From Siphonodentalium dalli (lineage: Eukaryota; Mollusca; Scaphopoda; Gadilida; Siphonodentaliidae): 64,000 bases of DNA. Of this stretch, positions 1 through 64,000 are shown one piece after another. The stretch is from NCBI GenBank assembly GCA_032622095.1, contig CP136068.1, forward strand, positions 9,901,729 through 9,965,728. Direction: 5' to 3'. The first letter of the stretch is position 1, and each line of letters begins with the position of its first letter. Made by a program: the position numbers and the translations under genes. Under the pieces are notes generated by a model, which searched no databases, was not told where the DNA came from, and was given only the letters and a program-made list of their open reading frames with translations.

Positions 1-356
1 TATTATGCATTGATTCCCCCTTGAATTAATTTCAAATGGCACAGGCCTAAACACATAACTACAGTTTATATAGCCCCACCATATGATGGAAACAATCCCC
101 AGTAACCCCAAGATGTTTTATGACCATGAAATGGTATAGATCTGTGCAAGATATGTCTCTTTTATATGATATACTATATCTCTGGGATGGGGACACAAAT
201 TCTTGGGGACAGGGATGCCGATATTATGAAAATAGGGATTTGTTTTCATCAACTTTCCAGTATGTATGGGCCACTACTACTAGTATGGGCCCATGCTAAT
301 ATAATATGAGATGGACTCAATAATTCACATCAGAGGGATGTAAGGGAGTGTTAGGT

Positions 357-480
357 ATTTGCGCTTAAGCGCAAATGATTTGCGCTTAAGCGCAAATAAA
401 TTGATATACACATATTTGCGCTTAAGCTTAAGTGCAAATGATTTATAATTAAGCGCAAATATTTGCGCTTAAGCGCAAAT
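357..480. repeat. Iterated palindrome array (TTTGCGCTTAAGCGCAAA)
   Basis: Several copies of the perfect palindrome TTTGCGCTTAAGCGCAAA lie head to tail, some decayed (for example CTTAAGCTTAAGTGC). Each unit can self-pair, so the stretch is a cluster of potential hairpins in non-coding DNA. No gene lies near it. It could be a decayed MITE end or a local palindrome expansion. Confidence 0.8.
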
Positions 481-1500
481 AAATAATAAATGTGAAAAGG
501 GCCTCCCATACAGCATACACTTGATCAATTGATTAGATGTGCAACCACACATGTTAAAATCATGTTTATATTGTGTATGTATTATTGTATACTTAAAGTG
601 TTTTATTTTCTCTTTTCAGTGATATTTTGGATCTATATCCTACTTATCACACAAACTATATCAACTATCAGAAGTTCAACTCTGTGATCTGTTATTTACT
701 GGTTCTGAATACATTTTGAAAAGGCATCAGACAATTTTCTTGGACAGGTGTAAAAATAATCAGAGATTAAATGGAACTGTTGTATCGTGACTATGATGAC
801 ACAAATGTCAAATAAATATATTATGTGGGCTCTCGTGGTGGTATGTTCTTCACACCAAAGACAATATCAACATCAAACACAAAAACCTTTAATAACTTGA
901 AATTTCAGCTTCCTTATAATACTACATGTACTATTGGAAGGAAATGATGAGAACACAGGATAACAGAAAATACATCATCGATTCTAAATTATATTGGAGG
1001 TAGTAATATGTGTACACGGTATAGTGATTCTTGACCTGAAGTCACAAAGGAATTCACTCCAGGAAGCTGATGTGTATTTATTTATTCAGTGCAACACGTA
1101 TTATGGAAGTACATGTTATTGATCCACTTGTTCTAAGGGAAATATACACTGCTTCAATTCTGGAGAAAGTAAATCTTGTTCTCTTACGTTTGGAAAGTGC
1201 CATAATTTACACTTGAAGGCGCCTGTACATGCATGACTAATAGAAAGTGTAATGGAAAAACACGAAGACTTCTGGGTGATGTGATTGCCTTCTGATTAAT
1301 AAAATATTGGTGCCAACAATATGATCGTATTATTTTTGAACTATATCCAAATTCACCAACAAGCAATATTATTATTAGAATGAGATACAGCCATCATACC
1401 GGTTGGTATTTTTTCATTCTTGCCACATTTGTCATGTTCCAGGGGTCAGCGTGTGCAATAAAGAGAGGATATACAATGAATCCCCAGTTAAATGATAACG
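481..1500. other. Non-coding stretch, nothing recognised
   Basis: AT-rich sequence with only short chance open frames and no domain-like translation, RNA gene or clear repeat structure that I can support. Confidence 0.5.
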
Positions 1501-1588
1501 GAATTTACAAAACGAGTCCAGAAAATTAGATCTGGACGAGCCTTTGTTGAGGTCCAGATCTAATATAGTGGACGAGTGTTGTAAATTC
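1501..1588. repeat. Nested inverted repeat
   Basis: Outer arms GAATTTACAA (1501-1510) and TTGTAAATTC (1579-1588) are perfect complements. Inside, TTAGATCTGGAC pairs perfectly with GTCCAGATCTAA across a 14-base loop. The pattern fits a short fold-back or MITE-type element. No target duplication is assigned. Confidence 0.7.
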
Positions 1589-2097
1589 TGAGTTATAGAT
1601 TATATTTATGACATGATCTAAAGCCTCGACAAAACCTACTTAAATCAACAAATGGGACGATAAACTAACATCGGCTTCTATAAGACATGCCATGACTTTG
1701 CATGTAACTGTGTGTTGCTTGCGCTTGTAAAGAATAGTCCCAGATAAATAAAGACACTTTGATGTATTTAATGGTGTATATAATGACATAACTTTTCAAA
1801 CTGTTCATGATTATAGCTGGTTGGAAAAAATATTGGAAGGCATAATATACGTGTAAATAAAGAGTGTAAAATACGACAGACCGGACGTCACTTGGCACTA
1901 TTTCCTGTTATCAAATGAACGTTTAATATAGCAATTTATCACATAATTAACACACAAAACCAGGTTAATAATTATTGGTAAGACACACGTGTAATATTAG
2001 CACGTGCGATAACGTCACGCCATTATTTAAATGACTTGCCATTGCTGAAGTTTATGACAGCTGTCTTCGATGAATACTTCGCGTTGCTTATTGTGGA

Positions 2098-2278
2098 ATT
2101 TCATAAACTTGGGACCATAGCACCGATGTTTATATTTTATACGTAATGTATCAACCTCGTTCACTAAATTTTAATTGAGCCACGGTAAACCTCGGCTCAA
2201 ATCGAATTTAGATAACTCGGTTGCTAGATTCCGTATAAAATATAAACATCGGTGCTATGGTCCCAAGTTTATGAAACT
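2098..2278. repeat. Fold-back repeat with near-perfect 45-bp arms
   Basis: The arm at about 2098-2143 is the reverse complement of about 2233-2278 with almost no mismatch. The loop of about 90 bp holds a second small stem (TTGAGCC/GGCTCAA). Such high arm identity suggests a young hairpin-forming insertion or gene-conversion-maintained palindrome. It does not encode a protein; the small ORFs crossing it are incidental. Confidence 0.75.
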
Positions 2279-2402
2279 CCTGCGATCCCATAAGAAAAAC
2301 ACTGCAACACATGAGGTATTTCACTGTTCGTGTAGAAAATTGTGCTGTCTTTGCGCATTTGTACTCGTATGGTAAACTGACGACAGGAACACACACAATC
2401 AG

Positions 2403-2530
2403 TTGTTGAGTATACATTTTATACCAACGCTTCATATTGATATAGTGGCACATGCGTCCATATACTTGCGATATATACACTATGGCGAGAGTCTGCTAAT
2501 TTGGTCATTTCTTTTCATAACAATGTGTTC
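2403..2530. repeat. Dispersed repeat, copy 1 of 3
   Basis: A segment reading roughly 'catgcgtccatatacttgcg' is related to stretches at about 4780-4930 and 5220-5360. The three share the alternation of a GCGTCCATATGCTTGCG-like core with downstream GTCATTTCTT-like sequence. Copies are diverged, and the family is not identified. Confidence 0.45.
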
Positions 2531-2734
2531 CAGACTCGTGATGTTTCAATATTTTGGGAGGTGTGTCCATACGGTTGTGACGTTGATGAACACGTCCTGG
2601 CATATGGACCGAAAGATCCTTTATTGGTGCAGTATAGTGCAGTGGAAACTGATTGACGTATTAACTCAGTATAACCAAAATAAAACTACAGCCTCAGCAT
2701 CTTGGTATACCAGTAATTTGTTGCGGTGTCCTCG

Positions 2735-4231
2735 ACACGGATACACGACACACAGCTGCATTCGAGGAATTAAAGTTCGCGATAACGAATGCACCTGTTC
2801 TACAGCATTTCGATGTGAATAAAGATGTCACATTGTCAGTTGACGCATCCAGAAATGCGTTAGGTGCTTGTTTGCTACAAAATCAGCTTCCTGTGGATTA
2901 TGCATCAAAAGCATTAACTGATTGTCAACAAAACTACAGTCAGTTGGAAAAGGAAATGACGGCAATAGTGTTCGGTTTGGTGATATTTCGACAAATGGTG
3001 TATGGGACAGTTGTGAATATCGAGACGGACCATAAACCGCTCGAAGTTATCTTCAAGAAAGGGTTGTCAACAGCTCCTCCCAGACTGCAACGACTGTTGT
3101 TGAGAATACAACATTTCGAAGTTAATGTAAAGTACAAGCCCGGAAAAGAACTATTCATAGCGGAAACATTATCCCGATGTGATGCACACCTGGAAAACGA
3201 CACAATGAATGATTTAGATGATGATGTTGATGCCCAGATACATTTAGTAACAACGAACATTCCGATGAAAGCATTAACTCTGATGGAAATACGTAACAAT
3301 ACAGAGACTGATGAAACGTCACAAATGTTGAAAAGTGTGATTCATCGTGGATGGCCTGAGTATAAAAAAGGACTTACCTAGTCAAATTCAGCCATATTGG
3401 ACGTTCAGAGAGGACTTATATGTGCATGATGATGTAATATATAAAGGGGACAGAGTGGTAATTCCTACAAACTGTGTAAGTCAAATCATACAATTACTAC
3501 ATAGTTCACATCTTGGCATGAACAAGAAAAAAAAAACAATGCGAGTCAAACAGTGTATTGGCCAAACATGACGTCCGACATCGAGAGCTACATTTTGAAA
3601 TGTGACACTTGTTTGAAGTATAGAAATAATGGACTTGCTGAACGTAATATTCAGACAATAAAAAACATTCTAAAAAAATGTGAAGACACAGGTGAAGATC
3701 ACATCTGGCAATATTAGACTTTCGCAATACACCTATTGAATATGGAATGCCATCACCTGCTGAGATTATATTCGGTAGAAAGCTGAGGACATGCACACCA
3801 GTGAGCAATAAAACTCTTAGACAAAAAACAACACCAGATGTGATTAATAAACTTCGAGAGAGACAACACAAGCAGAAAATTTTCCACGATCGATCAGCCA
3901 AGAAACTAACACCTGTAACAAAAGGACAAATCGTTAGAATGAGGAATGTGAAAACCAATGAGTGGATACCGGCAAAGGTGATGGACATTTCTGATGCGCC
4001 GAACTCTTACATCATAGAAACAAAATTTGGTGGAATATATCGAAGGAATAGACGAGACATTTGGCAACAAATGAGAAGGAGTATACAAACTTTAAATATG
4101 ATGATTATGATCAAGACATAACTCCAACTTCTAGTACAATCATAAGTAGACCAAATCAGAGTTCACAAACCAGAAGTGGCAGAATATCAAAACCACCACT
4201 GAGATTTGAAAATGAATACAACTGGAGATGA
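2735..4231 (+). pseudogene. Decayed Ty3/gypsy pol fragment (RNase H and integrase ends)
   Basis: Remnant of a Ty3/gypsy-type pol in broken frames. The first part (about 2735-3381) reads as the end of reverse transcriptase and RNase H, with the LSVDAS box, the QLEKEM box and the ETDHKPL motif, ending in the KYKPGKE...AETLSRC segment typical of gypsy RNase H. A zinc-finger-like integrase start follows in another frame (about 3470-3630, ending CDTCLKY). Then the sequence jumps directly to the NGLAERNIQT segment, which holds the catalytic glutamate, so the catalytic core with both aspartates has been deleted. The last piece (3747-4121 and on to 4231) is the integrase C-terminal region plus a tail ending RSGRISKPPLRF. 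Several frameshifts and the deletion make it non-functional. gag, protease and most of RT are absent. Confidence 0.85.
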
Positions 4232-4290
4232 ACAATGACTCATTGTGACTGTAAATAATATTGGGACTTAAGTAGAGCTTTTAATGTTTT

Positions 4291-4304
4291 TGGAAAAATG
4301 GAGA
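4291..4304 (+). other. Possible polypurine tract and start of gypsy 3' LTR
   Basis: About 60 bp after the gypsy pol-like reading ends comes the purine-rich TGGAAAAATGGAGA, followed directly by TGTTATAT. A purine tract abutting a TG start is what is expected at the junction with a 3' LTR. The LTR end is not identified and no 5' LTR copy was found, so this is tentative. Confidence 0.4.
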
Positions 4305-4779
4305 TGTTATATATTGAGAGTTCATGTTCCCACCAACTAAAAAAATGTGTACTCAATTATAGATAAGCATCACATACTTTGTATAATATCAGTCTGCTTC
4401 CATCTCTATAGTTCAGTGATATTAAAACCTCAATAACATAAGAACACATCTTGCATCTTATGATTTAACATATCGCAAGAAAAATACAAATGAAGTCACT
4501 AAAATGCAGGTTTTATGGTTAAATATATGCGTTTTTTTTTACCTGAAATTGAGCACTATCAGCCAAGAAACAGTGGATACAGAGACATCGGTGGGGAAGA
4601 GTCGGTTAGAATATATCGATCGAGCGTGTGGTAAACAGACCCAACTGCATGTTTGTTACTGGCCGATGTGTATATGATACTCACACACGCGTCTCTTAAG
4701 GAGAACAATACTGTTTTTTTTGGCAGATTGTGCCATCCTACGCCATTGAACTCGTCCAATATACTGAAAACAGTAACCC

Positions 4780-5360
4780 ACACGGGTAATTATGTTTATA
4801 TATTCCATACCAAGCGTGTACATTGATATCGTGTCATAAGTGCATCCATATGCTTGCGACATACATTAGTTATGGCAATAGTCTGTCCAACCGGTAGTGG
4901 TACATTGTATTCAATAGTGGTTATTTCTTAATTTCACATTGCCATGCCAGGTTGATCATCATATCCTCGTATATATTGAAAATTGATTTATTGACGTAGT
5001 AGCAGTGTACACATTATTGATGTAGGAACGCTATGCACACGAACAAATAACGCCTGATAACGGTATGACATAACATGTAAATGGGTACAATAATCTCGAC
5101 TCTGGTATGACTGCATTTTGGGAATTATGTTCATGCCTGCGTCGCGTAAGGATGACACTTAGGATGTTGGCTGAACGTGCTGTCCTTACACATTGCAATC
5201 GTTCGATATACTGATACCAATAACACACGCGTGCGGTTTTGTGTGTGTATCCCACATATCTATTGATATATAGTGTCAAATGCATGCGTTCGTATGCTTG
5301 CGGCATGGGTATGTCGATCCGTTAATGTCACTATGTCAATCGTGGTTAGTTCTTACTGTC
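4780..5360. repeat. Dispersed repeat, copies 2 and 3 (tandem-like)
   Basis: Two diverged stretches, about 4780-4930 and 5220-5360, resemble each other and the segment at 2403-2530. They share CACACGCGT-type and CATATGCTTGCGACAT-type cores. They flank the degraded gypsy fragment, so they may be flanking target sequence or part of an older repeat that the retroelement entered. Confidence 0.4.
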
Positions 5361-6017
5361 ACCCATGTGTTCTTTAGTTGTGATATGGAACGAGCACCCC
5401 TAAGCTTGTGACATGACTGTACCAGGCCTTGTTCCTTCAGATTGTGAACTGTGTTATATTATATGACGTCACCATGTGTTAACACAATACCCTCCAACTT
5501 ATGCAAATAAGCATTTCCATCTCAGATTTGAATAGACGTCGGATATTTTCGGACTACATGACTTAGCTGTGTAGCAACATACCATGAGCTATTCAGCACA
5601 CTCTGCAAACACTCCACATGTAGTGCCGAATTTCAACACAAAACTTGGAGCATAGTGTAATGTAATTTCATTATATCGCCACGCTGTCAGGCAGACCAGA
5701 TCTTCGGTGTTACCAGTTAACACATCGAGTAGATACCATGTTGTGAAAATGTGAACAGTGTCGCACAAAAGAACACTTGTTCGAAAGTTCTATTTGAGCA
5801 TAGAAAGAAATGTCATTATTTCCCTTTATCTTTGTCACAGCAATTTCGTCGACTAATTTCGATACCGGTATAATTCAAAAGAGGTAATTATTATAAATGT
5901 ATTTTGGATCGCAAACTTCCAGATTTAATCTACGTGGGCTTTATTACGTTTACGTATGGTCATATTATGTATGCATCCGCACGCCAGACAAAACACGATA
6001 CCTTAGTTATATTTAAC
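5361..6017. other. Non-coding stretch, nothing recognised
   Basis: No coding frame or repeat structure that I can support. Confidence 0.5.
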
Positions 6018-6595
6018 TAGCAGGTGACCCGACTTCGTCCGGGATTTGACCTTGAATTGATCATTTTGAAGGTCAAGGTAAGGTCGGGGTCACAATTTGA
6101 CTGGTCCATGAGAGTTCCCGGACAAACGTGGCCCTAGGTAGCAAGTTTGGACTCCATCGGTAGGGCCGTTTTCGAGGCATATATATAATTGGTGGGTACC
6201 CGTTTCAAGGTGAAAGTCACCTCGGGCGGAAAAAATGACCCGATGAAAATCTCTCTCATTCCTAGGAACCCCTAAGTACGAACACAGACATCAGTATCAC
6301 CAAACAAGCTCATGTCTGGACACAGACACAACACGCTCATGTCTGGATACGCTCCTTATCAACGAAACTGCGGATACGAACGCTCTTTAACTATCACGCG
6401 ATTAACCCCCACAATTCCAAGACGGCGGCAGTGGGAATGGAGAATGAGTGCTCGGAGCTTCTCAAAAGCAATGCGACGACACTTCATCTGAGTTTTTACC
6501 CTTAGATAGGAAGTTTGGTCGAAATCCTATCCGGCAGTTTTCCCGGCCATAGCTAACAAACAAACAAATAGAAGTTTCAAAATATATATTAGATC
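6018..6595 (+). repeat. Interspersed element starting 'actagcaggtgacccg'
   Basis: This segment begins with ACTAGCAGGTGACCCGACTT. It contains a GC-richer body with the phrases 'gaaggtcaaggtaaggtcgg' and 'ggccgttttcgaggcat', and ends in CCGGCCATAGCTAACAAACAAACAAATAG. This layout, with an ACAAACAAACAA tail, is common for invertebrate non-LTR or SINE-like 3' ends. The exact family is not identified. No long ORF is present, so it is non-autonomous or truncated. Confidence 0.55.
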
Positions 6596-8829
6596 TAGGA
6601 CCATGCGAACAAGAAATATAGGTACGCACATTATGGACACGATTGCATTACTAATGTCAACGTGTTTACTTGGAGTGACTGCAGTTCCATTACTTTGCGT
6701 GTATTTTGTAGATTATTTGGGTGTATTGGTTGCATTGTGTTGGGGTAGTTTTTGTTTTCTACTGCTCGAGAACAATTCATAATAGCAACACTATTGGACG
6801 TCTTTGATGCATAGTCCGATCTACAATCCACCGCCTAACCATATACTGCTAGGATTTAATCTTGCCGTCATTTTTGGCAGTCCGCTATCTGACAACCATT
6901 GACAATTTTAATGCATAATGAAATGTTAAATATAAAGTAAAATGTAGAGTACATACACAATTTGCCAGCCAAGGCATGTGTATGGCGATGGTGATGGCGT
7001 AGTCACATGGCACACCAGTGGGGGGCGGGATGATCGACTATAACATTGGAATATGCATACAATACGCTCTATTGCAGCAGACCATATTGGGCATTCTTCA
7101 GTACCAAGGCGCACCACACATTAAAGTCGATATGTTTTGATATAGAATACACAGCCAGTCAGGAGGTGTCGTGTGCCTGTCTTGCTCTCAGTCAATGGTT
7201 ACCGGTCAAAAAAAACTATTAACACATCAGTTCAGTAATCGACGAGAAGCGGGATTGTCTGGGTAGTATGCTTGCTTAAGAAGTCTTTTCTCTGGAACTA
7301 TTCTTCGAGATTGATCAGTCAAAGTTGTGAAATTGTGAGTATGAATAGCTTGTTTAAATTTGGCACTGTTGCAGCTATTAACTAATGTTAAGGGTTCATA
7401 GTATAATAACAGTTATATTTATTTTTAAATTAACCTGCCTGTGTTTGCAACTTTCTGAACAAGATATGCTGGGAGTGCTGAAAAATACGTTCTTGGTTAT
7501 CGCATCATTAAGACATTGGCTCGCAAAGTATATACATGTAAGGCCAAGCAGAACTACGTTTTTTTCAAATTTATAAAACAAATGCTAAGAGGTTCAGGTA
7601 CGATGGTAATCGGCACCAATTATGAGCGATACATCCATATTTATTGTGAAACGTTTGTTCATGTTCATCCATCATGGCGTAAATGTTTCTCTTTGAGGTT
7701 TGATTATTGGTTCAGTGTGACTACTGATTTAACCTGAGTTAATTGTTCTGGCAAATAATAATACTTTCATCTGGTTGAAATTTCCCAATTACGGCTTTAT
7801 CATAGAGTATACGACAACATTTCAAGGAAAAGAAAATCATTGATCTTGTCTTCCAAAGCATAAATCGTTCGATCTCGTTAAGCATATATAAGGTGCAGTG
7901 GAGCTTATTGGGAATTTAAGAAATACCTTGACCATACGCTAAGCGTAACTAACAAACACAGGGAACATATCTGCATTTGGCTCAGGGTTCACCAAACAAC
8001 ACAGGATTACAATTGCCATGTAATAGTTTTACTAATCCCGATTTACAGAAACGTAATGAAAACTGAAATATAGCATTAATCAAGAGAAGTGGGACTTTCA
8101 GTTTAAATATTTACCGATTATTTATTTATGTTATCACACAATATTCTGGGGGTTGGTCCGGCTTCTGATGAGAAGCTATGAACTGAAAAGATACATCAGT
8201 TGTATCAGGTTTGCATTATGATTTCTTCAATTATCCATATGCTGCCAATGTCAGTTCATTTAATTATTCTAGTACATTAAATTGTATGAATATGGAAAGA
8301 AAAATACAATTCTACTGTGTCATTCTATTATGTTCATCATTGTGTATATTTGTATGGGACATAGTCAAATGATAAATGATACGTAATTAGACATAACAAG
8401 ATTTGTATTACAAAATAAATACTCACCGGACTCACGCTGATACTTTCGATTTCGTAATTCTCCTTTCAGTCAGTAAATGTAACACATATATGTTGTTGTT
8501 CTTCTTCAATATTCAACTTTTAATCTGTTAGTGTAACAGGCATTAATTTATTATAACAGTGACTGAGCCACCGTGTGCTTGTTTAGTCGGCGTTATCCAT
8601 CACATTTAATAATGCCATGTTGGGTATGCACACAATCGTATCATATATACCGCCCATGCTTAACCATTTTGATAAGTTTTATAGCTGGTGCTGTTATGTA
8701 ATATTGCATGATTCGCCTTTCATTGCAATGGTTATTAAAACTATATTTCTCCATTAATATGCGCTACCTACTCTCACAAACACCAGCGCGTTGTCAGCTT
8801 ATAATATAACTTGATTTTGTAGATAATTT
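6596..8829. other. Non-coding stretch, nothing recognised
   Basis: AT-rich sequence with small chance ORFs only. Translations show no conserved motif. No tRNA cloverleaf or strong repeat was noticed. Confidence 0.45.
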
Positions 8830-9140
8830 GCTTAGAATCGCCTCGTTTTGAGTCGAAAATATGCTGAGAATTAGAATCGCCTCGTGTTGAGTCGAAAATG
8901 TGCTGAGACTCTTAATGATGCGATTCTAAGCAGGTTATTAACAAACAATGACACAAATATTCCACCTCACGACTTTTCAGTTGTACGCTCGTTAACAAGT
9001 GTTTTCACTGTGGCATCCGCCGTATAGCGGAATTATGGAAATTAGTCTATTACAGAATCAAAGTATCAAATTATCCCATTATGCAATATTTCACATCATA
9101 GGTCGATTGTTTGCGTATATGCGTTGATATGCGTTTCATA
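8830..9140 (+). repeat. Older dispersed repeat, uninterrupted copy
   Basis: The start holds a short tandem duplication (TTAGAATCGCCTCG...GAGTCGAAAAT...GCTGAGA twice, about 46 bp apart) and a complementary GCGATTCTAAGCAG. Related sequence, in the same order, is found at 16,895-17,053 and resumes at 19,561-19,720. There it is split by the second 2.5-kb TIR element, so this copy acts as an empty-site reference. Confidence 0.55.
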
Positions 9141-9804
9141 CTAGTTTATTAGATGTTCAACACACATTGGGATGTGTCAACATTTGTGCTGGAGAGATCG
9201 GTCAGAAAAAGAAGAAAAAAAAACAATGAACCTTGTATCGGACTATCATGGGCGTTATCATAAGACGTAAATATTTTAGTAAAATTACGATAAAAATATG
9301 TATCTACTGCAGCGTAATTATAACACCCACAACTAAACCACGTACACATTAAGGATGAAAGCTTTCGTGTTCAAATTATTATGATAAATTAGTTCATATA
9401 ACTTACACATATGCATCATTTAACATATGGCTGTGTCGTTATCGACTGATTTTGACAAGCACTTCCACAACTAAAACACAATATATATAACTGGAATATA
9501 CCGCAAATGGACATACCCTCTATCAGATTACCAATATCGCAACCAGCGTAAGTCCGACATACATCGACAACTCTAGTATTTTTGTAATCTAGACAAGGTT
9601 TCTCGATGTTTTTGTCTAATGGGATTATCTTAATATACTTTAACAAAATTAATTGCTTGTATTGTCATATATATGCACACGTCCAGATACTACAACTTCG
9701 ATTCTCCTAATAAATCAGCAGATATTGTCTGCAGAACCCCGAATAGTTTCGTTATTCGTATAACCATAGGGTTAGTTTGCTAAAACAATTCAGAGCACAG
9801 GCTT

Positions 9805-10235
9805 ATCACCAGGGACGTGGGGAATGGGGTCTGTATGTTGTCTACCACCCCCACCCCAACACACAAACTTTGGTCAAGATGTTTAGCAATTGGAAATTTA
9901 ATGCCTGTCAACAACATTAATCGTACACTATATATAGGTTTCAATTGTTTGAATTTCTAACTAGTAAAGGAATGAGTTGTTTTAGACAAACAGCAGCAAC
10001 CGAAATGGCAATCAGTTGGAAATCACCAACTTTAGGGGCGTCAGGTTAGAAATTTCGAACTGTTGGACTATTTGAGATACCAATTGGAAAGTTTAAATCC
10101 AACGGGTGGGGTGGACATGGCATTTCGCGAACATGGAAGTTTGACCGGTTCCATTAAGGGGCGGGTGCAGTTGGAAATTGCACGATGTACCCCCCATACC
10201 GAGACCAACTAGCCACCCGAGCATCATCGAATGTA
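9805..10235 (+). repeat. 'CAGTTGGAAAT' dispersed repeat, copy 1
   Basis: Recurring phrases such as AATGGCAATCAGTTGGAAAT and GTGCAGTTGGAAATTGCA place this with segments at about 23,975-24,600, 32,870-33,210 and 57,205-57,545. Copies begin near a GGGACGTGGGGA-like or GGCCGTGGCGA-like start and end near a CACCCCC-type segment. Non-coding; probably a SINE- or MITE-like family. Confidence 0.55.
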
Positions 10236-12414
10236 GGGTATAGTCAATTATCAGCTGTGTGTGTGACCTATAGATAATATATATTATAAAATTGTATTAC
10301 CCACGAATTAAACTTTTGATAACAATTATGGCCTAGCTCAAAGCTCACAATCTCCTCTATGTTATTCCATATGTGTGTGTGGAGACGGGGTAAAATGAGA
10401 TCAATTAATGTATTGATTCTCTCCTCTTTCCAAATTTCCGTCGGTTGTTTACAAAGCAGATATGTCATATAGGAAAGGTAACACAAACGCTCTTTATAAA
10501 AATATGTTTTAGAAAAAGTGACAATTTTCTATACAGAATATTATTGGTATTGAGTTTATCCCCACGCCCATATGTCGTGATTTTCCACATTTTTGTCATT
10601 TTTTTTTTTGCAGGGGTGGGATGACCACTGTACAGCATACTGTATATATGATATACACACCGTAACAATGACACCCCTTAATGCGAGTGTGCTAATGAAA
10701 ACGTAGTTATATATATATCCAAGGTATGACAGCCGCATAAAACATCTGCATAAAAATAATAAAAACGTTACTCTAACAAATATTTTTAATTTCCCTTTGA
10801 ATCGAAAAATTACCCATGTGTGTCCTGATGACATCGCCGATTTATTTTGATTATTGCTACACGTAGAGAGCGATGGTCGATAATACACGTGTTATGTCGG
10901 CTCACATAAAAAATCGCCGCCTGATCATTGCTCTCAGTGGATTAATAACTCGGCGTAAATGCATGGTCGCAGTCATGTATCGATCCATATAATTATATTG
11001 TCTTATTTCTGACACCGCTACTCACCAGTAAACGCAAAGCTCGTCATTTTATGAGCTTGTGATGTACTCATGTTTGAATTTACATCGTGGAACCCATGCA
11101 AGTCTAAGATCCATATGCGAATATAAGGCCACTGACTATAGACAGTATAATATACATGGGCTGATTCGCCCACCCCACCCCAGCCGCTATCAAGCATCCA
11201 TGTCACACAATAATGTCAACACGGACTCGGGTCTTTCTCGATAACCTCTTAATGCCGTACATACAGATTGCACAAGCCCACATTGTTTTGTTTCGGACTG
11301 TAGAAAATTGTCAATAACCAGTCTAAATGAGCGGGAACTTAACTTACCACTCAAGTAGGACTTAATCTTGTTTTGTGAAACGCGTTCTTGAAACGGAAAA
11401 GTTACATCATAAGATCCACCTTAGATCTTAGATTAAGTCCATCTTAAGATAATCGTATGACATTGCTTCATGAAACAGGGCCCTGAACTTTAGTAGTATG
11501 TTAAAAGTCCAGTGAATTTGTGGCTCTCTCTCAAACAACTTGCAAAAAAAGTTTATTATTTGGGAATAAGTACATTAACCAATTAAAAGCAACATGTTAA
11601 AAATAAAAAAAGAATCAAGAAAGGCGAAATTGATGAATTTTGTGATATAAATTTGGTAAAATACTAAATTTTTCAACAATGTCCATAAAAATAATATTTC
11701 ACAAGGCCTTCCATTTGTGAATCCATTTTGTACGTAGACAACACTAAATACAGAACAGAAAACTTTTCCCAGATATGTTCAGTATTTTTCTGGTTATTTG
11801 CCTAAAAAAATTGGAGTTTATCTAATTTTAGAGCGGCAATTTCTGAAAATTAGCTAAATAATTTGGTTGTGGTCTTGTATTTTAAAAACTAAAGAACAAT
11901 GAAGGGATGTCTTGTTGTTTTATTAATGCCTTTTCTAGATTGTGCACAAGCAAACATCATTTCCTTATGCATCTATGATTGAGAAGACAAAAATAACAAT
12001 ATATATTCTTCCATTACATGGACAGCCAAAGTTGCCTGTAATCGAGAACTGGCGTGATGAAATAGGATAGTTGAGGTCATACAACTCAATAAATATAAAT
12101 TCATATTCCCTTCGATCCTCATAACAACTTAAGTATACATGGTTAAACACACTGTGAAGGAATTTCCAAAAAATCGTTGTGTAGAAAATCAACTTATGGC
12201 CTAATCAATCCTCAGTATTAACTTTTTTTCTAAAAATCCGATTTCGGGGCGCTTTTGTCCATTTTCAAAGGATTTTATGTATAAATAGTAAAAGCAATAT
12301 TCATTTACCCTAAAACTCTTAGTGTTGACATAATAGCTTTACATCATATATGTCAATGAATGTCACTGGATTTCACTTAAGTTTCTGGAAAATGACTCCA
12401 AATTTGAATATCGG
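10236..12414. other. Non-coding stretch, nothing recognised
   Basis: AT-rich sequence with no supportable gene. A short AAGATCCACCTTAGATCTTAG-like partly repetitive patch lies at about 11,400-11,450, and TTCATGAAACAGGGCCC lies at about 11,468. Confidence 0.45.
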
Positions 12415-12735
12415 AAAAATGACTAGGATGACGACCAACGACAACGAAAAATGACAGACGACAACGAAAAATGACGAAAAACAACTGACGACAAACGAAT
12501 ATTAACCGATGAATGACGAGGATGACAACGACAAATGATGACAAACAACCAATGAAGAAAAACAACAAACTAAACAAAAAGACCGATGACAAACGTCCGA
12601 CGAACAAATGACAAGAATTATGATACTAAATACCGACTGACGACGAAGAAGGACCGACGACAAATGATGACGAAACACAAACGAATGGCAATGTCGAACG
12701 ATCAACGACGAAAAATGACTGACGACAAACACATC
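12415..12735 (+). repeat. GACGA-rich degenerate simple repeat, block 1
   Basis: The block is built from GACGACAAA, GACGAAAAA and GATGACAAA words with irregular spacing and almost no pyrimidine-only runs. Long ORF-like readings rich in serine and phenylalanine on the minus strand are artefacts of this composition. Confidence 0.85.
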
Positions 12736-13029
12736 GAGCCAGGCTTGCATGTCTCAAAATTATGTGTAACCTATTATTCGTTCGCCTGGTTTGTGCTCAG
12801 GTAACTCATGGCATAGGTTAACAGAAGATTTAGACACACTGTTATAATCACCGTAATAAAATTGAATGTCTTGTCTTGGGACTTGACTGAGCAAAAATTT
12901 AGGTGAGAATTAGTTATCGCGAGGCCTGCATTTATAAAACTTAAGCACAACCTGTTTTTTGCTTAGGACATTTTCATTTTGGATAACCTCCAGTCGAAAT
13001 GAATGGTCGTTCGCCTCAAATTTGCAGGC

Positions 13030-13395
13030 ATGCCGACCGACGAATGACGACAAACGACTGAAAATAATCGACCGACGAATGATGAGGATGACAACGACAA
13101 ATGATGACAAACAACCGACAAACAACAATAACCAACGAAAAAAAAAGACCGATGAAAAAACGACTGATGAACAAATGACAATGATAATGACAAACGATGC
13201 CCGAAGATGATAAACTATCCACGACAAATGACTGATGACAAACGAACGAAGCCTCAAAGGATGAAGACAAACGACAGACAACAAACATGACGACGAACTA
13301 CCAACGATGAAAAACGACAAACGACCAAAAACGAATGACGACAAACACACTGACGAATGACCAGGACGACGGCAAATGAGATGACGACAAACGAT
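13030..13395 (+). repeat. GACGA-rich degenerate simple repeat, block 2
   Basis: Same composition as block 1, with a shared longer segment (GACGAATGATGAGGATGACA matches the first block almost exactly). The blocks probably arose by duplication of a common array. About 290 bp of ordinary sequence separates them. Confidence 0.85.
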
Positions 13396-13746
13396 AAAAT
13401 GAAATAATAATTAACGATATAATTTTTAAAGCAAATACTGAAATAGACCTACCTTTAAAAAGATTTGGAGAACAATGCCTCCAGGACCATGCATGTGTTC
13501 ACAACAGCACCGCCAAAATCTTCATCATATATCAATTCATTGAATTGTAATGGACTGATTGAATCACACATGGTAAGATGGTAACTATGAATTAGGAAAC
13601 ATACTACAATTGCAGCATAAATTGCACGCAACACAAAATTCTTTCTTTGATTTTTTTAAATTTCCATTATGAGGAACTTGAACTGTTGAAGTTTAACGTT
13701 TTGATTCATTGTATGATTATTGAATCTTGATCATTGTTGTCTCCAA

Positions 13747-16147
13747 GGTCCGAATCGGCATCTCTGGTTTAGACTAGGTTTTATTCTAGACCAGGTTTAA
13801 CTCCAGTTTAAACTAGGTTTAAGTAGCGTTTAAACTTGGTTTTACAGTAGTTAAACCAGGTTTATGGGAGTAAAACTGGGTTTTAGCGTACTTAAACCAA
13901 GTTTTGTGATAAACTCAGTTTAAGTTGAAACTAGGTTTTATTAACGTGATAAAGTTATGGTAATATTACTAATTGTTTGTGGTGAATTGGCTATATAATT
14001 ATCAGTATAAGCTTAGGTATATATGATTTATACGTACCATACGTCTCGCCTCGAACATACACCTTTAAATATACTTTGAAAAAAATTCAAAGTTAAACCA
14101 CCCTACCCCAGGTTTGACTAAAACCTAGTATTTTGGGTTTAATTATTCGGCCGATATTTTTCGCCCAATATTGATGTTGTTTCTTCGTGAATATGGGAGT
14201 GTTTATTTTGAATTGGGGGAGGCGTTTATGCGCGGGCGTTTGTCACTCAATGTAGATGCAGGAGAGTCTTAGTGGAATTCGGGGAGGCGATGTCGGTACT
14301 TATGAGATAAATTCTAACAAAATATGTGCCAGTGTGATGGATGATTTCTTGCTATATATGTCTGTTTGCAATTCGCTCGTTCGGATGTCGATTTGGCGGC
14401 TGAGAGCATGGCGGGATCGGACTGATCAGATTGACACGTTAGACACGAACATGACTTTTGAAACTGATTCCTTATTCACAAAAAGGTCTCTTTCGGTCAA
14501 TTTGACGCATGGGTTGGTGGCCCGCCCAAATACCCATCGGAGACACCCCAGCCTTCACCCGGGGGAGGGTAACGGCCACCCATAGGGGGTGGAGTATGGA
14601 CTATTTTGGAGAACTGTAAGGATTTCGGCCAATTTGATAGTATGGGTGGGAGACTCGCCCAAAATAACCCATAGAAACACTCCACCCCTCACATCCGGGG
14701 GGGGGGGGGGGGTACCACCCGAGGGGGTGAACGTGGGATATGGACCATTTTCGAGATTGGTAAGGATTTCGGCAAATTGACGGCATGGATGGATGGCCCG
14801 CTCAAATGTCCCATAGAAACAGCCCACCCCTGAACGCTGGGGGAACAACCCGGCCCAGGAGGTGAACATGGGGTATGGACCATTTTCCAGAACGGTAAGG
14901 ATTTCTGTCACTTTGACGTCAGCAGTTTGGGTAGCCCGCTCCAACTACCCCCTAGAAACACCCTCACCCGGAGGTACCACCCCGAGGGGGTGAAATGGGG
15001 TATGGACCATTTTCGAGAACGGTGGGTGGCACATCCCAAATGCCCCCCATATAAACACCCCACCCCCACCCCGGACCCCATTTCACCCGCGGTAAGGGTG
15101 GGGGTGTTTCTATTACTATATTTGAGGGTGGGCCGTCCATCAATGACGTCATATTGGCCGAAATCCTTACCGTTCTCTATAACGGTCCATACCCCATTAT
15201 ATGGGGTATTTGGGGCGGGCCACCTACACATGCCGTAATATTGACCAACAGAAGCATGTTTTTGCGAATAATGAATAAAATGCTCCATACCCCATTTTCA
15301 CCCCAGCGGGGTGGTACCCTCCAGGGACGAGGGTATGGTGTCTATATGGGATATTTGGAGCGGGCCACACACCCCTGTCGTCAAATTGGCCGAAATCCTT
15401 ACTGTTCTCGTACATGGTTCATATCCCATCTTGGGGTGTTTCTATTCGGTATTTGGGCGTACCCAATTTCCGCCTCCTCTGGTGGGACCCCCCCCCCCGG
15501 TGAGGGGTGGGTAGGGGTGGTTCTATGGTGTATTTTGATCGTGCCACCCACTCCTGCTGCCAAATTAATTAGCCCAAATCCTTACCGTCCATACCCCTGT
15601 TATCCCGGGGTGAGGGGTGATGTTTCTATCGGGTATTATGGGCGAGCCACCCATTCATGCCGTCAAATTCGCCGAAATCCTTCCCGTTCTCAAAAATGGT
15701 CCATACCCCATTTTCACCCGTCCGGATGGTACCCCCGGGGTGGTGGTGTTTCTATGGGGTATTTGTGGCGGGCCCCCACCCATGCCCTCAAGAGATATTT
15801 TTGAGTTCCAAAAGTCACGTTCGTCCATGATATTAGATAATATCTAACCGTTATACAACAGACCGTGCATTCGTCGTGATTTCTCAAAGCGCACGGGTTA
15901 TTCCCCTGATTAGGAGATTATATAGCGACAACAGGTCGCGTGACCGGACAATAAATTGCCAAGTAGCGATAATAAACAGACAGACCACGCCTCCTATTCT
16001 TGCAATTGGACAAGTGTGGCCCACAGGTAACGCAATCGACCAAATCTATGTCGTCCCAGCGGTGGAGAAAAACTTGGTTTTACTACTAAAACCCAGTTTA
16101 AACTGGTAGTTTAAACTAGGTCTAAACTGGAGATGCCGATTCGGACC
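13747..16147 (+). mobile_element. 2.4-kb non-autonomous TIR element, copy 1
   Basis: The ends are inverted repeats: GGTCCGAATCGGCATCTC at the left, and its complement GAGATGCCGATTCGGACC at the right. They are flanked by CAA on both sides (13,744-13,746 and 16,148-16,150), a possible 3-bp target duplication. Subterminal zones carry iterated TTTAAACTAGG/TTAAACCAGG words. The interior holds units of about 140 bp containing 'GGTATGGACCATTTTCGAGA', in one orientation on the left half and inverted on the right half. No transposase is seen; a 109-aa frame at 14,256-14,585 has no recognisable domain. The 3-bp duplication would fit PIF/Harbinger- or CACTA-type transposition, but the superfamily is not established. 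Confidence 0.8.
14500..15790. repeat. Head-to-head tandem array inside TIR element copy 1
   Basis: Units of about 130-150 bp repeat a core of GGGGTATGGACCATTTTC, GAGAACGGTAAGGATTTC and GCCAATTTGACG. They are separated by C-rich/G-rich linkers such as CCCATAGAAACACCCCACCC. Left of about 15,110 the core points right, and beyond it the core is reverse-complemented. The whole interior is therefore a large imperfect palindrome. Confidence 0.75.
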
Positions 16148-16894
16148 CAACAGATTACAACAGCCTAATTCAGTAACTGTCGATAGTGTTGAAGTGGAGA
16201 AAACGTAATTCTTCAGGAAATCAAGCGAACAATATTTAATCTACTCTCGATTCTACAAAAAATGTTTGATATGGCGGCGAAGGTGAAGGCCGGTCTTTGG
16301 GATATACTATGGTAGTAATTTCTGGACCAATTAAATGCCGTAAGCCGGATCGCAGGGCGGTCGCTAGACGGGGAATAATTAGTTATTATGCTCATAATAT
16401 CCCAATTAATTTTATCGGATGAAAAGGATGTAATTAATCCTCGGTAAGAACGGATTATCTGGCTAGAATCTGGGAATAAATTTCATCATTTTCTGCTGGA
16501 TTTTGCGAAGTCCCACCGACCGGAACTCACGTGCCAATTTCTTCAAATTCTATACCCGCAATCTTGAAAAATCACTGATGGATATAGAAAGAAATTATAT
16601 GACGTCATTCACACGCCTTAGGTACAATCACCCTTGGTGGTTGCTATTAGCTATGTATTATCTCAATGTTGCCCTATCCGTTTCTGTTTGCCTTTTGGAA
16701 AAAAATATAGTTTGTTCAGCCCATTTTCAGACCTTTTAAATGGACACACTGTTCCATTCCCTTAAAACAACAACTTCAAACCTGGGTCAGCTGACTCAAG
16801 TGACAGCTAGACATTCACATTTGTGGAAACGTGTTTAGTTCATTCGGAGCTCATAATGTAACGTCAAACAAAACCGGCACATTATCTGCTTATA
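16148..16894. other. Spacer between the two TIR elements
   Basis: Non-coding sequence with no gene found. Chance ORFs on both strands lack motifs. Confidence 0.5.
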
Positions 16895-17053
16895 AAGAAC
16901 TTGTTTTACGCAGATGAACTGCTTAGAATCGCCACATTTGGAGTCGATAATATGCTGAAAATGAGGGCATTTTAGTCCTATTATGGACTCATAATGGGGC
17001 GATTCTGGGCAGAATATGTGCGGACAATGAATAAGCCAACCCACGTCTTTTCA
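16895..17053 (+). repeat. Older dispersed repeat, left half, split by TIR copy 2
   Basis: Contains CTTAGAATCGCCACATTTGGAGTCGATAATATGCTG and a closing GGCGATTCTGGGCAG, parallel to 8,830-8,985. The similarity resumes after 19,560. The 2.5-kb TIR element therefore landed within this older repeat. Confidence 0.5.
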
Positions 17054-19560
17054 GGTCCGAATCGGCATCTCTGGTTTAGACTAGGTTTTATTCTAGACCT
17101 GGTTTAACTCCAGTTTAAACTAGGTTTAAGTAGGGTTTAAACTTGGTTTTACAGTAGTTAAACCAGGTTTATGGGAGTAAAACTGGGTTTTAGCATACTT
17201 AAACCAAGTTTTGTGATAAACTCAGTTTAAGTTGAAACTAGGTTTTATTAACGTGATAAAGTTATGGTAATATTACTAATTGTTTGTGGTGAATTGGCTA
17301 TATAATCATCAGTATAAGCTTAGGTATATATGATTTATACGTACCATACGTCTCGCCTCGAACATACACCTTTAAATATACTTTGAAAAAAATTCAAAGT
17401 TAAACCACCATACCCCAGGTTTGACTAAAACCTAGTTTTTTGGGTTTAATTATTCGGCCGATATTTTTCGCCCAATATTGATGTTGTTTCTTCGTGAATA
17501 TGGGAGTGTTAATTTTGAATTGGGGGAGGCTTTTATGCGCGGGCGTTTGTCACTCAATGTAGATGCAGGAGAGTCTTAGTGGAATTCGGGGAGGCGATGT
17601 CGGTACTTATGAGATAAATTCTAACAATATATGTGCCAGTGTGATGGATGATTTCTTGCTATATATGTCTGTTTGCAATTCGCTCGTTTGGATGTCGATT
17701 TGGCGGCTGAGAGCATGGCGGGATCGGACTGATCAGATTGACACGTTAGACATGAACATGACTTTTGAAACTGATTCCTTATTCACAAAAAGGTCTCTTT
17801 CGGTCAATTTGACGCATGGGTTGATGGCCCGACCAAATATCCATCAGAGACACCCCAGCCTTCACCCGGGGGAGGGTAACGGCCACCCTGAGGGGGTGGA
17901 GTATGGACTATTTTGGAGAACTGTAAGGATTACGGCCAATTTGATGGTATGGGTGGGTGGCTCGCCCCAAATAACCCATAGAAACACCCCACCCCTCACA
18001 TCCGGGGGGGGTACCACCGAGAGGGTGAACGTGGGATATGGACCATTTTCGAGACTGGTAAGGATTTCGACCATTTGACGGCATGGATGGATGGCCCGCT
18101 CAAATGTCCCATAGAAGCAGCCCACCCTTGAACGCTGGGGGAACCACCCAGGAGGTGAAAATGGGGTATGGACCATTTTCGAGAACGGTAAGGATTTCCG
18201 TCAATTTGACGTCAGCAGAGTGTGTAGCCCGCTCCAACTACCCCCTAGAAACACCCTCACCCGGAGGTACCACCCCGAGGGGGTGAAATGGGGTATGGAC
18301 CATATTCGAGAACGGTGGGTGGCACATCCCAAATGCCCCCCATAGAAACACCCCACCCCACCCCGGACCCCATTTTCACCCGCTCGGGTAGAACCACCCG
18401 CGGTAAGGGTGGGGGTGTTTCTATGACTATATTTGAGGGCGGGCCGCCCACCAATGACGTCATATTGGCCGAAATCCTTACCGTTCTCGATAACGGTCCA
18501 TACCCCATTCTATGGGGTATTTGGGCGTGCCACCTACACATGCCGTAATATTTACCAACAGAGGCATGTTTTTGCGAATAATGAATAAAATGCTCCATAC
18601 CCCATTTTCACCCCAGCAGGGTGGTACCATCCAGGGATGAGGGTAGGGTGTCTATATGGGATATTATTTGGAGCGGGCCACACACCCCTGTCGTCAAATT
18701 GGCCGAAATCCTTACCGTTCTCGAACATGGTTCATATCCCATCTTCACCCTCGGGTGGTGACCCACCCCACCCCGCCCGGATGTGAGGGGTGTGGTGTTT
18801 ATATGCGTTATTTTATGTACCCTTCCCCGGGGGTGAGGGTTGGGGTGTTTCTATTCGGTATTTGGGCGTACCCAATTTCCACCTCCTCTGGTGGGACCCC
18901 TCCCCCCCCGGTGAGGGGTGGGTAGGGGTGGTTCTATGGTGTATTTTGATCGTGCCACCCACTCCTGCTGTCAAATTAATTAGCCTAAATCATTATACCG
19001 TCCATACCCCTGTTATCCCGGGGTGAGGGGTGATGTTTCTATCGGGTATTATGGGCGAGCCACCCTTTCATGCCGTCAAATTCGCCGAAATCCTTCCCGT
19101 TCTAAAAAATGGTCCATACCCCATTTTCACCCGTCCGGATGGTACCCCCGGGGTGGTGGTGTTTCTATGGGGTATTTGTGGCGGGGCCTCACCCATGCCC
19201 TCAAGAGATATTTTTGAGTTCCAAAAGTCACGTTCGTCCATGATATTAGATAATATCTAACCGTTATACAACAGACCGTGCATTCGTCGTGATTTCTCAA
19301 AGCGCACGGGTTATTCCCCTGATTAGGAGATTATATAGCGACAACAGGTCGCTTGAACGGACAATGAATTGACAAGTAGCGATAATAAACAGACAGACCA
19401 CGCCTCCTATTCTTGCAATTGGACAAATGTGGCCCACAGGTAACGCAATCGACCAAATCTATGTCGTCCCAGCGGTGGAGAAAAACTTGGTTTTACTACT
19501 AAAACCCAGTTTAAACTGGTAGTTTAAACTAGGTCTAAACTGGAGATGCCGATTCGGACC
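17054..19560 (+). mobile_element. 2.5-kb non-autonomous TIR element, copy 2
   Basis: Same orientation and termini as copy 1 (GGTCCGAATCGGCATCTC ... GAGATGCCGATTCGGACC) and nearly identical through the subterminal iterons. Length differences lie in the internal array: extra linker sequence around 18,730-18,850 and small gaps elsewhere. Flanks are TCA on the left and ATA on the right, so no clear target duplication survives. The frame matching the 109-aa frame of copy 1 runs to 171 aa here (17,563-18,078) only because the array stays open. I see no domain and do not regard it as a gene. Confidence 0.8.
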
Positions 19561-19720
19561 ATAGCCTTTAACTCGCGTTTCAAGGTGGCCCATCAAACGA
19601 AATAACGGATATGACTACAGTGTCTGCTTATTTCCGAATAAAATAATTGCATTGTGTACATAGTTCACATTATAGGTCGATTATGTGCGTATCTGCGCGA
19701 CGATATGTTGCGCATGCGAT
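19561..19720 (+). repeat. Older dispersed repeat, right half
   Basis: Continues the alignment to the copy at 8,830-9,140. Shared phrases include ACATTATAGGTCGATTATGTGCGTAT here and ACATCATAGGTCGATTGTTTGCGTAT there. This supports insertion of TIR copy 2 between the halves. Confidence 0.5.
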
Positions 19721-20240
19721 AACCCAATGTAAATTGTCGTTCGTGTCGTTAATCGACAATGGTGTTGTAATGATATGGTTAGTTCACGCACCCGATAATA
19801 AGTGACATCGTTCAAATCTGTTTGATATTTGATAATAAAATGTCAACATATCATCCTGCAAATATGTTAACATTAGAAGTTAATATCCACATATGTTCAT
19901 ATGAACTTATATGATTCTGAAATAAGCTCATAGTTGACTTAAACCCGTTATTTCGTTCTGAGGCCCGAGCCACAGCAAAAACATATTATAAATGGCGAAC
20001 AGCTGGTACATGTAGGTCGATTTAGGTTAACATAGAGCGTAAATGTAATTCAGATTTAAATACTGCCGATATGGGCTTATATATATGTTCTTGAAATAAG
20101 TTCAATATGAAATTATTTTCGAGAGAACATGCTGGATATTTCTTCCACTTGAATGTGATATAAGTTGCCACCATAGTCCAATTTTAATGCCGGATCATGT
20201 TTTCAACATATCGATCGTGGACATTTTTCATTTAACAAAT
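19721..20240. other. Non-coding stretch, nothing recognised
   Basis: No supportable gene or repeat. Confidence 0.45.
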
Positions 20241-20470
20241 ACACACAGGGCACAATCTGCATGTCTAATATAATATGGCGGCAATAAATTGATTAAATTA
20301 AATCTTATTATGAAACATAAATCATAACACACAGGGCACAATCTGCATGTCTAATATAATATGGCGGCAATAAATACACACAGGGCACAATATGCAAGTC
20401 TAATATAATATGGCGGCAATAAATACACACAGGGCACAATCTGTATGTCTAATCAAATATGGCAATACTT
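20241..20470 (+). repeat. 49-bp minisatellite, four units
   Basis: Units starting ACACACAGGGCACAATCTGC begin at 20,241, 20,327, 20,376 and 20,425. The last three follow a 49-bp period. The first is separated by a 37-bp insertion (an ATTGATTAAATTAAATC-type segment). Each unit ends in ATATGGCGGCAATAAAT. The last unit is decayed. Confidence 0.85.
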
Positions 20471-21254
20471 CCGATAATTGTGGGGCGACGAGTTTTGCAA
20501 TTTATTTCGTCGAGGCTATATTGACTGCATATACGTTTTCAGCAATTTGGTTCGAGAGATGCACATTGCCACGATATCCACTAGTGTTATGTATGAATAC
20601 ACCATGACATGTTTCAATACCCCCATTGGAACACATCGTGCTTACCAACAATTTGAACAATGTTCACTATATACAAAGTCTCATATTGTCAACACAGGCA
20701 CATCCTGGATTTAACTAGTATAGCTATTTTCAACTTTGGTAAATACATTTGGCAGTAATCAACTACTTCTCTGTTTCGATGAGTAATTTATGGCATCGCA
20801 CGATTAATAGTACTGATGCAAATCAACAGTACCAAGATCAATTTCCTTTTAACAACCATTTGCGAGAATATATTTTAATTAAATAATCGCCTGGATACAT
20901 ACTCGCTTCTCCATAACAAAATGTATACCAATTGTTAATTCTAAGTTTCACAGAACTTGTCCTCCAATCCCTTATTTGTAATGTATTATTTATGCATAAT
21001 ACTATTAAAAATATCTTTAATTCAAAATTGTTTATTCATTGACTTCCTTATCGTGTGCCATCATGGTTAATAATTCGCGTTTATTTCAACATGTTACTTC
21101 GTTACAAAATGAAAATAATACTGATATAGTGCGACACTGTTATTGAATCATTATTGTGAATTGTGATATTGGTTATCCGTTTTTAATTAACAAAACGACT
21201 AGATCAACATTCACCTATTATAGAGGATCGTGACTAAAATAGGTAAATATAGGA
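20471..21254. other. Non-coding stretch, nothing recognised
   Basis: AT-rich, with two overlapping short chance frames (20,410-20,714) arising partly from the minisatellite. Confidence 0.45.
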
Positions 21255-22580
21255 TACTAGGGGGTGCCCGTCACAAAATGACGGGTATATAAATGTTCTT
21301 TGTTATTTTCTAGTGTCCGCGGTCATGAATGGTCATGCTTCTCTTTTTTGTTACTGGATGAGCGTTGAAACACTTTATTTCACTAAACACTGTATTTATA
21401 CACACCCATCCCAAAAATGCGAATGCACATATTGAACGAAACAAAATCACCATATTACTTTAAATATTACTATACACCAACTGAAATATACTCAATTCAG
21501 GAGCCTTTATTCAGCGACGAAGGGAGCTTGCGGCACATTTTGAAAGGGACCCCCTTTGGAACCTGTATCCAGCATGCAGCCTAAGGATCACATGCACTCC
21601 CTACACTGCGCGGCCCATTTGTGGGAACACTTTATTTTGCTAAAACTGTATTTTATACCCCCCCCATTACCTCAACCCACATATATGCATGCACATATGG
21701 AACGCAACAATCAGGATAGTTTAATTTATCTATACTAACTGAAACAGGCTCCATTCGGGAGCCTTTATTTAGCGGGGGAGGGGAGCACATTATACATTTT
21801 GATCTTTAAACATTCTTTTTATTAGATTTTCACTCAACTGAAAGATTAAAAGAGCATTAATTAGCGTCGGCAGTATTGTTTACATTGTATTATTAGTCCT
21901 GGCCCGGGAATGTGGTTTTAATAACTGAGTTCCGGCTATTCTACTGAACGGTACCCACTGGCGGGAGGTCAGACTGTGTCCATTCGCCATCTTCCGGGTA
22001 TACCGGCACTCCTTCCATTCCACACTCAATGCACAACTTTCATATCAATGTCAGCATTCTTTACTTATGTTCACACCGAACTGGCAAATTAAAATACCAT
22101 ATTAGAACCTATTCCCAACAATGGTAGAACGTTCGAGTATTGACTCTACACGTACCCACTACATGCATTCCGCGACAAAATCAACATTCGTTACCTAAAT
22201 TCACACTGAAACTGAACTGAAAATTAATTTAGCGCCTATTTCCAACAACGCTTTGGTAGAGCGCATGGAAGTTTCGTCTACAATAGCAAAGCAAGTCTAG
22301 GTTTGCGTTTCGACAAACGTCATAAGAAATAGTGTCTATATACTTGAGTGCAAATACTGCATTTGGGGACCATGTTAGATTTCAGGTTTGCTTTGACCAA
22401 TCGACTTGAAATTTGATGAGTCATCTTTTACGACACAGTATAGGCCGTGGTACACATTGCACGCATCATTGAACAGTTATAAACGCGCCAAAAGCGTGAC
22501 CGAGTTATACACACACAAAGACACCCTCACACCCTGATACACACACACACCTCCACATACGACGGGTTTATATATAGATG
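21255..22580 (+). repeat. Interspersed element with internal duplication
   Basis: Opens with ATACTAGGGGGTGCCCGTCA, forming a small stem with TGACGGGTA, and closes near ACGACGGGTTTATATATAGATG. Inside, two related blocks (about 21,366-21,545 and 21,624-21,795) share GAACACTTTATTTTGCTAAA-like and GGAGCCTTTATTTAGCG-like phrases. No ORF of note. Resembles other non-autonomous interspersed repeats in the window in starting at a CTAG-type boundary; family not identified. Confidence 0.5.
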
Positions 22581-22674
22581 TCTGACCTGGTTACATGTGC
22601 ACATTATTATTGCATTGCAATACGGGCAATTGTTGGTGTTAAAATGACAGCATCATAACATAGCTCAACTTTAT

Positions 22675-23290
22675 AGGAAAAACGTTGTTGGTTAATTTGG
22701 ATTTTCCTGCTATTTGGAACTGAAACATTTATTTTCTTTCAAACTTTATCATTTAAACGGATATTGTAATAACGCCAACGTATTAATCCATATGGTGTAG
22801 TAGTCATCTAACAAGTATATGGAGAAAGACTTTAACATATAGTTTGAACGGTTTGCGAGATATTTGATTTTAGCTACCCCTCCCCAAACATGTTTTTGGT
22901 CGAAAAATTACATATTTGTTATAACAACTTTATCAAATTTCCCAATTGATCATAATGGCACCCAATATGACTCGTATGCTGAACATTGGGCTCGGAGACA
23001 TTGTGTAAGTGATTAAAGGCGTGTTTAGTCCCCAAGACCACCAGTTACAACATAACATTTTATTGATAACAGTTAATTTAAACATTCATCGACGCCGACA
23101 TTGGAGGACTAAAATATTTGATTTAAACAGCATATGACACACAGTTTATACATAAAGTTTCACAATCATCAAACAAAATCACCTTTGTTGCCTAAATTGT
23201 CACTTGTTACTTGTTAGTAAGTAATAAGAAATATAGAACACAAATATTATGTTCAAATGAATCCTCACTTTTGTCGCACAAATATGACAG
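22675..23290 (+). repeat. Dispersed repeat pair, copy A
   Basis: Shares long diverged collinear similarity with about 62,540-62,910. Examples are TTTCCCAATTGATCATAATGG, AGTGATTAAAGGCGTGTT, and ATGTTCAAATGAATCCTCAC at the end. Both copies are non-coding and in the same orientation. Confidence 0.65.
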
Positions 23291-23974
23291 TTCTCTCAGT
23301 TTAATATACCGGTAGAATGGTATGTCTAAATCAAAAGCAAAATATTATGATACAAATATATGTAGCTGAGATAACGTTGTCATATATTCAGTTCGTTTGG
23401 GCGTTAAAGACGTAGGTGCTGTTTACACATAGCCTGTTATCGATTTATGCGGCGAACGCTTTATCCGGCGAAAGTTACTGCAGTCTGTATTCACATCGCC
23501 GTCGAAGATACGCATATATTCATTTGTCTCATTTGCTTGTCAATTCTTTCACATTAATTCTAACTAAACTGCAATGTGATATTGTTGTACACATGTAAAC
23601 ATCTATCAGATTCGTTTAGAGGTATGATGAAGTATAGTAAAGTGCAAAATTTTAGAAATGGAAATGCCGAAATTATGAATATCCAACTCGAACTTTCAGG
23701 TATTGCTCTTAGTAATGTTATAGATATTTAAATAACAATGTTAAATGTTTGTTTGAGTTCATAGACAATATGTGAAGTGAGTGTCGCGTCAAAAGCATGG
23801 CCATTGTCAGTTTTGAGATCACTTCGTCGCATACATCTACAAATTGGTGTCTAATCATTGGATTGGATTATATATTATATATTTAAGTATTAACATCGCG
23901 ACTCAGTTTCTGTTTCCACATAATACAATAAGATATGTTTTTCATTTATTTGGGCATTCACCATGTCCATGTAT
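23291..23974. other. Non-coding stretch, nothing recognised
   Basis: No supportable gene. Short chance ORF at 23,416-23,598. Confidence 0.45.
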
Positions 23975-24600
23975 ACAGACAGGGCCGTGGCGACGGGTTG
24001 GGGTGTCTCATCCCAACTGTACCAACATTAGCTCTTTCTTTTCCAAATTGTCGGACTGAAATGGCCATCAGTTGGAAATGATCCAACCTTAGATGGGTGT
24101 CAAGTTTGGAAAATGTCCAACATTTGGAAAGATTAAGGCAAGTCGAGATGCTTGGATTTTGCAAATTTCAAGGCTCAGATTAAAAAAAAATTTCACACCG
24201 GACCATAACCATGGTCGATCCGGTAATATTATGTCTTGATCCCTCCCCATGGGCAGTCAAAAACAGCTATCTAATTTAACAGAAACAAATCGGGGTTCAA
24301 GTTGCTTGACATCAGACAACTACACATGTTAGGATTGGGCAATTTCCAGGTTTAGACACTGGTTCAGATCTAAAGAAAGTCGCTTACGGGGCCGCTTAGA
24401 TGATTGGAGTATATAAGGCTACCATCCAGGTATTTGAGTGGAAAGTTTGATTTAAGCACAAGGGGTATGTAAATGGAATTACGCGTACTTGATAGTTTGG
24501 TGAGATTCAAAATGGGATGCAGTTGGAAATTGCAACGATGGACATGTGGCCACACCCCCTCCAAAGCAGAACCTATATACCCGTTCCTGTATGCATAAGT
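23975..24600 (+). repeat. 'CAGTTGGAAAT' dispersed repeat, copy 2
   Basis: Contains AATGGCCATCAGTTGGAAATG, CAAACTTGGAAA-like words and GATGCAGTTGGAAATTGCAA, in the same order as the copy at 9,805-10,235. No ORF. Confidence 0.55.
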
Positions 24601-24650
24601 CCACGACGCACTCAGCGTGGACTATACATGTTCAAAATTAGATTATTGGA

Positions 24651-25000
24651 CTAATTATCCATTACGTTTGAATCAATTGAAACAAGCCATCCCATCCATT
24701 CCATATTAGCCCAGTCAATTAACCAAAAAATCGTGACTGGCCGGATTAAAGCATGAAATTTGGTACATATGTTCTTTGAACAAACGGTAATCTTTTTGGC
24801 GGGGGGTGCCCGGATTACCAGATACTGTTGAGAAATAAATTTGGTTTCCATGGCAACGGCATCTGGAAATTGGAGGAAATGGGAAATACCTCTTTCTGTG
24901 AAACTATTTGGTACTATGTTTGATGTTAGTATCTAAGTTGAGAACACAAGTGATTGGCCACTTCATAATATAAATGGGGAGAGACATATATGTCAAGGTC
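24651..25000 (+). repeat. Dispersed repeat, inverted partner at 58,800-59,010
   Basis: The block with ATCGTGACTGGCCGGATTAA, AGCATGAAATTTGG, GGGGGGTGCCCGG and TTTCCATGGCAACGGCAT has its reverse complement at 58,840-59,000. AGGTCAAGGTCA words at 25,565-25,600 have counterparts at 58,680-58,720. The pieces look like one element family in opposite orientations, about 34 kb apart. Confidence 0.6.
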
Positions 25001-25829
25001 ATTCACTAAGGTCAATGTCATTTAATAATAAGTTAATTTACACCAAGTAATTCTACATTCACTTGCCCATAAATGCATTTATTTCGCAAATAACCCCAAA
25101 CCATGTAATTTATGAAGAATCGGGAGTTTCTTGCCTTCAATTTGTTGTAAGAACTGCCTTATAGATGTATTTCGTTTTCAAGTTTGAACTATTTGAATGG
25201 TCATAATCAGGGCCTGATTATGACAATTTTGTATGTGAGCTGCACATCTTTGCCATGGTAATAGCCTGTCATATGTAATTAAAAAAATGGGTTTCGTAAA
25301 ATGTTTTGTGAATTTTCAGCAACATATGTTTTCTTAAAGCCCATATACTGGATACATTGGAAACCAACGTTAACAAGCTTCTTATCACTTAGTTTCCTAA
25401 AATTGGTGTTACCATAGCAACAGTGTGTGATTTCTGAGAATTCTGGAAAATGATCATATATAAAGTATATTGGTGATAGGACTGGACTTATTTGTGGATA
25501 TAAATATATAATAATATTTATATCAATCTATTCTCCATAACGGACCGCCAGTACTCATCTCAAGGGTCAAGGTCACTGTGAAAGGTCAAGGTCATTGTAA
25601 AAAAAATGCTGTCTTATAACTTTAGGTCATATTGTTTATCTTTATGATTAACCTACCCCAATTTGTTGCATTAGTCCATGAGCTGGTATGACCCCTGGTG
25701 CACCCACTTCTTCTTTGGTATTTTTATGTACCCTAATGTGTTACCATTATGATGTGGTGGGGGCAATGGTATCCCATATACGAGGGATGCCATTGTGATT
25801 GAATTTAACAGGCCATGTGTAATTTTGTG
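25001..25829. other. Non-coding stretch with AGGTCAAGGTCA words
   Basis: No gene. Repeated 'GGTCAAGGTCA' words occur at about 25,563-25,600. They resemble nuclear-receptor half-sites but probably belong to the repeat shared with 58.7 kb. Confidence 0.4.
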
Positions 25830-26393
25830 GGGGGAGAACTGCGACGTGAGAATCGGTGGCTTTCCGATAAAGAGACGGTGGAAATCCGATAAACGAGACG
25901 GTTCGCTTTCGGCGACAAACGAGATTTTCTTCGTGTTTGGGCATTCAAACGGAATTGCCGTGACAAATCAGGTTTCATATCATCATATCGTTTTTTAGTT
26001 ACTAATATCCATCAAAATCTAGACGCTACAGTGAGTTAAACCAATAGAATCGCCATTTAAAAGTCACGCGACGGTTCGTTTTCCGATACAAACGAACCGT
26101 CGCGTGTCTTTTATCGGAAAACGAACCGTCGCGTGACTTTTAAATGGCTATTCTCTTGGTTTTAGTCACTGTATCGTCTAGATTTTGATGGATGTTAGTA
26201 ACTTAAATAACGATATGATGATATGAAACCTGATTTGTCACGGCAATTCCGTTTGAATGCCCAAACACGAAGAAAATCTCGTTTGTCGCCGAAAGCGAAC
26301 CGTCTCGTTTATCGGATTTCCACCGTCTCTTTACCGGAATTCAACCGTCTCTTTATCGGAATGCCACCGATCCTCACGTCGCAGTTCTCCCCC
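25830..26393. mobile_element. 564-bp fold-back transposon with GTG target duplication
   Basis: Almost the whole element is an inverted repeat. The left end GGGGGAGAACTGCGACGTGA is mirrored by TCACGTCGCAGTTCTCCCCC at the right. The arms meet around 26,090-26,112, where CGAACCGTCGCGTG is present in both orientations. GTG flanks both ends (25,827-25,829 and 26,394-26,396), consistent with a 3-bp duplication. The right arm carries an extra copy of about 21 bp of a CCGTCTCTTTATCGGAAT-type word, so the arms are not of equal length. There is no transposase. A GGG start and 3-bp duplication would fit Zator- or Harbinger-type MITEs, unproven. Confidence 0.8.
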
Positions 26394-27839
26394 GTGGTAT
26401 TGGAATACTCTATCCACCGGTAGCAAGAACTTATATGACGTTGTCGTTGACGACGTCACCAGAATGTCAAAAGTTCACGCGATGGCAATGAAAACGCAAA
26501 TATAATAGCCAGGAAGCTGATAGGGTACTTCTACACCGCACACCATAGGTCTTAACTTTACCTCACTCATTTTATTCATTATTATGTCCCTGAAATTTTG
26601 AGCAATGTTAACACGGAAAGAAAGTGTCGTATATATGAAACAAGATGGCGTCCAACATGGTCGTCGTGTTTTAAGACGAGGCACTATAAGTGAGGTTGAT
26701 GCAAATTATAGAGAGAAAATCTTGACAAATGTATACAAATGTATTATATTATTGTGAAGCTAGGACACAATGCTAGCATATCAGGGTTAAAATCTGAACT
26801 CCCCATTCCAAGTTGGCCACCAATATGGCCGCCGGAAGTGAAACAAATTACTATTTTTCACTAATATTTTCTAGATTAGTTTCTGCTGTTTGGAACTGAT
26901 TGAGAATTACAACTTTATTTATATTTTTCATGTTAACAGGTCATTGGATTTCAAATTTGAATCCACCGCCGCACGCTGCAATCAGCATTTATTATATATT
27001 TTTTATGTTAACTGAACATTGGGGCAATGAAATATGCGATTATGTGAGTAGCAGGCTCTTCCGATCTCTAAACATTTTTATTTTACAGAACGTGCTATAA
27101 AGTTTCGCAAAAAATCACCATTGGGATTCTAGTCATATCACACAAAGAAATGAGCAGAACTGTGCATAGGTGAGGCATACCTTTACCTATGAATATTCCA
27201 ATTCAATGGAACCAAAATTGTCACTTTGACTACATATGGCTTATGACCTAAGACGTATTATGGAAAATGGTAGCTATATTGCCCCAGCATATATTGCCAT
27301 CACTTACAAGTTGGGTCCCAGCATATATTGCAATCACTTACAAGTTGTGGTTCATGAATAAAAATCGACTATAATCCTTCTATACTTGAATACTAACATT
27401 GCTGATGCACCTTGGTTAATTGTTGCTACTATAACCACTGACATTACCAGACATGTTGATGTTGGATTTCCCTCTCACAAACGTGATATCGGCACAAATT
27501 AACTGTTCAGGTTTGGACAATTTTTTTCAAGTAAAATGGAACTATCTTTGGTATTAAAGGTGTTATCGTTTTGAACTGTCTTAAATGTGTCACAAGGGGG
27601 TGATTTTTATACAAAATTACTCAAGATGGCTTGCAAAATGGCAATCGGATTTGGTAAAACCATATAATTATATCCCGTACATTATTATTTGCTGCTCTGA
27701 CAATGTAGAAAATTGTAACTCAGTTGGTTATTAAAATGTTACTTAATCAACTGACAACTAAACATCTCTATTAATTAGCATATACTTGAGTTATTGTGGA
27801 AAGCGATAGCCACCATAAGCCCACCTTTGTGGCACACCC

Positions 27840-28910
27840 ATGGTCATAGAGTCACACTGTATATAGACCAGACAAATATACCAGACCATAAAACCAATCA
27901 CTGTATACACAAACACCTCACCCATGACCATGCAGCCACCATTGGGTGTATCCGTACGCCCCACCCATGACTATACAGCCGGGAGTCATTATACATGCAC
28001 ACCGGGTATACTCATACACCTGACCCATGACCATATAGTAACTCCCTGTATATATATTCACCACATGCATGATCATACACTGATGGACTATAATACAGTC
28101 CCTCATTGTATACATATATTCACATCACTATTGGCCTCCGTGTATAAATATTCGAAACAGCCATGGTCATAACCACTCAAGATATACAAACACACCCACC
28201 CATGACCATTGAATTGTTCCAGGTATTCATATACACCTCACCAATGGCCATACAACTAAATGCTTTATACACATACACCTCACCAATGACCATACAGCCA
28301 CCCTTGTGTATACATTTACACCCCACAAATGACCATACAGACATGAGTCACCATGCAGGTACATCGGGTATACCCCTACACATGGCCCATGACCATATGG
28401 TCGCTTCCTGTAGACCTATGCTCCACATTCAGGGTCATAAAGTCACTCCTTGTACACATATTCACCTCACTATTGACCATATGTTCACTCCCTGTATACC
28501 TATTCACCACACCCATTGTCATATAGCCACTCGAGATATACATATACACCCACCCATGACATGCATACAAATACACCTCACCAATGGTCATATGGCCACC
28601 TGCTTTATAGACAAACACCTCACATAAGGCCATACAATTGGGTACTCACCATCCGGTAACGAGTCACCGTGTAGGCACACCGGGTACACTCCTACGTCTG
28701 ACCCATGACCACATACTCACTCCCTGTATACATATTCACCACATTCATGATCATACAGTCACGCAATGTATACATATTCATCTCAACATTACCCATACAG
28801 TCACCCCGTATACATATTCTCAACAACGATGGTTATATATAACCACCAAAGATATACATATACATCCTACCCATGACCATAGGATCACTCTATGTATTAT
28901 TTTCGAAATT
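27840..28910 (+). repeat. Degenerate minisatellite (CCATGACCATA core)
   Basis: Some 20 or more irregular units of about 40-60 bp contain CCATGACCATACAG, CCCTGTATACATATTCACC and CACCTCACCAATGACCATA words. The 82-, 154- and 93-aa His/Thr/Ile-rich frames through it are by-products of the repeat. A last remnant occurs right of the nested element (32,052-32,135), showing that the array originally continued there. Confidence 0.85.
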
Positions 28911-29129
28911 AGCCAATAAAAAAATGCATTTGGCCAAACTTTCTTTTTACCCCAAATGGATACGGGAGGCTAATTCAAAAGTGCTAAAAAGATCGACAAT
29001 CCCGACGAAGTTAGGCGACGAAAGTATGTCGTACTTCGGAAATATCGTACCATGCAAACCTGCCCGCCCCCCCCCCCCGTCTAGTAACAACCTGGCTTTA
29101 CATAATGTTTTTTTTATTTAAGTTTTCGT

Positions 29130-30060
29130 CGTGTGTCCGTCCGTCTGTCCACAGACACTTTACGCATAATGGGATAACTCAAACATTTTCTTTCCGATCA
29201 GAACCAAAATTTGTATATGGGTTTCTCAGGCTAAAATACAGATCGAGTTCAAATATGGGTTTGATTCAAGTTTAAAAAAAAATAGTTATGGCCCTTTTTC
29301 GACTTAGAACTCACGCATTCTACCATAACTCAAACATTTTTTATCCGATTGGAGCCAAATTTCGTATATGAGTTTCTCAGCCCAACAAACAGATCGAGTT
29401 TGAATATGGGTTTGATCTGATTTTTGTTATGCAGTTAAAAGTTTTAATTGAAATATTGTTCATTTGTATGGATGTTCTCATTATATTTTTTCAATTAATC
29501 ATTCTTCTATTATATCTCCAGGTTTCTCCTCATTCACTTGCATGGATTTATGTTGTTAAAAAATAACACTTCTCAACATTCCTGATACTTTCATTTGGTA
29601 TGTCTCATTTTATATTGGTTTATTTGGACACACTCTTTGCCCCTATTGATTGATTAATTTATTTTTATTTTTATGTGTACCCATACCATAGTATGGTAAA
29701 CATATTGTCGATGTCCGGATTGACCACTTGTCGGCCGTCCGGTAGACACATTACGCATGGTGCGATAACTCAAACATTTTTGTATACGATCGGAACCTAA
29801 TTTTGTATATCTGTTTCTCAGCCCAAAATACAGATCAAGTTAAAATATGGGTTTGATCTAAAAAAAATATTATGGAGTTATGGCCCTTATTCGACTTATA
29901 ATTCAATCATGCTGCAATAACTAACAAAAAGATATCTGAAATCAAATTTGGTATGTGAGTTTCTCAGCCCAAAATACAGATATAATTCGAATATGGGTTT
30001 GATCCGATTTGTTTAACAGAGTTATGGGCATATTAAAAAAAAAACTTGTTCTAATCTTTG
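29130..30060 (+). repeat. Repeated 'ATAACTCAAACATTTT' units
   Basis: Four diverged units (starting near 29,160, 29,310, 29,750 and 29,905) share GATAACTCAAACATTTT, GATCGGAACCAAATTTTGTA, GTTTCTCAGCCCAAAATACAG and AATATGGGTTTGATC. Spacing is about 150 bp within each pair, with roughly 300 bp of other sequence between pairs. The CGTCCGTCTGTCC prefix occurs before the first, with a similar one at 29,730. Probably a dispersed element with an internally duplicated body. Confidence 0.7.
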
Positions 30061-30238
30061 AAGATTGACATTGAATGTTATGGATTTTAGATTCCTAGAT
30101 GAAAATAGCTAATCACTATCGCCAAGGTATGGGTTAAACATCTGCCGATCGTAATCGGCCTCTCGTTTTAATTTGGCCACAATATTTTTCGGTCCAACGC
30201 GAACACTGTATACAAAACACCTTACCAATGACCTTACA

Positions 30239-30670
30239 CACAGTGGATCAACGGACACAAACGAAAACCGGAAGTCGTAGAGTTCGAGGCGAGGAATTTG
30301 TGTTGTCAAAGTTTGCACACACTTTCTGACACCGTTTTTTCTTGTAATAAACACATTTAGACACCAATTCTGAAAAGAATATTTCGTCACTAATATTCGA
30401 CCCGCTGCGATCAGTTATAATCAGTTGTCAGTGCTTTATCGCGGGAAAAATATGCAATATAATCATCGCCGGGCGACGATTTCTTCCACAAAATATCCAA
30501 GAAAATGTCAATTATCACAATCATCTCAACAACTTTTCGCAACAACCATTATATCGATCGAAGCGCCTGTACTCCTCCCACATATATTGAGTATTGTCAT
30601 GGAATGTCTCAGTATTCCAAATTTCCAATTTATATGCAGGTACCCGCTTCGAAATTACTCTCCGGTTAGT
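30239..30670 (+). repeat. Left long TIR
   Basis: 432 bp pairing with 31,603-32,051. Landmarks in common include AAAACCGGAAGTCGTAG, TATCGCGGGAAAAATATGCA and TACCCGCTTCGAAATTACT. Small indels separate the arms, for example near 30,370-30,385. Confidence 0.8.
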
Positions 30671-31602
30671 TAAAAAAATTCAATCATTAGTCGTTAATAT
30701 CTGTCCGCTTAGTCGAGATTCAACTGAAGAGTACCATCCACAATTTATGGTGGAAAAAAAACACTTTTTCGCAGATTATAAATGCTCTTCATTATATTTT
30801 TGTGTGGCGATGACGGTTATGGATCTTTATATTTCCCCGGCTACAACATGGTCTTTAAGCGGTGTCTTATACACGCGAAACTGAAACTGATATCCAATCC
30901 TGAAGTCTGACCATGGTCAGTTCTAGATATTTCTTTGTCATAATAGACTGATTAATGTGTCATTGAAACGTAATTTGACGATTAAGGCATGAGAAAAAGT
31001 TTATATAAAAAGTATCCAAAGAAAAACAATCAGGAGGGGACTAAAACGGGTATATGATGGGGTGTATATACTTGTATAGCCATTTTATATTGGCCCAATT
31101 TCCAGTGCAAGAAAAAGACAGTATTTTGTAATTCCAAGTGATATATACTTCTGACGACATGCCCACATATTTTCAGATGTGACCGTTGTGAGACACAGGC
31201 TGGTGGTTTTTCTGAGGCAATTGGCCATGGAATTCTATAGCATCCAAGTGAACGTTTCTAAATAAACTTTCGCGTAACAAATCAGGAAAATACCACCAAA
31301 ATTGTATGGACACTTCGTCGTGGAGGATGGTGTATGATAGGATAAGAGTCTATCAGACTTGTTCTGTTTTATTTATTATGATTATTATGACTATGACTAT
31401 GTTGTTTGGAGAAAAATATGAGCAAAATGTGTTCGGTTACAAAACTAAAACAGCATACTCTTTGCAACAGAGAAAATGTATGCCAAATGTGTCAATTTTG
31501 GAAAAAGGCAGCCAACGAAATAACCCAGTTCAACTCTGGGGTGAACACCAATAACTGTCCGCCGGGTCTGGTCGATCGCGACTAAATTTCGGGGTGTACA
31601 GG

Positions 31603-32051
31603 ACTAACCGGACAGTAATTTCGAAGCGGGTACCTGTATATAAATTGGAAATTTGGAATACTGAGACATTCCATGACAATACTCAATATACGTATTTGTG
31701 GGAGGAGAACAGGCGCTTCGATCGGTATAATGGTTGTGGCGAAAAGTTATTGAGATAATTGAGAAAATTTACATTTTCTTTGATATTTTGTGGAAGAAAT
31801 CGTCGCGCGGCGATGATTAAATTGCATATTTTTCCGCGATAAAGCACTGACAACTGATTCTAACTGATCGCCGCGGGTCGAATATTAGTGACGAAATATT
31901 CACTTACCTTAAACTGTTAAAAATGGGTGTCTAAATGTGTTTATTAGAACAAAAAACGGTGTCAGAAAGTGTGTGCAAACATTGACAACACAAATTCCTC
32001 ACTCGAACACTACGACTTCCGGTTTTCGTTTGTGTCCGTTGATCCACTGTG
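31603..32051 (-). repeat. Right long TIR
   Basis: 449 bp, reverse complement of the left TIR, slightly longer because of an insertion near 31,903-31,925. Confidence 0.8.
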
Positions 32052-32451
32052 ATACAGCTCTTCCAGGTATACAAATACGCTACACACGACCATTCATACC
32101 TTCCAGACTTGCATATACATCATTCATAATCACATATTAACTTTGTGAGAGAAAACTGCATTAGTTCTGGTAATGTCAGTGGTTAAAATAGTAACTATTA
32201 ACCAAGGTGTATCAGCAACGTTAGTATTCAATGTATAAGGCATATAAGTCAATTATGTCTTATAATATCAACCAAAACCTGTAACTGATTACACGGCGGG
32301 CTGGGGCAATATGTCTACCCCCTTGGCATCTTGGTGGTCATTTTGAGTCAATCTGCGGTGAAATTTTATACCGCATTATGTAAACTTAAAACTTTAAGAG
32401 ATCGGGTTGCAGTGTGCGGCGATGGATTCAAATTTGAAATCCAAGATAGCT

Positions 32452-32800
32452 GCTGACGGTCATGTTTTTTAACGGATTTTGTGAAAAAATGGCTCCCATC
32501 TAGAGGTCACCCCGAAGAAAGTTATAAAGTTTGTGTTGATCGGATGAGGGATATGGTCTGTGTGGTGTGCCAAATGATTTAGTCATGCAAAGAGTGAAAT
32601 CCAAGATAGCTGCCGGCGGCCATATTTTTCATCGAAAATCTTTCAAAAATGGTCAGAATCCATCAATAGAGGCGCTGTTATATAGGTTTGTTGCCACACG
32701 AGGACTCCCGCCAACGGACTCTCGCCATATTAACAGTCAAGTTTTGATAAAATTGAGAAAAAATACCACGGACTGAAGTGATGTACAATCTAGATCAAAA
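32452..32800. other. Non-coding, short direct duplications
   Basis: CCAAGATAGCTGCTGACGG (about 32,440) and CCAAGATAGCTGCCGGCGG (about 32,598) head two related segments about 158 bp apart. No gene. Confidence 0.45.
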
Positions 32801-32869
32801 TATATGGGGTGTGACAACGACCGTGCTATCATAGAGTACAGGTACATAGCAGTATGGATATGGACTCAG

Positions 32870-33210
32870 AGAATCATGCTCCCATGATACCTTGAGTAGC
32901 TGGGTGGAAAGTTTAACAGAGAGGTTAAAATTGTATAGACTAAATTAAGTTCCCGTCCCATACACCAAAAATTAAAAACGAAATTCTGAGTCAAAAAGGG
33001 GCATAAATCAGACAACATTCATTGAACCAAACCATTTTCGTATTATTATGATCCACATGTCACATCTGAGTCGAAAAGGGACATATCTCCATAAAAAATG
33101 GTTGGACCAGACCCAAATATTTGTGTGGATCAAGTGGGTGGGTTCAGTTGAAAATTCCAAGGCGGACACCCCCCCCACATCGGAGACACTCTATCCACGT
33201 CCCTGATCAC
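32870..33210 (+). repeat. 'CAGTTGGAAAT' dispersed repeat, copy 3 (diverged)
   Basis: Contains GGTTCAGTTGAAAATTCCAAG and a GGACACCCCCCCCAC-type segment like the ends of the other copies. Weaker match than copies 1, 2 and 4. Confidence 0.4.
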
Positions 33211-33744
33211 ATAACAACGTTTTAAATTTCTGCATAGATTGAAGATATGTTTTGTAACTGCTGCCTTAGGACAGAATCGAATTACATGCAATAGTACAAC
33301 AGGTATAATTAATTTATGTGGTTGCCTTTTTCGGCAATAATAGCTTAGTTACCCATGTATATTTCAACATACGACAATCTTCTAAAGTCTACTGACGTTG
33401 ACAGAAATGTTATGATGTCAGTGATCAAATTTGAAACGGTTACTATGGAAATAAGCACATTGGGTCCACCCAACATATTATTTGGAATGGACAAAACAAA
33501 TTTGCGGTGTATTACAATGTAACATATAGCGGAAATAGGCAATACGATATCTGAACGCGATCGGTAGTTTTATTTATTCGCGAGTTTGTGCTTAGTTTTA
33601 TCTATACCTATTGGTGCATATATGTTAAATTCGCAGGAAGACAATAAGTATATCCTGGTGAATATGCAATTATAATTTTTTAATTGCGGCTTGTTGAAAA
33701 GATCGATTGGTTTTGTAAAATATTGGAATTAATACGGATCAAAC

Positions 33745-33753
33745 TTCAAATGA
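33745..33753 (+). other. 9-bp target-site duplication, left
   Basis: TTCAAATGA directly precedes the left TIR and is repeated perfectly at 56,470-56,478 directly after the right TIR. A perfect 9-bp duplication is characteristic of Mutator-like (MULE) transposition. Confidence 0.9.
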
Positions 33754-34039
33754 GGGATCTACTAAAAGACGGGACGGAACGATTTTTCCGGAACGGGACG
33801 GAACGATTTGTCTAAAAGACGGGACGGAACGGAACGAATATTTAAAAGTCATTTTATTCGGAAATGAAAGAGTTTAGAGGCACAAACATGGTCTCAACTT
33901 GTTTATTTGTATCTACTCTATACGAATGTGATGTTTTCCCGATAAAATTGAGCGTATGCTGAACGATGGGCGTTCGAATAACGAAGCGTCGAAATTAGGG
34001 AAATATCCATTTTATCACTTCTGGGACGATAATCTAAAC
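33754..34039 (+). repeat. Left TIR of the composite element
   Basis: 286 bp. Begins GGGATCTACTAAAAGACGGG, contains iterated GGGACGGAACGATTT words, then a segment ending GGGACGATAATCTAAAC. Pairs with 56,197-56,469 at high identity with a few substitutions and small gaps. Confidence 0.9.
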
Positions 34040-34060
34040 ACTAAAAGTCATATTTCGTTT

Positions 34061-34640
34061 ACATTTTCATGTTTGGGTGACGGATTATTGCAGAAAATGT
34101 TAGTCTAATATATAATAAATAGTAAACTAGAAGTTTGAACTTGTTTTCTGCTGGTAAAAGTAGTGTTTTTATCGACGGGACGATGACACCTCCATTCTTG
34201 AAAAATCTGCATTCCGAAGAACTAAAATCTTCGAAAATCTTATCAGAAAAACTAGCATTTCGTTCACATTTTCATGTTTGGGTTACGGATTTTTGCAGAA
34301 AATGTTAGTCTAATATATACTAAATAGTAAAATAGAAGGTTGCACTTGTTTTCTGCTGATAAAAGTAGTGTTTGTATCGACGGGACGATGACACCTCCAT
34401 TCTTGAAAAATCTCCATTCCGCCGAACGAAAATCTTCGAAAATCTTAACAGAAAAACTAGCATTTGGTTCACATTTTCATGTTTGGGTGACGGATTATTG
34501 CAGAAAATGTTAGTCTAATATATACTAAATAGTAAAATAGAAGTTTTAACTTGTTTTCTGCTGGTAAAAGTAGTGTTTTTATCCACGGGACGATGACACA
34601 TCCATTCTTGAAAAATCTGCATTCCGCCGAACGAAAATGT
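34061..34640 (+). repeat. 205-bp tandem units of the shell (three)
   Basis: Units starting ACATTTTCATGTTTGGGTGA begin at 34,061, 34,266 and 34,471, an exact 205-bp period; the third is truncated at about 34,640. An inverted partial unit sits at 35,550-35,679, making the shell a fold-back structure. Confidence 0.85.
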
Positions 34641-34980
34641 AGGGCGGCCACATGATGTTTTCTTCCTGTATTTGGTTATGGACCATCGATAAAACTTCAT
34701 TTGCATAACCTATACCCGACTATATTCGATAAAAGTCGGTTAAACTGCGTTCGTTGAATCTGCTGAACTGCCCCAGATAGAGTTATGAACGGGTTGTTGA
34801 ACTGGGGTGGAGGGCGGTCAAATGCGATTCCCGGTGTGTATTTGGTTATGGCCCATCGATTACAAGTCATTTGCATAACCTAAACCCCATTATCTTCGTC
34901 AAAATCAGTTAAACTGAGTTCGGGGGGATCTGCTGAACTGTAGTCACCGTTCTGCTGAACGGAATTTTGAACTGGTGAAC
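34641..34980 (+). repeat. 170-bp tandem duplication
   Basis: Two units starting AGGGCGG(C/T)CA at 34,641 and 34,811. Shared phrases include TGTATTTGGTTATGG, CATTTGCATAACC and ATCTGCTGAACTG. Confidence 0.75.
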
Positions 34981-35240
34981 ATATATTAAGTGCCATCTGC
35001 TCAACCCACGACCGACTACCGCCGCTATAATCGAGTTAAACTGAAATCGGGAAATCTGCTGATCAGCGTTTTAGGTGGTAACCTGCTGATCAGCAGCTGA
35101 TTCAGCGTTTTAGGTACACCCAATATGTTGGGGTATATTCAACAAATGTGGGAAACGTATATAAAACTAAATGTCCTTTAGTTGGCGGATACGGTTTCAT
35201 ATTCGCCTCGACCGATATTGGCAATACTAAGTCCTTTTTG

Positions 35241-35327
35241 GGAGATAATTATGTTCTAATTAGGAGATAACTATGTCATAATTAGGAGATACCAAGTCCT
35301 AATTAGGAGATACTATGGCTCGAGGGG
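35241..35327 (+). repeat. 22-bp tandem repeat
   Basis: Units of GGAGATAACTATGTCATAATTA type start at 35,241, 35,263, 35,285 and 35,306. Confidence 0.75.
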
Positions 35328-35517
35328 TAAAGTTACTACGTTTCATCTCAGATGTTTTCAGACTTTTTAGGTGAATGAAAATTGCTATCTAACTTTCGTC
35401 TATCAATAAACGCTCACAGGAGAGGCGCGAAAACATTGATAGACGAAAGTTAGATAGCAATTTTCATTCACTAAAAAGTTATATCAACTTTGAGATGAAA
35501 ACGTAGTAACTTTACCC
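35325..35517. repeat. 193-bp hairpin in the shell
   Basis: Left arm GGGTAAAGTTACTACGTTTC... mirrors ...GAAAACGTAGTAACTTTACCC on the right. TTGATAGACGAAAGTTAGAT in the right arm complements ATCTAACTTTCGTCTATCAA in the left. Loop of about 25 bases near 35,423. Confidence 0.85.
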
Positions 35518-35549
35518 TTTCTGCGATACTAAGTCCTAAAAACACCGTG

Positions 35550-35679
35550 ACTACTTTTACCTGCAGAAAACAAGTGCAAACTTCTATTTTACTATTTAGT
35601 ATATATTAGACTAACATTTTCTGCAATAATCCGTCCCGTCACCCAAACATGAAAATGTAAACGAAATATGACTTTTAGT
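35550..35679 (-). repeat. Inverted 205-bp unit fragment at the insert boundary
   Basis: Reverse complement of the start of the 205-bp unit and of the TIR-adjacent ACTAAAAGTCATATTTCG. The match to the left arm stops at TTTTAGT, exactly where the predicted continuation GTTTAGATTATCGTCCC is found 20.5 kb away at 56,197. Confidence 0.85.
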
Positions 35680-35849
35680 TTGATAGTAATGAAATATATC
35701 TTATTGCATTGCTGTAGTTTTATACAGACCAACAATACTCGAGACATGACGCGCGATCACGACAGGGCATGAGTTAATCTGCTAGAACAATGTTCCCACA
35801 CAGAGCCAGGCCATGTGGTGTTATTTAAGGTCGACGCCGCTTATCATGG
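35680..35849 (+). other. Left end of the 20.5-kb insert
   Basis: Begins TTGATAGTAATGAAATATAT. ACAGACCAACAATA (35,724-35,737) has an inverted near-match (ACAGACCAACCATA) at the far end of the insert (about 56,178-56,191), a possible relic of short inverted ends. No coding. Confidence 0.4.
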
Positions 35850-35986
35850 CACCTCTCAGATTCCAGAGCAGACGGTGTTACAGTAAAACCAAGTGGTATT
35901 CGTGTGGAATCATTTATACAGATTACTTCTCAAAGATAGGCTGTTCAGACAAGCTTTTGTTAATACCGTCAGTGCCGTAGACTTGT
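35850..35986 (+). repeat. 137-bp direct repeat, left copy (DIRS 5' leader)
   Basis: From CACCTCTCAGATTCCAG to GTAGACTTGT. Identical to 54,564-54,700 except one base (GAGCAG here, GATCAG there). It ends 7 bp before the ATG at 35,994 that probably starts the DIRS gag, so it may hold the promoter or leader. Two such copies recall the split direct repeats of PAT/Ngaro-type YR retroelements, but the expected neighbouring repeat pair was not found. Confidence 0.8.
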
Positions 35987-35993
35987 GTGAAAT

Positions 35994-37063
35994 ATGGCTC
36001 CTAGGAAGAAGTCGGTAACAAAAAAGGTTACGCCTAGCCCAGTTTCAACTTCGGGACGCACGACTACCGTCGTTCCCCTACTCGAGCTCGGACCCGTGAC
36101 GAATTGGTGTCACGATTGGAACTGATGGGCATTGTCGTGCCAGAAAAAATGACAAAAGACAATATTCTGTTGTTACTTATGGCAAATTCCAAACCAAAGG
36201 ATACAGGACTTGCGAACGACGTTGTCGCTTCATGTGTTTCCGACGATTCGGATGGTGTTGTATCGTTTCCTCACATGCAGGGGACTGTACCACGCTTGGA
36301 GCGTCCGGCATCGTCGGCGGACACACAACACACTTCCCCACTGGGAACAGATGACGGTATGTTCCATTTTAGACCCCACACCTCGGACTATATAACGGGC
36401 AATTTTCTGCTAAATGGTCGCGGTATTGACCCAGACTCTCTGGACACAGTTGATCTAGTGTCCCCGTCTGTTAGACATCTGATCATCACCGGTCAAGATT
36501 TCAACTTGGCCACGCTTCTGATCCCACATCACGGCCTGGACGTCTCACTCCGCCAGACCCCAGATACACCAAGCACACGCTTTGATCCACGGTTGGCCAG
36601 ATATTTGAGCTTGTCTGAATTTGTTTACGCCTTCAAAATGTATAAATCAATTATGTGTGAGCAGTACCCCAATCGTCGTGAGGAATTAGACATATACGGC
36701 AACATGATCGTCGACTTAGGACACAAATTTGGTGGAACTCTGTTCTACGATTACCACAGGGCATTCTCCGCGCAAGCAGCAACACTCCTACAATTGCGTG
36801 GACAAAAAATTAATTGGGGTAAAAGGGATACCAATCTCTTTGCTACAGTGTTTTCTGGCCATCAGATGTTGAGGTGCAAATCCTGCAACCAGAGCTCTCA
36901 CAGCTCAGAATTCTGCCCCTCTTTGCTGTCCAAGTCAGCCACACCACGATCAGCAGCAGATACAGGTACCCGGGCACAGCCACCACCCATGAAAGAAAGG
37001 AAAAGTCGAAATCGGTCTTTTCATAATGGCAAGGAAATATGTCTTAATTTCAACGGGGAATGA
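35994..37063 (+). CDS. DIRS-type Gag (disrupted)
   Basis: Structural protein of a tyrosine-recombinase retroelement. The main frame runs 36,038-37,063 and is open from 36,038. The only good ATG (35,994, MAPRKKSVTKKV, a basic start usual for DIRS Gag) is in another frame, so a one-base shift is needed between about 36,040 and 36,100, near a CCCC run. The body contains a LSEFVYAFKMYK-type helical region and a Cys/His segment CKSCNQSSHSSEFC at about residues 258-271 of the main frame. A TGA at 37,061 cuts through a second Cys/His motif that starts ICLNFNGE and would continue just beyond. Two breaks suggest a damaged copy. Its neighbour RT lies 140 bp downstream in the same frame. Confidence 0.75.
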
Positions 37064-37204
37064 GGTTGCTTCAGGAAATCGTGTCCATTTCTTCATGTGT
37101 GTGAAAAGTGTTTCTCCAACCACCCGGCAAATCTCTGTGTTAACCCTATTGATCAAAGGAAATGACTGGCCAGTAGTCCTGTTTATGGTCAGACTCCACC
37201 TGAA

Positions 37205-38335
37205 ATGGTGGCGTCCACCCCGATATCAACTTCACAATTGGAATTATTTCTGTCCGAGCATCCGGATCGTGAGTTTGTGTGTAATCTGTTGAGTGGCCTT
37301 CGCGAAGGTTTTCTTACTGGAGTTCGGAGTCTACCTTCGCATTCCTATGAGTGCCGCAATTTACAATCTGCGTTATCCCAGAAAGCAGCAGTGACCGAAC
37401 TGCTTACATATGAAGTGTTGAAGGGTTATGTTATTGGCCCTTTTGATGTGCCGCCATTTTCTCCATATAGAGTGAGCCCTCTGGGCGTGGCAACCGGGAA
37501 ATATTCTAATAAAAAACGGCTGATAGTGGATCTATCTTCTCCGCATGATCATGTTTCTGTTAGCAGTGTTAATGATCTTATCGACAAGGAGGAATATTCG
37601 CTGTCCTATATTCGTATTGATGATGCAATCCGCATAATTTGTGATCTTAAAAGCGTGGGAGATCCGGTTATGTCAAAATTTGATATTACGGATGCGTTCA
37701 AATTAATTTCGATTAATCCCAGTTTGTGGCACCTCTATGGGGTCAAATGGTTGTCGAAATATTACTTCTTTGTTCGTCAATGTTTCGGCAGTCGAAGTGC
37801 CCCGTGTATTTTTGATACTTTAGCTGTATCGTTATGTTGGATAGCATCAAATGTTTTTCTTGTTAAACATGTTCTACATTTATTAGACGACTTTTTGTGC
37901 CTAGATTCATGTGAAGCAGATGGCCTTCGATCCAAGGCCGTCATGACTATGATGTTCAACAATCTGAGAATTCCCTTGTCGCCGCACAAAACTATCGGAC
38001 CCACACCATGTTTGGAATATCTTGGTCTGTGTTTGGATGCCGTACGCATGGAAGTGCGTTTACCGAAAAATAAACAATCGCGTATAACAGACATGCTTGA
38101 TTTATTCCTAACACGGTCTAAGTGCACTAAACGTGAACTTCTCTCTCTGTTGGGACATCTGAATTTCGCTAGTCGAGCAATACCAGCCGGGCGTGCGTTT
38201 GTTTCACGCTTAATTAGTTTATCTACAACCGTGCGTAAACTGCACCATCACGTGACACTACCGGCGGACTGCATCCGGAATTACATATGTGGAAAAACTT
38301 TCTACGCGACTGGAACGGCGTTTGTCTGTTTTTGA
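37205..38335 (+). CDS. DIRS-type reverse transcriptase
   Basis: Copies element RNA into DNA. The first 40 residues have the LSEHPD...FVCNLLSGLREGF segment specific to DIRS RTs. The palm motifs follow: KKRLIVDLS, FDITDAFKLI (first catalytic aspartates), RQCFGSRSAPCIFD and HLLDDFLCLDS (the LxDD box). A thumb/connection region follows, with FLTRSKCTKRELLSLLGHLNFAS. The frame ends at 38,335, but coding character moves to another frame at about 38,280, where RNase H begins, so a single-base shift separates the two domains that are one polypeptide in the family. Otherwise this domain is intact. Confidence 0.9.
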   Translation: MVASTPISTSQLELFLSEHPDREFVCNLLSGLREGFLTGVRSLPSHSYECRNLQSALSQKAAVTELLTYEVLKGYVIGPFDVPPFSPYRVSPLGVATGKYSNKKRLIVDLSSPHDHVSVSSVNDLIDKEEYSLSYIRIDDAIRIICDLKSVGDPVMSKFDITDAFKLISINPSLWHLYGVKWLSKYYFFVRQCFGSRSAPCIFDTLAVSLCWIASNVFLVKHVLHLLDDFLCLDSCEADGLRSKAVMTMMFNNLRIPLSPHKTIGPTPCLEYLGLCLDAVRMEVRLPKNKQSRITDMLDLFLTRSKCTKRELLSLLGHLNFASRAIPAGRAFVSRLISLSTTVRKLHHHVTLPADCIRNYICGKTFYATGTAFVCF

Positions 38336-38832
38336 ACAATCAAACTGTAACCTCTGAGGATTTAAATTTATTCACAGACGCTTCCTCGACATGTGGACAT
38401 GGTGGGATCCTTGAGGGCACCTTGTGGTTTCAGGGTCAGTGGACTGCTGAATTCCAATCCGAACTCAGACGGTTAGATGAGTCGGCTTCTATGGCTTTAC
38501 TCGAGCTGTTTCCGATAATTGTTTCGACAGTGCTTTGGAGTAATTTGTGGTCACGTAAACGTATCGTGTTCCACTGTGATAACACTGCCACGGTTGCCAT
38601 CCTCAATAAGGGTAGAGGTTCCCATAAACATTCGTTTATCAACAGTTTAATGAGGCGGTTAACATTATGCGCTTGTCAATATAGCTTTCACTTTTCAGCC
38701 AAACATGTGCCAGGTCGTTATAATGTCATTAGTGATAAAATTTCTCGTTTTCAGGAATTTCGGCATTTAGCACCAGGAGCCAGTCAATTACCTGCGACGA
38801 TTCCACACCTGTCAGCGCTAATTCTGCCTTAG
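38287..38832 (+). CDS. DIRS-type RNase H domain
   Basis: Degrades RNA in the RNA-DNA hybrid. It opens with the MWKNFLRDWNGV connection typical of DIRS, then FTDASSTCGHGG (catalytic Asp), LLELFPIIVS (catalytic Glu), FHCDNTATVAILNKG (catalytic Asp) and AKHVPGRYNVISDKISR near the end. It is shifted by one frame relative to the RT frame with a 49-bp overlap, which I read as a mutation or sequencing indel. No adenine-methyltransferase domain follows, unlike DIRS1-group elements. Confidence 0.88.
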   Translation: MWKNFLRDWNGVCLFLNNQTVTSEDLNLFTDASSTCGHGGILEGTLWFQGQWTAEFQSELRRLDESASMALLELFPIIVSTVLWSNLWSRKRIVFHCDNTATVAILNKGRGSHKHSFINSLMRRLTLCACQYSFHFSAKHVPGRYNVISDKISRFQEFRHLAPGASQLPATIPHLSALILP

Positions 38833-39827
38833 ATTCTATCCAAAATAGCATATGGTATCACTCAATCAACGCATCTACTCGGCGGGCATACCAGTCGTCG
38901 CTTAATCACTTCATTAGTTTCTGCGTCAGGCATGGTCACCCTTGGAATGCAGCGGCGGAGTTGCCTATCATATCACAACACAGCATATTACAATATACTG
39001 CTTACTGCCATGGCGTCAAACATCTGTGTTATAGCACGATCAAGTTACACTTAGCAGGGATAAAGTTTTTCTACATGAGAAGCGGTATGTCTTGCCCACC
39101 AATTAGCGCTGATGGGTCATGGAATCACCGCATAATTGCTTTCATGCGCGGAGTTAAACGCATGCAGCGGGAACCTGCTCGGCCAAAACGCTCCCCAGTA
39201 ACAATTTCCATTTTGAAAAGCATATGCACAATTGTAAACCGTGGTTTCTTCTCTCATTTCATGGATCGCATGATGGAGGCTGTTTGCTCTATTGCGTTCT
39301 TCGGATTGATGAGAGCCAGCGAGTTCTCAGTTACCATAGGAAAATTTAACCCAGATATTCACCTCTCTGTGGGCGATGTGCGGTTTTTGCGTGGAGATAA
39401 GGGATGTCATTTAACGTTGAAAACTAGCAAAACTGACCCCTTTCGACACGGCGTTACTATCTATTTGTATCCAACAGATGCTCGCGTTTGTCCAGTAACC
39501 GCCCTGCGGTCATACATGAAATTGAGGGTGATTCCTGCGTCCACAAGTGTCACCGATCCTCTGTTTATCGACGAACGCGGTCACGCTCTTCGACGTGCGA
39601 AATTCATCAGTTTATTGAAGTCAATCATCCGTGTCATTGGCTTAGATCCCAGGAATTTTACCGGACATAGTTTCCGACGCGGTTGCGCAACTAGCTGTGC
39701 AGCCTTAAATGTGGACGATCATCTCATTAAGGCCATGGGTAGATGGAAGTCCAGTTGTTATACACGCTACATTGAGGTTGATCCTCAGCGCATACGTCAG
39801 ATACAAGCCAGGTTAGCCTCAGAGTGA
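38820..39827 (+). CDS. Tyrosine recombinase (DIRS-type YR)
   Basis: Integrates the element by site-specific-type recombination instead of a DDE integrase. The frame is open upstream into the RNase H frame, at least to 38,817, so the true start overlaps RNase H; no convincing ATG was picked. The N-terminal helical SAM-like part includes SINASTRRAYQSSLNHF. Counting from 38,961, the catalytic residues are R118 (FGLMRASEF), H236 and R239 (GHSFRRGC), W262 (MGRWKSS) and Y270 (TRYI). All five positions are present, so the enzyme looks intact. YR elements typically make no target duplication, which fits the clean insert boundaries at 35,679/35,680 and 56,196/56,197. Confidence 0.92.
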   Translation, partial: NSALDSIQNSIWYHSINASTRRAYQSSLNHFISFCVRHGHPWNAAAELPIISQHSILQYTAYCHGVKHLCYSTIKLHLAGIKFFYMRSGMSCPPISADGSWNHRIIAFMRGVKRMQREPARPKRSPVTISILKSICTIVNRGFFSHFMDRMMEAVCSIAFFGLMRASEFSVTIGKFNPDIHLSVGDVRFLRGDKGCHLTLKTSKTDPFRHGVTIYLYPTDARVCPVTALRSYMKLRVIPASTSVTDPLFIDERGHALRRAKFISLLKSIIRVIGLDPRNFTGHSFRRGCATSCAALNVDDHLIKAMGRWKSSCYTRYIEVDPQRIRQIQARLASE

Positions 39828-40352
39828 CATTTTGCTCCTGGTATATAGTCATCACATAATACATTCTGCGGATATCCACTAGTACAGTTTGGCTTTCTTG
39901 GGGGTTTTCGTTTCGCTTCACTATGTAATGTGGATGAGGCTGAAATGAAGTATAATAACATTGATTGTGGTGAAGTTATGATTAATACATGTGGAACAAA
40001 GTTGTCTTAAAATGATGATATGCGATATTAAGTTGTCTTAAAATGATGATACGCAATATTATGAGATTATGAAATAAATGGTGGGAAAAGCATATATGGG
40101 TTGGTATATAAAATGATCGTGCAAGCAGTCATAATGCGTGCTATATTGATATGTAGGCTAAGGTATGATAATAGAATGTAGAGATACAAGTATGAGAAGT
40201 AATGAATATAACAATACGGTAATAGTGCATGGTATGTTTTGTAAATGATGAATATTGGTGATGTATTATATAAATGCATGTTGTATTGTTAATAAAATCA
40301 TGACGATATGTATACATTCGGTATTGTGGTAATGAGAGACCAAATGTTTCTC
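39828..40352. other. 3' flank of the DIRS ORFs
   Basis: Non-coding. A 37-bp direct duplication (GTTGTCTTAAAATGATGATA at about 39,999 and 40,032) ends with TGTCTTAAAA, resembling the right end of the whole insert (CTGTCTTAAA, 56,187-56,196). This may mark the DIRS 3' terminus. Confidence 0.45.
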
Positions 40353-40712
40353 ATCTGCCGTCAATTGCACAGGGAATTGTTGAGAGCATGTGTCAGAGGT
40401 GAAATATTGTTTGGAGTGTGGTATATGAGACTTTGATTAATGCGTTTGTTGATAGTTGGCGAGATCCGTGACCAATGTTATTGAAGATAATCGGCGGTCA
40501 GTTGTCTAACTCTTGGGGTTGGCACGTGTCATATCTGCCGTTAATTGCTCAGGGAATTGTTGAGAGCATGGGTCAGAGGTGAAATATTGTTTGGAGTGTG
40601 GTATATGAGTCATTAATTAATGCATTTGTTGATAGGTGGGGAGATCCGTGACCAATGTTATTGAAGATAATCGGCGGTCAGTTGTCTAACTCTTGGGGTT
40701 GGCACGTGTCAT
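40353..40712 (+). repeat. 180-bp tandem duplication
   Basis: Two units with an exact 180-bp period (40,353 and 40,533), nearly identical, each starting ATCTGCCGT(C/T)AATTGC and ending GGTTGGCACGTGTCAT. Lies between the convergent 3' ends of the DIRS and retroviral units. Confidence 0.9.
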
Positions 40713-40823
40713 AATGGCGTTATTATATGCAGCTGACGTGGTATGCATGCAGTAACGATATTAGAATTAGTCTGTGGGTTTGTGCCCCTTATAGGAAAAA
40801 AAATGGTATTATTGGGAAAATGA

Positions 40824-41462
40824 TCAATATAGATTAAGTGGTGGGTTATGGATGGACGCGTGAGTTTTCATTATTTTCATAGGTCGTAGTGTGGATGATT
40901 CTTCATCGACATCTCGCGGGTGTTTTTTGGGAAATGTCAAATCTTCTTGTGTGATTTGTATTTGAGGTTCCTTAGCTGGAGACAAATGAATATCTTTCGT
41001 GGCTTCATTGGGTATTGGTGGGGTTAGTCTGTGACGAAGTTGCATATCAGTTCCCTTTATCATTTGGTTAAGTTTATTTCGTCGCTTTGCGATTTGAATT
41101 CGTCGCGTGTTGTGATTGCGTTGAGTCTGGTATTGGGAAATTTTCGTGATACACTGAATAATGTATTTGCGACTTGAGATGGCAATCAGTAAAATTAATA
41201 CGAACGTAATGACCGCGGGAATGATAATTTGGTAATAATCCTGTTTTTTCTTTTGTTTGATGGGTTGCAGGGATGTGACTGTTTGCAGAAAATTATATAA
41301 TGATAGTTGCTTTATGGGGGGTAACTTGTTTGGAATCGATACTTGAGGGGGCAAGTTATGAATTTGGGAAAATAGTGGCTTCCATTGTGGCAATTTATGT
41401 AATTCAATAGTTGATTGTAATTGGGTTATTTGTGTCTTGATGGTGATGTTTGATGAGTTCAA
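40824..41462 (-). CDS. Envelope C-terminal part (transmembrane and long tail)
   Basis: A 212-aa frame downstream of the envelope N-terminal frame. It shows a hydrophobic membrane anchor at about residues 78-96, preceded by KQKKKQDYY and followed by a cytoplasmic tail of about 115 residues, long for this family. Together with the upstream frame it makes the two halves of an F-type fusion protein. Roughly 285 bp of coding-looking sequence between them lies in other frames, so the gene is broken here (frameshift and stop). The upstream part of this frame is probably not a true N-terminus. Confidence 0.7.
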   Translation of the reverse strand: MNSSNITIKTQITQLQSTIELHKLPQWKPLFSQIHNLPPQVSIPNKLPPIKQLSLYNFLQTVTSLQPIKQKKKQDYYQIIIPAVITFVLILLIAISSRKYIIQCITKISQYQTQRNHNTRRIQIAKRRNKLNQMIKGTDMQLRHRLTPPIPNEATKDIHLSPAKEPQIQITQEDLTFPKKHPRDVDEESSTLRPMKIMKTHASIHNPPLNLY

Positions 41463-41748
41463 AGTTGTGAATGCAATTAGTTTGATACTGGCTGATGTAG
41501 CTATGCACCTTGGTGGTAAAGTTATCGTTGCGATGGGGGGTAAAATTGTGATTCTATACGGTCGTTTTCTTAAGAGATTGTGATGACAGTTTACTGTAAA
41601 TGTATGAGCTTTCGTGGTTGTTATAAGCCATGTACATGCCGCCAGCTTAATAGCGGATGGTAAATTATACTGAGGGTAAATGGCTATAGGGCAATTTGTG
41701 GCGGTATTTTTTGTATCATTGGTGAATATGTTGAGTAGGCAGTTATGA

Positions 41749-43014
41749 TTATGTGATGCGGCGATTGAAATTTTTTTGAATTTTACAATATGGTAATTTG
41801 TTTAAAATACACGGGTGATTGTCACCAATGGTGGTATATTTGGATCGGTCGGGAGATAATAGCAGGTAATTATGAGTAATATCGATTCGGGCAACTGTAT
41901 ATTTATTGTTGTGTCTGAGTCTTGGGTCTCGAGGGTCTAATGGATAAAAAAATGGTATAGCGCGGAATATGTCAAACTGCATTCTGATATCGCGTAAGTA
42001 AATTGTTATGGTAATGATTAGTCTGCTGTCTGTGAGTATGGTTTGTGTCTTCAAATGTTGGTAATATTTTGCAATTCCCGATTCTATGGGGAATGGTAAC
42101 TTCAAATGGGCTGGAAGTAATTTCGTTATACTGTCAAGTGCCTTTTTTAAATGTATTGGGCTTATGATCTCCGGTGTAAATCGGTGGTTAATTAGAGAGG
42201 CAATTTGAACTTTAAGATGTCGCAAATATAATTTTGCTTGGATAACATCTTGTTGTATTTCGTGTAATATTACTAGAAACTTAGCGTTGATGATTGTGAA
42301 TATTTCAATTGTATGCACATGTTTTTGGGTTCGATGTGTTTCTTTTCGAAGTGTGGCTTGAATATTGGATATTGTTGTTGATAATGTGTTGACTCGTTGG
42401 CGATTTTCGTTTGAAATGTCGCGTGTTATATTCATGATAGAATAAGCGGTTTGAGTATCGTGTTGGATTTTTTTTTGGTTTTGGTAGAGGGTTCGTATGT
42501 TATCTTCTACATGTGTAATATCTGACATCGAAGGGGTGCCAAATAAAAACTTAGCTATATCGCTTATTACGGGTAATATTGCTCGTTTGAGTCTTTTGGT
42601 ATTATGGAGTTGATAATAATTATGATATTCATATTGGATTTGTTTTGTTTCCGTGAGAGCCGCTGCTAATTCAGTTTGTAAATCTGTCAAAATGTTGATG
42701 AGATTAAAGTTAATGTTATTTGTCTCGTTCCTGAATGGAGGTTTGTTATGGTGATATGTGCTTTGATGAAACGTGGCACAAATGCTATTGAGTTTATTTT
42801 GGGCCATCCTTATGTCGGTAGCGAGTCTTGCTATGTAGGTATAATATGGTGTGAGTTCGATGAGAAAACTGAGATCCCAATTTTCATTTGAGACAGCAAT
42901 TTGCCGGTGATGCAAAAATAACATGTTCTGTCGAGTTAACATAGCGTCACTAGTTTGAAAGCCGATGATAAGTATGAAGAGGGTCGCTTTAACGAAGTTT
43001 TCTTTAGGCTTCAT
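41749..43014 (-). CDS. F-type envelope protein, N-terminal part (broken gene)
   Basis: Retroviral entry glycoprotein of the baculovirus F/errantivirus envelope family. The start at 43,014 is chosen because a signal peptide (hydrophobic TLFILIIGF, residues 11-19) follows. The upstream in-frame extension to 43,101 crosses a splice acceptor. Residues 141-144 are RLKR, a furin-type cleavage site, followed by a hydrophobic fusion-peptide-like stretch ending in LFGT (157-160), the hallmark of F proteins. A long helical region follows. The frame stops at 41,749 before any membrane anchor; the anchor is in the frame at 40,824-41,462. The gene is therefore interrupted in this copy. It is downstream of pol, separated by an unusual 3.8-kb gap. 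Confidence 0.85.
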   Translation of the reverse strand: MKPKENFVKATLFILIIGFQTSDAMLTRQNMLFLHHRQIAVSNENWDLSFLIELTPYYTYIARLATDIRMAQNKLNSICATFHQSTYHHNKPPFRNETNNINFNLINILTDLQTELAAALTETKQIQYEYHNYYQLHNTKRLKRAILPVISDIAKFLFGTPSMSDITHVEDNIRTLYQNQKKIQHDTQTAYSIMNITRDISNENRQRVNTLSTTISNIQATLRKETHRTQKHVHTIEIFTIINAKFLVILHEIQQDVIQAKLYLRHLKVQIASLINHRFTPEIISPIHLKKALDSITKLLPAHLKLPFPIESGIAKYYQHLKTQTILTDSRLIITITIYLRDIRMQFDIFRAIPFFYPLDPRDPRLRHNNKYTVARIDITHNYLLLSPDRSKYTTIGDNHPCILNKLPYCKIQKNFNRRIT

Positions 43015-43026
43015 ATCGCTTGCACC

Positions 43027-43044
43027 CCTATAAGTAAAAATATA
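43027..43044 (-). promoter_or_regulatory. Probable env splice acceptor
   Basis: On the minus strand a pyrimidine-rich TATTTTTACTTATAG precedes the env start by about 13-20 nt, a good 3' splice site. Errantiviral and retroviral env genes are translated from spliced RNA. A matching donor lies in the 5' leader at about 53,405. Confidence 0.6.
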
Positions 43045-44889
43045 GGTGTGTATTAGCGGGTTAGCCGGTATCTGATTATAAAGATAGATTCGCGTGGGCA
43101 TGGCTTATATGGGTTAACTGGTTTGATTAATCAATGAGACTTTTCGGCCGGTGTAAGTTTACTGTTTACTGTGTATCTGGGTACCCCCAGAAATCGACGA
43201 AAAATGACGTCACGCGATGCCAGTGTGTGTACCAATTAGCCGCGCTGCGTGCGCTAGGCATGTCGACGAAGGTAATTAGCGGTATAGCGGTATAAATGCG
43301 TTGGCCATTACGGCTGTGAATTATCTTTGATAGCTGTTTGTGCCTATATAATTTAACGTGGGCTACATCGTGCTAATGCAGATTGGTTTTATTGAAAATA
43401 TCACATGGACATCTGAATGTGAACGACAAGTGGTATTGCTGTATTATTTATAAAATGTATGTGTCACAGGGTGTAGGTATACCAACAGTCATGTCAATAT
43501 GGATATCAAAAGGCATATGAATAAATGCATATTGTGTACTGCTATATATAGGTTCTTATTGCTATATTTGACATGATTATTGGCGGAAATATTTTTTGAT
43601 TGTATAGCATTAGGGGAGTGCAATTGACGCATGGAATAGTAGTTCTATCTATATTGTAATGATAATATTTGATCGCGCATTGTCACGCGGCTCTGGTTAT
43701 CTTGGCGGTGGGGGGGGGGGGGGTATGTATACAATATCGTCGTGTTGGGAGATATTTTGCATGGTGATCTATATCGGTAGCATTGTATATGAATGGTAAT
43801 TGTATGTTCCTATTTAATTGTATTTATATATTTGAACAAAATGTGTTCCTGACGTGATATTTTGTTCCTGGGCAAATTATATCGGAAATTTGTATTCCGT
43901 TGTCCTATTGGAACAACTCGATGATTGTACGTGTGTGGGCTTTGGATGAAGAAACTTGATGCTTCTATATACGTGGGTTCTATACATCGTTTCGCCTTAA
44001 TGAATAGTAATGGTAGTATGAACTGATGTTGGACATGTGTTAATTTGAGTTATAAGATCCGATATAGGGCGTATATGAATATGTTATTAATGACAGTTAA
44101 TCATTGGCAAGTATATTTGACAATAATATATGGGGTAGGGAAGAATATGAAAAATATTGCTTAAGGACTGACAATATTTGTGTCGTTTGGGATATAGTGC
44201 ACATGGTGAGCCTATTTTGGCACTGTATATGCACATTTTGGTAAGCGGCGGTATTGGGTGAAGTTTGTACGTGAATTTCGTGTTCACGTGTATTGGATTT
44301 TTGTTTTATGCACGATATAGATGCATGTGGGGTCCGTGTATTGCGCGTTACATGTATGTAAGAGTGAGCTTCAGTTAGCTCTGTACATGTATCTGGGATT
44401 TTTATGCACGATTGTGCACTGTGTGTTCTATACATGTTAAGTTAACTGGGCCTTGATTGGCCGTTAACATGTACGTTGTATTTGGAGATTTTCTTGTGGA
44501 AGGGCGTTCGGGTATCATGGGAATTGGATGGGGAATTGTATCTCACTAGATACGTGGGGGGGGGGGGGGGGGGTAAGCGTACTAAATCGTTAAGGAAGGT
44601 TCACCTATCGGTGTTCATGTCGTAATAATTGGTGTGTGTGTGTCACTTAAGTTTGTTATTATGATACACTTGTGAGGTTGTGAACCTTGGTTAATTATTT
44701 CATCTAACTAGGATTATTTGAGTTTGATGAATAATTATGGATAGTTTTGGTTATGTTATGAGGCAGAAAAATTGGCTGGGTAATGTTTGTTTATGTTATT
44801 AGTTTATGTTGAAATATTCCTATTTATTGATATGATACTTGTGTAATATATTTTTATTGTATTTATTTATTTTATTTTTTTTGAGGGAA

Positions 44890-44938
44890 GCAAGTTTTAG
44901 CCCTGTGTGCATGGTGCACCGATGCACACTGGACTTGC
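44890..44938 (+). other. Stem-loop with TGTGCAT/ATGCACA stem
   Basis: GCAAGT and ACTTGC form an outer stem. TGTGCAT pairs with ATGCACA around GGTGCACCG, which is itself self-complementary. A compact, strong two-level hairpin in an otherwise AT-rich stretch. Confidence 0.55.
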
Positions 44939-45133
44939 CAGCATTGAGTTATATCTGATTATTAGATGATGTTTAGTGTGTTTATTTATCATTGGATATT
45001 ATGTTTAGATGTATCGAAGAGATATCGCTTGATAGCTGGTTAGATGTTAGCGGGAACAGGGGTTTGTAATATATATTTGAGATAGATAGTGCCTAGCATG
45101 TCCCTCGGGAATCTTCGAGAGTGCTTGCTTGGT

Positions 45134-45174
45134 TTGGCACAGCGTCCCGATTCCATACGGACGCTATCTGCCAA
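45134..45174 (+). promoter_or_regulatory. Stem-loop directly upstream of a TATA box
   Basis: TTGGC-AC-AGCGTCC, an 11-base loop, then GGACGCT-ATCT-GCCAA: two stacked perfect stems. It ends about 12 bp before TATATAAG. It could be a dyad binding site for a regulator of the small gene downstream, or an RNA structure. Confidence 0.5.
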
Positions 45175-45185
45175 TATGAGATAAG

Positions 45186-45193
45186 TATATAAG
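45186..45193 (+). promoter_or_regulatory. TATA box of the small + strand ORF
   Basis: TATATAAG in the context AAGTATATAAGGTG, 48 bp upstream of the ATG at 45,241, at the distance expected for a short leader. Confidence 0.55.
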
Positions 45194-45240
45194 GTGTGTG
45201 TGACTTATCGACAAGGGTTATTTCTGACATAATTTTCATT

Positions 45241-45516
45241 ATGTCTGATTACCTGCGATTTTTGGAGGCTGAGGTTGCTGTGTTAGAAACGAGCCAATAT
45301 GAGGTAACAATGCAATATGTGGATCACATATTGGCATTTTATGATGTTATAGTTGCTGTGTGCCTGGCTGGAGGGACCAGTATAGATTGGGCACAGTATT
45401 TGAGTACCGTGTCTGAATTAGAACGATGCCACAAGGTGATAAATCTCCGGCTGGAGATTATAGATGAGAGGCAGAGGATAATAGACCTATGGAGCCAACA
45501 TCGGAGAGTGCTATAA
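45241..45516 (+). CDS. Small opposite-strand accessory ORF (91 aa, unknown)
   Basis: Starts MSDYLRFLEAEVAVLET and ends LWSQHRRVL. I do not recognise it. It is rich in Leu, Glu, Ile and Val with heptad-like spacing and two Cys, and looks mainly helical, possibly a coiled coil. The frame is open 45 nt further upstream, but the ATG at 45,241 follows a TATA box and short leader at sensible distances. It is the only + strand ORF of gene-like composition in the 3.8-kb gap between pol and env, and it runs antisense to the retroviral genes. It may be an accessory or captured gene, or a chance ORF. The promoter-like context and balanced amino-acid use argue mildly for a gene. Confidence 0.45.
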   Translation: MSDYLRFLEAEVAVLETSQYEVTMQYVDHILAFYDVIVAVCLAGGTSIDWAQYLSTVSELERCHKVINLRLEIIDERQRIIDLWSQHRRVL

Positions 45517-45572
45517 GAAGATGTTGGTGTGACAGCTGCCCCTGAAGAATTCGGACCGTCCCTGGATCAAGA

Positions 45573-45595
45573 GCTGGCTTGCATTCTGCAAGCTG
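45573..45595 (+). other. Hairpin after the small ORF
   Basis: GCTTGCA-TTC-TGCAAGC, a perfect 7-bp stem with a 3-base loop, about 60 bp after the stop codon of the 91-aa ORF. Could stabilise or end its transcript. Inference only. Confidence 0.45.
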
Positions 45596-46004
45596 GCACG
45601 GTGTTTAGCCAACAATAACATGAATTGAATTGTTTTTGTGGTTATTCACCGTGTTAGCCTGTAGAAATAACATCTTGCTGATAAATTCAGTGAAAAGAAA
45701 TGTATTTTTGTTGTTGTTGTTGTTGTTATTGTTGTAATCGTGGTAATGGCCCAAAGGTGTTAATATTGGTTGAGATACAAATAGTAACTTTTGTAAACGT
45801 GCTAAATCGCCAAAGATTATTTAATTATAGTCTAAGATTGGTTGAAATGTAAAGAGATAAATATATTATTAGACCGCTGCCAAGAGTTCAATACTGTTAT
45901 TGATTGGATTATCTAAGTTTTAGAATGAAGAGCGTTTGTTTGTTCGAGGGGGGGGGGCGGTGTAATGGTGACTTTCATATTAGGATTGGGAAATACTGAA
46001 TATC

Positions 46005-46455
46005 TGGGTGATGCATGCCGTGGTTAATATTCCACACGCCATATAACAAAAGGCGTTTAGTGGCAGTTTTAGGGTGTCATGACCTAAAATAAGGTCGGAC
46101 AAATGTCCGTTACAATGAGATAGGGATTGGGGAAGTGTTGTTGATGGGATAAATGCCGTGGTTTATGTACCAATCGCTCTATAATGAAGAGCGTTTTGTG
46201 GCGGTATTGGGGGGGGGGGGTGATATTGAGGGAAATATGCCGTGATTATTGTATCAACTACTATATAATATATATAGTGTATTGTGGAGTTGGTGGGTGG
46301 GGGTGTCTACATTGAGGGATAATATGCCGTGGTTTCTGTACCAATCGTTCTTATGATAAAGAGCGTTGTTTGGCAGGAGGGGGGGGTGGTATTGAGGGAA
46401 ATATGCCGTGATCACTGTATAACCTACTGTATAATATATAGTGTATTGTAGCGTT
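46005..46455 (+). repeat. Degenerate ~80-130-bp tandem units with poly-G
   Basis: Five related units contain ATGCCGTGGTTTATGTACCAATC, ATAATGAAGAGCG or ATATATAGTGTATTG, and a G-run of 8-11 followed by GGTGATATTGAGGGA. They alternate in two subtypes. The unit is unlike the 29-bp and 180-bp arrays nearby. Confidence 0.7.
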
Positions 46456-46926
46456 CGTTTGCTATGTCAATGAATATATGATTGAGTTAAGCATATTGGA
46501 GGGAATGGAAATGTAACTGAGTCATGAACGGGAGTTTGCGATATTTCGGAGATTGGTGCGAGAGACAATGATCGACATATTGGCATGTTTCGTGAATAAA
46601 CAATTTATTCAAAGACGCCGAGTGTCAGTCATTAGCGAAAGATATATATTACATGTCGGTTAAATTTACTTCGGCATCATGACTCAATGCACACCTGTTA
46701 GCGATAATTGAATTAGAGATTTGGGAAACGAGATGATGCCCTGTTTAATGATCATACCACTGGTGTGAATGAAGTTTATCGTTTGGGTGTCTATCTCTGT
46801 GCCGAAGGGGGTGGGATGGGAGAATTGCAGTAGGGTTATGCCTTTGTAAGACCTGTTTTATATAATATTAATAAAAGTTATGTAAATTATCTATCATTAG
46901 TGATTGTGAGATACTTTGATACATGA

Positions 46927-49900
46927 CTATGAATGTTCGATATCAGTTGTCATCTGATATAAATCATATGTTTCCGTACTTTCGTTTGACCAATTTGTCG
47001 AACGGCTGTCGGGTGATGTATATTGGAAGGAATTAGAAAACGATGAATCTTTAGGCGTGTGTTTGGAGTATGGTGAATATATTTTACGATGCCGGCCGCG
47101 TTTGTTATCTGCGCGATCAGATTTTGTGTCTGGCGTTGTACGAAAAGAATTTTGCGTAATTAATTTGTGTTTTATGATATTTGGTTCCTGTGTTTGGGGC
47201 CTAGATTGGTCGCTGGGTGAAAAATCCGGGGGTGATTGGCTGTCTGTTTTATTAAAATGTTTCGAAGCCATGAGTCTGTTGGCTAATTCAGCCAATGGTA
47301 TTGAAGAGCTGTCGTCTGTGTTTGAGCGCTCAAGTTGAGCGCGCTTAATTGCCGTGGTTTTGAGGTCATCGTCTGATTCCAATGTGGATTGAGAGCTATT
47401 ATTATCGACACTGGCTTCACTCGGTGGAAATGCAAATCGATTATGTCGTTTATTTTTTAAGTGATTGGGAATTTGAGGTGTAGGCCAATCAATGGGGGAT
47501 GGTTTGATGTGTTTAGCATGTGATTTTGTTAATTTAGCAGATAGGTCATGTCTTAATATGTAAGATATGGGGCCTGTCTGTTTCAAGATACGCCAAAACG
47601 GCTCATATTTAAATGAAAATTTGTGATTTGGTTGGTGGATTTTGTAATAGACGGATTGGCCTATTTTAAAGGTTGGAATAGATCCACCTTTGTTCTGTTT
47701 GTGGTTGCGAGAGGCTGTTTCGAGAAGAGATTTTGTAGTTTTAAAAATAATGTGTTGATTTTGAAGCGTGGTGGCTAAAAAATCCTCTCCTAAATACTTT
47801 TCTCTGTGTGTTAAAATTCGGTCTATGCTTATCTGTGGTTCTCTAAAAAAAGTTAGAAAAAATGGTGAATGTGTATGTACACTGGAACAATGGAAGTTCA
47901 TTGCTTGTGATGCATAATTTAGATATAGGTCCCAATTTTCTACATTTGCTTGGGTGATTGTTGAAATGATTGATGCTAGACTTCTATGCGAACGTTCTGA
48001 TTTACCGTTACTTTGGGGTCTGTAGAACGAAGTGAGGCGGTGATTGATATGGTAATATTTACAAAATTCAGTGAAGGTAGAGTTTGCAAACTCGGACCCA
48101 TTATCTGTTAATATTTCTTCAACTGATCCAAATAAAGTGAAATACTCTGAATTCAATCTTTCTAAAATTGTATCCACCATTTTGTTAGGTAATGCGTATG
48201 CTAAAGTATGTAATGAAAATTGATCAATAATAGTTAAGATAAATCTATTTCCTGACTGTGTTTTGGGGGAAAATGGTCCCATAAGATCGATAGCTATGAG
48301 TTGTCCTGGCCTTGATGGGGCAGTGACTGGTTGAAGCGGGATTTTTGGATTATAAGCATTTCGTTGTCGGCATGTATGACAATTGTTTATGTATGTGACA
48401 ATTTTTGCAAACAACTGAGGTGTGTAATATCTGTTCCGTATGGTCGCGTATAGCGATTGTACCGCTCTATGGCCGAGACTGTGATATTGGGATATAACTT
48501 CTTGTGCTATTTTGTCCGTTATATATATACGTAATTTAGGTATGTCATTATATATTGATATATAGTGTAGGATACCATCTTTGAGAATAAAGGTTTTTGC
48601 TAATTTTTCGGGTATATTTGTTGATTGCATTTGTTTGATAATCTCGGAGATTGTGTGGTCTCCTGATTGTTCATCTCTTATATTAGTTATAGGAGGAAGG
48701 ACCGGGCTGTCGTCGAGATCAACTGGTGGTTCTGAATCCGTTTTCTGTTTTGGTTGTTTTTTTTGTTTTGAAAATTCCTGAATATCTTTCATGTCAAGTA
48801 TATTAATATCCTGTACAAGGGGATTGGTGGGTGGATTTGGGTCGCTATCGGTGCAAGAATTGATGCACGGGTGTGTGTCGGGGTTTATCCGACTGCAAAA
48901 ATCTGCCGTAACATTGTTCGTGCCTTTAATATAAGTAATTTTTGGGTTCAATGCTGATATTTCCAAAAACCATTTTTGAATTTTTGTGTTTATCAGATCC
49001 TGTTTTTTAAACATGTGGATGAGGGGTAAGTGATCTGTTTTAATCTCTACTTGGGATCCTTGTAAGTAAAATTTAAATTGCCTTGCAAACGTATATATCG
49101 CGAATGCTTCTTTTTCCGTGACAGAATAATTCCTTTGTGATTTGTTAAGTTTTTTACTGGCGAACGCGATTGGTAGTTCAACGTGTTTATCATCTTGGCT
49201 ATGAGCATATTGTGATAGTATCGCCCCGATACTATGTATAGATGCATCTACTGTCAGAATGAACAGTTTGTCGGGATTTGGGTAAGCTAAGATGGGGGCG
49301 GTTGCTAAGCTTTCTTTAAGCGCGTCGAACGCTGTTTGGCACGGCGCATCCCACACAAATTTAGCATATTTGGCTGTGAGTTTGATTAAAGGCAATGCCG
49401 TCGATGCGAAAGTAGGAGAATATGACCTGTAAAAATTAAGAATTCCCAGTAATCTGCGGACTTCTTTAACTGATTTCGGAGGTGGTAAAGACTTGATAAT
49501 TGAAATTTTTTCAGGGTCAGGGGATGTACCCTTGTCGGAAATAATATGCCCTAAAAATTTGACTTGTGGTTGGCAAAATTTAGATTTTGATAGTTTAACT
49601 ATTAAGCCGTATTCCCTGAGTCTGTCAAATAATTTTGTGAGCTGCTGTATATGCGTTTGAGGATCGGAGCTATGACAGATCAGGTCATCGACAAATCCTT
49701 CTACAAATGGTAAATCGTGTAGGGCCATGTTCATGAGTTTTAAAAAATACCCTGAGCTCGAGACATATCCCATCGGGGCTCTTTGATAACTGTATTGTCC
49801 TTCGGACGTATTCATAGTTAATATGGGAACATGTTCGGGTACGACTCCAATAACATGATAAGCATTTGATAAATCAAAGATACTGAAAATAGTTGAGCCG

Positions 49901-51663
49901 AGTAACTTGGACGATATTTCTGTAAAACTAGGCATAGACCATTTTAATGGAATGGAAACATCATTGAGTTTTCTGAGATCGATTACCAATCGATAATTGG
50001 GAGTACCATCGGGATTGGGTGTGGCTTTGCGTATGAGGAGACTGGGAAATCCCCACGATGAGTGGGCCGTTGGTCTAATAATGTCTGCATTTAATAATTT
50101 TTTTATCTCAGCAGCCATAATTCGTTGTTTGTTCAGTGGTGTCGGATATTTTTTGCAAAAAATAGGTAAAGTATTTGGTTTGAGGTCGATTTTCATTTTA
50201 ATTTTTGGACAATATCCTATCTTGTTTATGTCATTTGTAAAAACATCAGGGTATTGTGATACTAGTTGCAATATCTGCTGTTTAAGGTGTTGAGGTGCCA
50301 CGATATCATTGACAGATATAGGTTGAGTCTTGGTGACTGGAGGGTTAATGTCTTGCCGGTCACCTATGGTGTTTATACTGTGTTTGTTTGGCGGAGATGA
50401 GTTAATGTTTTGCTCATCGGATGCCGTGCATATCATTTGCTCTTGAGTGCCAAATGCTTGTGCTATCACACGGCCTTTCTTAATGGACATATGTGACGCC
50501 GATTGGTTTTCTATCATGACGCAAATATTGGGATTATTTGCATCTGCTAGCGTGTCGGTTACATGTACATTTGGTTCGTGTTCGAAAATGGACATGTTAC
50601 CTTTGCCTATTCGGATTATAGGTGTGTTAAACATATCATTTGGCCCTATGAGTCTGCCTGTTATGATGGCGCATGAGTGGGGTGATAATGAAACGTTATT
50701 TGTTGATCGGATGAGTGATGCAATGTGACCATCCCTTAACATCGGGTATAATTGATTCTGTATTCTGAATTTTTCTAGATCAAAGTAAAGTCTAATACTG
50801 TGTTGTTTCATAAAATCGCGCCCTAAAATGCAAGGACGTGACAAGGTTGCACATATGACAAATTTGTGAGTAAGAATGAGTTTTCCGATTCTAAATGTGA
50901 GATGTGTGGATCCAAAAACTTTCATTGGTGTACCATCGGCTGATGTGAGTAACACATGTTCTTTAATTAAAGGTGGTCGATTTGGCATGGATCTATAAAT
51001 GTCGTATTTCAAGCAACTGGTGGTTGCCCCGGAGTCTAATAGTGATCTAATCCGTTGTTTGTGTATTTTAATGATAGTTGAGCATGGTGTTTGGTTTAGA
51101 GCACAATCTGTCATATCACTTGGATATTTAAGTACTGGTATAGTGTGTTGTATGGGTTTGACTGGTGGTATTATAGGGTTAATTGCAGTATTGGAATGTG
51201 ATTCGCGAGAACTGGTGCATGTTGATTTTCTTTTGGATGATGAGTAAGAATTAGTAATGTGTTGGTGCTTGGGCTTTTCAAGGCGATTCAGGGTTTTAAA
51301 TTGGGGAGGAAAGGTTAAATCCAGAAGTGGTGAGATAGACTTATTGGAAGAATTATGAAATCTGGGTTTCATAGAGGAATACCTGCTATGGCAGAAAGTG
51401 GTATGTGTTACGTGCCTGTGGCGAGGGAGATCAAGTGGAGGCCGCGTACGGTAATTAATATATCGTTGGTTTTGGCAGTTTGGTGGTAGCGTGGGGTAAT
51501 GATTAATGGACTGCAGCTGTGAATTATAGACTCTATGCTTTTGAGATTCGTATGTTCGATGATCTTTAGCATATCTTTGATTGTGGTTGTATATTGTGCT
51601 AATTTGATGTGTTATTGGACTCATTGCGTTGCGTTGGTGGGTGGGGTGAAATTTTTGATGCAA
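46927..51663 (-). CDS. Intact Ty3/gypsy-class retroviral Pol (protease, RT, RNase H, integrase)
   Basis: A 1,578-aa polyprotein with all catalytic motifs. Protease: LLDSGATTS (Asp 210). Reverse transcriptase: FDLSNAY (596-602) and the FVDD box (657-660). RNase H: LTVDAS (Asp 806), EKEAFA and KTDH. Integrase: H1061, H1065, C1095 and C1098 zinc finger, then D1126, D1187 and E1223 with the D-x35-E spacing. A GPY/F-like module and a Ser/Asp-rich C-terminal tail of over 180 residues follow. The 200-residue N-terminal extension before protease is His/Asn/Ser-rich and unrecognised. The frame is open to 51,735, overlapping the last 65 nt of gag, and is +1 relative to it, so synthesis needs +1 frameshifting or reinitiation. 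Its intactness contrasts with the broken env and DIRS ORFs. Confidence 0.95.
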   Translation of the reverse strand: MHQKFHPTHQRNAMSPITHQISTIYNHNQRYAKDHRTYESQKHRVYNSQLQSINHYPTLPPNCQNQRYINYRTRPPLDLPRHRHVTHTTFCHSRYSSMKPRFHNSSNKSISPLLDLTFPPQFKTLNRLEKPKHQHITNSYSSSKRKSTCTSSRESHSNTAINPIIPPVKPIQHTIPVLKYPSDMTDCALNQTPCSTIIKIHKQRIRSLLDSGATTSCLKYDIYRSMPNRPPLIKEHVLLTSADGTPMKVFGSTHLTFRIGKLILTHKFVICATLSRPCILGRDFMKQHSIRLYFDLEKFRIQNQLYPMLRDGHIASLIRSTNNVSLSPHSCAIITGRLIGPNDMFNTPIIRIGKGNMSIFEHEPNVHVTDTLADANNPNICVMIENQSASHMSIKKGRVIAQAFGTQEQMICTASDEQNINSSPPNKHSINTIGDRQDINPPVTKTQPISVNDIVAPQHLKQQILQLVSQYPDVFTNDINKIGYCPKIKMKIDLKPNTLPIFCKKYPTPLNKQRIMAAEIKKLLNADIIRPTAHSSWGFPSLLIRKATPNPDGTPNYRLVIDLRKLNDVSIPLKWSMPSFTEISSKLLGSTIFSIFDLSNAYHVIGVVPEHVPILTMNTSEGQYSYQRAPMGYVSSSGYFLKLMNMALHDLPFVEGFVDDLICHSSDPQTHIQQLTKLFDRLREYGLIVKLSKSKFCQPQVKFLGHIISDKGTSPDPEKISIIKSLPPPKSVKEVRRLLGILNFYRSYSPTFASTALPLIKLTAKYAKFVWDAPCQTAFDALKESLATAPILAYPNPDKLFILTVDASIHSIGAILSQYAHSQDDKHVELPIAFASKKLNKSQRNYSVTEKEAFAIYTFARQFKFYLQGSQVEIKTDHLPLIHMFKKQDLINTKIQKWFLEISALNPKITYIKGTNNVTADFCSRINPDTHPCINSCTDSDPNPPTNPLVQDINILDMKDIQEFSKQKKQPKQKTDSEPPVDLDDSPVLPPITNIRDEQSGDHTISEIIKQMQSTNIPEKLAKTFILKDGILHYISIYNDIPKLRIYITDKIAQEVISQYHSLGHRAVQSLYATIRNRYYTPQLFAKIVTYINNCHTCRQRNAYNPKIPLQPVTAPSRPGQLIAIDLMGPFSPKTQSGNRFILTIIDQFSLHTLAYALPNKMVDTILERLNSEYFTLFGSVEEILTDNGSEFANSTFTEFCKYYHINHRLTSFYRPQSNGKSERSHRSLASIISTITQANVENWDLYLNYASQAMNFHCSSVHTHSPFFLTFFREPQISIDRILTHREKYLGEDFLATTLQNQHIIFKTTKSLLETASRNHKQNKGGSIPTFKIGQSVYYKIHQPNHKFSFKYEPFWRILKQTGPISYILRHDLSAKLTKSHAKHIKPSPIDWPTPQIPNHLKNKRHNRFAFPPSEASVDNNSSQSTLESDDDLKTTAIKRAQLERSNTDDSSSIPLAELANRLMASKHFNKTDSQSPPDFSPSDQSRPQTQEPNIIKHKLITQNSFRTTPDTKSDRADNKRGRHRKIYSPYSKHTPKDSSFSNSFQYTSPDSRSTNWSNESTETYDLYQMTTDIEHS

Positions 51664-51670
51664 TGAGTCC

Positions 51671-52813
51671 TCATCTGTTTAAAAATTGGTTGTTATTTTG
51701 AGCCCGACGTCTGCATTGGTCTGTGGTATGATTGTTTAATCTGCAGTATGTACAGAATAGGGGTCGTTGAGCTGTTGTAGTATATCTTGCATCCATGGTC
51801 TGGATGCGGTTTGGATGGGAGACCCTTGGTTCAGAGTAGGGGTGGTGAGAATTTGAAGGTTGGCGCCTGTGGGGGTGATCATTGATTCGGTGTCTGTCTT
51901 TGGATTGATGGGGGTTGTAAGTGGATTGTGATGGCCCTCTTGGAATGTGCCGATGGTTATTGTCGATATCCATTGGTTGAGGGGATTGTAACTGTGGGAA
52001 TTGGTTATAATCATTATGATGTTCACCGTAACGTAAGCGATAGCGTTGCCGAAGGTTCATTTCGCGTAGGGCGATATCAGTAGCTCTATCAAGCGTTATG
52101 GGGTCGTCTTTGAGAAGCCTGAATTTAATACTAGAGTCGCGAATACCGTCGGAAAAAAATGCTACTAATTGTGTTTGCACTGCTCTTGTGTTAATTTCAT
52201 CAGTATACGCGTGTTTAGCAAGGGTACGTATGCGTTCTGCAAACATGGCAATTGTTTCCGTATGTCTCTGCCTAATGGCTCGTAATGAGGAAATGGCTTG
52301 AGGCGAATCAGTTATGGAACTGAATAATGAGCGTAACTGTGATTTCAGATCGGTCCAGGTGAACGTGAATTTTCCGTCTGTGTTATTTTCATTTATGAAG
52401 CGTTGAATAAATTCAGAAACTTGAGATTTACATGTCTGAGCGGCAATTTTTATGATAGTCTCATCTTGTGCCGAAATCGCGCGGGAGTATTTTTCCACCG
52501 CATGGACCCATTGGGGAAAAGCGTCAGGCTTGCCATCGAAGGGTTCAATAATGTAATTCATTCCCAGCAGTGCTGTTATTGTTGTCTGTGTTTTTAAACT
52601 TTCAGTCTGGTCGCGGATAGAACTAGTGAAATGGCTAATTTCATGGGTAAGCCGTGACAATAGCAAGTTCTGATTATCTTTGCCCATTTCATTAGTAATG
52701 TCTGTGTGGGGGGGTCTGGCGGTTGATCGGTCCGTTTCCCTGTTTAATTCAAGGTGATGCTGATAATTGGTTGGATGAAAATAATCGCTGCTCTGCGGAG
52801 GTGGTGACTCCAT
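51671..52813 (-). CDS. Retroviral-type Gag (380 aa, intact)
   Basis: Core structural protein forming virus-like particles. It shows a proline/Ser-rich N-terminus, a coiled or helical stretch, and a capsid-like region with EPFDGKPDAFPQWVHAVEKY and LRAIRQRHTETIAMFAERIR, typical of gypsy retrotransposon Gag. A Gln/His/Arg-rich nucleocapsid ends in one CCHC knuckle, CTYCRLNNHTTDQC (354-367). The ATG is well placed, 14 bp after the stop of the upstream 185-aa frame. It precedes pol in the +1 frame with a 65-nt overlap. Confidence 0.92.
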   Translation of the reverse strand: MESPPPQSSDYFHPTNYQHHLELNRETDRSTARPPHTDITNEMGKDNQNLLLSRLTHEISHFTSSIRDQTESLKTQTTITALLGMNYIIEPFDGKPDAFPQWVHAVEKYSRAISAQDETIIKIAAQTCKSQVSEFIQRFINENNTDGKFTFTWTDLKSQLRSLFSSITDSPQAISSLRAIRQRHTETIAMFAERIRTLAKHAYTDEINTRAVQTQLVAFFSDGIRDSSIKFRLLKDDPITLDRATDIALREMNLRQRYRLRYGEHHNDYNQFPQLQSPQPMDIDNNHRHIPRGPSQSTYNPHQSKDRHRINDHPHRRQPSNSHHPYSEPRVSHPNRIQTMDARYTTTAQRPLFCTYCRLNNHTTDQCRRRAQNNNQFLNR

Positions 52814-52827
52814 TATGTTATTAAGGA

Positions 52828-53317
52828 TTAACGGTGTCTGTTTTGGGATCTATGGTATGGGTGCGAAATATGTTGAATTTTTTTCCAAGTGCCGTGGCGG
52901 TGTATTATGCGATTCAGGTGTATTTGACACGATTCAGGTGATTTATTAGGATGTTTTATGGGAATTGCCGCGACTATAGAGTTGACGATAAGTTTTGGAT
53001 AATCCGTAAAATGAGCCGGAAATGTATGCCACTCGTTCCAAGAATCTAGTGTATGTCCTGAGTAGTTATTTGTAATCATACAACGCACGTATAAGCGGAT
53101 TGTATCTTGCGTTATATCAATGCGAATGGGATTGCAATATTTAATGAGTTGTGGCGATAAAGTTATTTGGTGGGGTAAAGCGTATCTACAGTAAGTTTTA
53201 AAATGAAGAACTGAATGTTGTTTGTAAGAGGTGGGTGGTATGGGCTGATCGTTTGAAGCATGTATTGTAGTAGGATGGGTAGGTAGTGTAGGTGTAGTAG
53301 AATCAGGTGATGTGTCC
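52828..53317 (-). CDS. Novel ORF upstream of gag (unknown)
   Basis: The open frame reaches 53,385 (185 aa). The second methionine, MDTSPDSTT (start at about 53,317), is preceded by a hydrophobic stretch, so either a signal-anchor form (from 53,385) or this shorter form of about 162 aa is possible. It contains several Cys and a basic tail ending KKIQHISHPYHRSQNRHR. I recognise no domain. Most gypsy elements have no gene before gag. It stops 14 bp before the gag ATG in another frame, suggesting a bicistronic arrangement. It lies just downstream of a strong splice donor on the same strand, so spliced env RNA would skip it together with gag and pol. Confidence 0.6.
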
Positions 53318-53402
53318 ATAACCCACGTGAAAAAAAAAAGGAGTAAAAGAATGCTAAAAATAGGGGGTGTGCAATTTGACAGCAAATGGGAAAGAAAAGA
53401 TG

Positions 53403-53412
53403 GTCACTCACC
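53403..53412 (-). promoter_or_regulatory. Probable 5' splice donor
   Basis: On the minus strand, AAATTGGTGAGTGACC reads TTG|GTGAGT, near consensus. It lies 20 nt upstream of the first ORF and pairs logically with the acceptor at about 43,028 to make spliced env RNA. Confidence 0.6.
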
Positions 53413-53643
53413 AATTTCCGAGAAGAATAATGTGCACAAGTCTGTGATGATGAATGATGTATAGAATGTTCTCGTCGTGGTTATTGGAAGCCGAAGGATG
53501 TCCAAATCGGATGTTAAAGTTTATGTGGATCTGAATCTGGTCTGCAAGAGGCGTGAGTAGTAATATATTTTTTTTAGCTGGATACACGATGTGAGCTGGT
53601 TGTATAAGAATAAAAGGTTGATTCGTCTATATCAGATGAGTAT

Positions 53644-53923
53644 GTATGCGGTCCTGTGTGTCCGAAGGGTTGGTGTGCGGTCCTGTGTGTCCGAAGGGTT
53701 GGTGTGCGGTCCTGTGTGTCCGAAGGGTTGGTATGCGGTCCTGTGTGTTCGAAGGGTTGGTGTGCGGTCCTGTGTGTCCGAAGGGTTGGTATGCGGTCCT
53801 GTGTGTCCGAAGGGTTGGTATGCGGTCCTGTGTGTTCGAAGGGTTGGTGTGCGGTCCTGTGTGTCCGAAGGGTTGGTATGCGGTCCTGTGTGTCCGAAGG
53901 GTTCCTGTGTGTCCGAATGGTTG
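53644..53923 (+). repeat. 29-bp minisatellite, nine units
   Basis: Units G(T)(A/G)TGCGGTCCTGTGTGT(C/T)CGAAGGGTTG begin every 29 bp from 53,644 to 53,876, then a partial unit with CGAATGG. Units 4-6 and 7-9 carry the same order of variants, an 87-bp higher-order repeat. Because 29 is not divisible by three and no unit has a stop, all three + frames stay open. These long frames are artefacts. It lies in what would be the retroviral 5' leader. Confidence 0.92.
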
Positions 53924-54563
53924 AGTTATTGTTGACCGGTGCAGTGGTCTAGTGTATGAGACTGTCTATCCGTGGCTGGAGTGTAAGGCTGTATCCCCGT
54001 GGTTGAGTAGCGGTTTGAGATTGTTTCTGCTCTGTAGTGATCGTCTAGTGGCCGAGACTTCAAGTTGTGTGGTGAGACGTAGAACTGCTCATGGTACCAT
54101 TAATACTATGTGAGGTAATGACACATGTATATAGTAGGTACAAGTCTTTATTATGTTGTGAATAAGATATGCAGTGTGTACAAATATAATGATCAATAGT
54201 CGCCGCGAATTGGTGTCCCCGAATGGGTGATGCCTGGTGTGAATGATGCCTGGATATGATCTAGGTACGAGATGAGTCTAGTGAAAGCATGATGTGATGG
54301 GATGCAGTTGTTTCTTATATACTATTTGGGATGCATATTAGATGAGGTGTTTGGCAATACACATCGGGATTGGTTCTTCCGTTATGGTCATCTCCCTTGA
54401 CCATATTTGGGAGCCATCTTCATTGTGTGTATATCTTCGCTGAGAGTAAGACGTGTGAGGTTTCGAGAACCGAACACGAATATCTGAGTTTGGGGTTTTA
54501 TATATTGGGACATTCGTATAGTTTGAATCAAGTTGTGAGATTATAATGGGTAGTTATCTCACA
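53924..54563 (-). other. Presumed 5' non-coding region of the retroviral unit
   Basis: No ORF. On the minus strand an AATAAAGACTTGT polyadenylation-like signal occurs at about 54,146-54,158. No matching LTR copy was found near 40 kb, and no convincing tRNA primer-binding site could be placed. Confidence 0.4.
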
Positions 54564-54700
54564 CACCTCTCAGATTCCAGATCAGACGGTGTTACAGTAA
54601 AACCAAGTGGTATTCGTGTGGAATCATTTATACAGATTACTTCTCAAAGATAGGCTGTTCAGACAAGCTTTTGTTAATACCGTCAGTGCCGTAGACTTGT
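54564..54700 (+). repeat. 137-bp direct repeat, right copy
   Basis: Same orientation and 136/137 identical to 35,850-35,986. Here it is followed by unrelated CCGTCCATCC instead of a gag start. The near-identity implies recent duplication, template switching or gene conversion. Confidence 0.9.
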
Positions 54701-56196
54701 CCGTCCATCCACCCCACCTCCGCGGTGCGATGTACATATGTACATCGGTTTGGTTTTACAGTTAATAGATATTATAACTGTATTTTGTATGAAGAATCAT
54801 ACACACCAACTTAAAATAAAAATATTACATCTAGCTCGTGTCCAGACGTGATCTTGTGCTCATAGTCTCCAAAACACAACCTGCCAATATATTATAAATT
54901 TATGTTGTACTCTGTTTCAGCTTAGTATTCTATGTACATGCTTATTATTGACCATATATCTATAGTTTCACACATCTTATAATTTTCTACTAGTGCGATA
55001 GAGAAATTGGGAATGTTCAGTTTGCGAATAATTTAGCTTTATGCAGCTCGGTTTACGACTAGTTTACACTAAATTAAATTTAATGGCTTACTTTTTTGCT
55101 CAGCTGATAAATATTCACGTTTAATTTTAAGTCTAGTCAGCTTCTCCTTATGTCGGTCGTGGAATCTTGCGGTCATGCTGTCACCATTCGTGCAGGTTAT
55201 CACCATCGCATATGCGTTCTCAATTTTTTCTCATGGTTATCACCTGTGCCCAATTACAGTCTTCCAAAACGCTCTGACAGACCGGGCACCATGGGTTAAT
55301 TCGGTCACAGTTGTTAACCATATACTTGTGGACGTCTATGCTTTGGTGACACCCGCGCCCGCCACCTGTGCATTTGCGCGATAGCCTTATTATGGACGCA
55401 ATGCCTCACACACTCCTCATCGAGCACGTATCTTCATTGACGTCGTTGTACCTACCAGTTCAATCATACTGGTACACGTGAACGCTTTTGCTGCCTTTAT
55501 CAGAGAATACGTTGTACCTACTAGAGTCACCGATTCCTAGTACACGTGAACTGTTCTCCGGGAGGCAACTGCAGGTAGCTCGATACTGCCATGTGTGTGG
55601 TTCATTGCTCCTAAGGTGTGTAACCATTTGCACTCGTGCGCGACTCTTATCTGGCGTGTAGCCGTTTGAATACGATAGCACAGCTCCGTATCACGCGTGA
55701 AAGCCTTCTCATCCAAGGTCTGGCCGGTAACCATATGGTAATGGTACAATACTGTCTATCATTGACATCTCTACCATTCGCGTATGCGCGAAAGCTCCTT
55801 GTATCTACTCGATATTCATGATTGTCTGGTTCCACGCTTGGTTGGCTTTGGATACTGATATATCCTCCCCAATAAAGCCTGACAGGCATTTCACTCTAAA
55901 CCACCGCGGTGAAACCCGGTGTAAAATGCTTAACTACAATAGCCTGCCAGGCCTCTCATGTTTTCAATCGCTGTGGTAGACAAGACACTTAACAGACATT
56001 CTAGTATCATATGCAATCTTAACTCATTTCTGCATCGTCTGTATAACGGGTCTACACAGTGCCTACATAGTTGATTGTCAGGTGGAGCGAAAAATGAACA
56101 TTCCCCATGAAGCCAAACGTATATTTGTGTTTTATGTGTATATTTTATATAATCAAAATAAATATAGAAATCGTAATATGGTTGGTCTGTCTTAAA
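54701..56196. other. Right-hand non-coding part of the 20.5-kb insert
   Basis: No coding frame with motifs. Repeated motif GTACCTAC(C/T)AG...TAGTACACGTGAAC occurs twice (about 55,449-55,482 and 55,511-55,550), and 'CGTATGCG(C)' words recur. The end GGTCTGTCTTAAA abuts the right TIR at 56,197. Confidence 0.45.
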
Positions 56197-56469
56197 GTTT
56201 AGATTATCGTCCCAGAAGTGATAAATTTCCCTAATTTCGACGCTTCGTTATTCCAACGCCCATCGTTCAGCATACGCTCAATTTTAGCGGGAAAACACCA
56301 CATTCGTATAGAGTAGATACCAATAGACAAGTTGAGACCATGTTTGTGCCTCTAAACTCTTTCATTTCCGAATAAAATGACTTTTAAATATCCGTTCCGT
56401 CCCGTCTTTTAGACAAATCGTTCCGTCCCGTTGCGGAAAATCGTTCCGTCCCGTCTTTTAGTAGATCCC
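56197..56469 (-). repeat. Right TIR of the composite element
   Basis: 273 bp, reverse complement of 33,754-34,039, ending CCCGTCTTTTAGTAGATCCC. Starts with GTTTAGATTATCGTCCC, the exact predicted continuation of the left shell at 35,679. Confidence 0.9.
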
Positions 56470-56478
56470 TTCAAATGA
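56470..56478 (+). other. 9-bp target-site duplication, right
   Basis: TTCAAATGA, a perfect match to 33,745-33,753. Confidence 0.9.
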
Positions 56479-57204
56479 AAGAAGTTCATTTGGAAATTTG
56501 ACTCGCAATAAAAACCTCAGTCACTTAAAGTGTTTCCCTGATCTCCACTCACACGTTGTTTTTATTACAACGCAAAGCGTCTGTCATTGACACTACACGA
56601 AATCAACACCAGTGTACACATATTACTAATCGCTCCAAGCACATGGAGTCGTGTAACAAACACCAGGTGATGACGCTTTTGTTGTACGGACGTTAGCTGC
56701 GCGTGGTGTATTTAGACGATACAGACCTTACTTTCTTTTGTTCTTTTGATGGCTCTTAATGGCTAAGACATTGCGCTTGGGTTGTCTTACCAAGAAATCA
56801 ACGAAGCAACATTCGAGCATTGAACAACAGACAATTACATAGTAGATGCGACTTGTACCCACGCTTGAATTATCAGATTGGCTGTTGATTGCTTAATTCC
56901 AAAACACAAGCGCGAATGTCTTAGCCACATCACGAAACTGTTGCAATTGACATTCTTCGGTATGGGGAAATTGGGGGTTGGTCGAACACAATAAAACTAA
57001 TTTCGATGAAAAAGCTGTATATAGAACTAATTTCGCCAATGTCACTTCGTTTTCTCACGCATAAATTAATACAAATTATATGTTTGCAGAATGTCCTGCT
57101 ATTGGGCTGAACAATATATTAAGTGGTCACACGCCTCCATGCAACTTACTTACATGTATGTTGCGGCTGGAGAAACATTATAAAACATGAGTTCTATATA
57201 CGCA
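56479..57204. other. Non-coding stretch, nothing recognised
   Basis: No supportable gene or repeat. Confidence 0.45.
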
Positions 57205-57545
57205 CGGATGCGGTGACGCCCCCCCAAAGTTTGGTAAAAATATTCAACAACTGGTTGTAAGTTTCAACCCTAACACACCAGCATGCAGTTGGAGATTTCT
57301 CATCGAAAACAGGTTGCAAATGATTTCATAGTTTAATATTTCAACCACTATTTATAGTGGTGTGAAATTGGTCGTGACTAAATTGGCATCAGTTGGAAAT
57401 TCCTAACCTTACAGTTGTGCCCATTTGGCTATTAGAAATTTCCAACAGGTGGATAGAATTTCCCAAGTTAAGGACATTGTTCAAAGGAGGTGCAGTTATA
57501 AATTCCAATTACACCTCAACGGAAACATTCTAGACACATCCCTAT
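57205..57545 (+). repeat. 'CAGTTGGAAAT' dispersed repeat, copy 4
   Basis: Contains GCATGCAGTTGGAGATTTC, TTGGCATCAGTTGGAAATTCC and AGAAATTTCCAACAGGTGGA, in family order. Non-coding. Confidence 0.55.
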
Positions 57546-57779
57546 AAATACGTTTTAAATATAACTTTGCTCACCGCAAGTCTGATATAGATGGGTCAGC
57601 TCTCTTATCTTCATATATTTGTTCCAGCAATTATCGCAGAATCGGGCGTTTCACCGTTGACCGTCCATGAGGTTACTTTCGACAGAATAACTTATAAACT
57701 GGCGAGTTCATATTAATCCCGTGCAACAAATTTAATTAATCGTCCCGTTATTACTGGGTTTATGAATACATCGTCTAAG

Positions 57780-57958
57780 TTGGATAGATCATCTCACTCG
57801 TGTCTTCATAATTAAGATGACCGGCGCGCGTCTTGTTTGGGAGTGATAAACCCTACTCACTCGCGCTCCGCGCTCGTGAGTAGAATTTATCAATCCCAAA
57901 ACAAGACGCACGCCGGCCGTCTTAATTATGAAGATATTCGTTGAGAAGATCTATCCAA
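57780..57958. mobile_element. 179-bp palindromic MITE-like element
   Basis: Arms TTGGATAGATC... and ...GATCTATCCAA. Inner stems TTCATAATTAAGA/TCTTAATTATGAAG and CGAGTGAGTAG-type words surround a CGCGCTCCGCGCTCG centre. Compact and highly self-complementary. No clear target duplication beyond the ends. Confidence 0.75.
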
Positions 57959-58670
57959 TACTGAGACCGAGGATTAAGCTGGTGTGTTTATAATCGCCAC
58001 CATGTCTGAACATATTTGGGGGGCAATTTTTCGCCATTTCGTCTATTTTTTTCGCCATTTACAATATATTTTCGCCATTGGCTAAAATGGCTACCGCCAG
58101 CGAGAACACTGCATGGAAACCATAATTATGTTCATATAAGTCAATATTTTTTCTCCGAAGTGAACGGATTTCTGATATAGGACCTGTTGGTGGAATTAAT
58201 TCTGAGAAATTATTCGCAAGCCTTATCATTTCAATTCGAAACTGGTAATTTTGCGATATTTTCGCTATCAGTTGCCATGGCAACACGATACATGTTATGT
58301 ATTAATATTACCAACTCAACCCGAAAACTCTAATACTAATATTAACCCAACGCAATCGCTCTATATTTACTTTGTATGACTATATTTAATGATTATTTGT
58401 GAGGGTAAAATTAAAATTCACTTGATTTATCTTTAGCATATTGTCCGGGTCGTAATTGCACACATACCATAAAAAGTGGTATCTAAAAATGTGATGATCT
58501 AAACTTATGGTTATCAAAAGTAAACAATGACCATATGAAATAAAGTATATCATATACCGAATTGAACATGGTGGTGACGCCCTATTTTTTGTGCATTTAT
58601 GAAGGGATTGCATTTAAGACTAAGGCATTAGGGTTGGCGGCATATGAGACCACCAATAAAAAATAGACAG
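57959..58670. other. Non-coding stretch, nothing recognised
   Basis: Two 75-aa chance frames on the minus strand lack motifs. 'TTTTCGCCATT' occurs three times at 58,028-58,080. Confidence 0.45.
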
Positions 58671-58674
58671 AAAA

Positions 58675-59010
58675 ATTACACTCTTTCAATGACCTTGACC
58701 TTAATGGTTGACCTTGACCATATATGTCATATTGGACCAGTTCATTTGATGGACTGTTGATTGCACTATGAGTTCATATCATTTATTTAAACACAAGTCT
58801 AATTGTTTCCAAACCGCGGCATTTTTTCACTTTTCCCCAAATATTTTATGCCGTTACCATGGAAACCAGAAATTCTCATGAACCATGACCCGCAGCCCGG
58901 GCACCCCCCTCCAAAACTGTTTCCCATATCCCATTTTACATATCGGCAAAGTTTCATGCTTTAATCCGATCTGTCACGATTTTGCTAAATTTTGACCCTA
59001 AACGACTGGG
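58675..59010 (-). repeat. Dispersed repeat, inverted partner of 24.65-25.6 kb
   Basis: Contains TGACCTTGACC words and, on the minus strand, CGGATTAAAGCATGAAA, GGGGGGTGCCCGGG and TTTCCATGGTAACGGCAT as in the 24.7-kb copy. Confidence 0.6.
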
Positions 59011-59590
59011 CTATATATATGAACATACATGTACATGAACATGTATATTGAATTCCCTTGAATTGTGCAAAAATGTACCTTGCGCGTGCAGAGTACGTGT
59101 GGCTGCATGACATATGCCAACAACCCTCCTTTAGTTTCGCTGCACACCATCATCAGTCAGTATTTTATAATGATAGTTTGTAATTAATCAAGGTGCGTGA
59201 CCACCGATGGGCAGCTAATTGTAGAGTCAATCAAACTGACACACTGACCCATATGCACAGACGAAAAGCGGACAGGTCTATTAGTGCTTACAAGATACTA
59301 GTTAATTGTTGAACGGCAATCATCCATGGCGGCATGTCACCAGATAAAGATCTAACTTAAATGCAGAGCGAATTCGAATATATACAACAAAAAGTTGCTT
59401 GTATTGAATGATGTAATCCAGAAGATGAAAACCGAATAGCTTATTCGCTGGATAGCTGTAATTCTTAAACGGCGAAGTATAGACACTTTATTGTTATCGC
59501 TAACCGATTATATCGGATAGGATCTTAGCCGGGTAATGTATAAATACCCCCTTAAAATAGGGTAGGTGATCTCCAAACCATCGCACAAAT
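59011..59590. other. Non-coding stretch, nothing recognised
   Basis: No supportable feature. Confidence 0.4.
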
Positions 59591-60140
59591 TAAAATTGTC
59601 TTTCTTATTTACCGTTTGCTTTTTGTAAGGTGCCGCAGGCTTTTAGGAACGATAACATCCATAGTAATTCATTGTAATTGAATATTTCCTATTCGAATAG
59701 CATTTTCGCCACGCACTCTGTTAACATATATAGCATATCATTTTACTCCGAAATATTAAATGGGTTAGAATATCCTCAAATAACAGTGAGAGTTCGCCTT
59801 TCTCGTTTGCCAGCCGCTTTTTGTGAAGTATCCCAGACATTCGGAACCAACCAATCCGTAAAGACGTGTATTCCCTGATATAGCATCCACTTCTCTAAAC
59901 CCGCAGTTAAAATCGGGAGCATATCATTTCAGTTCGTAGTGTGTTCAATACTTCAAATGGGGTAAGGCATCAAAACAAAGAAAATTCACATTTCGTATTT
60001 TCTAGGTGCCTTTTATAAAGTGCCCTAGGTTTTCTGGAACCACCCATATAAATTCTATATAATCCATGACAACACTCTCTTTCGTTCACTAGTTAACTTT
60101 CGGTGCATACACCTTTCAGTTGTTGGTGTATTTAAGACAG
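59591..60140 (+). repeat. Diverged ~190-bp tandem units (three)
   Basis: Three related segments contain GCTTTTTGTAAGGTGCCGCAGG, GCTTTTTGTGAAGTATCCCAGA and GCCTTTTATAAAGTGCCCTAGG. Each is followed by GGAAC(C/G)A and a later CATATCATTT(T/C)A-like phrase. Non-coding. Confidence 0.5.
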
Positions 60141-60900
60141 TAAATAGGGTAGGGCCGTCAAAATAATCTTAAAAATGACATGAATTAATCAAAAGGGATG
60201 GGAGCACAAGTTATTCAACTTTTAGTATTGCTACTCTCCCTTAACAATATTGAACGCATAATATTTATATATTGTATTATGTTTGATCTCAAAGTTTGCT
60301 TAATTGGAATGTAGTACCTAAACAGGGGATCGAAATTCAGTGTGAGGTCTAGAGTTGTGAGTGAACAGATATCACGGAGGGGATGTAGATCCTATGACGA
60401 GATGAGCCGAGACATGTGATAACAATATGGGCGAATACATAGGCGAAGATATAGGCTTATTGGGATTTTGAAAGTTTTCCGTCAATGGAATCTACATGAC
60501 GATGCAATGAACGTTTGTGTGCTGCTAAACAATTTATCATTTAGAGTATTGGATATGTTGCTTTGACCGAAGAGGATATCTTCAACGCTATCAACAAAAA
60601 ATTCAATTTATCCAAAGGCGTTGGACGAATAGTAACCGCCTTTCTTAACAAAATGCAAAGCGTCGTCAATATAAAACCCGCATGGACAGTGGGCTGTTAT
60701 GGAAATATAGTTTCCAAGTTTATCAACATTTAATATATCTATTTTGACCCACTATATTACATGATATATGTTGAGCGCATATGCACTGCCTCTCAGCAAT
60801 ATCACATCAGTCATGTTTAACGGCCGCTTGGTTGTCTGATAAACAGATCCAAATACAAATTCGCCACCAGTATACACATACGGAACCAGTAGAGACAATT
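60141..60900. other. Non-coding stretch, nothing recognised
   Basis: No supportable feature. Confidence 0.4.
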
Positions 60901-60904
60901 GTAT

Positions 60905-61265
60905 AAATGTTGGTCAAGTATCAACAATGTGTCTACTGAACAGACTCTATAAGATATCTCAACACAACTGTAAAAGATAACGTCGATTTTCTCAGTAGTT
61001 CCTAATATGAATAAATATAATTTCAACATTATTACATGAAGCACAATTCCGTGGAGTTGGTATGTAGATGGTACTCAAGAACGCACAATGTCAAAATCGA
61101 ATTTGGTCCAATTATTTTTCACAGAGCTTTGCTGGTTGTTCAACTTATATAATAATTCGCAGTTAGCAAGTATCAACAATGTGTCTACTGAACAGCCTCC
61201 ATAAGAAAATAACGCCCATTTGCTCAATAGTTCTCAAAGTGAATAGAAATGATTTCTCGCAAATA
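60905..61265 (+). repeat. Diverged direct duplication (~250 bp)
   Basis: CAAGTATCAACAATGTGTCT (60,915 and about 61,168) begins two related segments, each followed by ACTGAACAG, a TATAAGA-like stretch, TCAGTAGTTC or TCAATAGTTC, and GTGAATA/ATGAATA. Confidence 0.6.
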
Positions 61266-61269
61266 TGTT

Positions 61270-62535
61270 CAAGTATGAACACAGTCAGGAGGTCGATTAC
61301 TTACATACACTCGAGACAAAACATACGCTATTAAGAAGTCTGAACAAGGATGTTCATAATACTAAAGCAAAATAATTGTTGCTTGATTTCTTGAAGCGAC
61401 ATTCAAATTGACGTACGTGATACTTGTGAAAATGGGAGAGACACTCGTTTATATTCCCAAACGATTTCGTTAAAAAATAACTGTGACTCAGACTCAAAGC
61501 AATCGAAGTGCTCCAATCCTAATCCTCACTCTGGTGGTTACACTTTCTTTGAATCATAGCACATATTACCTATACACGGAAAGAATAGATCGGTAAGTGT
61601 TGTGCCCCTCTCCTCATCCCTGACGGGGACGATGCCACAATGCAACATCTGTATCCTTAAACCACAATATTATACTCTTAGCTATACCATGGATATGACT
61701 ACACATTTTGGTAGAAACCGCCAACAATAAAAGTCTTCATTAATTCTGAGGCAATTGTCCCAGCCGTCACTGATTCGAGCGGTACGCCATTTGTGTATCT
61801 GTAAACGACGTATTACAATTATATGTAGTAGAGACCTTTCGCAGAATCAAGAATACGATTACGGATATGGAAATATCACGCCATTATACGGCCAAAATTA
61901 GATTTTTACGCACGGGGGTTCTTATGTGAGACGTAATATACCCCACTCAGTTAATTATGTGCAGATATGTCAATAATTAGCTTATGGACGCTCTAACGGT
62001 ATCCGTGCATACATAATTACATGTTATCAAATACAATATGTTCTTGTTGTTTCGGCTCGAAATGGTAGGGAAATCCAAATTAACCAACACTTTTTTCCTA
62101 TAAAGTAGACATATGGTATGATGTGGTAATATTAACACAAACAATATAGGCAAATAAGTTAGAACTTTGCCACAGCGTTCGCCTGATCAAAATCGGTAAT
62201 TTCTGGAAAAAGTGACTGTTGGTATCTTTCATCGTCGATTTGACAATAGCCACCACCAATTCCAATATTTTTCACTATCAATTTCGTGAAAAATATATGT
62301 CTCTCCTTTAAACTAAATTGCTTTCAACTTGTTCTACCGTGGGTATGGGTACCCGACCACTTTTGGCGTTACTTTGTCTTGCCGGAATTGTTGGCAGCTA
62401 TGCATGACAAGACTATTTGTGAAGGTACCCTACCTGAAAATTAGCCTAATTTCAGCGATTGACCGGCAATACACAATTGTTTAAAAGTTAACCAAATCCC
62501 CAAACATTTGATAATATGGGGTACATGGTGACATA
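61270..62535. other. Non-coding stretch
   Basis: No supportable gene. 62,060-62,110 contains AATCCAAATTAACCAACA, an inverted match to 22,680-22,710. Confidence 0.4.
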
Positions 62536-62539
62536 TTGT

Positions 62540-62910
62540 TTACAACACATTTCCCAATTGATCATAATGGGACCCAACATGACACGTTAGCTGAAAATTG
62601 TGTCCGGGGACAATGTTTAAGTGATTAAAGACGTGTTCATGCCTCCATGCCCTCAGTTACAACAACATCACATTTTGTTGATAACAACTATAAATAAATA
62701 TGCACCGGCATTGATTTTGTAGGACTGAAATATTTGTTATAAAGAAATTGTGACACAAAATGTAGCTCACATATGATCTCACAAGTATCAAACAAATCAC
62801 TACCGTTACCAAAGTGATTGTTTGTGTCCCTCTAAATAATAATAAATATAGAAAATAAATGTTATGTTCAAATGAATCCCCACTAAAGTCTCACCAAGGT
62901 GGCAGTTATA
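62540..62910 (+). repeat. Dispersed repeat pair, copy B
   Basis: Collinear with 22,935-23,275 (see copy A), diverged by substitutions and small gaps. Confidence 0.65.
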
Positions 62911-62997
62911 AAAAAAACACATAACACACTCAGCACATGCAGATTACCTGAACGACCAAAGCTAGATGTCGCAATAGTAGTCCATTTTTATTTGTAG

Positions 62998-62998
<1 letters not shown>

Positions 62999-63034
<36 letters not shown>
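62999..63034. repeat. (TA)n microsatellite
   Basis: About 17 uninterrupted TA units, 13 bp before the ATG of the gene that follows. Confidence 0.95.
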
Positions 63035-63035
<1 letters not shown>

Positions 63036-63046
63036 GTGCTTAGAAG

Positions 63047-63352
63047 ATGAAGAAAATGGAGATGTTTGTGTCATATATCGTTACATTTGGTTTCACGACC
63101 GTAGCAGCAGCTTCAAAAACAACACTGTTCAAAGAAACAACACACCGAGCTATTAGTGCAGCAGGTCCCGACTTGCTTGACTCTGTGCAGGTGGGCAATT
63201 CCATGAAGTGCGGGCGGAGGTGTTCTTCGTTCGAAACGTGCCTCTCCGCATCTTTCTCCAAGGGAACCGGAGAATGCCGACTATCATCGAGGTGGTACGA
63301 AGACACAGGAGGCAATCTGGAAGAAGACATCGGATCTGACTTCATTCAGAAG
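63047..63352 (+). CDS. Secreted PAN/EGF-domain protein, exon 1
   Basis: First coding exon of a probable secreted or membrane protein. The ATG at 63,047 is followed by a signal peptide (MKKMEMFVSYIVTFGFTTVAA, cleavage near AAAS). The mature part holds a PAN/apple-like or similar Cys-rich segment: KCGRRCSSFETCLSASFS, then GECRLSS. The exon is taken to end after AAG at 63,352 at AAG|GCAAGT, a textbook GC-type donor in phase 0. The downstream exon begins in phase 0 with a perfect acceptor. The frame itself runs on to a stop at 63,370, which would be intron. Such PAN-plus-EGF proteins in invertebrates act in adhesion or carbohydrate binding, but the role here is not known. The gene continues past the window edge. 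Confidence 0.75.
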
Positions 63353-63545
63353 GCAAGTATGGTCGGATAATAACGAGCATGACGATATTGGTTCAGATTA
63401 GTGAAAATTCGCAAACATCTATTTAAAAAATGTTTCTAGCTCGAGACTCGAATGTTTCGTTATTACTAAATTATAAATAAATACACCAGTGATTGTAATC
63501 GAAGTGTTAGAATATCATAATCAGTTTCATATTTCCATTTTCCAG
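63353..63545 (+). other. Intron 1 (apparent GC-AG)
   Basis: 193 bp, AT-rich, starting GCAAGTATGG and ending CATTTTCCAG. The alternative GT donor 4 nt downstream (GCAA|GTATGG) would shift the frame of exon 2, so the GC donor is preferred. Confidence 0.6.
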
Positions 63546-63636
63546 ATGTTCTTCTGTCTGAATGGCGGAACACTGTCCGGACGGACATGCACGTGTGCTC
63601 CGGGACTGACCGGACTTCACTGTCAGAATCCAACAG
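63546..63636 (+). CDS. EGF-like exon 2 of the same gene
   Basis: Flanked by TTTTCCAG and GTACATG splice signals. In phase with exon 1 it encodes an EGF-like module with CLNGGTLSGRTCTCAPGLTG then LHC: the CxNGG, CxC and GLTGxxC pattern of EGF C-terminal halves. The 91-nt exon leaves phase 1, so at least one more exon should follow; none can be supported before the window ends. Confidence 0.75.
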
Positions 63637-64000
63637 GTACATGTAATTGAATAATTGTCACACGTGCTCCATACATATCTCGCCACGCATATTCCATACA
63701 TATATCAGTGTGTCTAACTTTAATCTCCATCTCTATACATATCTAAATCTCAGTTCTCCGTCTCCACGGACCCAATATTTCAGAATGGATATTATATCCA
63801 CATTATAACGGTTTGATTATATGCTGTGTGTTCTAACGCACTTATGTAAATATACCCCCTGAAACATCACATATTTGTGGGAGTCCGGTACACTGCTTCA
63901 ATGTTAGATATTCCTACGTGCCAATATTGAAGTCAGGTGAATTCCTAATCTCGTCCATGGCCAATCCAGCTCCGCTCACTATTCAGTTTCTCTCCATGAC
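63637..64000. other. Intron 2, incomplete
   Basis: No further exon seen up to the window edge. Confidence 0.4.

Follow-up and report, generated by a model that had tools for sequence, protein, structure and literature searches.

We are highly confident that the 20.5-kb insert described here consists of a DIRS-type element whose direct repeats are split and of an independent LTR gypsy provirus, which most likely entered the internal repeat A2 of the DIRS element by means of its own integrase, and that, after or during this integration, a single deletion of ~1.08 kb likely took the 3' LTR of the provirus along with B1 and the first part of A2. The insert lies in a 64,000-nucleotide stretch of Siphonodentalium dalli DNA (the window, on contig 8), and comparisons were made with the 2.23-Gb genome in its nine contigs. 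The arrangement is ordinary nesting, three deep, in which a gypsy element lies in a DIRS element and the DIRS element in a terminal-inverted-repeat element, the LTR pair being hidden by the deletion. A preliminary description of this DNA had noted that + strand DIRS frames converge on − strand retroviral frames, and this arrangement is real: tyrosine recombinase and reverse transcriptase matches fall at 36038–39827, and those to gag and pol at 52849–46927. Two readings had been offered for it. Entry of a large retroelement into a DIRS copy, with LTRs missed by eye, is supported as far as the entry is concerned, but the LTRs had not been overlooked, as one is intact and the other deleted; a chimeric element moved by its tyrosine recombinase finds no such support, as set out below.

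The DIRS-type element (+ strand) occupies 35680–56196 minus the gypsy unit, and the limits originally drawn for the insert proved to be the exact ends of this element. Repeat A1 (307 bp, 35680–35986), assigned from the layout of an uninterrupted copy, is followed by a gag-like frame, open from stop to stop (36038–37063), in which a CX2CX4HX4C motif was read by eye and for which Pfam returned no match. The reverse transcriptase frame (37166–38335) matches PF00078 weakly (E 4.5e-4), and the frame after it (38239–38832) resembles RNase H by eye with no Pfam match. The tyrosine recombinase frame (38739–39827), still open in the window, matches PF00589 just below the cut-off (E 1.7e-5) and, on inspection by eye, contains the residues R, HxxR and Y; like this match, that to PF00078 falls below the curated Pfam cut-off. 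On the far side of the gypsy unit lie the remaining 137 bp of repeat A2 (54564–54700, +) and repeat B2 (353 bp, 55844–56196, +), whose partner B1 the window has lost.

The 137 bp of A2 are 99% identical to 35850–35986 in a self-comparison of the window from 33 to 59 kb, which confirms the earlier observation that a leader sequence recurs beyond the retroviral 5' end. This 'reappearing' leader is the end of the internal repeat A2 and is normal for this element. An uninterrupted copy of ~6.4 kb on contig C3 (L070) reads A1, open reading frames, B1 (353 bp), A2, 1.1 kb and B2, which is the A1-B1-A2-B2 repeat order of YR retrotransposons with split direct repeats, and is 98–99% identical to the DIRS parts of the window; the B1–A2 part is also present at three further loci (L004, L006 and L007). 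When the genome was searched with the 137-bp repeat and the best 40 of 64 candidates were scored, two neighbouring pairs of matches, on C3 and C2, lay ~4.6 kb apart, and other neighbouring matches were separated by 0.9–4.0 kb. The C3 pair belongs to the uninterrupted copy.

The DIRS element entered a terminal-inverted-repeat element without target duplication. It sits exactly between 35679 and 56197, within one arm of the recipient, and joining its two flanks restores a sequence that agrees with the other arm in 40 of 40 bases and includes no duplicated bases. Insertion of this kind is expected for a tyrosine recombinase. Self-comparison and the empty-site match place the left arm at 33753–34164 (+), and the right arm, on the − strand, in an inner part at 35550–35679 and an outer part at 56197–56470. 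The DIRS-interrupted element as a whole (33753–35679 plus 56197–56470) has arms of ~400 bp and carries 205-bp tandem repeats in its left part. Elsewhere in the window a 238-amino-acid frame (2665–3381), a remnant of another element, matches PF17919 and PF17917, the RNase H domain found in reverse transcriptases of gypsy type. It gave the single RNase H match obtained from six other open reading frames of the window, none of which was clearly a host gene, and Rfam and tRNA scans of the window were empty.

The gypsy-type LTR retroelement fills 39924–54563 on the − strand, with a complete 5' end and without a 3' LTR. A one-sided GC skew extends over 40.0–54.5 kb and stops near both joints, which marks this stretch as a separate unit. 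Reading along the − strand, the complete 5' LTR (455 bp, 54109–54563, TGTGAG...CTCACA), recognized by its match to the LTRs of other copies, is followed by a leader in which self-comparison revealed a 29-bp repeat present nine times (53644–53903) ahead of the first frame, by a 191-amino-acid open frame ahead of gag that has no Pfam match (52828–53403), by gag (392 amino acids, 51671–52849, PF03732) and by pol (1583 amino acids, 46927–51678). The Pfam matches of gag and pol lie above the cut-offs, and those of pol run in the Ty3/gypsy order of aspartyl protease (PF00077, 203–297), reverse transcriptase (PF00078, 557–713), RNase H (PF17919/PF17917, 776–908) and integrase (PF17921/PF00665, 1055–1221). 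Protein matches to pol are distant, at 22–35% identity. Between pol and the late gene described below, 3.8 kb (43105–46926) hold no open reading frame of 150 amino acids and include tandem stretches rich in G on the + strand. Close to the 3' end of the gypsy element, a tandem pair of 180-bp units occupies 40353–40713, a region whose length varies among copies elsewhere (L016 and L033).

That gypsy copies elsewhere in the genome, with their LTRs, might identify the ends missing here had been anticipated, and they do so. A query across the left joint (39780–40120) gave 208 candidates, and among the best 40 scored, 39 matches other than the window itself begin at 39920–39923 and are 99–100% identical. 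All 29 of the 3' loci fetched extend beyond 39923: 88 bp of further gypsy sequence come first, then 455 bp equal to window 54109–54563, and then flanking DNA; one of these loci (L032) measures 89 bp by coordinates instead of 88 and was not read by the exact-match script. The same 455-bp LTR stands at all 29 fetched 5' loci. Since the 455 bp occur at both ends of other copies, 54109–54563 is a complete LTR, and the 88 bp, which end in a purine-rich tract adjoining the LTR, are gypsy interior. From the two lists of scored matches, 22 pairs of gypsy ends sharing a contig and a strand were formed; the ends lie 13.1–15.0 kb apart in 20 of these and 5.5 and 10.9 kb apart in the two others. Both ends were fetched for six of the 22, and in every one the element is bounded by identical 4-bp flanks, that is, by a target duplication, with LTRs that differ from each other at 0–1 of 455 sites. 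The 4-bp duplications and near-identical LTRs of these six pairs indicate that the family is a conventional, young, multi-copy LTR retroelement. A TG...CA LTR pair with a duplication of 4 bp, within the 4–6 bp of Ty3/gypsy elements, is found in these other copies, and the window keeps the 5' LTR only. Two of the 29 5' loci (L055 and L056, contig C3), 33.2 kb from each other, share their orientation and an 8-bp 5' flank and so look like the outcome of a segment duplication rather than of two insertions.

With the undamaged form of both families at hand, the sequence missing from the window can be read exactly. At the right joint the LTR terminus abuts A2 precisely, and the first four bases of the surviving A2 (CACC, 54564–54567, +) probably represent the remaining copy of a 4-bp target duplication, by comparison with the 4-bp duplications of other copies. 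At the left joint (39923/39924), where one base is common to both sides, the DIRS side breaks off with 11 bp still to go to B1, and the gypsy side lacks the 88 bp that would adjoin its 3' LTR. The missing DIRS sequence amounts to ~534 bp (the 11 bp, B1 and the first 169–170 bp of A2); the gypsy loss, an LTR of 455 bp plus 88 bp of interior, and one 4-bp target copy bring the total to ~1.08 kb. The preliminary description had reported neither an LTR pair nor a target duplication; self-comparison of 33–59 kb likewise showed no LTR pair, but one complete LTR is present, and the pair and the duplication are invisible because the break at 39923 removed the 3' LTR and one 4-bp copy. The course of events would then have been the integration of a gypsy provirus into A2 of the DIRS element by its own integrase and, after or during that step, one deletion of ~1.08 kb that probably carried away the 3' LTR, one CACC, B1 and the start of A2. 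For the right-hand joint, an origin through the integrase is argued for by this one end together with the other copies, the window itself having neither a 3' LTR nor a target duplication. We infer that the loss at the left joint was one event; two independent deletions are possible.

It might instead be proposed that the insert is one composite, its retroviral genes being cargo for the tyrosine recombinase of the DIRS part; these genes do lie between the outer termini of a DIRS element that is otherwise complete and whose recombinase frame is open. No recurrence of the junctions at independent loci was found, however: a pattern for the left junction has one match in the 2.23-Gb genome at up to 3 mismatches, and the window alone spans the left joint among the best 40 of 208 candidates and the right joint among the best 40 of 1194 scored for that query, on which the uniqueness of the right joint rests. 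Moreover, the disappearance of B1 and the start of A2 is to be expected of damage and not of design, the gypsy family has LTRs and target duplications of its own (six of six pairs), and no DIRS sequence (match at E 1e-5 in the fetched 1–1.5 kb of flank) adjoins any of the 58 gypsy ends fetched elsewhere. A left junction found once and two families that live independently contradict the chimeric reading; we give it almost no credence, and nothing indicates that a tyrosine recombinase has moved retroviral genes. Very improbable, too, is that the assembly joined two unrelated stretches at 39923. Both families are multi-copy with nearly identical copies, conditions under which mis-joins may arise, but only one base is common to the two sides, and mis-joins between repeats usually fall within shared sequence.

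The manner in which the left joint arose admits a closer competitor. In a one-ended integration, the integrase would have joined the 5' LTR end only, and end joining would have sealed the other end at the cost of sequence from both target and element; no separate later deletion is then called for. The single shared base at the left joint fits such repair, and the final sequence would be identical to that left by a deletion after integration, so that with this sequence the two courses are inseparable. Against it, the testable sister copies integrated normally in six of six cases, and we consider it unlikely, though well within reach. A circular permutation, in which a circle with one LTR was opened inside that LTR and inserted by end joining, was suggested by the circumstance that the window at first seemed 88 bp short at both ends. 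As the 455 bp make up an entire LTR and the 88 bp belong to the interior, however, the right joint falls exactly on the LTR terminus, a position that random opening would seldom give, and the likelihood of this route is negligible. Integration of the provirus into A2, followed or accompanied by one deletion, is the explanation that we retain.

The gypsy unit had also been called envelope-bearing; its late gene is envelope-like in layout only, and homologues were not found in Pfam, the PDB (best E 1.7) or protein searches, none of which gave a significant match. In the window the frame is interrupted. Its first piece (41749–43104, −) has by eye a signal-like start and a dibasic RLKR site with a hydrophobic stretch behind it, although a hydropathy script flagged nothing in this piece at its threshold, and its second piece (40824–41801, −) contains a strong predicted membrane span; this is a layout that may resemble that of class I fusion proteins. 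Among 12 other copies, five carry the late gene as one uninterrupted frame of 759–762 amino acids and seven do not. A fold predicted from the single sequence had a mean pLDDT of 35 and was of no use. It is conceivable, if doubtful, that the family is a recently active retrovirus-like lineage of ~15 kb whose late gene of 759–762 amino acids encodes an undescribed type of cell-entry protein, acquired independently of known envelope sources, the DIRS context being incidental.

The analysis removes a candidate for a retroviral hybrid driven by a tyrosine recombinase, and illustrates how nested elements can come to look like a chimera: a single deletion spanning their joint is enough to erase, at one stroke, an LTR, one of the two target-duplication copies and a DIRS repeat of diagnostic value. 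The gypsy family, with its late gene for which no homologue was found, may deserve a description of its own. In its gag, its pol order, its TG...CA LTRs of 455 bp, its 4-bp target duplications and its long post-pol frame with a predicted membrane span, it resembles Ty3/gypsy elements (Metaviridae) that carry a third, envelope-like gene. It differs from these in a complete length of ~15.2 kb (the sum of 14,640, 88 and 455 bp), and the unit in the window differs further in the 3.8-kb gap between pol and the late gene without a 150-amino-acid frame, in the extra 191-amino-acid frame before gag and in a late gene without a detected homologue. Troyka LTR retrotransposons share with it the character of an LTR retroelement with a gypsy-related pol; their description gives CG...CG termini and 3-bp duplications (PMC12440569), whereas the gypsy elements here have TG...CA and 4 bp.

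The outer element, for its part, is to be compared with Ngaro-like and PAT-like YR retrotransposons. A methyltransferase is present in PAT and absent from Ngaro, and the DIRS frames of the window gave no Pfam match to one, a result that agrees with Ngaro, to be read in the light of the low sensitivity of a search in which RNase H also went unmatched. A zinc-knuckle-like motif is known in Pat1, and a similar motif occurs in the gag-like frame of the window. With both groups the element shares the order A1, gag/RT/YR frames, B1, A2 and B2, with the internal repeats placed after the recombinase, and insertion without target duplication.
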